The notes under the pieces: generated by a model
Told to the model about the DNA's origin: nothing
The model's database searches: none
What the model saw: the letters and a program-made list of their open reading frames with translations, nothing else
Translations under genes and position numbers: made by a program
DNA from: Zygaena filipendulae
Lineage: Eukaryota > Arthropoda > Insecta > Lepidoptera > Zygaenidae
Assembly: GCA_907165275.2 (NCBI GenBank)
Contig: OU015666.1
Span: 8,896,001 to 8,960,000, forward strand
Length of the DNA: 64,000 bases
Reading direction: 5' to 3'
Shown here: piece by piece, positions 1 to 64,000 of the stretch
How the letters are laid out: each line of letters opens with the position of its first letter
Position numbering within the stretch: the stretch's first letter is position 1

Positions 1-144
1 TTCGAGGAAGTCGACGCCGATGGTCTTCTTGTAGTCCCTGGTGAAGGTGCCGCGGCAGTACCGCTGGATCATGCTGGACTTGCCGACGCCGCCGTCGCCG
101 ACGATCACCACCTTGAGCGCCGTCTCCAACTCCTCCTCGCGCAT
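1..144 (-). CDS. Rab23: Rab23-type small GTPase, first coding exon (partial)
   Basis: Reading the minus strand from the ATG at 144-142 gives 48 codons that run off the left edge. The P-loop GDGGVGKSS is at residues 16-24, followed by MIQRYCRGTFTRDYKKTIGV and DFLE, where the switch I threonine region begins. The block MIQRYC.G.FT.DYKKTIGVDFLE is diagnostic of Rab23 among Rab GTPases. Rab23 is a membrane-trafficking GTPase linked to Hedgehog signalling and planar polarity (family knowledge). The exon is much more GC-rich than the flanking DNA. The sequence before the ATG contains a weak acceptor-like site, so it is unclear whether this exon also carries 5' UTR or is preceded by a 5' UTR intron. 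The rest of the gene lies outside the window. Confidence 0.9.
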   Translation of the reverse strand, partial: MREEELETALKVVIVGDGGVGKSSMIQRYCRGTFTRDYKKTIGVDFLE

Positions 145-304
145 CCTCCACGCGACCTGCGCCCGCGCCGCTCACACAACATTAGTGGTGACTCTTTGGA
201 TACTGGAAGTAACAAGAATGCGTTGCTCAGATAATAGGCATGTTGCCGCTGCGCTGTATGAAAATCAAAACGCAATTTAGTCCGTTTCTTCTATACTGTA
301 TACA

Positions 305-616
305 AATAAATAAAATTGATGTGTCTGTTTATAATTTCAAATGAAAAGCTTTTCACTAAATGCATACGAAAGTATATAGGTAGTACTAGGTAGGTATGAC
401 ACTTAGATGAAAAAACAATTTAAAAAAATTTCTTTGTCTGTCTCTCTGTCGGTCTGTTTGTTCCGGCTAATCTCTATAACGGCTGGACTGATTTTGACGG
501 GACTTTCACTCGCAGATAGCTAATGTTATAAGGAGTAACTTAGGCTACTTTTTATCCCGGAATTCCCGCGAGAACTCCCACATTAACGCGGGTCAAACCG
601 CGGGGAACAGCTATAG
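305..616 (+). mobile_element. Helitron-like repeat, older subfamily
   Basis: The 3' part carries the hairpin region (AACGCGGGTCAAACCGCG) followed by GGGAACAGCTATAG, a degraded CTAG end. An inverted copy of the same subfamily, sharing the CAGACAGACAG and GTATGCAT segments, lies at 3316-3620. Confidence 0.6.
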
Positions 617-3315
617 ATAGTAAAAAATAATAGAACGTATCTAAGTATATTTTACTTTTCTCAAAATAATGAGAGAGAATTTTTGGGAAGCACCTACCTG
701 TGGTATCTATAATGAGGGCTCGTGACGCCATAACGACGTCACAACCACCAAAAAGGCTTTAGTCTTAGAGAGATTTAAATTTAGAAAATCGTTAAACTAT
801 GGAATGTGTGTTTTAAATAAAGCGATTTCCGGTTTTTTGCTCGTGTATTTATTCCGCTGCAATTACTTTGTTGTTCCGTAGGGCAGCCGAAATATTGCTC
901 TAGATGAAAAAAAGACACAAACGAAAAGAAAGTCGTACATCTCACTATAGGTCCCCGCCTAAAAACGGGATTGGGTTGAAATACTCGCACAGTGAATCCA
1001 TGGCTATTTAGTTTACAACTAGTCTTGTAGAGATAAGCGGCTTTCACTGTGCGAAGTCAATACAAGAACGACTTGTTTCTATACGTACTCGTCACCTCTT
1101 ATTCGTCTGTGCTCGTCAGTCGTCACCCATTGGTAAAACCTAAGTAGGTATATACTTAATTATCTACCTGTTTTATTGTAATATGGTTGTTCCCTTAGAT
1201 TAAAACAAAAAGGCGGGTTGTTCCTAACATAAGTAGGTAAAACAGAACGAAGTTATTCTCTTACGGGGGCGGTAACATAAATAATACTTAGAACCAGTTC
1301 CGAAACATCTGTTGAAAGTTTGGAACGGCACGGGGGATAGTCATTACTCATTAGTCACTTTGCTTCGTGCTCTAGTTGCAAAGCAACGTTAACTTTGATG
1401 AGATTATTTCGTTTTATTATTTCACATACCTACCTACCGATTTATCAAACTTATGTTGTTAGATTTTATTTATAGCTAGTTATATATAGGTAGAGGAGAT
1501 CTACTTCTACTGCGTCGACGATATAAAAAAAAGTTTTTTTTTCTTTTTCGTTTTTACTTCAGTTTAGTAGGTATTTAAGTGTGCCACTAACTCTCCAGAG
1601 ATTATTCGAGATTTGAAGGTCTATATAACTCAGATTTGACGAAATAGACGGATCAAATCTCGGGTCTTATTTAACTTTTTATTTAAAATGACTTTTATAA
1701 ACAAGTAAATATATTCTATAGTACATTGTTATCCTAGGGGTGAAAGTAACTTATTTAGTCCCGAGACGGGGTTTGGCGTCCGAGCGTAGCGAGGGCGCCA
1801 ATAGATCGAGGGACTAAATAAGTCTTTCTCCCGAGGGTAACACTGTGCTTTTCATTACGAATGCAAGGAAAGTCAAAATAAAAATAGGAATTAGCTAAAG
1901 AAAAAATGAGTGAAGATCGGATAGTCGCTTGACACTTTCCCACCTATTTCTTTTTCTTTGGCCGGCTAGCTATTCAGCCAGTATTTTTTATTTACATTGT
2001 GGCGACCTAAAAAAAATATTATCTTTAATTATTAATTAAAGAAAATAAAAAAATATAAATAGGAATTAGCTTAAGAAAAAGTGAGTGAATTTTATTTAAT
2101 TAATACCTACTTAAACTTTACGTTATTTCAATTTTACATCGCGCTGGCTGTATAGAAAGTTGAAACATGGTTCAATAGAAATGTGAAAATAGACCTAGTT
2201 TTTTTTTTAATAATTTGACAGTTGTCAGTTGAAAGCGATTCTCCCTAGGGCTGAAAAGGGTTACTTTCAACCCGCTTCTCAGGCAACTTCAGACCTACTT
2301 TCCGAGTATGAGTAATGAAAAAACCTATGACGGCTTTAGTATTTGAAATAATTAGAAAGTTCAATACTTCGATCTCTTTCACGTGGAAAAATTGCTACAG
2401 GGTCTCTATAGACGGTACAAATATTAATAACAATTGAGTTGGTGTCTAATGAGAAAGCAATGATTTATGTCCGGTCTGTTCAGTAAAGAAGGCGCATCGC
2501 GGGATGACTCTCGTTTCGACAACCACTAGGTATCTACCACTGGCTGCACTCAACCACAGATAATACTATCTCAACGTATGCGCAACATTAAAAATTTTAC
2601 TTTCGAAGCCGCGTACGTTTCTCTTCGCCTCGCGGATATCAAATACCGCACCATCATGCAACTAGATGAAGTATGCCGTATGCCGATTATGTCAATGCTC
2701 ACTACGTAGATATTATTACATTCTTTTATTGAGGAAGCTCGTACTTTTGTGAAGAATAAATTATTACAGAAAGCATCAGTACCTAGTAGTACCCTATCCG
2801 AAAAGTTTATTAAGTATTTGTAAGTAGAAGGTAAGTATAGGCATGAAGTAGATACCTAGGCATACAGTTCGACTTTTATGGCTTTTATGTAGATTATTCA
2901 AACTGTTGGCGTTACTAAAATTTAACGTTGAGATGAGTAACTAGGTAGGTAAAGTTTTACTTTAGAATGATGATTGATGATGATAAAAGGCAAATCATAG
3001 AGGTAACGTTTCAAGGGAAAGAATTTCACAGTAGGTGTAGGTGATAAGTTAAAGTCAGAAACGATTCGTACATATTTATAAAGAGGTAAAGTTTGAGAGT
3101 TTGAGACGTCGTAGGGGGTAATCCCTGGATCTGCTGAACCAATTTTGAAAATTCTTTCACTTATAGGAAGCTATGGTAGGTAGTCCTGAGTGACATAGGG
3201 TACTTCTTATCCTGGAATTCCCACGGGAACTCCGAAATCAATAAAAACCGACTCTATACAGTCTACACAATATTCTCAACAATCTCAGTTGCGTTAGAAA
3301 TATAAGTATTTCATA
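617..3315. other. Gene-poor, AT-rich intergenic tract
   Basis: No exon-like sequence is seen. The tract holds a foldback at 1750-1822, a truncated plus-strand Helitron-like fragment at about 3110-3235 (CTGGAATTCCCACGGGAACT), and scattered TAGGTA repeats. Confidence 0.5.
1750..1822. repeat. Foldback element with 13-bp perfect stem
   Basis: CTTATTTAGTCCC at 1750-1762 is the exact reverse complement of GGGACTAAATAAG at 1810-1822. Outside it, GGTGAAAG and TTTCTCC extend the stem imperfectly. The loop includes GAGCGTAGCGAGGGCGCC. It is probably a MITE. Confidence 0.55.
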
Positions 3316-3620
3316 CTAGCTGTGCCCCGCCGCCCGCGGTTTCACCCGCGTTAATTTCAGAGATCCCGCTGCAATTTCGGGATAAAAAGTAATCTAAGTT
3401 ACTCCTTATAACATCAGCTATCTGCCAGTGAAAGTCCCATTAAAATCGGTCCATCCGTTTCAGAGATTAGCCGGAACAAACAGACAGACAGACAGAGAAA
3501 AATTTTAAAAATAGATTTTTTGATGTAAGTACCGTATAAGTACATACTTTCGTATGCATTTATTAAAAGTGGCTAATTTGAAATTACAAACAGACACTTC
3601 AATTTTATTTATATGTCTAG
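3316..3620 (-). mobile_element. Helitron-like repeat
   Basis: On the minus strand it ends with the hairpin CGCGGGTGAAACCGCGGG and then CTAG at 3319-3316. It is the inverted partner of the copy at 305-616. Confidence 0.65.
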
Positions 3621-6189
3621 AATTCAAGTAGGTTTATGTAATACGTATAGAAGACCTAGGTATATTACGCATCTCTAAAATAATTATTCATGACATTCTA
3701 GTGAGTTGGAGTGAGGAAAAGGTGGTTTTAGTTACCTAAAAATAATTAATCAACACTGCACTGCATAAAAGCAAAACTCAACTTTCTTTAATACGTATCT
3801 CATTAGGCGCGTTATGATACCTACGCGACGCTACTCTTCTGTAAATGCAGTCAAATCGCTCGAGGTAAGTGCATTGTTTATCTGATGTTTAATATAAAAA
3901 AATGCTCATTGCGTTTCTTTGAATTCTTTGTGTAGGCATAATACTTACCTAGAATGCGTGTGGTATAATAAAAGCCACCACAAATGAATATACCTAAGTG
4001 GCATGTTTCGTATATTGCAAGTGTACCACAAACTGTGGAGGGACCACCTGTCCTGCGAATTATGAGTGTTAAGAGCAGTAGGTATCTGCAGCAGTTCACA
4101 AAATGGACAACCTTCGCAGCGTCGAGTGCCTATAGGCACAGATAATATAATACTATACAATTATACATTATATTATCTGTGACTATACTTACTAGAAGCA
4201 GCAGCCAAGGAAGAGGGACGTGCCCCTTTAGCCAAGTTGACAATCTATAATCGTTATCGCTAGAAAACTAAGAAACTTATCGTTATGTCACGTATAGTCA
4301 CGAAAAATTGGACTTTTGATTAACATTTTTCGTTACCACGTGACATTAAGTTCCTTAGGTTTTATAGCGATATTAAAAATATTTTGTAAACTTGACTAAG
4401 AGGACTAGAGCTCATGTCAAATATCTCTATGCGGTTTTATTACCATGATATAAAATAAGGTAGGTAATTCAAGTGTTTTGCCTGATTTTCATCCACCGTA
4501 AAAGTCAACAATCGCAATTTTAAATTTAACTTTTCCGACTTATAAGACTTTTTCAGACAACGCGCGTAAGAGAATATAACATTTCAGGAACTATTTCATT
4601 CTTATGATTCTTATTAAAAGTTTTTATACCTACTTAATAATTATTTCAGAGAAGATATTCCACCAGGGAAATGCTTTCCACCTTTACAGTTTTTAAGTGT
4701 TGCTTAAATCCGCTCTATGACCATACCTACCTACCTACCTACTATAGGTATGTAATCTATGAAAAAATACCAGATTATACGTATACCTTTCTATAGAGGA
4801 ATTTTTCTCGTAGACTAATCCCTAGTTAACGTAATTTCTGTCTAGCATAACATGATAGATAATAAGTATGTTCAATGTTCATACATGTAATAGAAGAGTA
4901 GTTGAAATGTGTCTACGAGAAAGTGGCCTCATTTGTTTTTAATATTATATATTCGAAATACAGCTGTTTCAAACTGGACGTAAGTATAGATAATAATTAC
5001 AGTGTGAACGGCGCGGCGTTTGGCTTTTCGGCTTGCTGAATTGCTATAGGCATTCTAGTTAAATGGATTAAGTTTTTGTAGTAGGTACTTATTGCCTATT
5101 GCATGGTATGCAGATTGCAGAGTTTACATTGTTTCCCGTGAGTCAAAACCATTGCCATTGGTGATCAGTCAAGTAACAAAATTTAATGGGCAATTAATCA
5201 TATTAATCACAAAATAGTATCAAGCGACTGTCAAAATAATTATGTACTTCTGATGCTGATTATACATAACATTCGGTGTTGCTCCCTTTTTTCGAAATTA
5301 GCTGACAATGTTGATGACACCCTGTCGCACTATTGAGTCTTTCTCGTACAAACAATATTGTGAACAATATTACCTGATTCCAATAACTCCATAATACCAT
5401 TAATTTCAATCAAAGCAAAGCAGGTAGTTTGTTGTAGTATGCATGGAAGTAAGTACATAATATATATTATATAATTTGCAGACTTGCAACCAAAATCTTG
5501 TGTGACTCACAATCAGATTAAAATATGGAACAGCATTGTTTTGCTGCGTTTCAAATGAAATTGTTGATCGAAGACATATCATTATGAGTTTGCCTGTGGT
5601 GAATGCGAGTTGTTAGTCGTTCATTCAACTTAGCAATTGTAACGGAATTCTGGATCGACACCACCCGCCATCACCCGCCAGTTGGCACTTACCGCCGTCG
5701 TGCCGCGTGCGACACCCACATGACACCGCACCCCATTGTCAATTTGACACCAAACGACCATAGCGCACAAGCACATACTTAATTGCTGTCATAACCATTT
5801 CATAACCAAGCAGCGTAGCATAAAGCAGTTACTACCTCTAAAATTGCATGGTTACTTAAAGCGCAAAATAAAATAACAAATCAGGAATTTAAGCTTTTCT
5901 ACGTATCTACAATTAGTACCTACCTAATGTATCATTAAATAAAAGGCGTTTATTAATCGTAATAAAACGGTTCATCAAAAAACACAGTCTGAGTGGTTTT
6001 AAGGTGTTTGGTAATTAGCTTCTGTGATAATTAGTTAGGTATCTTCTTATCAAAACAAAGTCGCTATCAACGTTTGATTGTTTGTTCGTTTAATAGTTCT
6101 TATAAACTATAGGTAGATATGTTGGATTTAGATCCGATTTTCTTAATCTTTCACAGAATCTCTTCCAAAAACTTATAACATTTGTTTCA
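3621..6189. other. Intergenic tract
   Basis: No supportable gene is present. It contains the palindrome at 4137-4181 and TACCTA microsatellite-like runs near 4730. Confidence 0.45.
4137..4181. repeat. 45-bp perfect-stem palindrome
   Basis: CACAGATAATATAAT (4137-4151) and ATTATATTATCTGTG (4167-4181) are exact reverse complements around a 15-base loop. The flanks share only the core CTATA, so a target duplication is not convincing. It resembles the hairpin elements found elsewhere in the window. Confidence 0.6.
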
Positions 6190-6495
6190 TACGGTGCGTA
6201 CACACTCTACTTGTTATATAACAATGAGCTATTATGCTTGTAACATAATATAGAGATAATGAGGACGCTGAATGTTATTTATCAATATGTTATATAAAAA
6301 AACGACGCTTTTTTTTTTGTTTTTCTTTTGTTATTCAAAAGTACAACAGTCGCTACCGCAGCTAGTGAAACGTGTCCTCTCAACGACGATATTGTGGACA
6401 GCATAGCACTGAAGAATGAGAAACGACAATGGTTATACATATAATATTGTTATATAAAAAGTTATATAACATGTTACATAGTCTGTACGCCCCGA
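6190..6495. mobile_element. MITE, about 300 bp
   Basis: The left end, GCGTACACACTCTACTTG then TTATATAAC, is matched in inverse orientation by the right end (GTTATATAACATGTTACATA then GTCTGTACGCC). There is no coding capacity. The target duplication is unclear. Confidence 0.55.
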
Positions 6496-7648
6496 TAGGA
6501 ATCGGTTCATGAAAACGGATGATATAGACAATAGACATTTTTATCATTAGATGCGAATGCGGTAAGTTTACTAAATGAAGGCTCACAATGTTTATTAAAT
6601 GAGATTTTCTTTATTTTTTACTTTATTCGGAAAATCAACTGCTACAAACGTAAGGTGAAAGTAATTAATGGGTTTAAACACAAGATATTAGATGAATATG
6701 GACTTTGCCTTATGGCGGTCGTTGGTTCAATTTGAGTTCAATGGGTTCAATCGTCCACCTTGTATGGATATCATGTGGTACTTAGGTGTCAGTGCGTTGC
6801 CTGTATACCTACCTCAAAGAGACACTATCCCAATAAACCTGCATAGGGCGGAGACGAAAACAGGAGATAACTTTACGATGATATCATAATCCGAGGAGGA
6901 TTGTTTTGTTTGGCTGTAAGAAAAGTTAATATCAATCGGTTGTGAAATCAAAACGCCAACTTTGCAAATCTACTGAGTGTCTCGAAACATGAACAAAACG
7001 AGAACACATTTAACTTGTCCTTGCATTCGTGTCACACAGTACGTAATATTGAGTAGGTTACAAGTCTCTGGTAGGTATACTTTTAGTAGGTACCTACTGG
7101 CTTTGGTACTGGCCTTTTACTGAGGGCAGTAGTTAAGTGAACCGCTGGAGATGGGTGACGAGGCGCACTTTAACAACACGTGCGCCAAGCTCTCTAACAG
7201 TACCTATCTACACTATAAGCCTAGATACTTGTCTGCTTGTGTCTTCAGTAAAACGGTATTATTTTAATGACTACATATATGCTTGAGATGCAGTTGTTTC
7301 TTTAGAATTGATAATTTATCATATCTCGTGATAATTTTATGTTCCTACATATTTAAAGTATTAAAACCATAGTCTTATTTACCATTATAACATAGTTATT
7401 GTTCATTGCTTTAGGTCTATCACCTATAATATCAAAACTAAGAATTTTAATAGATACTGTTAAACCAAGCCGCGAGAGAGATTGCACCTTTTATTTTTAG
7501 GATTAGGGATTTGTGTGGAATATTGATATCTTACGTAAAGATGTTTTAAAATTTGAGGGAGGGGTTTTAATTATAGTTACAGTTGTAAGAATATCTTGCT
7601 CTGAATGAATACATAAATAATTATTTTCTTCAGGTACCTACTTACATA
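6496..7648. other. Intergenic tract
   Basis: No gene or recognised repeat structure is seen apart from TAGGTA runs. Confidence 0.4.
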
Positions 7649-7656
7649 GTCACAAT

Positions 7657-7691
7657 CATGGACCAATAAAATCTTGTTTAATTGGTCCATG
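7657..7691. mobile_element. Ultra-short hairpin element, family H2, copy 1
   Basis: A 35-bp palindrome with ends CATGGACCAAT and ATTGGTCCATG. It is flanked by the perfect 8-bp direct repeat GTCACAAT at 7649-7656 and 7692-7699. It shares its ends with copies at 24595 and 56295. Confidence 0.8.
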
Positions 7692-7734
7692 GTCACAATT
7701 CACATGTAGGTAATATGCACAGAACAGAAAATAA

Positions 7735-8075
7735 CAGATAGAAGGTACATCAACTTAGTTTAGTATGAAAACAGATTAAAACCAGCGTCGCCGGGTGATT
7801 TCCGAACACAAACCTATAAACTTTTATAATATGTATATGTACATTACGCACTAAAACATTCGTTAACCTAAAGAAATGTAGGTATTAAACGCGTTTTGGT
7901 TACGTTTTTACTTAGTCACTGTTTTCAAAATTCACAGTTTTAGGAATATTGTGGAAAATATACTTGGGATGGCAGCAAAAGAAGTTTGGCAAGTTAGAGC
8001 ATCTGCTCTAACTTCCTTTGCAACGGTAGCGCGCCTGCCCCGCCTACATATCCTCTCTAGTTAATTTATTTGCTC
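7735..8075. repeat. Dispersed repeat, inverted relative to about 27,715-28,075
   Basis: It shares blocks such as AAGTTAGAGCATCTGCTCTA, CAACGGTAGCGCGC and the GATAGAAGG...AACTTAGTTTAGTATGAAAA region with the 3' flank of USP14, in inverse orientation. It is probably a nonautonomous DNA element. Confidence 0.6.
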
Positions 8076-10487
8076 TGTGGTAATGTGCGTGTTCAAATAC
8101 AAGTTTGAAATGTTAATGATTCGCTTGGAAGCAGCGGATTTCGTGCTTCCTCCTTTTTTTTCGTTGAACTCAGACTCGAAGCACGTCGAAGGATCGGAAC
8201 AGCAGGTGCATTCAACCATCTGCCGCGGAGCGAGCGTTTTTGCTTTGACTTCGCCCTTGTATCGACCTCGGGTTATGTGTCGTTCCTTGGCTATTCTATA
8301 AAAGATAATTTCAATGCACGCACAGTCGTTGCAGATGCGTTATGAGTGCATTAACAAGTTCTATCCACGTACTAAACACCCAAATTCATTAATGCAGGTG
8401 AAACGGGAGAACACCAATTTTTTATGGCAGACGTGATAAAATTTGTAATAAATACATTGACGTGTTTGGTTATGTCATGTGATGTGAATAGTGACCCCCG
8501 TGATGGCACTGGTGGTGTTACGACTCATTACGAGCCTTGACGTTCCACTTTTTACATGAGTTACTATAATAAATAATTTATAAATGACCTCTTGGTATAG
8601 ATAACCGTTGTCGCATGACTTGCTGCTCTTCCGTACCTACAGTTTCCGCGTAGGTACTTCTATTTGCTACATTTCCGACGATGTAGTGTGTTACGCAACC
8701 GAGAAGCTATGCAAGGAGTATAATATAACCACTATGAAGCTATGTCGGTATATCGCTTGATTCTTAAACGCCCAACGTATTTAAATTACATATTTCTGCG
8801 TGAGAAACGCCTATGAATATTATTATGTCTTGATTCATTAAAAAATGTTACATATGCATGTAACTATGATGATTTAATAGCTCTTATTTAATTTGCTCTT
8901 ACTTTTAATTTGTAAAATTTTAACGACGCTTAGTTACTTTGCACATAAAATCTTAATTGGGGATTGCATAATATGTTTTTTTCTGCTTCAAATATTATTA
9001 CTTGTCTCTGGTTTTGACTTGATCAGTAGAAACTAGTGAAAATATTTTTTTTACACGTATTTATGGTAATTTCTTTTGGAACGTGGAAGCTTTTAGTTTA
9101 TGCATAGTGCAAGCTTGTTTAGTGCGACTTTAGTGTAAACAGTACCTAATGTAGGACGTAAAAAGGCTTGCCATTAGGCCTTTGAGTTTTCTAGGTTTTA
9201 TTCCAGTTTTTCGCGAGGAGAGGAAAATCCCTAACGGACCCCTGCCAGCCTACCTAGCTAGGTTAATATGGTGGCGTTCACGAACGTCCCGCGCGTGGTG
9301 CGCGAGAGTTTCGGAACACACCCCTTTTCGGCCACAGACTAGCAACACTTTAGCGGGCGCGTCACTACGCCAACTACGCCAACTACGCCAACTACGCCAT
9401 GAATTCGGCCATTACAGCTTATGTTAAGTCCATAAGTCTAATAGGAATTCTGCAGTATTCTTACTTTGTGTTTGTGTTATGTATCCAATATAATCATTTC
9501 TACTTTCTGACGCGTATCATTAACCTCTACGCCCGAGAGCTTGACTGATAAAATATGAGTGCACCACAAGCCACCCATATTAACTTTAACGCTAGGATTT
9601 CATCCGACTTTAATACCAAATGCGAATATTATGGGTTTTGATTGATTTGTTTTACATCTATGGCGATAGTCATGTCTGTATAATCTCTAATTGGCTAAAA
9701 GCAGCATAATATTCGCTTTCGCATGCATGATCTAAATACCCGTGCAGTATTAACGCAATACTAATGGGTAATAAAAAAGTGTAGGTACGCTTATTTTCCA
9801 GTTCCTATAGCGGCAGCGCTCATTCATATAACTACCAACTCGTAAACTTTAACGGAGATATCATTTTTATTTTATAGCTTATATGGCCCGCAGACCTCGC
9901 CCGGTAGCCTCGTATTGGTATTTCGAGTAACTGTATCGAATTATACTTACTGGTATTTGCAGTGCAAGTGTCGGCACTTGGTAAGTGCAGAGGAGTGGAG
10001 GCGTGTTGCTGTTGGTACTTGGTGGAAGGTCGGTGGGACGTCGAGCGTGAACCGTGACGCCGCAGCGTGTGGCCGACGACTCTATATAACACCGCCGAAT
10101 CTTATTCCATTACGAGTTAGGCTAAGTTTGGACAAACTAAGTACAAAGTAGGTACAACCTCAGCTTAGGAGTTTTGTTTGAGATTTTTTTTATATTATCT
10201 ATTCATATGGTTAGTTAGATATGCGTATGAGAATACGGCGGAGTCTACCATAAGTTTGTTATGTTGTTTTAAACCTATTGTAGCCACTGTAGTTTATAGG
10301 TATTTTAGAAATCCTGATTTGTTGTTTTAACATGTTTTGTTTGTAAGCCCCACAGTATGCCCTATGGTACCTAAATGTTATCGAATTTTACTAAAAACAA
10401 TTACGATTAAATAAATTAACTGTATAGACTTGTAGTCGATCATCGTCATACATATTTACATATTTCATAGATGTCCTAAAAGGACGC
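8076..10487. other. Intergenic tract with GC-rich patches
   Basis: GC-rich patches at about 9280-9380 and 9985-10,080 stand out but give no convincing coding frame. Confidence 0.4.
9364..9400 (+). repeat. 9-bp tandem repeat, about four units
   Basis: The unit CTACGCCAA is repeated about four times directly after a GC-rich patch. Confidence 0.8.
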
Positions 10488-10650
10488 GATCGTTCGTAAT
10501 TGATTGGCTTACCTACTCAAATGCTAACGGACTGGCAAGATCGAAACGCAACGTCAGTAATAGCGATTGGTTCGATTTTTATAAATTCATTCACTATAGA
10601 AACGTTTTTCAGTAGCAGTCAGCAGAACTAGCAGACCGGAGCGTTATGTG
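10488..10650 (+). promoter_or_regulatory. Candidate TATA/initiator promoter
   Basis: TATAAA at 10580-10585 lies 31 bp upstream of an initiator-like TTTTTCAGTAGC (A at 10611), the spacing expected for a TATA-Inr core. Two inverted CCAAT motifs (GATTGG) lie upstream at about 10,502 and 10,565. A short downstream frame (ATG at about 10,645, 20 codons) is not recognisable. Whether it is transcribed, and what it drives, are unknown. Confidence 0.35.
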
Positions 10651-10705
10651 GTTAAGTATATGCGCAGGAAAGTTCTGCGAGTTACGTAAACAAAACCACG
10701 TTACT

Positions 10706-10785
10706 TGATAGATGGGCAATCAACCCGGTGTTTAGGATTCAACCCGATAAAAGCTTGCCATTTTCGGGTTGAAACCCGAGTTTTT
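10706..10785. mobile_element. Partial MITE of the TAGATGGGCAATCAACC family
   Basis: It starts TAGATGGGCAATCAACCCGG and continues into the AACCCGATAAAAG / CGGGTTGAAACCCG stem. It is related to the copies at 27201 and 27572 near USP14. Confidence 0.6.
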
Positions 10786-11015
10786 GTGTGGTGTACGTTT
10801 ATCGTACGTTTTCATAACGCGTACGTAAAGTTTATCTTATCTTGTCATAACTTATTTAATATAAATAATGCGCCAATAAGTATTCACTCTTCGGAGATTA
10901 TATCTATATCATGGACCAATCTATATATATATTCTTTTAACAATGAAAAAACGAAGTTGGTAGCCCAACTCGCCCACCATTACCCCTTGGCATTGATATA
11001 CCCTTGGCCACAGTC

Positions 11016-11052
11016 TCGGCGGCGGCGGTGGTGGCGGTGGCGGTGGCGCCGC
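11016..11052 (+). repeat. GGC/GGT trinucleotide repeat
   Basis: A run of GGCGGCGGCGGTGGTGGCGG type. The frames through it (glycine- or proline-rich) are low-complexity artefacts. Confidence 0.8.
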
Positions 11053-11204
11053 CCTTAGGTGTCTGCAGTCCATTCGTAACAATCCGGCTCTTCCAGTGCG
11101 TAATGTGTCTGGATCGTACACCGCAAATCCCAAAACACACGTGAGAAGACATTACACGCGAAACCATCATAGAGGTGTGCCGAGACGTTCAGTTGGGTTG
11201 CGAC

Positions 11205-11242
11205 CATTGATATATTAGGGTTTTTTAATAAGTATATCAATG
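11205..11242. mobile_element. Candidate ultra-short hairpin element, family H3
   Basis: A 38-bp foldback with ends CATTGATATA and TATATCAATG. The flanks GTTGCGAC and GTTGTGAT match at 6 of 8 positions, and both mismatches are C/T, compatible with an aged 8-bp target duplication. Confidence 0.45.
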
Positions 11243-11450
11243 GTTGTGATTGTGGCACATGTATTGGGCGCGAGCGCCGCGTGCCGCCGCGCCGTCTCGT
11301 GAACGTACATTTTTTTCTTCAAAAATATTTATTTTTCCTTTTTTTATGAATATCTCCCTTTTTATAATAACCTCGTATTTAATATAGCTCTGCCCCGCAG
11401 TTCCACCCGTGTTAATTTAAGGAAAAAACTAACTAAAATATTATATCTAA

Positions 11451-12437
11451 TATACAACGTGTTAATGAATTAACTGAAAACCTGATACACCCCATTTAAA
11501 AAAATAAATAATAATACGATTAAAATATATTTTATGTCGAAAAACATTATACTTTAAAAGTTATTCAACATTAGTTTGGAGGTGACCTATCTACGAAATT
11601 CCAAGCACTACGCCCGCGCCTACCGGTTCGATTTTTTGCTGCGGGCGGCGTACGCGCCAATAGGGTACTTGCATGAATTTTTTTTTCAGTCTATTTTAAA
11701 GATATATGGCCTACTTAAACAAAGCAAGAAAAAGAAAAAAAAATATATGCACAAATTAATTAAATAGAACGTTTCAAAGTTCATACTTTAGACCTTACCG
11801 CCGAAATGCGAAATGACGTCACTTGTTCAAAATTACGCCTTATTAATCTGTGATAGAAATGTCACTGTCGTATTGACAGGGTCATGTGACACTGACAGAC
11901 AGATAACTTCAATATCCAAAAGCGAAATTAAGGTTGAACTGTGTCGATTTACTTCCAAAAGTTCCAGTAAAGAATCGAAATGCATCTTACCGATGCATTT
12001 TAAAGTAAAAAACTTCAGAAAATGGAAAATATGCGTTGACTGTATGCCCTTAGTTTCCTTTGCCCTCTCTGAAAGAGGTAAATGTTTCCTAAAAAAATAA
12101 AAGTGACGTCATGTGTCAAGCTTGGCTGTGATTGGTGTTTCGTTGCAACGTTCCATTTCACAAAATTAAAAGTTGAATATTTTGGAAACTGTTGAAATTT
12201 TTTTAGTAAATCTTTCACGATAACGCTTTTCTAAGGCTCTATTTTTGAAATATTGACACAATTTCTTATTATAAATTTCATGCAAGTACCCTATTATTGT
12301 ATTATAAATAATTTAGACTTGGGCTAGTAAAAATGAAAAAATATAACCTATATTAAAACATAGTGCGATCGGTTCGCTAGTTGATTCTGAGCAAACTACT
12401 TTTTGGTTTTCAGTTAATTCATTAACACGTTGTATAT
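11451..12437. mobile_element. DNA element with inverted ends, interrupted by a nested element
   Basis: The left end TACAACGTGTTAATGAATTA and the right end TAATTCATTAACACGTTGTA are inverted repeats. A second, uninterrupted inverted copy lies at 60744-61100. The extra length here is explained by the insertion at 11662-12292. Confidence 0.75.
11662..12292. mobile_element. Nested nonautonomous element, AT target duplication
   Basis: The ends AGGGTACTTGCATGAA and TTCATGCAAGTACCCT are inverted repeats, and both sides carry AT. The uninterrupted copy at 60744-61100 serves as a natural empty site. The AGGG terminus and 2-bp AT duplication resemble ISL2EU-type elements such as the one at 44526. An open frame at 11813-12100 has no recognisable product. 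Confidence 0.65.
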
Positions 12438-12439
12438 AA

Positions 12440-12654
12440 ATCACGTGTCACGTTGTTTGTCCGCGATGGACTCCGAAACTACGGAACGGATTTTAATAAA
12501 ATTTTGCAACCATTTATAATATGGTCCAACTTAAAAGATAGGATAGTTTTTATCCCGGAATTCCCTCGGGAACTGAGGGACATAGAGTACTTTTTCCCGC
12601 AACCTCCGCGGGAACTCCGAAATTACCGCGGATGAAATCGCGGGGGACAGCTAG
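12440..12654 (+). mobile_element. Helitron-like repeat
   Basis: It contains TTTATCCCGGAATTCCC and AATTACCGCGGATGAAATCG and ends GGGGGACAGCTAG followed by T. Confidence 0.65.
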
Positions 12655-14552
12655 TAAATATTATATTATATAATAAGAGCGCCTATTGGACTTATCTTTT
12701 TTAGTGTAGAGTATTTTACAGATGTTTATTTAACCGCACTTTGCCTATGGGACTCTTATTGGCACACTGAAGTCCTCTAACGAGTCAAAAAACAGGTTAA
12801 TTAAACTCTGATTTCAACAGATATCGTTACATTTATAACCATTAGTTACCTGCTATATCTGCTTGTTATTGAAAAAATAAAACTGAGTTTGTTATTGGTC
12901 ATAAAAATTCACAAAAGTCATAATTAACCTCGTTCCAAATTGAATAATATAATATATGAAAGTAAAATACCGAAGCAATAAAGATGTAAATTACAAGTGT
13001 CACGAAACATTATAATTACTTACCTATGCTATAATATTAATTATTATTAATGTTGTTATTAAAATTTATCATTATAACTTTGATGTGATTTGATTCGCTA
13101 ACCATTTAATTAAAAATTTGTTTGTTATCAACATAGATTTTTTGGCAGACGTAACACCTTAGTTCATAATATCTACGCTTACAATCAGGCGAGATTGTGG
13201 ACAAATGTCTGACCAATCAGTAAAAAATAGATAAATATGAAAATAATTATCCGTAAATATAGTTATTGTAATAAACAAACCTAATGGGCTACCAGAAGAA
13301 GTATTTTTGGCAGTGGCACCTAACATAAACAACTTTAAAATCAGATTGGATAACTGGATGCAGGCATGTTGCTTTAACTGTCATGCATGCCTGAATTTTT
13401 TATATATAAATAAATAAATAAAACTATAATAAACATCCACAATTTGCAGACAGAATAGTAATTCAATTAAATTGGAGATGTTTAAAACAAAATTATACAG
13501 GATGTGTTGATGTCGCAACTTGCTGAAAAATCTTATAAAATCGCTTTTTTATAACACATCGACATTACATCGACATACAGTCGACATTTTGTATGATGCT
13601 AAAGACAGAAAATGTGTTGTGAACTGTGGCAACGTCGGATATCGGTTCCATTTGACACCGTTGCGTTGTGGTCACTGTTGAAACCTAACCTCACCTAGCA
13701 CCTACATCGCGGTGTTCGCAAATACAAAACTGCTAGCGATTTTAATCTGATGAATATAAATATACGTACTCATCTACTGCAATTTTGCCTAACTGACGAC
13801 GTCGTATGTACCTAAACGGACGAATTATAAAACTTGGCTAGCTTTCTAAATGATTTTTAAATTTTTTGGAGTGTCTGTAGATAGGTAGGAACATTTGTGC
13901 TCGTATCATGCATAAACTACTGAACGGAATCGTACGTTATTTTTACCGTTGTCTGCATTATATTCAAACATAACATAGCTTTGTTTCATCGAAATCGGTT
14001 AGTAGAAAAATGAATTATGACATTTTATAGTTTAATGAAACAACAGAACCGACTACCGAGAGCCATTGGCCAAGTATGAAAACTAGATTAATTTTCAAGT
14101 ATTTCTTTGGGTGATGAGCGTACCTACACCTACCTAGTTACGTAATACCTATACAATATGTGAGAAAAATTTATACTTTTTTTGAAAAGTGAATATGCAT
14201 AGGTAGCTAAATGAGATCTAAATAATATGTGAAACAGTTAATTTATATTTTTTTTATTCACACTGAATGCCTGTATTGACAAACACAGGTCTGTAGATAC
14301 CACTATTAATTAAAAACAATTGTGTCTATTAGTTATTAATGAGCAATTTTTCACATCGTTTCTTCAACTTCATTTAGTTAGGTAGGTTATCTTCTTGTTC
14401 GCAATGTCGCTAATTAGGTACATACCTGTGGAATACCATTTCGTGAACAATAGTCGACAGTGGATCATCAGAGCTAGTTTTCATACATTTAATATAATAA
14501 TTATGTTCTTGCATTACGGCTACTTCATAAGTTTCTTATCTCGTGAACACTA
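12655..14552. other. Intergenic tract with a LINE remnant
   Basis: Apart from the retrotransposon remnant at 13283-13427, no gene is seen. Confidence 0.4.
13283..13427 (+). mobile_element. LINE reverse transcriptase 3' end
   Basis: One frame reads NGLPEEVFLAVAPNINNFKI then RLDNWMQ and soon stops. This is the typical C-terminal motif (LPEEV..AP..N.FK.RLD) of non-LTR reverse transcriptases, followed by a TAAA-type tail. It is 5'-truncated. Confidence 0.6.
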
Positions 14553-14759
14553 AAATTTTATTATAAATGCAAATGTGAATTTGTTTGTTGCTTTTTTACG
14601 CCTTAACTCCTCAACGCCTAATGAAATTTTGCATAGGTATACATTGTCAACTGTCGTCATTTGCCAGGGCTACAGAGAAGGATACAAGGTACTATTTTCC
14701 TGGAATTCCCGCAGGAACTCCGCGAAATTAACGCTGGTGAAACTGCGCGGCACAGCTAG
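14553..14759 (+). mobile_element. Helitron-like repeat, nearly full length
   Basis: Starts near ATTTTATTATAAATGC, contains CGCCTTAACTCCTCAACGCC and ends GCGGCACAGCTAG. Confidence 0.65.
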
Positions 14760-15035
14760 GAGTAACTAAATATTGTAATGCAAATAATTCGTATGAAAAC
14801 TAACCCACCCTCCATCTTAATCAAGTGATCGTCTAGTTTTGTTATTTTGCGTCAACCTGTTAATCTACGGAAAAAAACGCGTTAATTTATGGAACTGGTT
14901 TTGAAACGAAATTTAGTTATTTACATCGAACACAGGTGGCTCAGGGCTGTCTTGTTAGAAATCTCTCAACAAAACAGATGGTGGCAGGTTTTTTAATCAC
15001 TTTTGTCCGTTCATTTTTATTTTTATATAATATTA

Positions 15036-15200
15036 CTAGCTGTGCCCCGCGGTTTCACCTGCGGTAATCCGTAATTTCCGAGTTCCTGCGGGAATTTCGG
15101 AATAAAAAGTACCCTATGTCCTTCTCTGTACCCCTGACAACGTGTATGCCAAATTCCATCCAAATCCGTTCAGCCGTTTTTGCGTGATTGAGTAAACGTA
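15036..15200 (-). mobile_element. Helitron-like repeat
   Basis: Reversed CTAG end and hairpin (CCGCGGTTTCACCTGCGG), followed by CCTGACAACGTGTATGCC. It is followed by a second repeat of other type (about 15,240-15,535) ending in a CAGACAGACAGACAT tract. Confidence 0.6.
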
Positions 15201-15535
15201 CCTATAGCGAGCGAAGATAAGAGCTGGAAAGCGCATATTCATCCAACTTACTTCAAAGTTATAGCCACTGCTCAGCTCCTATGTGTCTTAGCGTTATGTT
15301 ATATAGCCTATAACCTGCCCAGGAGTATGGACTATAGTCTACAATCGTACCAAGTTTGGTTAAAATCCCTTCAGTAGTTTTGGACCCATGCGTGCACGAC
15401 AGACAGACAGACATAAAATTTACTGATTGCATTTTTGGCATCAGTATCGATCACCATTCATCCTCCAATATTAATTTTGAATATATATTAAATGTACAGA
15501 ATTGACCTCTCTACAGTTTTATTATATATAAGTAT

Positions 15536-17954
15536 AGATATAGATAATGCACACTCGCATCCGTGCCAAGAAGGAACTAACCTGCATCATCCACATTAAT
15601 ATAAAAGCTCAAGAAGCTTGTGTTGTTAAAGTTAATCCTAAAAGAATATTTTCGTAAAGCGTAGGACTGTCTCTCGTTGTCTCTACTATAGTCCAACCAC
15701 GTATTGTCATAGATACCTACCATCGCCCAATGTAGGAGACACATGGTAGGTATGCCTATCTACCTACTGCTTACTTATCATAGTCATAGTATCCGTGAAC
15801 CGCATCTATGTGTAATCGTGTAATGTAATTAACTATAAAAACAAATACCGTTCTATTTTAATTCTTCTTCCCGCTTTTCCTGACTATTTCCTATGATTTA
15901 TGATATGTACTTTGTATTCGTACCGGTATATAGCTTGTGCGATAATATTTCAGTAAAGATTAAGTAGATAGATTTTATTTGTTACTTTGTTCGCTGTATA
16001 GGTAAATACTCTTCGAGGTTTTACCGGCAATAATTTCCGTAGTCCCTCGGGATCCTACATATATTAAAGTATCCTACATATATTACTCAAGGATATTGTG
16101 CTTCCTATCAATGAAAGAATTTTTAAAACCGATTTAGTAGATAGTTGTAGAGATTATTCCCTACATTCAAACCTACAAGCCAAGAGTATAGTGGCTCAGA
16201 CGAAATAAAAAGTTTTTAAGTTTTTTTATTTCGTCTGAGTATAGTGGCATCTACTTTTGGGTTTTTATTTTTTACAGCGGCAGATATGAGAGCGAAGTCG
16301 TGTGTACCTACCTGCTATAGTGCCACCAGTCCACTGAGTACCTCCTGTGCTTTATTATGAATTCTTCGCACTATAGGCAAAAAGCTGCGGCATTCGAATA
16401 AAAATCTCGCTCACCGCTGACTCCGCCGTCTCTAATGAAGCTTTTTGCATTCAAAGCTCACACAATGACTCTTTAAGCTAGGTAGGTAAAGTATGTTTTA
16501 ATGGTGTTTGCTACCATCTTGAACTTGCTAACGATTTATAGGCAGCTTACCTGATGTTTCTATTAAACTAAGACAACGAGTAACGACTCGATTAACGTTG
16601 ATTGTCAAAAAGTCAAAGATAAATAATTTGATTATGTATCCAATAAACCGGATTTCAAATAGATGACCGTACCAAATGTTTTATGCGCTGTGTTGTTTTT
16701 TCATGAATAAATAATATCTGTCTATATGGAGTTAGGTACTGATCAAACTTGGTCCTTCGAGCCGGATGAGCCGAATTTATAAAACGGTACTAATGTCTAC
16801 CTACATTGAATTATTGATAAAAATCGATTGCCATACTATTGTACATATTTGTATTCAAAAGGCGAACTCTTCAATGAATTCCAATTTCCAACTGAACAGG
16901 TACCTACTATCTATCTAGGTATACAGCCATAAGGTAAATCCTACTAACCTTAACGTTTGGTTTGGTTTGGAAACGTACAAAGCGTATACCTCTCTACCCA
17001 TTGAGAAACTTGACTATAATAGAAGAGGAGAAGAGAATCATTATCACCCAGTTTCCTTACTATTACTAAAGCTAGGTTAACAATTAATTCGTCGAAAGAC
17101 TTATACTTGCAGCGAACTGCGTTTATTGGTTCTGGCAATGCTATAAGTATTAAATGAGGTTCTGGGAAATCGTAAGTTTAACTCTCATTACAATAACGTA
17201 CCCAACGTATAACCGTTAAAAGTACGTAGTATATTTACTCTGAGGTATAACTGCCTGCGCAGTGCGCATCCTTGACTATATGCATGCATGGAAATATGAT
17301 TTCAAAGAGTAGGATAATTTTTAGCTTGAATGAATGAATGAAAAACATTTTATTGAGCACCACATTCCACAAACAGTACAATGTCTAAAAACTTACAAAA
17401 CAGAAAGTATTAAGTGACTCCAGTCCAGTGGCTTGGTTAAATAGATATATGTATAAACTCTTTATTGAACACCTTTAAAAAGAAACAAAAATATACCTAC
17501 CAATTTTTACTTATGTGCCAGAAGTAGACAATTGGTTATAATATGTACCTAGTTTCTGATGTAGTTCTGAAACTCTCGAAGTTATACCTCGGTCAACATA
17601 ACATAACATATGCATAACATAATTACTATAACATGTACTTATACAACTAATAAGACAAGTTTTACACAAATCGCGACTTCGGCCGGCTAGAAAATAAGAA
17701 GTTGGACTTACAGTGAGCTAGCTTTGAGTGTCGAAGTTCTACGGACATTTATCATTCCATTAAATGATTCGGCGAATAAAACTTGATAACTCTTATAACG
17801 CCAACCGAACGTAAGTAGTTAATATCGCACACGATGTTCACCGCACTAGTTCCGCCACTGACTTTGGAAAGTGTTCGTTTAGTTGTAAAGAGACTAACGT
17901 GTAAACACGTCGAGAATTTAACGACATGTAGGCACGACGTTCGTTTATTATAAG
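15536..17954. other. Intergenic tract
   Basis: No gene is seen. It contains the H1 hairpin at 16195 and, near 17,325-17,400, a TGAATGAATGAA tail followed by TTTTATTGAGCACC, resembling a reversed LINE 3' end. Confidence 0.4.
16195..16239. mobile_element. Ultra-short hairpin element, family H1, copy 1
   Basis: A 45-bp palindrome with ends CTCAGACGAAATAAAA and ATTTCGTCTGAG. It is flanked by the perfect 8-bp direct repeat TATAGTGG at 16187-16194 and 16240-16247. Confidence 0.8.
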
Positions 17955-18057
17955 GTTAATGTTAAGACTGGTTCGGAGAGCGGCGCGGGCGCAGCGCAGG
18001 CTTCGCTGGATGGAAAGTTCATCGTACGAGTGAAGGCGGTGCGGGGGGGCGTCGACG
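17955..18057 (+). other. GC-rich patch, possible orphan exon or promoter
   Basis: A CpG-rich island in AT-rich DNA. One plus frame reads QASLDGKFIVRVKAVRGGVD and ends at a donor-like GTGAGC, but the acceptor (TTATTATAAG) is poor. Minus-strand frames are also open. No product is recognised. Confidence 0.2.
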
Positions 18058-18419
18058 TGAGCTGTGTTTGAGAAAATGCTGTCGAAACCTCCGCGATAGA
18101 GATGAGCATGCAAACTATGAAACTAGGTACCATTCATACTTAACGTTTATCCGATCGACGCGCGACGGTACGTTTAGACATATACAAGGTGGAAACGTTA
18201 TGTACCTAGGTATGTCTTCAGGTATGTCATACACTTAAAGTTTCCATTCTGTATACCCGTGCTGTATACCTACTTCATTTTGTAAGTTAAGCGATAAACT
18301 CAGAAACTACAGATAAACAGAACGAATTTTCATGCGGTTTTCACCAATAGATATAGTGATTTATGAGGAAGGTTTAGGCATGTAATTTGTCAAGGTCTTG
18401 TGTAAATATAACCATAATT

Positions 18420-18563
18420 TTTGAAAGTTTCGGAATAAGTGCATTAAATTTTGCATACAGCACGTTGTCAGGTGTACAAAGAAGCTGACATAGCGTACTT
18501 TTGTCCTGGAATTCCCGCTGAAACTCCGAAATTAACGCGGCTGAAACCTCGGGGAACAGCTAG
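18420..18563 (+). mobile_element. Helitron-like repeat, 5'-truncated
   Basis: Contains TCCTGGAATTCCCGCTG and ends GGGGAACAGCTAG then T. Confidence 0.6.
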
Positions 18564-19608
18564 TATAAGACATTTGAGACGATAGTTGAATGGTTCCATC
18601 AATACGTCCCTCGTAATTACCTTACCTACTTCTGTAAAGTAGATTTTTCTCGTTTGTCAGATAAAAATTTCAAGACGATTTACGAGATAACTACCAGAGA
18701 TAGTTTAATTGCGACTCGCATAAAAAGAAATTTAATTTGTAAGTAAATAGATTGGCTGAAGATGTTAGGGATTTTAAATATTTATTTAGGTATATATGCC
18801 GATATGCCGAATGCCGATGATGCAGCTGCCATGGTGACGGCCTCATCCCTTGAAAATCTTGAACGAAAAATGAACGACACTGCTTCTCGGCTTGTGGAGT
18901 TCTTTAAAGCTCTATACATTAAAAAAAAACTCACTGTATAATATACACTTCTCTCTATATCAGGCCGTCCCAGGCCCCACACACAGCTCACAGTGTTTGT
19001 GGATAACTGTGAGCAGGATATATTAGAAAGCACAACATTCTTTGGGTTCGAGATGGATAGAGTCGAGCATGGCATGGTCGGCCCATATATGTAGACAAAC
19101 TATGTGGCAAACTGGGCATTGCGTGCTTCGCGCTGAAACGTATAAGTAATATCCCGCGTGGTGTCGGTGGATGTGGCCTGTGCATAATACTTTGTAACTG
19201 TCCACTCGCTGCTACATTATGGCGCCGAGCTGTGGGGGCGCGCTGCAGACTGACAGCTAGCTTTCCGCATGCAGAATCGCGCACTATTGTGCGGATCTCC
19301 CACACCAAATCAGCTGGCAGCTAGACCATATTTTGTGAAACTGGGCATCCTAACAACCACCTTTTACTGTTATTTAACAAGTGGCAGTGTATGTGAGAAC
19401 GAACGAGGATCTGTACAAAAAGCACAGTGACACACACTCCTATGGCACGCGCGGCACTGACAGACTTGCGCCGCCTGTACCGCGCACCATGGCCAAATCC
19501 TGTAAACTATATAACATATGGACCCCACTATGACAGTGCCGGATTAAGTGAGCGCGTTGCCTGTAGCAAATTCTATTTAGAGGTTTGCTTTAGGTCACCA
19601 AGTTTAGT
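18564..19608. other. Intergenic tract
   Basis: Nothing supportable as a gene. GC-rich patches at about 19,200-19,290 and 19,430-19,500 precede the LINE remnant. Confidence 0.35.
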
Positions 19609-19960
19609 ATGGTAATTATTCACATAAATAATACTGTTAGAAAAAAACTTGATAAATTGCCTGATCATATAGTGGCAGCACCGAGTCTTAACTGTTTTAA
19701 GGGACGATTGAAACGCTGGTTAATCGAGCAGTTTTTCTACTCTTATGATAAGTTAATGAATCTAATAAATATTACCTATACTAGTACTACCGTACCCCGC
19801 CAAGACGAGCCAAGCGAAGCGGGAGCACTATTACCTATCTTTTCTCGAAGTGCTTCGTCGTTTTTTGAACCCTTATAATAACTTGGGTTTGGATGTTACC
19901 AGATAAACGAGATTCTCGGGATATGTTGTCAATATACACATAATAATAATAAACATATAA
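19609..19960 (+). mobile_element. LINE reverse transcriptase 3' end and tail
   Basis: The frame reads KLDKLPDHIVAAPSLNCFKG then RLKRWLIEQ, the C-terminal signature of a non-LTR reverse transcriptase. It is followed by a 3' region (GCCAAGACGAGCCAAGCGAA) that recurs inverted at about 35,385-35,455, then by an AATAATAATAAA tail. Confidence 0.6.
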
Positions 19961-20130
19961 AGTTTTAGTTGCATAGCTCTTATACTTTAGATTTTAAAGA
20001 TATGAATAAGCCACATATTCTGACTAAGGTGTAGAGTTTGAGAAGTTAGGCCTTGTAGAGTAACGTGAGTGTTATAAGCTTGGCTCTACATGAGATCTGA
20101 TAACTTTTTGACAGTGCCCGTCATATGAAG

Positions 20131-20546
20131 GCTTACTATGAGCAAAAACGGAACCATTCAAGTTCCGCGCAGTTTTAGAGCAGGCCTGAAACTGAATTGT
20201 TTAAAATCGTACTATGACCTCCTAAAAGGTGAACGACTATTGCATCGCCATGGAATTAATAGTTTACTCTGAGGTAGATACAACCGAAGTACCTATTAAT
20301 TCCATGTGAAAAAGTTCATCATAGACCAACTTTTTAACCATCGCTTTGACACTTTAGACGCCTTTATACGACGCTTTCGTGCTGTCAAACTAGTGGTCGT
20401 AGTACGAAATGTTCATACAAAAAAAAGGTGAACGGTTTTCTAGATGTCAACGTAAACAGGCCGGTAGCAGGCTTGCTAAAATGTGGTGATAGTACGATAA
20501 AGCAGAGCAATTCAATTTAGGTCCTGCTATAAGAGCTCATAGTAAG
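20131..20546. mobile_element. MITE, about 415 bp
   Basis: The ends AAGGCTTACTATGAGC and GCTCATAGTAAGCCT are inverted repeats. It contains an internal foldback (ATGGAATTAATAG ... CTATTAATTCCAT). No coding capacity. Confidence 0.6.
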
Positions 20547-21015
20547 CCTCATGGACTCGTCTTGGCATAATTTTACATGAAAATGTTTTTGGTGGGATTA
20601 TTTATATCTTTCATCGGTAATTTTTAATTTTCTATTTTGTTTTTCAATGTCAATAGGTTCAATGACTGTCAAAAATGTATACATATATCTGCAGCTGACC
20701 GTACTCTCACCGATGCATTATTTCAGAAAAGAAAACATCTGAACTGGCTGTATGGATGTAGATTCCTTTGGCTTCTCCAAAGGAGTAAAATAAAAAAAGA
20801 AACCGTCAAAAGTCAAAACGTCCGAATTTGGCTCATGTCAAAAATTAAATTGTCAAAAATAAATTACACTGTCATCGTCCATCTGAATCTGATTCGTTTG
20901 GCGATTCAATAGAAATTGTAAGCATTTCGAAGATTTTAGTTCTTTGAGTTAGAAGCAAATTCCAATTTAGCATTTAACTATTCTAAATTAAACGAGAATT
21001 TGTTAGCGAAACAAT

Positions 21016-24000
21016 ATGCCTAAGTTTGCTGGTGAGTGTTTGTACAGTTTTCTGATTCCTTTGTTGAGGTTAGAGAGGTTTGTTTTCTGATTTTCTAAAA
21101 TGTTTCGTGTTCAGTTCTAATTAGGAAATAAGTTACAGTTACTAATCGGAGTACTGACTGCCGTGATATATTTGTTTCCAATTGTTCCGCCCTGTAAAGC
21201 TTCGAATATCCGACTACTTAATGATAACTTTCCCGGCATCTGTTTTCGAATATTTGAGCGGCTCCCATTTATTTGTATTAAACTGTTTCAGTTAAAGTGA
21301 AATGGGGCAAGGAGATGTATCCAGGTGTGGAAGTGAATACTGATGATGAACCTGTGTTGTTCAAAGCACAGATCTTTGCCCTGACCGGGGTACAACCAGA
21401 GCGACAGAAAGTGGTATGCAAGGGAGTTACACTTAGGGATGACACTTGGGGAAATTTCAAATTGGCTAATGTAAGTTATCAGTTTTGGTATTTATTTTCT
21501 GTTGGCACTATTTTATTAAATTACTTTAGATTATAAGAATTTTTTTGGATTCAAAAACATTTAATTAAGATTAAAAGGTTGTTTGTGCTATAAATTGTAA
21601 AGCGTTTTTATTTCAAAGGTAAGTGAAAAAATTTATGGATGACTTAGCAATTTATCATTGTGGCAGTTGCTTAATTGAGCAGTCATACTGCTGGGGCAGT
21701 GATATTGGGCTTCTTGCCAATTTTATTTTAGTTAATTTTATATATTTCAGAATGCTCTTGTCTTAGTGATGGGTAGCAAAGAGGAAGATGTACCAAAAGC
21801 ACCCACTGAGCAGACACGATTTGTGGAAGACATGAATGAATCAGAGCTGGCTACAGCTGTGAGTTACCTTTATCATATTTGCATTACAAACTTTGCAATT
21901 AAGATTTACTAATGTAATTTTGTATCCACAGTTAGATATGCCAGAGGGTCTCATTAACTTGGGTAATACTTGCTACATGAATGCTACGGTTCAGTGCCTC
22001 AAAACTGTGCCAGAGTTGAAGAATGCCCTGCTCAACTATGATAAATGTAAGAATGATTGAATGGTATTGCATTAGTTGTGTGTTAAATTAAAATGCCTCC
22101 ATTCTAGCCTAAGGTCAATTTTGAATAAAAATATTGAACTCTGTCTGACCATGTGTACTGGCTGCAATACTCAACGTCATACCAGATCAGACAAAAAGAG
22201 AGTTTACCATCAAAATTATAAACTAAAATCATATACATATATTATATTATTAGATAATTTATAAGGCTAAAAATAGTGTGTGTAAAATTAGTTAAGCCGT
22301 CTCACACGTGTGGTTGTTTTACTACAGATATTTTACGAGATATATTAACAAATTTATAAATTTAATTACCAACAAAAAAAAGCAACCTGTATAAGCGATG
22401 CCTTCTTCATAATTTTTTAAGTGGGTAGCAATAAAAAATTAAAAACAAGGTACATAGAAATATAGTAATATTTAAATTCTAAATAATGTCAGATGACTGC
22501 TATTGCGCAAATACAAATTCAAAAGAGTTTAAATGTGCGTCGTAATAACCAACGTTATATTGTAATTGTTCAATAAATAAAAAAAAATGTATAGCATCCG
22601 GCGGCGGTGCGGTGGGTGAGCTAACGTCAGCACTGAGTGTGACGATGTCTGCACTGGAGAGCGGCGGCGCAGGCGCGTGCGCTGGGGCGGCGGCGCGGCT
22701 TCTGCGCGCGCTGCACGCGACCACGCCGCGCTTTGCGGAGCGCGCACCGGGCGGCGGCCTCGCGCAGCAGGACGCCTCCGAGTGCTGGACGGAGATCGTG
22801 CGCGCGCTGCAGCAGCGGCTGCCCGCCACACCGAGAGTCGAAACTGGCAATGATAGGTAAACTTTTTTTTTCTAATAGAGTTTAGCAAAACTGATAAGTA
22901 CTACATTTTTAATGATAATAATGGTTGGACAAATAGCTTGAATTGTAAGATAGAATAATGGCTATATGAACTCACCACGATGTTGGTACTAACTTAATGA
23001 CCTTTTTGATGAGTATCTGTGAAGCTAGTATAATATTATATTGGTAATGTTTTAAGACCAAGGACATACAATAAATACATTATGTTTTGTTAATTTTCTT
23101 AACTATGCAAAATTGCGTGCAGAACGTCTGTGATCGAGCAGTACTTCGGCGGCACACTGGACGTGGAGCTGGTGTGCTCGGAGGCGGACGAGCCGCCCAC
23201 GCGCGGCAAGGAGACGTTCCTGCAGCTGTCCTGCTTCATCTCGCAGGACGTCAAGTATCTGCAGTCGGGGCTGAGATCTGTGAGTTGCAATATGTGATCC
23301 ATAGCCCCTATACAACACACACACATCACACGCGCGCACGTCAGCACAATCATGACCCCAATGCGCTGATTGCGCATTGATATTAATGAGAAAATAACAA
23401 AGAACCGGAAATATAATTATTATAATGTATGACTCTGCATTTATTTTGTATTGTTTTCAGAAAATGTCAGAACAAATCACTAAATTGTCAGAAACATTGG
23501 GGAGGGATGCTGTTTACACAAAAACCGTGAGTTTTTATTATTATTTACTCTAATAACCTTGAAAGACTAACATTTTGATTTTATTCTAGTAAACTTTTTG
23601 ATGTTATTTCAATTGAAAAGAAAACCTTTAAAATTTCTTTAACTTTCATGTTTCTAGACCTAGCTGTTTGGTTTAGTCTGTTCTTTGATGATGTATATTT
23701 TTATCCTGATTGGACCTGTTATTTTTGGCATCAATAAATTTGATTCCAGAGTAAAATCAGTCGCTTGCCTGCGTACCTAACTGTGCAGTTTGTCCGCTTC
23801 TACTACAAAGAGAAGGAAGCGATCAACGCAAAGATTCTTAAAGACGTCAAGTTCCCGCTAGATCTTGATGTGTATGAGCTGTGCTCGCCCGAGCTGCAGG
23901 AACGACTTACGCCGATGAGAAATAAATTCAAGGTAAAAATAACATCTAATATGTATTTCATAAAGATGACTATAGCAAAATGCAACCTTTTACCACACAG

Positions 24001-27000
24001 CTTGTTGATTTCAGGAATTAGAAGATGCGAACATTGACTCGTCTCTCACTACGAAAAATAGAAGCCACGGTGACAGTAAAAGAGAGTCAAAAAATAAAAA
24101 GGTCATGCCATATTGGTTTGAGAATGGTATGTAAAGTTTCCTCCTAACTATGTACATCTTATAAATCTGAAAGTTTGTAAACAATATAATTTGGCGCAGA
24201 ATAATATTTATTTATTTATTTATTTATTCTTTATTGCACAATGTGTACAAATGGCGAACTTAATGCCTTTCGGCATTCTCTACCAGTTAACCATTGGGTA
24301 GACAGAGAGATATAGAAGATGGGGTGTGCAAACAGAACAATAATTAATATACTTAATACTAGACACTGATAATTAATAACTAAAACATAAAGATGCAATT
24401 TACTCACAATACATACTATAACACATGCATATCCTACATATACCGACACAATAAAATACATACACACATAGTTACATATAGTATATATATATACACATGT
24501 TCGCGATTAACACATAGGCATACTTTATCTAGGTGCAAACACTCAGTTCTTAGATTTATAAATGAAATATGTAATACTTATTGTTAGTTCCCTACAGGAC
24601 CAATTAAATTGGTCCATGGTTCCCTATGTCAAAGTAAAGTGAAGTGAATTGAAAGTTTTGTAAATCTATACATGGACGCAGATAAGCAATAACATGTTAA
24701 CCCATAAAATTAAGTTATTGATACAGAACGATTTATTGAGAGTTAGAGAACGTTTTTTAATTATGTGTTTACCTTATTACATTGTTTAAATATGTAACAA
24801 AATGTTGAACATAAAAAATGTTTACACAAAATGGCGCTATAATTTTAAAACACGATTTACACAAAATTTCTCCAATGTGGGTTAACACACTATTGCTTAT
24901 CTACGGCCTCATAATCCTGAATGACTGATGGACAGTTGTATGTGTTCTTTGTACGTAGGAATCCGATAAGAAAAGATTTTTGAAAATTCATCTCCTAAGG
25001 GGATGAAAAGGGGTTGCAAAGTTTGTATGGAACAATTCCGCGGGAACGGGTAAAACCGCGCGGGACAGCTAGTGAATAATAAAAAAATCGCAACTACATA
25101 GTTTATTTAACCACTACTGCAGTCCCCCGCGGTTTCACTCGCGGAAATGTCGGAGTTCCGGGTATTGTGTAACTATTTTGTACTCAATAAACTCCCTTGA
25201 AATTTCATTCGCAATGGGCATGATGGCTCTAATTTTTAGTCCGTCTTGTAGATTAATAAAAAATATTGGACACGTATTTTTCGTTTTTTTTACGTAAGTA
25301 ATTCAAAAATAACGGCGATACATTCAGTTGAACTTCCGTGTGACGTCACACCTAGGTACACTTTATACTTTTGATATGAACGTCGCGCGTCGCGACGTCG
25401 ACTCCTAAACTTTAATCCGTTTATCTAAGTATCTTTTTAATAATTCGAAAAAGCAAAAATACGTGTCTATTATTTTTTTTACAATCCATCTGATGGACTA
25501 AATGGATGCCCAATGTCGCCCGAGAGAAGTGTGACTTGAACGTGGCCGGTGTCGGCACTCGGCTCTCGGCAGACGTGGGCAGCAACAACAGCGGCTACTA
25601 CCGGCTGCAGGCGGTGCTGACGCACCGCGGGCGCTCCTCGTCGTCGGGGCACTACGTGGCGTGGGTGGCGCGCGCCGGCGGCGGCTGGCTGCGCTGCGAC
25701 GACGACGCCGTCACGCCCGTGCCCGAGGAGGAGGTGCTCAAGCTCAGCGGCGGAGGTGAGGCGGACACTAACAGCTTGTTGCCACTTGCCGGATGTTGGA
25801 TCCGGATTTTATTCGGATGTTGGCGCCCCTGTTCACACTTGTCGGCTGTCGGACACGGTCGAAGCTGGCGCCAACACAACAACTCTGTGAACTGTGTGTG
25901 TGAACAGCGCGATAGGCGAGCGAGATCCGACAGGTTTTTTTTTCGGGGCGTAGAGGGCTCGCAAAACAGCCGACATTTCTTGTCGGCGACGACACAAAAT
26001 CTGTTTCCGAAAAGTGTGAATAGCTCCATATAAAATGTTCTGCCACTGGAGCATCCGATTAAAATCCGAACGGAGTGTTATTTGATGATTTTCTCGGCCA
26101 ATAACGGACAGAACTACCCGGCCGAGTTACTCGGCGGTGTGTGTGCACACTGCACCGGTGCCGACATTGGACGTTGCCGGTATTCTGTAATGCTTGTTGC
26201 TTAACAGAGTGAACACGCGTGTATAAAATTATAAAATGGAAGAATTCGAAGAATTTCAGAAAATACATACTGCAGAACAACAGAATAAAGACAGAATCAT
26301 TAATCTACACTCGATTTGCACTGTAGACGGGTGTAGACGGGCGAGAAATCCCAACAAGTTCGGATGCGACGGTTCATCGGCCCTTGACGGTCGTGTTGGT
26401 GTACGCGCTCTCTATCTTTTAAGGTCCATTTACATCTACAGACATTGATCGTGTCCGACACGTTCCGTTGCAGACAAAATAATATTCTCTAATACAGTGC
26501 GTATTAACGATTCACATCTATCGTAACACGACCGCGCAGACGCGGACAGACACGGGCCAGTATTTGCGAAAAGAATATTTTGTCTCGCGGTTCATTTCTG
26601 TACGTGTCTGTGGCTACATGCCGAGCAGTGTGAATAGAGGATCGGAACCGTGCAGATGTCTTCTGTAAATAAACGGTGTTTTTTCTTGGCACGTGCCTGG
26701 CGCGGACCGTGTCTGACACGCTCTATTTGTGTATATATAAATGGACCCTTAGGTGTAAGCGAGCCGTAAGGCTATGGTCTCTAATAAACGCCGTCGGCCG
26801 CTCACAGAATCACGTCGTCGTACGCTGCGTCACGATGCTTACTATAGAGGTGCACTGTTGTAGTCTCTTTCACATCAACGCGCAACGTTGGCGTGTTGAC
26901 GTCATCTAAACACTGTGCGACGCGCTCTAGTCATTTCGAACCATTGCAGCGTGAGTCGAGTCTAGCTTCGCATATAAAATGGCAAGATTTAAAACGTGAT

Positions 27001-27517
27001 CGCTCACGAGCAGCGACCGAAACGCCCTTCTCTACTGCGGACGTACTTATTGACCGCCGACACTGTGCGTTGCGTTTCTAGACGTTGATCGGAATGTTGA
27101 CGCTAACGTCAGACGCCGTGTATAGAATAAAATAGGGGACCATAGCCTAGCTGATAAATAAAAAAAAATATAATATATTTCTTTTAATCTTTCATGAGTA
27201 TAGACAGGCAATTAACCTGGTGCTTAGGCTTAAACCTGATAAAAACCAGCCTTTTACGGTCTTTTATCGGGCTTAAACCCAAGCATCGGGTTGAGTGCCT
27301 ATTTATTTTCAGGACTAGGTTTTTATAGAAATTTGAAGTTCTTGCGGGATCAGTAATAAAAACTTGCGTATTTTGTATCTAAACAGGCGACTGGCACTGC
27401 GCGTACCTGCTGCTGTATGGGCCCAAGGTCCTTGAGATTCCGGAGCCGGAAGAGGAGCCCATGGTGACGGACGTGACCGAGGACCCCGCCGGCGACCCGC
27501 CCACTGCGCTCGCGTAG
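21016..27517 (+). CDS. USP14: Ubiquitin carboxyl-terminal hydrolase 14 (complete, 11 coding exons)
   Basis: Proteasome-associated deubiquitinase that trims ubiquitin chains from substrates docked at the 19S particle (family knowledge). Inferred exons: 21016-21031, 21292-21470, 21751-21858, 21932-22046, 22595-22856, 23123-23279, 23461-23526, 23750-23932, 24015-24126, 25525-25755, 27387-27517. Phases are continuous and give 519 aa; human USP14 has 494. The N-terminal ubiquitin-like domain (VKWGKEMYPGVEVNTD, ALTGVQPERQKVV) is followed by the Cys box GLINLGNTCYMNATVQCL with catalytic C115, the LAQQDASECW motif, SKISRLPAYLTVQFVRF, and the His box GRSSSSGHYVAWV with H442 and D458. The C-terminus is GGGDWHCAYLLLYGPK plus an acidic tail. 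The start has a good context (AACAATATGC). The acceptors of exons 5 and 10 are the least certain; exon 10 starts about 22 bp after a MITE. Intron 10 is packed with MITEs. Confidence 0.93.
24207..24330 (-). mobile_element. LINE 3' end in USP14 intron 9
   Basis: An ATTT tandem tail followed by TTCTTTATTGCACAATGTGT. On the minus strand this is the GTGCAATAAAGAATAAATAA-type 3' end common to insect LINEs. Confidence 0.5.
24595..24618. mobile_element. Ultra-short hairpin element, family H2, copy 2
   Basis: Only 24 bp: CAGGACCAATT, then AAATTGGTCCATG. Flanked by the perfect 8-bp direct repeat GTTCCCTA at 24587-24594 and 24619-24626. It lies in intron 9 of USP14. Confidence 0.8.
24674..24908. mobile_element. 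MITE, GGAC..AGATAAGCAATA family, copy 1
   Basis: The inverted ends GGACGCAGATAAGCAATA and CTATTGCTTATCTACGG enclose AATTATGTGTTTACCTTATT-type sequence shared with the copy at 28744. A third, diverged copy is at 46543. Confidence 0.7.
24915..25072 (+). mobile_element. Helitron-like repeat in USP14 intron 9
   Basis: Contains GATGAAAAGGGGTTGCAAAG and ends GCGCGGGACAGCTAG then T. A reversed fragment of the same class follows at about 25,118-25,190. Confidence 0.6.
25235..25502. mobile_element. MITE with long inverted ends, abutting USP14 exon 10
   Basis: The ends TTTAGTCCGTCTTGTAGATT and CCATCTGATGGACTAAA are inverted repeats, continuing inward through GACACGTATTTTTCG / GCAAAAATACGTGTC. The middle holds GTGACGTCAC. 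A related copy occupies 63686-63953. Confidence 0.75.
26420..26751. mobile_element. MITE in USP14 intron 10
   Basis: The inverted ends TAAGGTCCATTTA and TAAATGGACCCTTA lie next to TTA/TAA, suggesting a PIF/Harbinger-type 3-bp target duplication. Confidence 0.55.
26769..27148. mobile_element. Second MITE in USP14 intron 10
   Basis: Inverted ends AGGCTATGGTCTCTA and AGGGGACCATAGCCT, continuing inward with weaker pairing (ACGCCGTCGG / CAGACGCCGT). Confidence 0.55.
27201..27302. mobile_element. Short complete MITE of the TAGATGGGCAATCAACC family
   Basis: About 100 bp that fold on themselves: TAGACAGGCAATTAACCTGG ... CATCGGGTTGAGTGCCTA. The inner stem is TTAAACCTGATAAAAA / TTTTATCGGGCTTAA. Confidence 0.6.
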
Positions 27518-27571
27518 ACGCGCTGTGACTAGACGGGTGGCTTGCGAGGCTGATGCGCCACGTGTCTCATA

Positions 27572-28227
27572 TAGATGGGCAATCAACGTGGTTCTTGGGT
27601 TTAAACCCGATAAAGACTGTCGTTTATCGGATTTAAACCCGAAACAGGCAGGCTTTTATCGGGTTTAATCCCTAGAACCGGATTGATTGCGGCATCGACC
27701 GGTCGATCGATTCGTGCTGGCCACTGAGCAAATAAATTAATTAGAGAGGACATGTAGGCGGGGCGGGCGCGCTACCGTTGCAAAGGAAGTTAGAGCAAAT
27801 GCTCTAACTTGCCCAAAACTTCTTTGCTACCAATTGCCATACCAAGTTTATTTACCACAAAATTCCCAAAACTGTGAGTTTTGGTCTAAGTAAAAACATA
27901 ACCATAAAGCGTTTAGTAAATTTCTTTACGTTAATCAATGTTTTAGTGCGTGATGAATGGTTTTGTGTGCGAAAATTACACGGCGACACTGGTTTTCATC
28001 TGTTTTCATACTAAACTAAGTTGATATGCCTTCTATCTGTTATTTTGTTGTTGGATGTTCTGTGGATCTTATAGATGAACAATCAACCGGACTTAAACCC
28101 AGTAAGCACTGTGTTTAATTCCGGTTGATTGTTGAGGTGTCAGATCAGGTTCAGGTTCAGTAGGTCACCCAGACAAGTGGGTGTTTAACCCGAGCACCAA
28201 GTTTAAACCCGGTTGATTACCCATCTA
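27572..28227. mobile_element. Composite MITE block in the USP14 3' UTR/flank
   Basis: Begins TAGATGGGCAATCAACGTGG 54 bp after the USP14 stop and ends CCGGTTGATTACCCATCTA. It contains a complete short unit at about 27,572-27,688, an inverted copy of the 7735-8075 repeat at about 27,715-28,075, and further partial units to 28,130. Confidence 0.65.
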
Positions 28228-28606
28228 TGTATATTGCTGGCACGTGGGGTCCAACCCTAAGGCTGATTCACCACATCGTAAATTACGCTAAATCGTTCAA
28301 ACCCCAGCTTCTTATGAATCAAAGTTTGTACAAGAAACTTAATTTATTTTAAAGAATTTTTGTCCATTGTTGAAGTGATAATCGCCATAGTTTACGTTAG
28401 ACTGATTAAAGCGAACGGATTTAGTGGCTGTTAAATTTTTATTTTTGTAAATTTATATCAAACGCTGCCCTGCGATGCTAACTGAATGATGCATATTAAA
28501 TTATATATTACGCGAAATTTGGCAAGTTGTACTCTATATAATAGTGTTAAAGTATAATTATAAATGTACTGAGTTTTACAAAACTAATTCGTAAATTGAT
28601 CATAAA

Positions 28607-28612
28607 AATAAA
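28607..28612 (+). terminator. Candidate polyadenylation signal for USP14
   Basis: AATAAA about 1.09 kb after the stop codon. Use of this site, rather than an AATAAA inside the MITE block near 27,730, is not established. Confidence 0.35.
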
Positions 28613-28743
28613 ATTTTAATTACATTTGAACTCGTTTTTATCTAGCTAAACCCTGAAATTTTAATGTTTATGCACACTATTAATGTTCGATTGATGTGAA
28701 ATACGATGAATATTATTATTGATCCAGGGCAAAATAAAGATAA

Positions 28744-28992
28744 TAATTGGACCCAGATAAGCCACAAAATGACGTTATTGATTCAGAACGATTTATTGAG
28801 AGTTATAGAACGTTTTCTAATTATCTGTTTACCTTATTGCATTGTTTAAATATGAAATTAAATATTGAACATAAAAAATGTTGACAGAAATTGGCGTTGT
28901 AAGTTTTGGCGTTAAATTTTAAAAAAACTTTAATTTACTCAAAATTTCTTCACTGTGGGTTAACACACTATTGCTTATCTATGTCCAATTAT
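28744..28992. mobile_element. MITE, GGAC..AGATAAG family, copy 2
   Basis: Ends TAATTGGACCCAGATAAG and CTTATCTATGTCCAATTA. The interior closely matches the copy at 24674 (GAACGATTTATTGAGAGTTA). Confidence 0.75.
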
Positions 28993-29465
28993 ACTACGAG
29001 GGACAAAACGGAACAACCCCATGACATAGTAAGCGAGTTTTTTTTTCTCTACATTTGCGGCGGGCAAAGGTCATGCCATTGATTATTATGTATTCTCCTT
29101 GGTATGGCCCATCCATAAAAAAGATATCCCGTATTCAATGAGAATACTGTGATTATTACTATCTTTGTGATATGCCTATCAAATTTACTGGAAAAATATA
29201 TTATACAATAGTTTTTTTGGTGGCTTTTTGTGTCATTACATAAAAGATATTTCGAATTTTAGAGCAGACGACATGAAGATGTTTTTTAAAACAGTGAAAT
29301 CGATAGGAACTAAATCAGTCTGGAACCACTGGAATTTATACCAGTATGCAAACTTTATTCCGCGACTTTTCTGGTGGTGGAACCAAGCAAGAATCAAGCG
29401 ATTTTATCACGGATTTTAGCCTCTTTAGTTGGAACCAAAGAGAACATAATCACTTGAACAACAAA

Positions 29466-29660
29466 AAACGTAGTGGTTATATACTCTTTTAAAAATAGTA
29501 TTCTAGTGATAGTAAAACGTAGTGATTACCTTCTCTCTGGTGATTACCTTCTCTCTGCTAGTGATTATTAAAACGTAGTGATTACAAACGTAGTGATTAC
29601 CTTCTCTCTGGTGATTACCTTCTCTTTGATGATTATGGTCAGATTGTGGTGATTAGCACG
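29466..29660 (+). repeat. Interspersed tandem repeat upstream of the DCST gene
   Basis: About four units of GTGATTACCTTCTCTCTG alternate with units of AAACGTAGTGATTA. It ends roughly 95 bp before the proposed DCST start codon. Confidence 0.75.
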
Positions 29661-29754
29661 TAGGCATAGTGGGTGGTTATATTCAAAGAGAATAAGTATA
29701 AGTATCATATAGGTCACATATGATATATATGACAAAGATACCCATAAGAACGAA

Positions 29755-32700
29755 ATGAGTGTATTCCAACGGCTTAGAAATATTTTATCCGATATTATTA
29801 GAGTGGCGTGTCCGCCGCTACATAATGCTGTAACATCAGGGTACCAGGAAAAGAAAAATCTCAAACGTTGCCTGGGTTTCGTTGCAGGCTTCGGCCTGGG
29901 TCAGCTGTATTGCGTGTGTTTCATTAACAATGTACGGTTCCCGTGCCACGTGGAAGCTTTTTTGTCGTTGTTAATAAGTGTGTTATGTGGTTAGTGACTT
30001 AATCAAATAGAACAATAAACACAAGCAGCGGTCAACGTTAAACGCGGTGATTGTATTTAAGACTAGCTGTCCCGCGCGGTTTCACCCGCGATAATTTCGA
30101 AGTTCCCGCGGAATTGTTCCATACAAACTTTGCAACCCCATTTCATCGCTTTGGGGGTTGAATTTTTAAAAAATCCTTTCTTATCGGATGTCTACGTCAT
30201 ACAAAGAACACACCCTCCAAATTTCAGATCTCTACGATTAGCGGTTTAGGCTGTGCGTTGATCGATCAGTCATTCAGGACAAAGCATTTTATATGTATAG
30301 ATAGAATGAGTGATAGCTTTTTCAGTAAGACTCTTCGGAAAAAACATGTTTACGGAATGTATGGGTAAGGGGGTAGGTAGGACCACTATAGAACCTATGG
30401 TTAAAAAGATATGACTACTGCGTAGGTTATTCGTAGGTTAGGTAGACCTTTTTGGGGTGAAACTTAGCCTTTTTCACATTTACACTGTGTTAGACTAATA
30501 ACCAGTTTTGCATGTGTTTCGGTCAACCTTCCACGAACTAAATGTAGGTAGGTAGGTATAGGTCTACTTTGAACTTTAAACCGGAAATTATTGGAGAATA
30601 CGCATATTTTTATTGATATTAATTTCTAATCCACTCATATAGATTAACTACATGGAATCGCAGTAATACGATACCTATGTAAAATCCGTTGTCCGTCCGA
30701 TTCATTGTCTCACCTTTGTTGAACATGAGACAATGAATTGTTCTTACCTAGTAGTTATGGCAGGTCTTTGAAAAAAGAATGCATTTGTTGTTCTTTAAAA
30801 TACAAATGGCAACAATAGACTTTTTTCTTGTTTACTGTAAACAAAGTAAACAGTTAGTAAAACGTTTGGACGACTCCATTCCACACTTACAACTTTACCT
30901 CTATCTATTAACTGTCCCGCGTTCACCTGCGATAATTTCGGAGTTCCTGCGGAATTTTTCCATACAAACTTTGCCCACTTTTTTCACCCCCTCAGGGGTA
31001 GAATTTCGGAAAATCCTTTTTGTATAGTTTAGTTAGTTTACTTAGTTGACAAACATCCATCCATACATCCAGTAAGTGAACATTTTGTTATTATTGGGCG
31101 ACGCGACGTTGCTACAGCTACAAGAGTTGCTCCTTTCTTATCGGATGCCTACGTCATACAAAGAACGCACCCTCCAAGTTTGACCCTAACTCCTAAGCTG
31201 CCAATCGGGTGCTTATTAGTTAGATATGCACTTCCTAGCTACGTATCTATAATTATACTTACATTTAATTCGGAACCAACGTTATCTGGTTCCTGTCTTC
31301 TTATCATCGTCAGTAGATCTACCTGTTATTGAAATTGGCGCGCACTGGAATCTGGTATTTACAGGACTCGGAAACGCTGTATCTACCCAGATAAGATGCA
31401 TATCTCTGCTGACGTTCCCCATGTTCTGCGGCAAGCCAGGACGCAGCGTGCTGAAGGCTGTGGTGCTTACGTTCGTGGTCGCTGGTTAGATCCTCCGTTT
31501 TTTTTAATCTTTAATTGATCCTCTAGATATCTATAATGGTTATCTACTTTCTCCATGCATACCTGTAGAATTTAGAGCGACTGCGTTTGTACTTTGTTTT
31601 CCTTTGTAAACGAAGACAACACGGAAGTCGCATTTCGCGTATGATAATGAATATCACCTATACTTTAACAAAAATAGAACATCGAATTGAAAGTTTAAAA
31701 CAAATACTAGCTGTTCCCTGCGGTTTCACCCGCGTTAATTTCGCAGATTCCGGGATAAAAGTACCCTATGTCCTTATCTGTAACTCTGACAACGTGTATG
31801 CATTTCATAATAATCGGTTGAGGGGGTATGGGTTGAGCCGTTGAGGCATGAAAGCGTAACAAATAAACAAATTCACTTTCGCATTTTTAGTAGATACCTA
31901 GTAGATAAGGATAACATCGAGTTTGTACCTCCGTACCTATATCGTAAATGCAATCCAAAATCGATCTTATTCTTTTGGACTACGTTTTTTTGTTTTTTAT
32001 GTTTTTAGGGCCAAATGACAAAGTAAGGTAGTTCCTTAGAAACCGGTTACTAGTAATAAAGTTTAAATCGTATGTAACTTACAAAATATATGTATATGTA
32101 AACTTGCAAAGTCTTAACAATGTGTCATTGAAGTATGTACTGCAATGTGTGAGGAAAGTAAAATCCTTACTATTATAAACGCGTAAGTGAGTTTGTTTGT
32201 TACGCTTTCACGTATCTACCTACCGTCAGAACCGATCATCATGAAATTTTGAATAAACGTTGTCAGGGGTACCTACAGAAATGGACATGGCATTTATTTT
32301 TATCACGGAATTCCCGCGGAATCTCCCAAATTAACGCAGGTGAAACCGTGGGGAACAGCTAGTCAAAAATAAATTCAGAAGTAGGTTGTGAAAATCACCT
32401 TTTTATTCTGCTACACATTTGTTTTGTAACTTTCCAATGCGTTATAGACAAACTAACTGAAACTTTTGTAAGTCTTTATGTCCTACACTCAGACGAAAAT
32501 TTCGTCTGAGGTCCTACATAGATCTTCTACCTCGAAAAAATGTGTCGTTTCCGAGGGAATCCTGAAATCACAGGCAGTACATATATTTCAATGGGAAGAG
32601 CAAAGACATTCTATTTGGGGAAGAGCTATAAAACTTTAAATTGATTCATAGCCCGTAGGTACGTAAGATAAGAATGTTGTGTTGTCACTCCTATAGTTTT

Positions 32701-35700
32701 TTTTTTTCATTCAATGCAAGGGCCGATCACAAACATGGGACTGAATGCCAAAGAGGTAGTCCGCGTGTTCGCGTGCAGCGCCCAGCTCTCCTATAACTTG
32801 TCCAGGACTAAGTACGCCATGCTCGCACCACCGATCAGGCGCGCTGTGCTGGGCTCCAAGATCGATGTGGGGGAAATACATGACGCACTCAGGTTTTTTT
32901 CGTTTAAGTTAATCTACTGTTTTTTGACGATCGGAGGACGACCGATTTACCATTAAATTTGAAACAAAGATTGCAAACAAAGAGATTTGTGCTACAAAGG
33001 ACGTTTTTGGTCATTTACCTACACATTTATTTCTGTAACGATATTCACAACTCTTAAAAATGTCACACAAACCTCACGCGTGCTCATACTAAATTTCCCT
33101 TCTGCTAATAAATCGATAGGCACATCGCTACTACATATAGTAGCAGTCGTTTGTTTGGGGTTTTCACCAACAGATTATGGTTTTTGTTTTACCTGTATAA
33201 TAATTATGTAAGTATAGGAATACTATTAGGTTTGTTTTGCAGTGTTCTGTGTTTGTAAACTGCAATTAGAGCTAACGAGGATTTCTTTGTAGTAGATAAT
33301 TACCTGTACCTACTTGTGGTTTCATCACACACCTACAGACTTGTCCAACTCAAGTTTCTTATTAAATTGTGTCTGACAGGTCCATCCATGTCGTATCAGC
33401 ACCTCTAGAGAGGGAAATGAACGGAAGCGAGGAGTTGGAGCGAAGTCGTCGGGAGAATGATATTATCGATCACCTGCTGGGAAACTCCCGCCGGTCGGAT
33501 GTAATCGAGAAGAAATATGAGTTTGTATTAACTCTAGGGTATACTTGTAAAACCTTGTACCTCTGTGGTGAGAATGAGATGGTAATAACACGGTAGGTAG
33601 ATACGAGAAAATAGGCACGAGATGCGTTTTTAAACTGACTGGACATTTTCTGTGATAGATCAATATATTCTCCAGGCCAAATCGTAAAAAAAATGTAATA
33701 ATGGCTAACAGCATATTACAGATGAGTGCAGGAGTGCACTATTAATTGGGTACCTACCATAGTACCTACCTATACATATACATATCTAGGCTACACTCGT
33801 CTTCAATAGAAACGCTCTGGAGTCATTTTTTTTTTCCTTTTTTTCACTAGAAAAAAATAAGATATCAATATTATCATGCTTTGTCATTATCCGGTGCGCT
33901 CTGTTACGTTCCACTTATTTGGAATCGCCTAACGTTAGAATTGTTTTTGTTTTTTTTTTTATCTAATCTGAAAACGCGACCGACAGCAATGTCCGCAACT
34001 TGTTCAAATGTGGTGTTGTACATACACAATTACACATGTGTGTGTGTGTTTTACCCCTCCTTCATTTTAGGGGCTACCAGAGTCGTCAATATGCGCCCCT
34101 CAGGCTCCGCCCAAAAAGCGCATCTAATGCAGTGTTCACAGTTACAGAAATGGCAATTTCTATTCAGAGTTCACAAAAATATCGATAATTATACCTATAC
34201 GGTGATTCTGCGTGTTCGTTGCAATTTGCGAATTATTGAATCGTTTTCTAAGATGCTTGGTGTTTGTTTTTTTGTGACTTAGGTACATCATAAGAAAATG
34301 AAACCCCGTATATTATACCATGTCCAAGCCATCATGCTTAAAATGTCTTATTTTAGTAATGAGTTCAAACTACCCTCTTACTTTTACTAAAACGATATTA
34401 GTTTGTAACTTTGTACATTAAACACCAACCTATTCGTCGATAAATTAGCAATATGGTTTTGTTGTAAACACAGCTTTATGTTTGATTTCTGACGTTTGCT
34501 GGATGCAGACCTCAGAACAATAAGATGCAGACCGGTTGCGCGTCGGCGGGCGCACAATGCCAAGTTTTTCTGTCACGATTGGGGATAAGTTCGGCCATTT
34601 TGGAACACTCAAATTGCATAGCCGATGGCATGAGTGTGTATGAGTAAAGTAACTGTGTACGAAAGAGATAAAACTAATCGCATAACTTAAATATGGCAGT
34701 CGTTATTTCAAACCTTGGTAAAGACAGCTGTTGTTTTGTTTAAAAGCGAACTTTGAATGTGGATACTCAGTTTAGGTAATAATAATTATTAATATTCGAC
34801 AATCATTAATCTAAATGCTTGTAATATAAAAGGTTTTGTATTATTTTAGTTGAAGTTATTTATTTCACAGGGCATGCAGCTTCTATACTTTTATGACATC
34901 TCATTCAAAACCAAATACCCAGTACCTACTTGATTTCCAACCAGTGTGGACATAGAGGTTTACTCTACAGTGTTCAATCTCTACAGTTGGTACCTAACTT
35001 AGGTGATACTGATCAAACAATAATTGTTTCTAGAAATAAAAAAAACGATGAGAAAAAAGAAGTTTATCTGAATGATTATCTTAAGAAAGTTGAGTACCGC
35101 TGCCAGGGTCTCTTGTCTAGGGGTGTTACGGGGTGCATGAAAGAGTTCCGGTCAGCGCACCGGGAGTGTCGCAAGGCGGTGCCCTGGCGAGCTGCTGCCG
35201 CAATCTGCTGGCCACTGCGACTTCCTTACGTGTGCAATGTGATGAATTTTGTTGGGGGGCACGACATATGCGACAGTAGAGCGAACGTAAGAATGACGAT
35301 GATAAACATTTGCGATGACAATAGGTACTAGGTAGGTATAAATCAAGTATAGGTAAATAGATGGAAGGTGAGGAGGAGCATTTCGAGACAAGGTAGGGTA
35401 GTGCCCTTGCGCTTCGCTTGGCTCGTCTTGGCGGGGACAGTACATGGCTACTACCGTGCCCCCAGATTTATCAATGCTCTTCAATTCAAATAAGCAAAAC
35501 TGTGCTGATCTAAAAACATCTGGCAATAATAATAGTATGGAGATACAAAGAAAAAACGAGTCCTTTATCTAGTAGGAATAATAGGATGCAGCTAAAATGA
35601 AAGGACTCTTTCAACTTGGCAATTTTTTTGTCTGAAGAAAAAGCTTTCGTCTTCAAAGTTGGCCTAGCGCACACACTACTCATATTATAAAACTTATGCG

Positions 35701-38700
35701 ATTAATGGGTGTTCTCTATTTACAGATCGATCCAGGTCTAGGTGAAGGCTACGAATCATTTAAGAAATTAAATAAGAAATTAGCTAATAATTTCAAGCAT
35801 ACAAAAGTTCAATATAAAGTCACGAATGTGCGAGAGCTATACAATATTCAGGCAAGTAGGTAGGTACTTACCTATTTACTGTATATACCTAATGACTGGT
35901 AACTGGTTTGTTTATGAGTTTTTCACTTTTGTTTTGCTTTCGGGCTCTCTTTGGTTAATTGTATCTGGATGAAGTCACTCAAAGATACGGCGACTTCCTA
36001 AGTTCCTATCGATGAAATATTTCTTAATTTCTTAGATTGGTTCAGTAGTTCCAGAGACTGTCTCACTCAGACGAAGTAAGAAGTTAGGTCTGAGCTGTCT
36101 CATAAGTACAGCCAAACTTACAAAAATTACCTGTTTAAAATCATAATGTAAGTACGCGACAGTAATAACTACCTAGCTAACTAATCTTTTGTTTTATAAC
36201 TACAGAAATATTTTTTTTGCAGTAGGTAGACGGGCAAAAAGCCCTACTAACTAATAACTGCTAAGCATATTTTGTAGGCAGACATGAATAGTCGAACACG
36301 TATTCAAACAAAGAACACTGACAGCTGACGATTTTTTGTGTCGATATTTTGAAAGCTCTGCTGTTGGTAGACGTAGGTTAGGTACGTATCTTTCGTTTGT
36401 GTAGGGATTGTATCTATCAGAATAGCTGACCGAAAATAGGCGATGCTTGTGGTCCAGAGAGTCTTTTCGTGCGTTTAATGATCTTAAAATTCTATAATTT
36501 GGTTAAAAGTTGGTTAACGATCGTAATAATCCCTATCTACGAGTAGGTAGGTATATCGGCCCCGACAATTTGACGATGGACGACGAGACGATTTTTTTTT
36601 TCGTACAAATTCCGACGCATTCATGGATGTCATAAATAATAAATTTTATCTAACGCCTATAGTCGAGGTTAAACTGGCCCGGGTAAAGACCCTGTGTTGT
36701 AGTCACTAGGTACTTGCAATAGAGGAATCAGAGTCCTCTAAAAATATTTTTCAATAAGTTACAGTATGTAGGTACAGGTACACATAATGCAGCCTTTTGA
36801 TAAGTTGATAAATGAAAGTTTTAATTATGATTTAATAATGATGATAGATAGGTACCTAGATAGATAGATATAATTAAATTTTTAAGGGTACCTACCTCAC
36901 ACGAAATAAATATTTCGTCTGAGGTACCTACGTACAGTTTTATGATAATGGGATGCTGTAATATGCAAAAAAAGCACACGAACACAGCGTATTTTTCCGA
37001 AGAAAGATGCAAAAATATACTAGGTACATCTATACAATAGATACATATAAATCCTATAATATGAAACAATGTCAACAAAACTATAGCACTCCATATTACT
37101 TGTGAGGGATAAGAAAAATAGTTAATAGTAAAGCGGGTGGAAAAAAAACCTCGCATCTTGCCTCTAGGTTACACGCATCCTTTTTTAAATATCTCTACAA
37201 GAAGCGTGTTAAAAATAATCTCATCCAGGATGCGAAAGAGACGGGTGACCGCGTGAAGCATGCGTTCGAAGAGAAGAACACGATAATGCAGGCGGCCATC
37301 ACTGTGGTAGACTTTTGCCTGGCGCTGTTGTTTCTGCGCGTCGTGTTCGCTGCGCGGACCTACCACGATATGTACTTGACGAGCATCGAGCACGATAACG
37401 TATACATCACCGACTACTTCAGGAGAATAGACCAGAGGCGTGGGTCGATGAACAAGCACACTCTGTTGCCGTTGAAAAAAGTAGGTGATGAAAGCAATGA
37501 ATAGGTGCGAAAGTAACTCTGTCTGCATGTCTTTCTGTCTGTCTGTCTGTCTGTTACGCTTTTACGCCTTAATGGCACAATCGATCATTATGAAATTTTG
37601 CATAATATACGTTGTCAGGGGTACAGATATGGACATAGGGTTCCTACTTTTTAACCCAAAACTCCCGCGGGAACTCCCAACTTATCGCGGGTGAAACCGC
37701 GGGGAAATAGCTAGTTATTATTTAATTATTTTATAATTATATCAGCCGACAGACGTTTCTACTGCAGGATTAAGACCTCCTTCAAGGATCTCCATGACAA
37801 CCACTCCTTGCGCTACCCTCATTCGGCCAGGTCACGTGGTCTTCACCATGGTCATGGTCTCATTGGTCCACCATGCGGCAGTTAATAAGTTAATTTTTCA
37901 ACCTTAAACTCTGGGCCCCCGGCCACTTACTAGCTGATTCTATTACGGATCTCCTTTTTTTTTAACTGGATCTTTTTAAAAACTTACGTTTCCCTTTAAA
38001 AAAATAAAAACATCAGATTTTACCTTTGTGTGGGTTCAACATAAATTCGAATGTGAGTTTATTAGTTTGTTTGTTACGCTTTCACGCCTTAACTACTCAA
38101 CCGATTCTTCATGCAATTTTGCATACACATATCATGGGTACATAAAAGAACACTTTCACACACGTCATTCCCGCGGGGACTTCGAAATTAGTATTAGTTT
38201 ATTAGTTATTAAATAAATCGGTTGTTTATTTACAGAGATTTCGCTTAAGACTTTTGGAAACAAATTCACAGGAATTGAAAACCCTCGTTTTTTGAGGTCT
38301 GTTAAAAAATGTTGTTCATGAAATTATTGCTAGATGGAAAGAAGCCGGTACACTGACGTCCACTCGACGGCGTTCTTAACGGCGGACCATCATAAGTTCC
38401 TCACCCAAATCCCGAAACTGATGCTGGAGGTGGTGACGGCGACTACGTTCGTGATGCTCGACCGGCTGTTCTACGAGGCGCTGGATGTTGTCCGCCAACA
38501 CTCCCAAGTTGAGCGCACCCCGCACGGTACCCACGATTTAGACGTTGAGGTACCTACTTATAATATTTCAATAACTGCGTTTTTACTTGCAATAAGGCTT
38601 ACCTTAGGGCGAGGAACTCGAACAGTGCCCGGGACTTGCGACACAGGTGTAGGTTCATGGAGCTCTTTTCTAATGCATCAACTCTGACCTTTACTACCCG

Positions 38701-40290
38701 TGCTCGACAGGAGAAAACCGACGTAGTTTTGCTTGTCGAAAAGAATCGTCAACATAATATGTATAATGTATATCCATATCTTTACGTGAATAGACCACAA
38801 AGGTGCTGCGAGAGTTTCACTTTAAACATCGCTCAACACTCAGGTTGAGGGTACCGGAATGATGGCCAACATAGTGCGCCGAGTGGTCAACGAGTTCAAC
38901 TCCGATGCCAACGTCCACCGTACGGTCACTAACGAGCCGTGTCTCCCACGTCCCAGTCTCATGAGGCCCATCTTTTTTATGAAAATCTACGGCGGCTACC
39001 TCTGGATTCTGGTGCTCTTGTACTTTAATAGATACACGCTACGATTGAAAAGGTTTGAATAACTTCCATTTGCGAATTTAACTACGTATGTATATAATAC
39101 CTATAGCTGTTCCCCCGAGGTTTCACCCGTGGTAATTTCGGAGTTCCCTCAGGAATTCCGGGTTACAATATAGTCTATGACATTCACAAATAATGTGGCT
39201 TTCTATTGGTAAAAGAACTTTCAAAATAAGTTCAATAGATCTAGAGATTACCCCCGACTAGTATGCTATTATATTACCTGTGCCCCCTACAACGTTGCAA
39301 ACTCACATGTATATAGATTATTAATATTAAGATACTTGGACATTATCACACATCGCCTGGTCCCAAACTAAGCAGATCTTGTATCGTGGGTTTGGATATG
39401 GGTACTAGACAACTAATGTAATACAAACACCAATGTTCATCGCAAAAATGTTTATCCTGATGTATAATTCCAAAGGCTCTAGATACCATAATATGTAAAA
39501 TTAATATTCTGTATGCCATAAGACATGTTGTAAATGTCTTTTTCTGAAGTGAAATATCTTAGAGCACCAGAGATAACCAATTTTTGTGGTGCGTTATCTT
39601 AATACGTGTTATGGTCATAGTGAATAAGGGCCCAGCGCTAAGGATGTAAATACTTAGTTTTAACCAGGTGGGTATGGCTTTCAGATTGATCTGCAGCTAT
39701 TTCTATCCTCGTCGTGAAAAACAACGCATATTACATTTATACAACGACATACTGAAGCAGCGTATGAAGATGCAGAAAACCTTGCGCAGGAAGGCAGTGC
39801 AGGCGGTGCGAGCGCACTACTTGTCAGGCGAGAACATGCTCAGTGTGCGCATGAAGTTCCCGCGACTATTGGGCTGGCTGAGAATTTTTCCAGCGGGCAA
39901 GATGAAATGTCTCATTTGCGGCGAAGCGGAACCGGGGAATTCTAGGCGTTAGTGACACATCTATTCTATGGTACAGGTATTCCTACAGGTTTTCAGAATG
40001 TCGTCGTCTAACGGTGCAACGCAGACGTGGTAGAATATTTTTGGCCGTAGTAAAATGTGAAGGGGTGGCAGTCTTTAAGTACCTATTGAAAAAAATAAAC
40101 CAAGTAAATGTCGTTTGCAGTTAACACAAATGATAGTTCATGGCACTCTTGCTCGAAGCCCAAATGTCCGTTCGTCTACTGTCCAGAGTGCTGGTTGGAT
40201 GTAGGAGAGGGATGTTTGGCGTGCGACCCCAGCCTGGCGGAGTTGAGTGACATCGATTCGCTTAGTGAAGACGAACGACCAAGACATTAA
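29755..40290 (+). CDS. DC-STAMP domain-containing membrane protein (DCST1/DCST2/sneaky family), complete, 11 coding exons
   Basis: Multi-pass membrane protein. Relatives act in sperm membrane breakdown and gamete fusion in flies and mammals, and the C-terminus is a RING-like domain (family knowledge). Inferred exons: 29755-29989, 31365-31484, 32721-32892, 33380-33520, 35034-35286, 35726-35859, 37168-37480, 38334-38549, 38844-39052, 39685-39947, 40121-40290, all phase-continuous, about 741 aa. Landmarks: CLGFVAGFGLGQLYCVCF (first membrane segments), GPITNMGLNAKEVVRVFACS, AAAAICWPLRLPYVCN, HDNVYITDYFRRID, LICSYFYPRREKQR. The C-terminal Cys pattern is CLIC ... CSKPKC ... YCPECW ... CLAC. The exon 6/7 junction has an alternative GC-AG solution (ending 35851, restarting 37229; about 718 aa). 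The assignment to DCST1 or DCST2 is not resolved. Introns carry several Helitron-like repeats and H1 hairpins. Confidence 0.88.
30063..30302 (-). mobile_element. Helitron-like repeat in DCST intron 1
   Basis: Reversed CTAG end and hairpin CCGCGCGGTTTCACCCGCG. A related copy lies at about 30,908-31,200 (minus), sharing CTTATCGGATGTCTACGTCA-type sequence. Confidence 0.6.
31707..31893 (-). mobile_element. Helitron-like repeat in DCST intron 2
   Basis: CTAG at 31710-31707, hairpin GCGGTTTCACCCGCG, interior CTGACAACGTGTATGC and GTTGAGGCATGAAAGCGTAA. Confidence 0.65.
32164..32362 (+). mobile_element. Complete Helitron-like repeat in DCST intron 2
   Basis: 199 bp from TCCTTACTATTATAAACG to GGGAACAGCTAG, lying between A and T. 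This fits the 5'-TC, 3'-CTRR and A/T target rule for Helitrons. Confidence 0.75.
32488..32510. mobile_element. Ultra-short hairpin element, family H1, copy 2
   Basis: A 23-bp palindrome, CTCAGACGAAA then ATTTCGTCTGAG with overlap at the centre. Flanked by the perfect 8-bp direct repeat GTCCTACA at 32480-32487 and 32511-32518. It is the smallest copy. Confidence 0.8.
36066..36094. mobile_element. Ultra-short hairpin element, family H1, copy 3
   Basis: 29 bp with ends CTCAGACGAAGTAAG and TTAGGTCTGAG (stem partly decayed). Perfect 8-bp direct repeat CTGTCTCA at 36058-36065 and 36095-36102. Confidence 0.75.
36896..36923. mobile_element. Ultra-short hairpin element, family H1, copy 4
   Basis: 28 bp with ends CTCACACGAAATA and TATTTCGTCTGAG. 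Perfect direct repeat GTACCTAC on both sides, though that 8-mer is common in this genome and so carries less weight. Confidence 0.7.
37505..37714 (+). mobile_element. Helitron-like repeat in DCST intron 7
   Basis: Starts after a CTGT tandem run, contains TTACGCCTTAATGGCACAAT, hairpin CGCGGGTGAAACCGCG, and ends in CTAG followed by T. A truncated plus copy follows at about 38,040-38,190. Confidence 0.65.
39104..39300 (-). mobile_element. Helitron-like repeat in DCST intron 9
   Basis: Begins CTATAGCTGTTCCCCCGAGG, with GGTTTCACCCGTGG as the degraded hairpin. It resembles the copy at 62665 (ATTGGTAAAA, GATCTAGAGATTACCCC). Confidence 0.55.
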
Positions 40291-40945
40291 CCACTAAAAG
40301 TAAGTAGGTACTTACTATCTTCTAGCAAAATATGCTCCCACGACAAGTAAGTAATAGTTAGGTAAAAGTCTAGTTTATTAAACACTAATTTTTCCCCTCG
40401 TCATTTTACCCGCACCCATTTTGGGATTCCGTCGAGAACGCTTAAAAAGTGTCCTATAGCTAAAGTAGCTGATGCTGAGTTGGTGACCCTTTCGGCAGAG
40501 CATGCAAGAGATATTTTTCTGTGTTCAAGCTTGCAAATGCATAAATGACCTTACATCCTTATACCTACAATGTATAGGTAGGGTATAAGGTAGGTACATT
40601 ATAATACATATTTTACTTCGCAATTTTTTTTTTATTTTTCCATTGTGGCGTCTATTACTAATAATTTTGCCAATGACAATGTTTTTAGTGCTAAAAGCAG
40701 GAGGTAAAAAATAACACCGTTGTCTTTTGAAAACCTACAGTTTCTTGCTTCAGGTACACAAAACGGCTGCTGACAGGAGGCTGAGGCAAAGAAAGTGTAC
40801 ACTGTACACTCCAATGATATTTTAAGTAGAATGTCTTTGGTACACTCAGTAGGACTTGCATGCGACAGCAACCTGCTCCGAGTTTGTACAATATAATATG
40901 AGCTCTGTTCGTATTGATCAAAGATATAATAAAATAAACTTCTAT

Positions 40946-42229
40946 TCAAAAAAGTCCGTATTCCAACTGTTCGCCCACAGTCAAGTTGCTGACGAACTGT
41001 ATGTTTTCCGCTACTTCGTTGCAAAGGAGAGCTAGTCCAGTTAGTTGGCCCTCTTCTTGTGGAGTGAAGTTGTACACCAACTATATAGAGAAGTACAGAA
41101 ACAGGGTGATATTAGTGTCTTCCAGAATATTCGTAACCACACTTGATAAATCTACGAAATCTACGTAGATTATTGTAAACAGATTCTCATGGTGATTGAC
41201 AAATTATTTTTCAAAACAAAGTGCTTCATTCGTCACTATAGTGATAAACATTTCCAGATCCATGCCTGATAACAAAGGAATATTTAAATAGACCTAGTAC
41301 CTAGGGCCTACAGAGGAAGAAATAGTGATAGGGCCATAATCAGGCCCCATAATATAGAGGAAGATGTTAGATCTTAGAAGACCCTATTCCTCCATTATAG
41401 CTGAATTTAGAAGGATATCTACCTGAAATTTCACATTGTTAATTCCAAAATCATTTTTTTTTGGGTACCTACTTCTTAAAAAACCTACCGATAGAAACTC
41501 ATCGTAAGTGATCCACCCGTCGTTGTCTGTGTCCGCGGCGTTAAATTTTTCCTTCCGCAGTTCCATTGAGCTGTCGTCGCTCAAACTTTCGAGCACTGCA
41601 CCGCTGTAAAATGTTCAATGTGTAGGTACTATAAATAAAATATAAATAGATAAACCTATCTTCTTAACAAAGCTTTTGTGTATTTGCGCCTCTTTGAACT
41701 TTTCATAAAAAAGGAAACAAAAAGTTTATTATATTATATCTACTTAGATTAGTTCGGTACCTACATGTTTGGCTATGCACAGACACTTTACGGATAGATA
41801 TTGGAGCCGCGGTCATTTGCCATAGTTTTTCTCTATAGACCCTATGTTCTCACGCCAGTTGAGATAAATCTTGAACTCAAGAACTCACACAATAATTATT
41901 ATACCTACCTAACTAGTGTAAATGCAAAAAAGTAGTAAATAAAAATGTGTCAGTCCATTGCGCCATTGCGCCACACAACCTGTATAGATACGCGATACTT
42001 TCTGCAAGTCCCTGTATCTAATGAACAACTTTTGCCTAGGTATACCTACCTAATTTTAATTAGTAAGATGTATCAATTTAACTAACAAATCATCGAAACC
42101 CAGCATGCCATTGGTCTGATTGTCGAACAGCAGGAACAAGCTGTGCAAATTCGCGATGGTCACCTCGTTCCAGCCGGGGAAACGGCGCACCACTTTCTGC
42201 ATACTCCAACGACGGTCCTGCTCTTTCAT
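40946..42229 (-). CDS. Small EF-hand calcium-binding protein (130 aa, complete)
   Basis: Exons on the minus strand: 42229-42087, 41603-41489, 41080-40946. Phases join cleanly and give 130 aa plus TGA. EF-hand 1 is LFLLFDNQTNGMLGFDDF (loop D-x-Q-x-N-G, last position D, so probably weak). EF-hand 2 is FNAADTDNDGWITYDEFL with a canonical D-x-D-x-D-G-x-I-x-x-x-E loop. The C-terminal exon reads FTPQEEGQLTGLALLCNEVA and ends EQLEYGLF. The start is the first ATG after an acceptor (CTCTTTAG) at 42233. An upstream exon ending at 42533 carries an in-frame TAG and is therefore 5' UTR. The protein is calmodulin-like in size but not calmodulin, and I cannot assign an orthologue. It converges on the DCST gene with about 650 bp between stop codons. 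Confidence 0.75.
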
Positions 42230-42532
42230 TTCCTAAAGAGAGGAAAAACGCTTGAGTGTGCTAACATATCTGTGTAAATTGCTCTATCCAATTATTAATT
42301 ATTTTTCTCATACTTTATAAGTACGATCACAGTCACAACTTAATACAAAAAAGACAGCCCTGCTGAATTTCTTGTCAGTTCTTCTTCTTTCTAGAGGACG
42401 CACGGACGTAGATACCTATTCCCATCCTATTCCGAACTGACAGTAATTTATAGTTCTAAGAACCAGGTGACGCTTGTAACAACCAATCCAAAGTAATATC
42501 TAAATTATTTTTATTTTGTTTCTCTAACTTAC

Positions 42533-42600
42533 CTAATGCGCGTCACTTCCGTTGACTGCACGCGCGTCATTTCCGATTTCCGTTGCTTACTCAAGGTGCA
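42533..42600 (-). promoter_or_regulatory. Putative 5' UTR exon and promoter-proximal motifs of the EF-hand gene
   Basis: A donor CATTAG/GTAAGT at 42533 ends a likely noncoding first exon. The sequence contains CGGAAATGACGCGC and CGGAAGTGACGCGC, a duplicated ETS/CRE-like motif. The transcription start is not resolved. Confidence 0.4.
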
Positions 42601-44525
42601 GTCGCTTGGTGTAATTCTATCCTAGTGATTGAATTCATTGGACAAGATAAAAAAAAGCTAGTAGTTTTGGGCTTTGGCGTACTTGATTGTATTGACGCTG
42701 TTCGGCTAATCTCTTGTAGAATAGATCCACCAGTTTGTCGTAATCAGTCAATGAAACTTTTTGCGTTTCTGCCACTTTTTTCTTTGGCTCTCCTGTGTAG
42801 GTATAGAGTATTTATTAGGGAACTAGCTGTTTTCCCCGATTGCACCAGCCTTAATTTCGAAGATCCCGCAAGAATTAGGGGACAAAAGTAGGTACTCTAG
42901 GTAGGCAGGTATGTCTTTTGTTGAACATGAAAATATGTTGCCTATGCTTTTGTGTCTGCAAAATTTCATGATAATGCGGATTGAGTCATTAATACCTAGA
43001 CGGAAAAGAGAGAAACCCGGAAAGCAATTTCTAATTATTTAGTCAAATTGTATATTGTGTACCTGTGGAAGTGAAATCTTCTTGGCGGTAGAAACATATA
43101 GGTTTTCTTTTCACAGGATATTCAAAAAACCTTCCCAAACCAGAAAATATGACACTTATATGGTGGCCCATATTACTGCAAATATAAGAATAAAGTAAAT
43201 ATAAACGGCTTATACGACTTTATTCATGGAGTTGCTCCAATTCGATTTCTTTAGTTTAGAATAACTTCTAAATTATATTTTCTCGTTCGCCTCCAAACAA
43301 AGCCCCTAAAGTTCACCTTGGTGCGTCAAATTGACAAAGTTGTCAGATTCTTACCAGCTATTGGCTATTTGGACCAAAAACTTTTTTTTTGTAACGAAAA
43401 TTACTAACCTCTGTTTATCACTAGGTACCTATCTACGCGTGCAAAAGATCTATTCATGAGTCCACTTAGTCGTTTTTTGAGCAAACCCATATAAGGGGAC
43501 TCCTTATGTGTGTAAAAAAAACATAGGTACAGCCGAATGCAGAACATCCTTTTTCGAAGTCGTTTAATTTTAGATATCTATACATGCGTGTTCCTTTCCT
43601 GTTTCCTATCAATGGTATTGCACCTGCAGTTGCATAGGATAATAATAATAATTAAAAAGACGTTATCTATTCAAATCATGATTTTATTAGATACGTATCA
43701 TAAATGATTATTATTATTATTATAAAAAAGTTAATAAAATGTTTCCATAAGTAGGTATAAAATTTAATATAAGGTAGGTACACTTAAAGTGCCAAACGAA
43801 AAAATAACAATGTTTTTATACGTAAAATTATAATTTTATCGTATTTTTAATATTTAAGATGATAACTACTATGTTTAAACTTTAGACATGACGCGAAAAA
43901 TCCTTTTCCAACCACCCGCAAATAACGTAGTAGGTACGCGAGAGTCTGCAAAGATTTTATACATAGACTCCTCAGAACCGCTGCTAACCTGGTTTTTAAC
44001 TTTGACTCGACAGGTGAAACAAAAAATTTCTCAAATCGGTCTAATTTATAAAAATGTACGAACTGTGTTACATTTATATAAAAATATGTATAGATTATAT
44101 TATGTACCTACTCGTATATATTATCTGTATTACCAAAGAATTACCAGCGTCAAAGTCTAAACATAGTTGTACAATAAAGCAAAACAAAAATGGTAAAAGC
44201 ACAGTATAAAATGCGTCGCATTGCATACGCGGTAATCCGTAGATAGATACTCCACTGACCAATTGATTTATCAGTAAATAGGTATATTTTATCCAATGAC
44301 ATTCTATTTTATCATTGACAAATTCATTACCTAACATACTTTATTGAAACGAAATAACTGCATCGATTTGTATATAATATAATAACTACGACCAAGTAAA
44401 AACAAATAATGTAAATAACACAATGTAATATAGGTTTAACCCATCATAATAATAGAGGTTTCAATGCAGACTTACTTATAATAATTATCTAATTTATATT
44501 TCCTACAATACACAGACGACGCTAT
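42601..44525. other. Intergenic tract with Helitron-like remnant
   Basis: A reversed Helitron-like copy at about 42,823-43,010 (CTAGCTGTTTTCCCCGATTG) is the only recognisable feature. The rest is AT-rich with no supported gene. Confidence 0.45.
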
Positions 44526-44675
44526 AGGGAACGTGCACAACGATGGTGCTGCCGCCTGGCATCGCCAATCCGAATCATTTGTTGTCATTGACATTTTTAA
44601 CAAGTAAACAGAAAATAAATCGAATACCGTAAAATTTTATTTTATTAGTGAAACTTATTAGTGTAGCTAATCATA

Positions 44676-45852
44676 ATGTATTGTTGCATATTTGGATGTA
44701 CCAATAAATACCTAAGAAATGAAAATAAATCGAATAAAGTAAAGTTTTATCACTTTCCAAAGAATAGTATTCTTATGCCATGGTTATGCGAAAAACGCAA
44801 AATATGGATAAATGCAGTAAAAAAACATACGTAAGTAAAGAGTTTTGTGCATTTATAAATAATCAATAATATTAGTAGTGAAAATAACCAAGTTTTGTAA
44901 TTGATACAGTCAGTTAAACATTAATTTTCAATCTGTTTTCAGCAAACATCCGAATGATTGGCTTCCATGTACAAATACAGTAATATGCAGTGCTCACTTC
45001 ATTGGCAACAAAAAATCAGAAAATCCTTTACATCCGTCATACGTTCCTACAGTTTTCCCTGGTAAAGAAAATATTCCACAAAAATTGGTAAAAAAATTAC
45101 AAAGATTTGAAAGACATCAACGTCGAATACAACAAGCTAAGTGTGTAGAAATAACTACTGTTAAGAATTCCTTAGAATTTAGTACGGAAGGTAATGTTCA
45201 ACCTGAAAGGCTAGCTAAAAGAAGCTTTGGATGTCAAAGTGATGATTTATCAAGGGGAGAACCAACATATTATAATACACATTTATTCTGCAGTTTGTTT
45301 AATATAAATGGTGTTTGCACAGTTGAAATTCAGACTAATATGATATCAAAAAAATTGGAAGAAAAAAGCTGTGAAGTAAATATTCCTTTATCTGCCAAAA
45401 CTAAGAAGGATTTTAGTTGTGACCCTCTTGACCAGCATTCACAAATGCTGCTTTGCCAAGGATTTCATGGCATCACTTCATTAAAAACAGAAGAAAATCT
45501 AATAAGTTCAACAGGTGTGACATTTTCAGTATATTATTTGCTTTTAAATTTACTTCCTGATATTAAGTCCTCAAGTATAGATAAAAAAACCAAGTTACTT
45601 ATCACATTAATGAAGCTAAAGACAGGATTACGTTTCTCGGTATTGAGTATTATATTCAAAATTCATAGAACAACCATACGAAGAATATTTGACTTTTCCA
45701 GTTATTACAGCCTCATTTTCATCACACTCTACTACCTCTTCAACCTGCAATACATGGTCGGCCTCGAAGAGTTTTTGACCTTTAGCCATGTTTTGGCCAC
45801 GCTGAAGATCATTAATATTAATAGAGCGGAACCCGTATTGTATAACTTTTAA
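44676..45852 (+). pseudogene. THAP-domain transposase fragment lacking its DDE core
   Basis: Exon 1 44676-44830 and exon 2 44943-45852, joined across a GTAAGT..TTTTCAG intron. The THAP zinc finger is complete in outline: CCIFGC, then the pair C..H in ICSAHFIG, with PLHPSYVPTVFP as the AVPTIF-like box. Further on, VYYLLLNLLPDIK and KLKTGLRFSVLSIIFKIHRT then TIRRIF form the helix-turn-helix typical of PIF/ISL2EU DDE transposases. Just after this, near 45,700, the frame runs antisense into the neighbouring gene of the element. The DDE catalytic domain is absent, so the product cannot be an active transposase. A residual THAP DNA-binding protein could still be made. Confidence 0.7.
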
Positions 45853-45855
45853 CAT
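45700..45855 (-). pseudogene. N-terminal remnant of the element's second ORF
   Basis: The minus frame from ATG at 45855 reads NMAKGQKLFEADHVLQVEEV and AVITGKV, then loses similarity near the deletion junction. The pattern resembles the zinc-finger/YqaJ-type accessory protein of ISL2EU elements (from memory). Only about 50 residues remain. Confidence 0.45.
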
Positions 45856-46080
45856 ATTAAAAGAATTAAAAAATAATTTGGTTTACAACTGAAAGAAGTG
45901 AAAGAAGTGAAAAACAATGATAGATGACAACAATGAAAGTTGCTTTTACTGTCCGCATGGTGTCTCTTTTGTCGATTTAGTGCTGCCACCTATAGTTCGT
46001 GCACGTTCCCTATCTCCATAATTATGAATGACTTTTCAAATACAAAAAATTCATTTATTTGAAATCCACTTATCAACTAT

Positions 46081-46260
46081 ACTCGCTGTTCCCCGCGTTT
46101 TCACCCGCGTTAGTTTCGAAGATCCCGCGGATATTCCGAGATAAAAGTAGATAGTTACTGCCCTATCTATATATCTTTTTTCTGCACCTACCCTTGACAA
46201 CGCGTAGGTAGTAGGTATCCAAAATTTTATGTAGTTTCTTCCGCGTTAATTTCGTAGGGA
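46081..46260 (-). mobile_element. Helitron-like repeat, degraded
   Basis: CTCGCTGTTCCCCGCGTTTT and CACCCGCGTTAGTTTCGAAG mark the reversed 3' end. Confidence 0.5.
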
Positions 46261-46542
46261 TTACAAATAAAAAAAAAAAATACTCATCAATGAGATTACC
46301 TAAATAAAATTCGAACAAATCGTGTAGGTAGATATAATATGGAGTTATGAGAAACTTTTATTACGTTGCGGGCAAAGACATTCTAAAGGAGAATAAAACA
46401 TATTAAGACACCTTTTTCAAAAGTGCAAAACGCTTGTAAAAAAAAACGTATACCTAATATGAATTTTTAAGTATTTTGTTGTTAATTATTTATGAATGTG
46501 TTTGTATGACACATACATACATACATACAGAACAAGCTACTA

Positions 46543-46836
46543 AAATTGGACAAAGATAAGCAACAGCTAGTGTGTTGTTATAGTTACCCACACTCATTGA
46601 TATTTTAATATTATATCCATGCTGGAGAAACTTGAGTAAATCGTATTTTAAAATTATAGCGTCATTTTGTGTTAACATCTTTTTAGGTTCAACAATTTGT
46701 TGGTGTTTAAACAATGTAATAATAATAATTATTTACCTATTATTGTTATAATAAACATTCTGTAACTTTCAATAAAGCGTTCTGTACCAATAATTTTGTG
46801 GGCTAACATGTTATTGCTTATCGGCGTCCAATTATA
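46543..46836. mobile_element. MITE, GGAC..AGATAAG family, copy 3
   Basis: Ends AAATTGGACAAAGATAAGCA and GCTTATCGGCGTCCAATTA. More diverged than the copies at 24674 and 28744. Confidence 0.65.
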
Positions 46837-49129
46837 ACATTAATAGTTCGATAACGAATAACATAATATATTGCTTATTTTAAGAAAAAAAACCCTTTTA
46901 TTAGGTCAGTTTATTATAATTGGAGACCACAGAGCCTCTGAACTTAGTTTTAGTATAGGTATTTATGTTCATGATTCCGATAGGGGTGTACAAAAAATAT
47001 ATTTATCACATCCTACACTACGCTTACATGTTACGAGGATAAAAATCAGTCTCATATTACAACTGAGGTAGTTTATGAACACATCGAATTACATATCAAG
47101 TCTTGTTTAAATACACGACCCGAGAACGTCGTTTGAACACACACGGTGGCTTTATAAGAAGAAACATAATTTACTATTACTTACTACTACCTACATACTC
47201 AGTCTGAATGACACTGAAAAACACACATTCACTAAAGTGTTATGTTGCCACATTACTTAACAGCAATACTTATTATAATATATGTAGATTAATTGGCTAA
47301 AACATCAGTCATCGTACATCTATCGTCATAAAACAGCATTTCTGCTACAGTAATAATGAATATCATGCTTAAAATTAAGTGAGTACTTAGTAAAATATGA
47401 TTATAAAATAGTCATTTTACTATAAATTATGCAATTAATCGTCTGCACTAATATTGGTTATAAAATATTTTTGCTAAAAAAGTTTTTTAAATTTTTCGTC
47501 GCTTTTGGTAAACCCACGCTCACAACTTTCGCGAGAAAAGGCGGACTGTGTTTATGCTATAGAAAATAATACATGCTATTCCTCTGTTTTTTCAGTGGAT
47601 AGTGACACTATTAGAGCAATTATTTTTACCATACAAATTATTACAATACATATATGCTTTTTAAATTATTTTTTATAAAGACATATTTGAAATTAGATAC
47701 TCTAAAATAGTATAGCCCAGTTATGCCGGCCGTCATCATTTGACACCAGGAAACTAATTTTACGAATATAATAAAAACAAAAGAAAATTCAATTGGATAC
47801 AAAAACGGATAAGTAGTTTACCCAACGTTTTAAGTGCGAAAAATATAAACTAACTTATTAGTGTTGCTTGACCAAGCTTTAAAAATTCACTAGGTACAAT
47901 TATACTAACCACTATGGCCATTATTTTACTATACTTTAAAAAATAAATACTTTAAAAATACTGAAAAAAATACATGATAAGTAGTCAACACTCCTCACGG
48001 CTCACGGTAACTTTTAATAGGGAGCTGTTTTAACTTTCACATTAAGTAGTTAATAAAATCTGAAGTTTCTTTTAGCTAACTTTATGTAGATATACCTATA
48101 TAGTTTAAAAATCATGTTATAAATAATAATCGGTAACGGTCTTTTGTAGAGTATAAAAGAATTAAAAAACGAAACAACACAAAATATAAAAACGACTGTG
48201 GTTTAGGTCTATCGAGCAGCTTTAAGCTGCAATTCCATATAAAATAAAATTTTGTGGCGTTCTTTGAAGCCATTATCATAAATAAATATATGACTAATAC
48301 CATTATCACATAGATGATTTTGAATCAGTTGGTAGGTATTAGGTATTTCTAAGCGTTATAACGAAAATAATTTTAATTCACAATGAACGAAAATAAGCAT
48401 TTGATGCTAAAAAAATATACTTATCTAAAATCACATTATTTATATTAGGTCCTTACTCCTTACTTATTGATTTATATCTGTTTTTGTTTGTATCCGAATA
48501 CTCGCCACAATAATAATATGAACGGTAGGTATATTATCAGTAAAATATGAATTGAACTATCTGAAGTCATGCATTTTTAAAAAAACGAGTCATTTATTGG
48601 AATATTAAAACGACATAATTATTCAAATTTGATTAGATACCTATACTTACTATGTATAGGTACTTAGGTAAAGAGTAAAGACTCAATAGCTTATGGCACG
48701 AAAAGCAAAAGTTAGGTACTTTCTTAAATATTAAGTACACAAAAATATATCTAACTAAATAATAATGTAGGTAATTATTGAAAATATAAAATACTCTATA
48801 AAGCATTAATTGTTTTTTATAGTCTTCAATATGACTTTTCCTACAAATTTCTTTAAAAAATCATATTTTCATATCAAATACAATAATATTATTATAGAGG
48901 ACTATAAGTAAAGAGGACACTAAGCCGCCTAAAATATATCAACGCGTTTTTTTTTTCAAACACTCAAAAATAAAAAAACACCTGTAACACCCATTATTAT
49001 ACCATCGACATTAAGTTAACCATATCAGTTAACAGTTCATCTTTTTCCCACTAGATAGTGTTTCTTGTATTTTAAAACGCGCTATAAAGTTTCGAAATGA
49101 TTTGCATAAGTACTCAATATGATTTTAAT
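46837..49129. other. Very AT-rich intergenic tract
   Basis: No exon, clear repeat ends or other structure recognised. Confidence 0.45.
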
Positions 49130-50345
49130 GATGATCGAGGGTGGTTACACCTTCGGCAGATCCATTGAACTAACTGTATAAGCTTTCATGAAGTGATTGA
49201 TTCCCATTTTGCGTTAAGGTTTTTGATGGTGGTCATCAGTCATCACCGTCATCGTCAAACGACAATATTACCTAATTACCTTCAGGAGTAAGGGCTACAT
49301 TCGAAGGGCGATACGATATTGATATCACCTAGCCTCAATACGCTAGTTATAAAACACAAACTAATGTTTTTGGAATCAGCCGCGATCGTCTATGACAATA
49401 CCAGACGGACGATTTAATTGGTCAATATCAAAACCTTCGGAGCCAGGGCGTTCATTAATGGTTAAGCTTACTAGATCAATTAAATAAATAGCGTGATAAT
49501 CAAAACCAGATACAATGAGAGTTGAAACTGCCTGTCGCTGTAAAAGTAACATCTCTCGGAACACCATTCGATTTTTTCATTTCAATCTGGGACATGTGCA
49601 GGCCATGGGTCGTAAACAATTGAATTCGGCAATTTCGAGGATCGGAGACGGCGATGTCACATGAGAATTTTTCGCCACATCACTCAAACTATCCAGGTTT
49701 GTTCGGTGTTACCCAGCGAAACAAATGCGAGAAGAAAATTGCATTGAGAATATCTCTTATCGGCAACAATAATGCGGTAGAATAATATGTCTGTAGTTAC
49801 CCAGGCAGGAAGTTGGTATTGTTCAACTTTCTCTCCTAGCTGCCCAAACAGTCTTACTAATATCCCATTGCTGTTAAAAATCTGAACACAGTTATTTATT
49901 CTGTCAGATACAATGTTTATTGCCCTTTCTATCGACACAACCTAAGGTCTACAAAGTTCCCCCTTATGGCTAGGTACCTTCTATGCCAAAAGAGATTTTT
50001 TCAACAGAATTGTGTTGAATCATTTGTGGATTGTATATTGAGACGTATATTTCGATATCCCGGTATGGGTCGATTAATGGCAAAGAAAGATTGGAATGAT
50101 ATCACGTTTTTCGCAATTTCGAAGCGTTTGAACAAAAGATGTGCACATTCCCAAGGAATAATCGATAACACTGAGCAAGTGGTTAAGTGAATTTGATGTT
50201 CCCGCAGCACTTGGCGAGTCGTTTAATGTTGGAGACCTGGAAACAGCAGGTGGTATGCTAGATAGACGGCGCTACTAGCATCTGCCAATGCTACTTATTG
50301 TTCGTAAATATCAAGTATGTGTCTAGACTCTAGTCTTTTCCGAAA
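49130..50345 (-). pseudogene. Decayed, internally deleted copy of the neighbouring B-box/NHL gene
   Basis: Segments colinear with the gene at 50669-53476 appear in three frames: near 50,200-50,340 the N-terminal region (ACTTGGCGAGTCGTTTAATG is identical in both), then FFAINRPIPGYRNIRLNIQS, IFNSNGILVRLFGQLGEKVE, and SGFDYHAIYLIDLVSL with NRPSGIVIDDRG. The S/T-rich region, B-boxes and coiled coil (roughly 500 codons) are missing. Frameshifts and stops interrupt the rest. No intact product is possible. It lies in the same orientation directly downstream, so local duplication is the simplest origin. Confidence 0.85.
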
Positions 50346-50668
50346 GGAAAAGTTAATGTGCTAGTAGTTGTAGTTTAGAAAAGGGCTGTACCTAATAGCC
50401 GTTTTTAGCTAGCCCTTTTTAAAACTTAAGAGATTGCTCTTAGATAAAATGGGTGTTAGTTTCACGTAAAACGCGTGTGTCAGAGGACATCATTACATTT
50501 TTTTTATATTCCTGCAACTTACTGCTTCATTATAACTACTAAGCATTTATATCGTGGTGACACCGTTGACTACGGCTACGTTTCGTATTTCTTTTCCAAA
50601 TTCCCTTAATATTTGTCCTTATTGTGAAATCCTTTCCATTTTTCGTAACAATGAAGGTCATTAAAAAT

Positions 50669-53476
50669 TTAGCGGCCTCCGTTATTATTACTTGGTTGCG
50701 GTTGAAATTCGGATGGTTGAAATTTGGTATCAGGTTGATGGGATCGAGATGATGATGGTCGAGGGTGGTACATCTTTGGTAGATCCATTGAATTAACTGT
50801 ATATACTTTGATCAAGTGTTTGATTCCCGTGAAATTAAAGTTTTTTTGTTGGTGATCATTCCTGGGCAATATTTCTAATAACACGACAATGTTACCTTCA
50901 GGAGTAAGGGCTACGTTCGAAGGGCGGTACGCTTCGTTGCCATACTTTACATTTATAGGATATTGATACCTAGCCTCAATACGCTCGTTATAAAATACCA
51001 ACCGATAGTTTTTGGAATCAGCAATGACCATCCAGCCGCGATCGTCTATGACAATACCAGACGGACGATTAAATTGTTCAATATTAGTACCTTCGGAGCC
51101 ATGACGTTCAACAATGGCTAAGCTTACTAGATCGATTAAATTAATAGCGTGATAATCAAAATCAGACACAATGAGACTGCCTGTCGCTGTAAAAGTTACA
51201 CCTCTCGGAACACCATTCAGAATGCCGTTCGATTTTTTCATTTCGATTTGCGATATGAACAGGCCGTGGGTCGTAAACAATTGAATTCTGCAATTGCGGG
51301 GATCGGAGACGGCGATGTCACCGTGAGAATTTGTAGCCACATCCCAAGGAAACGCAAACTGTCCAGGTTGGTTCCCCGGCGAACCGAATGCTAGAAGAAA
51401 ATCGCCTTGCATTGAGAATATCTGAATTCTATGATTATCCTTATCGGCAACAATAATGCGGCAGAATATGTCTGTGGTTACCCCGGCAGGAAGTTGGAAT
51501 TGTCCAACTTCCTCTCCTAGCTGTCCAAACATTCTTACTAATATTCCATTGCTGTTAAAGATTTGGATACGGTGATTTCTTCTGTCAGATACAATGAAAT
51601 TTCCCATTCTATCAACACATATACCCCAAGGTCTACAAAGTTCTCCTTTACGACTACCTTCTATGCCGAAAGAGAATTTTTCAACTAGTTGTATTGAATC
51701 ATTTGTGGGTTGTATATTGAGACGTATATTTTTTCGATATCCCGGTATTGGTCGATTTATTGGCAAAGAATAATTGAAGATTGGAAAGATGTCATTTTTT
51801 TCACAATTTCGGAGCGTTTGAACAAAAGATGTGCACATTCCTAATGCAATTTGCAATTCCAAATTAAATGTATAATCTCGAATTAATTTTACCACTAATC
51901 CTTCATACAAATAAATACGTGGCTGTGGAATAGGAATATTTTCGTATAAATATTTATACAGATTTACTTCAGCAGTGCACTTTTTTTCAGCTACAAACAA
52001 ACTAATTTCATCTTTGTTTGTATTACGATTTTTTATTAATTCGTCGTTGATTTCATCTAAGGCTTTCAACACACCGTTAAGGAAGTCCATGTGATTATGA
52101 AATTCATTATTTTGCTTGTCATGTAGCACTTTTAAGTGATTCAACGCACCTACCGCCGTATCCGCTTCTTCACCATTCGCATCATAAGCCATTATAAGCG
52201 TTTCAACGTGTTGCACTTCCTGTACAAATGCTTTTTTGCTATTATTAATGTACGTTAAAGCCGACATTACTATCAAACTGATTTGTTTATTTCGAGCTAT
52301 GGCTTTATTAATTTCATTGATACATACATTGGAAGCCATTCTTAATGGCATGAGCCTGTGATTGCTGTGCATTTCAATGCAATCGATACAAATTAGTTTT
52401 ACGCAGTGCAAGCAATAATGTATTTTATTGAGTTTGTGAATTACGCATAACTCCATCCTTTTTCTAGGAGATGGGAATGCCCATTGGTGTTCAGGATAAG
52501 AAAATATATCGTGAGATAAACGCAAGCATGAATTTGTAAAGTCGTAATAACAATGAGTGCACAGAAGTATAGAACACGTTCGACAAAACAACTTTGGTGG
52601 ATATAACGGACATTTGGAGCATCGTTGCTTAGCATAATGACTAAAACTTTGTCTCATGGATGACCACATCAGATCTGTTGGAGCTCTCATCCCACAGAGA
52701 TATGAAGTTGAAGGTCCAGGAAAAGTAAATGAGCTAGTAGTTGTAGTTGAACTTCCGAAAGTGTTAAACTGGCAGCCTAATGAAGCAAACCACGTGTTTG
52801 TTGTTGATGTTGAAGGTCCGGGAGCATTAAACCAGCTACCAGTTAAATTTGAAGACTCGGAGCCATCACATGAGCTATTAAATGAAGATGGTTTCTTGAT
52901 GTGTACAGCCGACCAGCTGTTTAGAGAGCTAGATCCCAGGGTGCCAGAAGAGCCGCAAAATGAAGCCGAAGGTTCGGTACCAAATGAGCTGTTTGGTGAA
53001 CAATTTTCAGATGCACTAAACAGGTTGTTAAAATTGTTAATTAAGTCTGAATATGTGGAGTCATTGGACGACTCGTTAATTAATGTTGATCTCGATGAAG
53101 AACTACGGTTTTCAGATAAGTTGTAAAATGAATCCGATTGTTCATGGGAACCAGATTTGGAGTCTTCAAATATACCGTTAAATTTATCCAAGAGTCCATA
53201 GGAACTCGATGGACTATTTGAAGGTGTACGATCGATACCACTAAGCAAGTCGCTAAGTGTATTTGATGTTGCCGCAGCACTTGGCGAGTCGTTTAATGTT
53301 GGAGGTTTGGAAATAGCAGGTGGTATGCTAGACCAAACCGCCTCACAAGCATCTGCTAATGCCATCTGTCGTTCGTGAATTTCTAACATGTGTCTGGTCT
53401 CTTCCGCAAAGGAGTAAATACCTCTAGACGTGGACGCCACGTTATGTCGGCTGTAGTCATCTGGATGCAATGACAT
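50669..53476 (-). CDS. B-box/NHL-repeat protein, wech/TRIM71 (LIN-41)-like, 935 aa
   Basis: One uninterrupted frame. Residues 1-280 are Ser/Thr/Asn-rich and probably disordered. A first Cys/His cluster (CSKCPLYPPKLFCRTC, CTHCYYDF) starts near 283. A B-box 2 (CVIHKLNKIHYCLHC, CIDCIEMHSNH) spans about 343-380, followed by a helical coiled-coil-like region. From about 600 to 890 there are six NHL-type blades, e.g. GELCRPWGICVDRMGNFIVS, DRRNHRIQIFNSNG, VADKDNHRIQIF, NRPSGIVIDDRG. There is no RING domain, as in Drosophila Wech. TRIM-NHL proteins bind RNA or protein partners through the propeller, and Wech links integrins to the cytoskeleton (family knowledge). The acceptor AATTTTCAG about 17 bp before the ATG suggests a 5' UTR intron. 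Orthology is not settled because only similarity to wech/TRIM71 is visible. Confidence 0.85.
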   Translation of the reverse strand: MSLHPDDYSRHNVASTSRGIYSFAEETRHMLEIHERQMALADACEAVWSSIPPAISKPPTLNDSPSAAATSNTLSDLLSGIDRTPSNSPSSSYGLLDKFNGIFEDSKSGSHEQSDSFYNLSENRSSSSRSTLINESSNDSTYSDLINNFNNLFSASENCSPNSSFGTEPSASFCGSSGTLGSSSLNSWSAVHIKKPSSFNSSCDGSESSNLTGSWFNAPGPSTSTTNTWFASLGCQFNTFGSSTTTTSSFTFPGPSTSYLCGMRAPTDLMWSSMRQSFSHYAKQRCSKCPLYPPKLFCRTCSILLCTHCYYDFTNSCLRLSHDIFSYPEHQWAFPSPRKRMELCVIHKLNKIHYCLHCVKLICIDCIEMHSNHRLMPLRMASNVCINEINKAIARNKQISLIVMSALTYINNSKKAFVQEVQHVETLIMAYDANGEEADTAVGALNHLKVLHDKQNNEFHNHMDFLNGVLKALDEINDELIKNRNTNKDEISLFVAEKKCTAEVNLYKYLYENIPIPQPRIYLYEGLVVKLIRDYTFNLELQIALGMCTSFVQTLRNCEKNDIFPIFNYSLPINRPIPGYRKNIRLNIQPTNDSIQLVEKFSFGIEGSRKGELCRPWGICVDRMGNFIVSDRRNHRIQIFNSNGILVRMFGQLGEEVGQFQLPAGVTTDIFCRIIVADKDNHRIQIFSMQGDFLLAFGSPGNQPGQFAFPWDVATNSHGDIAVSDPRNCRIQLFTTHGLFISQIEMKKSNGILNGVPRGVTFTATGSLIVSDFDYHAINLIDLVSLAIVERHGSEGTNIEQFNRPSGIVIDDRGWMVIADSKNYRLVFYNERIEARYQYPINVKYGNEAYRPSNVALTPEGNIVVLLEILPRNDHQQKNFNFTGIKHLIKVYTVNSMDLPKMYHPRPSSSRSHQPDTKFQPSEFQPQPSNNNGGR

Positions 53477-53744
53477 GGTGCGTTACGGCATTCTGAAAAT
53501 TAAAAGAGATGTTTTAATAAACGTATATTATATGTAAATTGTTCAATAGTTTATTGACACTAATACATATTATTATTATAAAAAGATAAATTTTTTAAGG
53601 TTGCATATAGGGGACAACCTGTGGGACCACTGAACCGGTTCTAAAAGTCCTAGTTTACTGATAGGAAACTACGGTATCCCTGAGTGACATGCCAGACCCG
53701 ATCATCAATTAAACGCACAGCTATTTCAGGATGTGGCCAAACAT

Positions 53745-53900
53745 TTTTTTTTTTTATTTATTCACCAAAAATATAAGTACATGGCATGTTACAATAGTCT
53801 GCCAAACTGCATAGCAGTTTGTCGGCAGCAGTTCTCGTGGAACCTTACATATTATTATGACCATGCGACAGTCACATATACATCTATATCCATACATCAC
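53745..53900 (-). mobile_element. LINE-type 3' end remnant
   Basis: A T/A-rich tail (TTTTTTTTTATTTATTCACC) followed by sequence typical of a reversed retrotransposon 3' end. It lies in the proposed 5' UTR intron of the NHL gene. Weak evidence. Confidence 0.35.
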
Positions 53901-53959
53901 ACATAAGTAAAATTGAACTGTCCGTTTGCAATTACAACTTACAGCCCTCCGTCAAACGC

Positions 53960-54055
53960 ACATGAAAGCATATACGGAGGGAGGAGGGCACTTTTTATCC
54001 TGGAATTCCCGCAGGAACTCCAAAATTACCGCGGGTGAAACCGCGGGCACAGCCA
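53960..54055 (+). mobile_element. Helitron-like repeat, truncated
   Basis: TCCTGGAATTCCCGCAGGAA and hairpin CCGCGGGTGAAACCGCGGG, with the end mutated to CCAG. Confidence 0.6.
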
Positions 54056-54430
54056 GTTGGCATATAATTGGCAATTAAATGCGATAAATTGCCATAATTG
54101 AAGAAGAAGAAAGTCGAAGTAGATAAGTATTTACATTTTTCTTACATTTCGAATTTCTCTTTCTTTCGTTGACATCCTAATCATCATCATCCTAATTCAT
54201 TAAATTTTTAATGAAGTCATAAAAAACACTATTTTAATGATCAAAAAAGCTATAAAAATTAATAAAATAAAAATAAAAAGGCAAGCCCCATAATTAACAA
54301 TAGTATTTTGTTCCGACTGTGTAAAACAATAATGAATCATTGTTTCTTAGATGCAAAACTAACGGCGACGACGACGCGACGTTGTGAAACTAAAATCTAA
54401 TTAAAAATTACAGTAAGTAAGAAGACTTAC

Positions 54431-54520
54431 AACAACAAAAAGATGTCAATAATATTTCACACTGCACAAAAAGTTCAACCCTAACAAACCACCATCTTGT
54501 CGACGTCTCGCGTCTGTATC
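54431..54520 (-). promoter_or_regulatory. Possible 5' UTR exon of the NHL gene
   Basis: On the minus strand TTTTTGTTGTT is followed by a strong donor GTAAGTCTTC (starting at 54430). This could pair with the acceptor just upstream of the start codon. The transcription start is unknown. Confidence 0.35.
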
Positions 54521-55804
54521 GATGACGTGACGCGCCCTCGCGTATGGAACTCAACTGATACTGTCAGTCCTATAAAATGCATATTATAGCTAAATATCCC
54601 AAAATCTTGAACGTACGCCCCCAATGCATCCCCCGCCCTTAGCATTTGACCCAAGAAGAGCAACAAATATAATTATTCCTCAGGAGGGAAAGGGATAGTT
54701 TGTTTCCAAGAATTTTTGTTTAGCAGTCGTACAGGGTGAAACCATAAAAAACATCGTTGTGGTAAAAAAAAATCTCCGAACACATTACACAATACACTCA
54801 CGTAGGTAGGTAACTACCTACCTATTGTGTTTGGAGTCAATGTGCATTTTAACAACTTTTCAGGAGAGACATATAACCGATTTATGAATTTTTTTTTAAT
54901 AACTTATATCAAAAATCAAGAAATATGTTTTTTTTACAATAAATGAAGATTCATTCATCGCCAATTAAGACTTTTTTGTACTTTATGTGCATACCTATGG
55001 GTATTGGAGTACGTACATAGTTATTTACTCTGAGGTATTGGTTTTACTTTTACTAAGCACTAGTGACTGTAACTCCATACTAAATCACACATGTGCAGCG
55101 ACGGTTATCAATTTAGATAGGTACCTACTCATTTGAATTTCTAAGATAACGAAAATCCATAGGTATGTGTTTTGATACACATGTGTTGTGTTCTGATCCA
55201 AATTGAATTTAGGAAAACGAGTTTTTGCATCAGACGTGGAATTTAATTTTAAAGCGAAATCTGCAAAAAAAAATTGAGAAAATGCACATAGTGGATTTGG
55301 CAATCTCACCGACGATATAGGTACGTAAAAACACCAGTGCTCACCATATACCTATTTCCCTAGGATACAATAATGACAAAACCGTCAGCCCATAAAAGAA
55401 CGAATTGCTTCTCAGTAAGAGCAGTGAACAGTGCTCGCAGTGAATATCGGAACATAGGTTCTCTAACTATGTGCTCACAAGTCGCAGTCGCCCATGACCC
55501 TGAAATAAATTTGGTTGAGGAAGGTCGGGGTCGGGGACACACCCCAATCGCCCTGCCGAAACACCCTCGTGGCTGGGACGACTTCGGGAGCCGGGAGGGT
55601 GCAGAAAATCAATAATTCGTTCGTCATTACTGTATTATTTTCTTGGCGCTTTGTCTATGCAGCCGAATCATCCCGCCGAGACCCGAAGTTAGGATTAGTA
55701 TCAAAGGAAGTAAATATTATAATGAATGCCTTTACTAATATTTACTGTACATCTATTTTACACTGTTTTCAGTAACTAGTAATGAGCGTAATTAGAATAT
55801 CCAA
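54521..55804. other. Intergenic tract with one GC-rich patch
   Basis: The patch at about 55,500-55,620 (GGTCGGGGTCGGGGACACAC) is unlike its surroundings but gives no recognisable protein on either strand. Confidence 0.35.
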
Positions 55805-55945
55805 CTAGCTGTTCCCCGCGGTTTCATCCGCGGTGATCAGATCCCGCTTTTCCGGGTTACAATATAATATAGCCTATGTTACTCAAGGATAATAACTGAG
55901 TAACCAAATATCTTTCCTCTTTATAATATTAGTACCTAGACAAGA
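55805..55945 (-). mobile_element. Helitron-like repeat
   Basis: CTAGCTGTTCCCCGCGGTTT and CATCCGCGG give the reversed 3' end and hairpin. Confidence 0.65.
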
Positions 55946-56170
55946 TAAAATAGAGGAGTCAAAATTATGCACCGAAAACCTCCCTAAGCCCGAAAGTTAG
56001 TTTACACTAGGTAGGAAGTTTTTGAGATATTTCAACTTTTGCGTTATTTACAAAATCACCCAATTTTAAACCGTCCGACAAAAAATATCATTATAAATTA
56101 TAATGGTGGTTGGTTTTAACAATGGGTGGGTTCCCGAGGCGACATTATTTTATTGTTGGTTTATCTATTC

Positions 56171-56205
56171 CTCAGACGAAATAAAAACTTTTCATTTCGT
56201 CTGAG
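56171..56205. mobile_element. Ultra-short hairpin element, family H1, copy 5
   Basis: 35 bp with ends CTCAGACGAAATAAAA and ATTTCGTCTGAG. The flanking 8-mers ATCTATTC and ATCTATTT match at 7 of 8 positions. Confidence 0.7.
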
Positions 56206-56294
56206 ATCTATTTTATACCTAATGTAGGTTTGTTAGTTAAATACACATAGATCTGTGCACATAGATACAGAGAAGTTAAATAGGTACGCATTGT

Positions 56295-56330
56295 CATGGA
56301 CCAATAAAATTGTTGTTTAATTGGTCCATG
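56295..56330. mobile_element. Ultra-short hairpin element, family H2, copy 3
   Basis: 36 bp with ends CATGGACCAAT and ATTGGTCCATG. The direct repeat GCATTGT (7 bp) occurs on both sides. It lies about 90 bp from H1 copy 5. Confidence 0.7.
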
Positions 56331-57153
56331 GCATTGTTAACAGAACACATCTTTGACAAAATTTTCCTACGCAGTAGGTACCTACCAGTGGTACCACAGC
56401 AGTAGTACCTACTAAGTACTAACGCAAAACCAAAGAAAATAATACTCTCTGACGAGAGAGAGAGATTCGACTTTTATTTATTAAATACCTACATCCTAGA
56501 AAAAACAATACTTTGTGCCAGTACCAGAATATTATATGCAACAGGTAACGCTAACAACTACAAGACCTTTTATATTATGTTACTTGCTTCACTACTACAC
56601 TACGAACTCTTCAATCTTCATGCGCGAGTCCGACTCGTACCTACCTACTTAGCAGGTTTTTTAAATTTAGTTACCAAGATGAAGTTTTAGATTGTCTCAA
56701 AATAGTATGAAAGCTAACAATATCCGTGCCATAAGTATGTATCTCTAAGTAGTTTGTGATGAGTATTAAGTACCTACCTACTTACTTACTTACTTATAGT
56801 ATGACGAACCTCGAGTCTCGACTCTCGACTCTCGAGCCGATGAGCGTAATAAGAATATCGCCCCCAGTCCATTGCCTCCAGTGGTCTACTACGATTTACG
56901 AAGTTCTATGGTAAATACGGAACCCTCTGAAAGTCTGAACCGAATGAACCTCGGACCGATAAAATCACAATTGTTGCGATGTCCCATTACATAGGTAGAT
57001 ACCTACCTCTAGAACTCTTGCACGATCCCCATACCCACGATATCCATATTGTAGTATTTGTAGGGTACCTACCTAGGTAACATTTTCATAGTAGGTACCT
57101 GTGGTACCTATATAACCTAATACTTAGTAATAATTATTATAGTCTCTACTTAA

Positions 57154-57387
57154 AGGCCTATTACACTATGCAGTATCAAGACAGTCTTACTAATATTTAG
57201 CTAAGTGTAATCGCATTTAGCAAGTTAGCATCCTAAATTCAGAAGTTAGGATGGTTTGTAACTGACTGAATCATTTAGAAGCTTCTGAATTTAGAAGATG
57301 TATGGTTGTGGTATGTGTAGGTAGGTATGGTTACTTTTAGCTAAATCTTAGTAAGACTGTCTTGATACTGAATAGTGTAATAGGCCT
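57154..57387. mobile_element. PIF/Harbinger-like MITE, 234 bp
   Basis: The inverted ends AGGCCTATTACACTAT and ATAGTGTAATAGGCCT continue inward for about 50 bp (CAGTATCAAGACAGTCTTAC). Flanked by TAA on both sides, as expected for PIF/Harbinger-type insertions. Confidence 0.75.
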
Positions 57388-59010
57388 TAATGTAGGTAAC
57401 TAGGTAGGTACCTACTTCACGCGCGGCCCGACCTACCTGTACCTACGGTCTACGTGACAAAAATATTGTTAGCTTTCAATACTTATACCTAATATCATTG
57501 GTTAGTTATTTATCTACAACTACATAATATTATTTGACTAATAAAACAACCATCTGAACCATCGATTCAAGCATGCACCCAAAGAGTATATAACCACTAC
57601 GTGCATGCACCGAATGACCAGAGAATAGGTAGGTACCTACCTATTTAAATTTTAAATCACCTATGACAAACGGAAACGTGTAATTTCTTTTTGTCAAAGA
57701 CTTTAGAATTAGCAACTGCAAAGTTGAGTATTTTTGTTTCCTGATAGGTATTTACCTACCTACCTACTTATTATTTATACAATAAACAACTAATGGTCTA
57801 CAGAGCACAACAATGCGAACTAGGTGGTAGTAGGTAGGTGGTACCTGCTTATCCGAAAAGATCCGAAATAGCTTTTTAGACCCCGTGGCTTGTTTAATGT
57901 TTATGGATGTTTGTAGTTAAAAAGTCAATGATAGTTAATATTAAATATCAAAATGTTTTTACACCATTTATTACTAGGTATAATATTATAATTAACTACG
58001 CACAGAAATAAGTAGCAGAGTAGCTTTCATTTTTTAATCGGTTAGATTATGGGAAATGGACGAATTTGATGAATATAATATAATAGAAGCCGACCGACAC
58101 TTCTGTTTTTTTTTTCTAATCACGATGAAAAATATCAGTTTTACAAAACAAATAGGTATTACTATAAATAAAATGGTTTATGCTAAGATGAGAATTTCGG
58201 TTTACTTACCTATGATAAAATAAAATGAAGGAAAACACAACTGCTCCGCGAACTGCGAAGTAATCAATAGTTCAATACGTTTTTGGTGTGTCTGTACAAT
58301 GTAATGATTTATCTTTGATCTCTGACTACGTACCTACCTACTGTGGTCTGTGACTGTGTGTCTTGCCAGTTTTTACTACTCTCAAAGATATTGTTTTGGT
58401 TAACAGCCCTTATGGGGAAGGCAAAGAAAGCTAAGTCCATACAGCCAATTCAGTTGTATAATATTAATTCTTCTTCTGAAGTTATTTAGATCGAAATGCA
58501 TTGGCGAGATACATTTCGATGCTTTACCAAAACTTTTGGGAGCAATTCTTCATAGTTGAACCTTAATAGGATGCTCTGTGGGAAGTTGTATAGTAAAACG
58601 ACAATCTTCCGATGAATGATACTAAAATCCCACCAAAAGCTCCACTATCAAAGATAATAAATAATCACTACATAGGTACTATTATAACAAAAAAGCAAAC
58701 AATGGTAACTTTTTTCTGTTCTAAGCTTTAGTTTACCGTACCTAATAATTATTAATTGGTTAATAATAATAATAATAACATACCCTTTTAAATAGATCAG
58801 CTGCATGGCAGTGCCCGTACTGACTCTACAAGTTACCAGCCTATGCTGAGAAAAAAATAAAAAATGGATAAAAATAATAATAATCCACTTCACAACACAC
58901 AGATCTACTTGATCCCACAGTAAGCTATTATTGGCTTGTATCGTGGAAACCAAGCAAACGTGGTATATACTACAAAAAATTACATATATGTATATATATA
59001 TATATATTTT

Positions 59011-59332
59011 TATGTCATAGGGGGCAAGTGATTACCGCCGCCCATAGACATCTGCAACACCAGAAGGCATACAGGTGCGTTGCCAACCTGGAATGGGGAT
59101 GGGAATTGGCTTTCAAGTGGGGCTGCCGGAACACACCGTTAGGTGCTTGGCGACAGATTTGCAACTTGAAGGTGGTAGCTAGCCAGCCGGGCACTAGAGA
59201 GCGCCCTACCACCATGCTATGGTTTCCTCACGATGTTTTCCTTCACCGACAGCTCAAGCTCATTGTTAGGATTTGAACCTACACCTTGCGGCGTTTAATC
59301 CGAACGCACTAACCACTGAGCTATCATCGCTA
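59011..59332 (-). mobile_element. tRNA-derived SINE
   Basis: Read on the minus strand, the head has a Pol III A box (GATAGCTCAGTGGTTAGTGC) and B box (GGTTCAAATCC). It is followed by the body GTGAAGGAAAACATCGTGAG common in lepidopteran repeats, and a TATATA-rich tail near 58,985-59,010. Confidence 0.75.
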
Positions 59333-59400
59333 CAAATTTATTATACTATACTATTAAATATACTATTAAATATAAATTTATTATACTATTAAATATAAAC

Positions 59401-59525
59401 ACATCCAGACTGGAAAGTGGAACTCTGTGTTCATCACACAAAGTGCACCCCCACCGGGAATCGAATCCGGAACCTCTTGATTTGCGGGCAGGCATGGTGA
59501 CCTATTACGCCAATGGGTCGTCGGT
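59401..59525 (-). mobile_element. Second tRNA-derived SINE head
   Basis: On the minus strand GGATTCGATTCCCGGTGG is a B box, preceded by GGCGTAATAGGTCACCATGC as the A-box region. Truncated copy. Confidence 0.55.
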
Positions 59526-59797
59526 TAGGGACAGTATTTCCTAATTTCGGTCAAGTATCCGATTGCTTTTATGATTGTTAAGTTACACCAGTTAAAATAT
59601 TTTACACGCTTCACTCAAAACAAGGGGTTGGAGCAGTTGTTTGCCCATTATGGTGATTGGCAAGTAGCTGCAGTTATAAATTAATGTGTTGTGTGCTTTC
59701 CACGGTTTCCTTCCGCCAACCGTCGGCAAAACCATGATAGCAACCATAGCAACACTGCTTGTCAGTGTCAACAACTGTCAATTTCCAACTGCCACTA

Positions 59798-59809
59798 TTC
59801 GCGCCAAAA
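59798..59809. promoter_or_regulatory. E2F-type site upstream of MCM4
   Basis: TTCGCGCCAAAA matches the E2F/DP consensus and lies about 120 bp before the MCM4 start codon. MCM genes are classic E2F targets at the G1/S transition (established knowledge). Confidence 0.7.
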
Positions 59810-59928
59810 TTGCGAAACTGTCAAAGTTGTCACAGACAGGTACTTTTAAGTTTTATTTCAATTATAAATCACTAATTAGTTTAGCTCAACAAACAACTTA
59901 TTGGTAAAAATCAACAAAATCCTTAAAT

Positions 59929-62900
59929 ATGTCTACGCCATCTAAAAGGCCGCCATCGCGCGCCTCCTCTGGAGCTCCCACACCGACCCGCACAACGAGA
60001 TCATCTCAGCAATTGGTCGTGCCTGAAACACCGCATAGATCCACCGGAACACCTTCCAAAGGTATTTTCTACATTTTACTGTCGTATACCTATTAATCAC
60101 ACTATTTTTTTTATTAGTAACTACAAATCTATTTCACATTCTTGTAGATGGGACTCCAAACACACCAGTTACTCCTCGGAGTTCTAACAGGACGCCCAGT
60201 CGTCAGCTGCCGACGTCTCCCGCACGGGCCATGGCATATAGTCCTGTAGGTAAGTTTTACATCCACTCATTTTAATTTTTCTGTCTATAATCTCCATCTG
60301 TATGAATTTTGAGATCCCTCAGGAACCCCATCTATATGCTGAGTTCAAATGTGTCTAGAGTTTCGCATGTGTGTATTCAAACTTATATATAATGGAGATG
60401 TATTTTTTATTTTCAGGAACAGATATAGAACTGAGCTCTCCACTAAATTATGGCACTCCCAGTTCACTCAGTACCCCTCGCTCACTTTTGAGAGGTACAA
60501 TGACTCCAGCAAGACAGAGAGCAGACCTTAGAGGACATCAAATTGCTCCTACTGTGCCAGCACCCACTCCAACTCCTATGGTGAGTATGGTAGCAAAGAA
60601 GTAGTTATTTCAACATTTTATACAAAATATAAATTGCAAAGTTTTTGTAATGAAAGTGCAGCAGCTTTTTATTTCCATTGAATTTATATAAAATACATTC
60701 TTATCTATAAATAATTATTATATATTTATATATTTATATTATCATACAACGTGTTAATGAATTAACTGAAAACTAGAAAGTAGTTTGCTCAGAATCAACA
60801 AGCGAATCGATCGCACTATGTTTTAATATAGGTTATATATTTTCATTTTTATTAGCCCATGTCTAAATTATTTAAAATAATACAATATTTGGCGCGTACA
60901 CTGCCCGCAGCAAAAAAATTCGAACCGGTAGGCGCGAGCGTAGCGCTTGGAATTTCGTAGACAGGTCACCTCCAAACTAATGTTGAATAACTTTTAAAGT
61001 ATAAATTTTTTCGACATTAAATATATTTGAATCATATTATTGTTTATTTTTTTAAATAGGATGTATCAGGTTTTCAGTTAATTCATTAACACATTGTATA
61101 TTATATATTAATAATTGTTAATTATTATTTATGAATATAGAATGAATATTTTTAGCTCTTTTTCTAAATGAATAAGAATATTCTTTAAATGTTTATGTAT
61201 TAATTTTAATGTTTTCATAAACTTTATAACCAAATTTAAGCATTAAAAGTGACACGAGTTCAAGGAATGGTATTTTAAGCCAGTTAATAATGTAGTATAG
61301 AGCTGGTATCACCAAGCTTAGTTTGAGGAACATAAGTGTGGTGAAAAATTTAGCTTCATCAACGATCTCCCCAATGTTGAACATTTTTCTGAAATCTTCT
61401 GTTGATGTCACTTGTTCTTTCTGAAAATTAATATCATAATTTAGTTTATGCTTATCATAATATTTATAGTATTATTTAGAGATCATTTATGTGTAAAAGT
61501 TGTTACCAGTTATTTGGTACAACAACAATCAGACAGGAATTTGTAGTTACAAAAAAAAATCATTTAATCAAAAAAGGAAAAATAAAATAGCCTGCATGAT
61601 AATGTCAGATTTTAAGATGGTATTACATTTATTAAATATCTTTGTCCAATGTACAGTTGTCATAATATTTGATCAAATATTAGTGTTCCCATTATATTTG
61701 ATGAAGTCATCCAATTTATTTGATAAACTGTATATTGGACAAAGATATTTGATAAATGTAATACCACCCTTAGTAATTAGTTATGATAAAAACTATATCT
61801 TACCTTGGCAAAACAAATGTTAGAAGCGCATTTACGACACAGTGGGCAGACTATGCTTTCTGGCATGTCACTAGCCTGCCAGTACTGATCTAAACACTTC
61901 TCACAGAATGTGTGGCCACATACCAGTGAGGCTGGATCAACTATTTTAGATAGACATATCCGACAACTACCAAATATTGAAGATGTCCTGTTCAAGTTTA
62001 TATAAGAACTGGCACTGGTGGTGCTATGGCATGAAATTCCATTTCTTACTGATATAATTTTCTCATTAAATGTTTCTGAAGTCATTTTGGTTCCGTAATG
62101 TTGATTAAAAGTTTATTTATATCTTATTTTTGTGTTGTGACATTCTGACACTGTCAATGCAACAAGCAAAGAGAATATAACACAAAAAGTGCATCTTCAA
62201 ATTTTCCATTTTTAAAAGTTTTGTTTTAATTCCCTGTCATAAGGGTACTTGCAATATTTATTATTGCTGAATTGGCTGTATGGACTAAGTTTCCTTTGCC
62301 TTCCCCGAAAGGGAATAATATGACCCTTAATGCCTTGCTTGCCTTGGGTATTTAGTAGGAAAATTGATCTTTTTTTTCATGAACAGATGGAAGATGGTGT
62401 TGCGGAGACAGCAGCTTCTAGTGAACCCCAACTAGTAGTGTGGGGCACCGACGTCGCGGTAGCAGAGTGTAGGGAAAAGTTTATCAAGTTCATACAGAGA
62501 TTCATTGAATCAGATGCAGATAGCAGTGAACCATTTTATGAGCAGAAGTTGGAAGAGGTTAGTATTAATGACATTGGCACACTAGCAATGCGATTTTTAC
62601 ACATTAGTACTTAATGGTTGTTTCTCCAAGATTATTTCGAATGGAGTTCCACTCTTATTCACTACTAGCTGTTCCCTCGCGGTTTCACTTGCGGTAATTT
62701 CGGAGTTCCCGCGGGAATTCCGAGATAAGAAGTTCCCTATGACACTCAGGAACACTAGCATTCTATTGGTAAAATAATTTTCAAAATCAGTTTAGTAGAT
62801 CCAGAGATTACCCCTACAACGTCACAAACTCACAAACTTTACCTTAATATTGACCAACATACAACATGCCACAATCAGAGAGAAGGTATGGCCACAATAA

Positions 62901-63226
62901 TTGCTTTTGCCTTGCGCTCACAGATGTTTCATTAAAAAAAAAAAACATTTTCAATGTTCCTTATGGCAAACGGAATATAAATTTCTATTAATTAAGCATC
63001 TTGCGATTGCTTTTGCGACGCGCACTATGGGTAAGGAAAACTTAGTAATACAACGGTCAAGAGTAGCAAAACAGTTTTTGAAAATTTTCTCGGTTTCAAA
63101 CAATAATATTCCCTATTAATATTCCAGATTCACACGCTTGAGGAGCCATTTTTGGATGTAGACTGTGAACATGTGAAATCCTTTGACACCAAGCTTCATC
63201 GGCAACTCATATCCTACCCTCAAGAG
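59929..63226 (+). CDS. MCM4: DNA replication licensing factor MCM4, first five coding exons (partial)
   Basis: Subunit of the MCM2-7 replicative helicase; the Drosophila orthologue is disc proliferation abnormal. Inferred exons: 59929-60061, 60148-60249, 60417-60580, 62387-62557, 63128-63226, phase-continuous, 223 codons, with the gene continuing past the window. The first 130 residues are Ser/Thr/Pro-rich with many SP/TP sites ([37 protein letters not shown]), the expected CDK/DDK-regulated tail. Then come [18 protein letters not shown] and [25 protein letters not shown], which match the conserved N-terminal domain. The zinc finger and ATPase core lie outside. Intron 3 (about 1.8 kb) contains a separate gene on the other strand and a DNA transposon. 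Confidence 0.92.
60744..61100. mobile_element. DNA element in MCM4 intron 3, uninterrupted copy
   Basis: Ends CATACAACGTGTTAATGAAT and ATTCATTAACACATTGTAT. It is the inverted, shorter relative of 11451-12437 and shows the pre-insertion state of the nested element there. Confidence 0.75.
61193..62085 (-). CDS. RING-finger membrane protein nested in MCM4 intron 3 (169 aa)
   Basis: Two exons on the minus strand: 62085-61804 and 61420-61193, joined in phase 0 across GTAAGA and TTTTCAG. Residues 41-83 form a C3HC4 [22 protein letters not shown]. The second exon encodes a hydrophobic hairpin ([20 protein letters not shown] and [15 protein letters not shown], about 119-157), so the protein is probably an ER or other membrane-anchored E3 ubiquitin ligase. 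There is a short Lys/Asn-rich end (YENIKINT). The family is not named because nothing beyond the RING and membrane segments is recognised. It is fully contained in the intron and antisense to MCM4. Confidence 0.8.
62665..62855 (-). mobile_element. Helitron-like repeat in MCM4 intron 4
   Basis: CTAGCTGTTCCCTCGCGGTT and AATTTCGGAGTTCCCGCGGG, with an interior resembling the copy at 39104. Confidence 0.65.
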
Positions 63227-63262
63227 GTTAGTTATACAATATTTATTTTTTATATATTTACT

Positions 63263-63420
63263 AACTGCTCCCGCAGTTTCACCCGCGGTTATTTCGGAGT
63301 TCCCGCGGGAATTTAGAGATAAAAAGTACGGTATATCAGTCTGGGACACTAGCTACCTATAAGGAAAGAATTTTTAAAATTGATTGAGTAATTTTTTCGT
63401 TTATAAACATAAGACTTTTC
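63263..63420 (-). mobile_element. Helitron-like repeat, degraded
   Basis: AACTGCTCCCGCAGTTTCAC and CCGCGGTTATTTCGGAGTTC mark the reversed 3' end just after MCM4 exon 5. Confidence 0.55.
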
Positions 63421-63433
63421 TCTTTTAATATTA

Positions 63434-63620
63434 CTAGCTGTTCCCCACGGTTTCAAGCGCGATATGTTCGGAGTTGCCGCGGGAATTCCGGGATAAAAGT
63501 GCCCTATGTCCTTCCCTGTGCCCCTGACAACGTGTATGTAAAACATGATGATCGGTTGAGCCGTTAAGGCGTGAAAGCGTAACAAACAACTTACTTTCGC
63601 ATTTATAATATTAATTAGGA
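63434..63620 (-). mobile_element. Complete Helitron-like repeat
   Basis: On the minus strand it runs 187 bp from TCCTAATTAATATTATAAAT to GGGGAACAGCTAG. Both terminal signatures (TC and CTAG) are present. Confidence 0.75.
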
Positions 63621-63685
63621 TTATAGATCATTAACTGTGGTTGAAACACTAAACAGGGATTTTGACGACTTTTAAAAATCAAAAT

Positions 63686-63953
63686 TCTAATTATTCCGTC
63701 AGTTAGGAAATAAAAAAACAATAGACACGTATTTTTTGCTTTACCAAATAAATGAAAATATACAGAAATAAAGGGCATTAAAGTTTAGGGTGGGGGCTGG
63801 TGACGTCACTAACCACTATAAGCCGCAATACAAACTGTCCGGACAGTGACGTCACATGAAATTTCAACTTAATGTAGCTCCGTTATTTTTAGACTACGTA
63901 AAAAAAGAAAAAACACGTGTCCACTATTTTTTATTAATCTACAAGATGGACTA
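63686..63953. mobile_element. MITE related to 25235-25502
   Basis: The right end ACAAGATGGACTAAA and interior GACACGTATTTTTTGC / AAAACACGTGTCCAC match the USP14-adjacent copy. GTGACGTCAC-type motifs lie in the middle. The left end is more diverged. Confidence 0.6.
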
Positions 63954-64000
63954 AAAAAAAAATTTGTCAACATGCCTATTGTAACTCGGGCGTTGGTTGT

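Follow-up and report, generated by a model that had tools for sequence, protein, structure and literature searches.

Hairpins between 8-bp target duplications in Zygaena filipendulae as probable excision footprints of a P-superfamily transposon family

Five short hairpins, here termed H1, lie in a 64-kb stretch of Zygaena filipendulae DNA (the whole of the sequence analysed at the outset, hereinafter the window), each of them between direct repeats of 8 bp. This raises the question of whether such a palindrome is a mobile element in its own right or the trace of a different one. All positions, sequences and flanking repeats recorded for the five in the initial annotation check out, with four of the duplications being perfect and the fifth, ATCTATTC/T, agreeing at 7 of 8 positions (Table 1). 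We propose that the H1 hairpins are very probably excision footprints, or scars, of a family of P-superfamily DNA transposons, formed when the flanks of the departed elements were united by end joining.

Table 1. Proposed H1 scars of the window, with their flanking duplications and their composition in terms of the two element ends
Feature	Hairpin	Strand	Flanking duplications	Whole	Composition
H1 scar	16195-16239	.	TATAGTGG at 16187-16194 and 16240-16247	16187..16247	19 nt of one end, 9-nt insert, 17 nt of the other end
H1 scar	32488-32510	.	GTCCTACA	32480..32518	11 nt and 12 nt from the two ends, blunt join
H1 scar	36066-36094	.	CTGTCTCA	36058..36102	~19 nt of one end (2 substitutions), 3 nt, 7 nt of the other end (by eye)
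H1 scar	36896-36923	.	GTACCTAC	36888..36931	15 nt and 13 nt, blunt, one substitution
H1 scar	56171-56205	.	ATCTATTC/ATCTATTT, 7/8	56163..56213	19 nt of one end, 4-nt insert, 12 nt of the other end

Distribution of the hairpins and their target duplications

Within the window, the sequence CTCAGACGAA is matched with at most one mismatch at 10 places against 2.3 expected, a number reached in none of 100 shuffles. A scan for hairpins of up to 70 bp with 10-nt arms, at most two mismatches and exact 8-bp direct repeats around them returned nine rows, four of which are H1, as against zero in each of 10 Markov simulations; some of the non-H1 rows are AT-rich or lie within other repeats. Two of the window's junctions are found again elsewhere in the assembly, namely that of 32488-32510 in reverse complement on contig C1 (C1:12706055, decomposed as 12+11, blunt), and that of 36896-36923 both at L004 (matched by eye) and, in reverse complement, at L034:621. 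The scar at 36066-36094 is similar to L028:9571. The largest open reading frame of the window codes for a wech/TRIM71-type protein, the top matches of which by E-value are unnamed NHL-repeat proteins covering ~30% of the query; its best named near-full-length match is the wech protein of the butterfly Aricia agestis (30% identity), and a protein of the moth Diatraea saccharalis (32% identity) is among the 120 listed matches.

The assembly scanned comprises 366 Mb in 56 contigs, and the genome-wide search for H1 ends that the initial annotation had called for yielded 574 sites with the 12-nt ends CTCAGACGAAATN{0,30}ATTTCGTCTGAG (reversed control 0) and 764 sites with the exact 10-nt ends CTCAGACGAAN{0,30}TTCGTCTGAG (control 0), these patterns being blind to heavily trimmed scars. 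The 12-nt pattern had no match in the prokaryotic sequences of genome_contigs. A lone match to the 10-nt pattern in IMG/VR (L001) was rejected, as it lies inside a phage coding sequence and has no flanking repeat.

The flanks were read at 52 sites, consisting of 50 listed genomic sites of the 12-nt pattern and the two window sites that match it. The 8-bp duplication proved to be perfect in 41 of these, to have one mismatch in five, and to be absent directly at the hairpin in six (L006, L015, L031, L035, L043 and L045). Among the last group, L043 does have a perfect duplication, but it lies outside a 6-nt repeat of the hairpin's own end, and L015 and L045 have common flanks in opposite orientation, as would be expected of copies within a larger repeat. 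In a second set of 52 sites, which overlaps the first and was chosen less strictly (one mismatch or none), all 52 targets differ from one another. The target motif is weakly palindromic, with G at a frequency of 0.38 at position 1 and T at 0.53 at position 2, mirrored on the other side and above the 95% null. The suggestion that these repeats record independent transposon insertions is borne out. Further imperfect scars were seen in L008, L012, L020, L025, L028 and L034 (306 kb of sequence, mostly around known sites), so that the true number of scars is larger than the patterns return. At L008:327-379, a tail built of pieces of the ends lies between a perfect duplication.

Intact elements with the same ends

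A full-length transposon with the ends of H1 had been named as something to look for, and longer elements with those ends do exist. The sequence CTCAGACGAAATAAAAAGTC occurs at 215 and 207 places on the two strands (control 0), the first 100 of which, as listed, include four convergent pairs with spacings of 1.4-1.7 kb. One of these pairs, L056, is 1,635 bp long and has the perfect duplication TATGCACT on both sides and a terminal repeat of ~35 nt (arms of 49 nt at 92% complementarity, flank included). Another, L057, is 566 bp long, has the perfect duplication TGCATCGT on both sides and a 33-nt terminal repeat whose two copies differ only at position 18. Its left end is of a GTC type and its right end of a CTC type, and these are the same two end types, AAAAAGTC and AAAAACTC, that had been deduced from the scars ahead of the recovery of any parent. 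Neither L056 nor L057 contains a long open reading frame, and both are probably internally deleted P derivatives.

With a 276-bp query taken from the end of L056, 40 of 543 candidates were scored and 41 matches obtained, of which 18 are at 91-100% identity and 22, a group to which L057 belongs, at 84-86%, with one short match besides. Both end types taken together give 406 intact 27-nt ends; among the first 100 of these listed, 68 form 34 convergent pairs spanning 566-1,959 bp and 32 are single. A near-absence of intact elements, which the GTC-type ends alone had seemed to indicate, was rejected on the basis of these 406 ends. On contig C1, 38 scars of at most 50 bp stand against 18 intact ends (six pairs and six singles), a ratio that is rough since the stringency of the two counts differs.

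Junction anatomy and the formation of the hairpins

Decomposition of the 52 hairpins shows that 38 are exactly a left-end prefix followed by a right-end suffix, without any body beyond the two ends, with 17 of them joined bluntly and 21 overlapping by 1-3 nt; since arms were compared with whichever end type fitted them better, the overlaps may come out slightly long. Inserts of 4-18 nt are present in the other 14. The arms measure 12-20 nt, with 45 of 104 falling at 19-21 nt and three readable as 21 by virtue of one base that fits both sides; the lower bound of 12 nt was set by the search pattern but the upper one was not, as the pattern would also have admitted arms of 21-35 nt. Another 15 hairpins, taken from those listed for the 10-nt pattern (seven blunt, three with overlap and five with insert) likewise have no arm exceeding 20 nt. 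Two hairpins of 55 and 59 bp (L058 and L059), too long for the first pattern, were fetched as a test that the 20-nt limit could fail; their arms are exactly 20 + 20 nt, within the perfect duplications ATGCAGGC and GTATGAGG and around inserts of 15 and 19 nt respectively. Across the 69 hairpins decomposed in total (52 + 15 + 2), no arm is longer than 20 nt apart from the three readable as 21. As for the inserts, that of L059 starts with TTTTTATTTCG, which is 11 nt of the terminal repeat, and copies of the terminal repeat are also found in those of L036 (11 nt, shuffle P 0.001) and L019 (9 nt, P 0.032); templating from the terminal repeat was not significant in 10 of the 12 inserts tested by shuffle.

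We propose that elements of ~0.5-2 kb insert with duplication of 8 bp of target, as seen on L056 and L057, and that on departure a P-type transposase would cut one strand at the outer end of the element and the other ~20 nt inside the terminal repeat, the latter position being suggested by the anatomy of the scars together with the mechanism of the Drosophila P element. Each flank would then be left with a single-stranded tail of element end, and host end joining would unite the tails through microhomology of 0-3 nt, trimming or a short insert, a pathway to which the observed junctions point. As the tails would be inverted copies of one sequence, the product would be a near-perfect hairpin between the target duplications, and the palindrome is a by-product rather than a functional hairpin. 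The simplest reading of the 20-nt arms is a stagger of 20 nt, with limited repair synthesis past a shorter tail being an alternative. Several observations tell against the proposal: the missing autonomous partner among the matches listed, the sub-threshold THAP score of L056, the six sites lacking a duplication next to the hairpin, the small number of inserts with clear templating, and arms that exceed the 17 nt of the fly.

The 20-nt limit also bears on the possibility that a longer hairpin MITE later lost its middle by replication slippage or aborted gap repair, without excision by a transposase. Such a history would account for the duplications, the identical ends and the variable middles, and slippage at a palindrome is plausible in itself. 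Nevertheless, the breakpoints go no further than 20 nt on either side, even though the terminal repeat runs to 33 nt or more. In a simple model, uniform breakpoints between 12 and 35 nt would put both arms at 20 nt or less in 0.19 of cases, and the two longest hairpins likewise stop at 20 and 20. We consider this history very improbable.

The initial annotation had instead taken the hairpin to be an inserted element made of two terminal repeats, smaller than MITEs, which would have to be moved as a unit of 20-59 bp by a transposase. The independent 8-bp duplications agree with this, and mobile hairpins could also produce the recurrence of identical middles (a 27-mer in three and a 35-mer in five of the 52), which counts against the reading of H1 as scars. 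However, the middles of H1 at large vary in length and sequence in a manner unlike copies of one element, and in the recurring types the two ends are themselves joined bluntly or through a microhomology of 1-3 nt. Moreover, the intact elements with H1 ends measure 0.57-1.96 kb among the listed pairs, and deleted P copies of D. melanogaster reportedly need 138 bp and 216 bp of their ends (PMC1562414). A mobile unit consisting of terminal repeats alone is therefore very unlikely, and the earlier description gives way to one in which H1 represents the outer 10-20 nt of each repeat of these larger elements, rejoined variably.

Probable affiliation with P elements, comparable systems and implications

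One pointer to the affiliation of the parent family is a THAP-like exon, THAP being the DNA-binding domain of P transposases. On the minus strand of L056, MPKCVVKGCKNQSTKNKKHDGITFHT is followed by a splice-donor-like GTAAGT, and this exon 1 matches positions 1-21 of PF05485 with an E-value of 0.011 and 17 bits, which is below the Pfam cut-off of 23.9. The DNA of the exon and that of L051 agree at 76% over 88 nt; in L051 the next exon matches THAP positions 23-84 (E 8.9e-8, Pfam), and 500 bp downstream of the end of L051 there is a P-transposase match in the same strand. L057 also carries a THAP-like exon 1 (read by eye). THAP exons are visible by eye in L051-L053, and of these three L051 was covered by the Pfam run. 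The genome contains 59 matches to the P-transposase RNaseH domain, several of them in open frames of 760-902 aa and with near-identical copies present. No autonomous element with H1 ends was recovered among the matches listed: the nearest PF21787 match is 14 kb from any of the 41 listed end matches, no P-transposase match lies within 135 kb of the first 100 listed of the 406 intact ends, and the 5' flanks of three P-transposase families (L051-L055) have no H1, H2 or H3 end.

The THAP-like exon and the 8-bp duplication, together with the 59 matches to P transposases, lead us to infer that the transposase of H1 is probably of the P type. Both P and hAT elements had been put forward as movers; they stand as candidates, and P is favoured over hAT by the THAP-like exon in both fetched intact elements and by the retained terminal-repeat tails. 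A hAT parent would share the 8-bp duplication common to that superfamily, and the weak target motif is in keeping with it, but hAT excision is described as making hairpins on the flanks (PMC3878927), in which case tails of 10-20 nt from both ends would be unexpected; together with the THAP-like exons this renders a hAT origin very improbable. Conserved regulatory or RNA hairpins, to which the nearly complete fold-back might have pointed, can be set aside as exceedingly improbable, since the copies are flanked by different 8-bp duplications, their loops and arms vary, and longer elements have the same ends.

Among known systems, the closest likeness to the proposed P scars comes from Drosophila. 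P elements are described in a review as making an 8-bp duplication and leaving 17-nt single-stranded extensions, with terminal inverted repeats of 31 bp in D. melanogaster (PMC7776569). In the junctions of the fly P{wa} element, a duplication on either side encloses the remains of the left and right tails, each of 17 nt at most, which meet at a microhomology or insert (PMC2895639 Table 1, PLoS Genet 2010), and the 66 isolates that we counted from that table divide into 47 with microhomology, one blunt and 18 with insert; in 20 of the 66, long microhomologies removed nearly all of the tails. H1 displays the same order of duplication, tail, junction by microhomology or insert, tail and duplication. 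It differs in having arms of up to 20 nt rather than tails of up to 17 nt; further, the long-microhomology class of the fly would be invisible to the H1 patterns, and the fly set stems from a laboratory assay in repair mutants whereas H1 is natural.

The P-element MITEs of Anopheles gambiae are likewise non-autonomous P derivatives with 8-bp duplications and, as described (PMC1562414), are comparable to L056 and L057 as parents, but they are intact elements and not scars; the words footprint, hairpin and palindrom are absent from the main text of that article. The P-like Pdre2/THAP9 of zebrafish is reported as a THAP-type P transposon outside flies with 8-bp duplications, although its terminal repeats are of 13 bp and of a different sequence (PMC10983969). 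In rice, 94 putative excisions of DNA transposons were reported, with fillers in 58 (PMC4423477). Like H1, these are natural excision scars with filler, but they involve plant superfamilies, were found via comparison of two genomes and, as that report presents them, mostly consist of flank deletions with fillers rather than a repeat family of terminal-repeat hairpins. In the open-access literature, within the terms searched and as far as its texts were available, we found no natural or genome-wide record of P footprints. One or the other of the 10-nt end sequences occurs in 71 papers, and the 20 of these that were listed have seemingly unrelated titles.

We are inclined, with considerable reservation, to regard the assembly as a natural archive of P departures, in which at least several hundred H1 scars exceed the detected intact elements and are joined by scars resembling those of other families, the cut would fall 20 rather than 17 nt inside the element, and the germline would close the gap largely by end joining and not by restoration from the sister chromatid. 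Excision scars have usually been studied by the few dozen in engineered strains. For annotators of repeats, H1 is a warning: short palindromes that recur with target duplications can make up a population of scars and not a mobile element. Scars of this kind also allow departures to be counted against survivors. If the above reading is true, both the cleavage geometry of a P transposase and the spectrum of germline break repair in a non-model insect would be readable, without an experiment, from one assembly and its hundreds of natural scars of independent origin.

Further hairpin families

Besides H1, the hairpin family with five copies there that is read as scars of P-type transposon excision, the window holds a second hairpin family, H2, with the ends CATGGACCAATAAAAT..TTTAATTGGTCCATG. 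Two of its copies are flanked by 8-bp duplications (GTCACAAT and GTTCCCTA) and the third by one of 7 bp, GCATTGT; we propose that these hairpins are probably excision scars of another P-like family. Imperfect hairpins sharing the ends CAATGATA..TGTCTTTG were also observed in the window and at two loci elsewhere in the genome, L031 and L036, with exact 8-bp repeats (GTACACTC, GCCTACAT, TGTGTGCA) and with the L031 copy more diverged, and might represent a further scar family. At another locus, L007, the duplication of a 45-bp hairpin overlaps the target duplication ATCTACAC of the adjoining H1 scar; the same spot was hit by two successive insertions.

Short stretches and asymmetric ends

Stretches of 14-17 bp of the CTCAGAAGAATAAG type occur at three loci and in the window, with 8-bp repeats at the former and a repeat with one mismatch, as judged by eye, at the latter; a related family may have left them as scars that were then trimmed. 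Separately, 8-bp direct repeats adjoin stretches containing CAGAGAGAAGG or CCTTCTCTCTG, the ends of which are asymmetric.

Features in the window and at other loci of the genome (L-numbers)
Feature	Window	Other loci	Remarks
H2 hairpins	7657-7691, 24597-24620, 56295-56330		
CAATGATA..TGTCTTTG hairpins	40812-40839	L031:1028-1049; L036:2169-2188	imperfect
CACGGAGCAGAT..ATCTGCTCCGTG hairpin		L007:1545-1589	duplication TCTACACC
CTCAGAAGAATAAG-type stretches	~1102	L013:1875-1888; L021:6177-6193; L031:4339-4352	
CAGAGAGAAGG / CCTTCTCTCTG stretches	29511-29610, 62876-62890	L010, L012, L026, L028, L033, L036	
~240-bp element		L021 ~7530-7770	diverged H1-type ends (CTCATACCAAATAAAAACTAAAGACGG)
wech/TRIM71-like NHL protein	50669-53476		- strand; 935 aa, uninterrupted

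A wech/TRIM71-like gene

The protein encoded in the window displays 30-32% identity to lepidopteran proteins matching most of the searched part.

P-type elements in the genome

The ~240-bp element, flanked on both sides by GTTGGAAA, is a P-type MITE of older age. The P-transposase RNaseH domain has 59 matches in the genome assembly (366 Mb, 56 contigs), among which are open frames of 760-902 aa in groups of near-identical copies; several kinds of P elements look to have been recently active in this genome.
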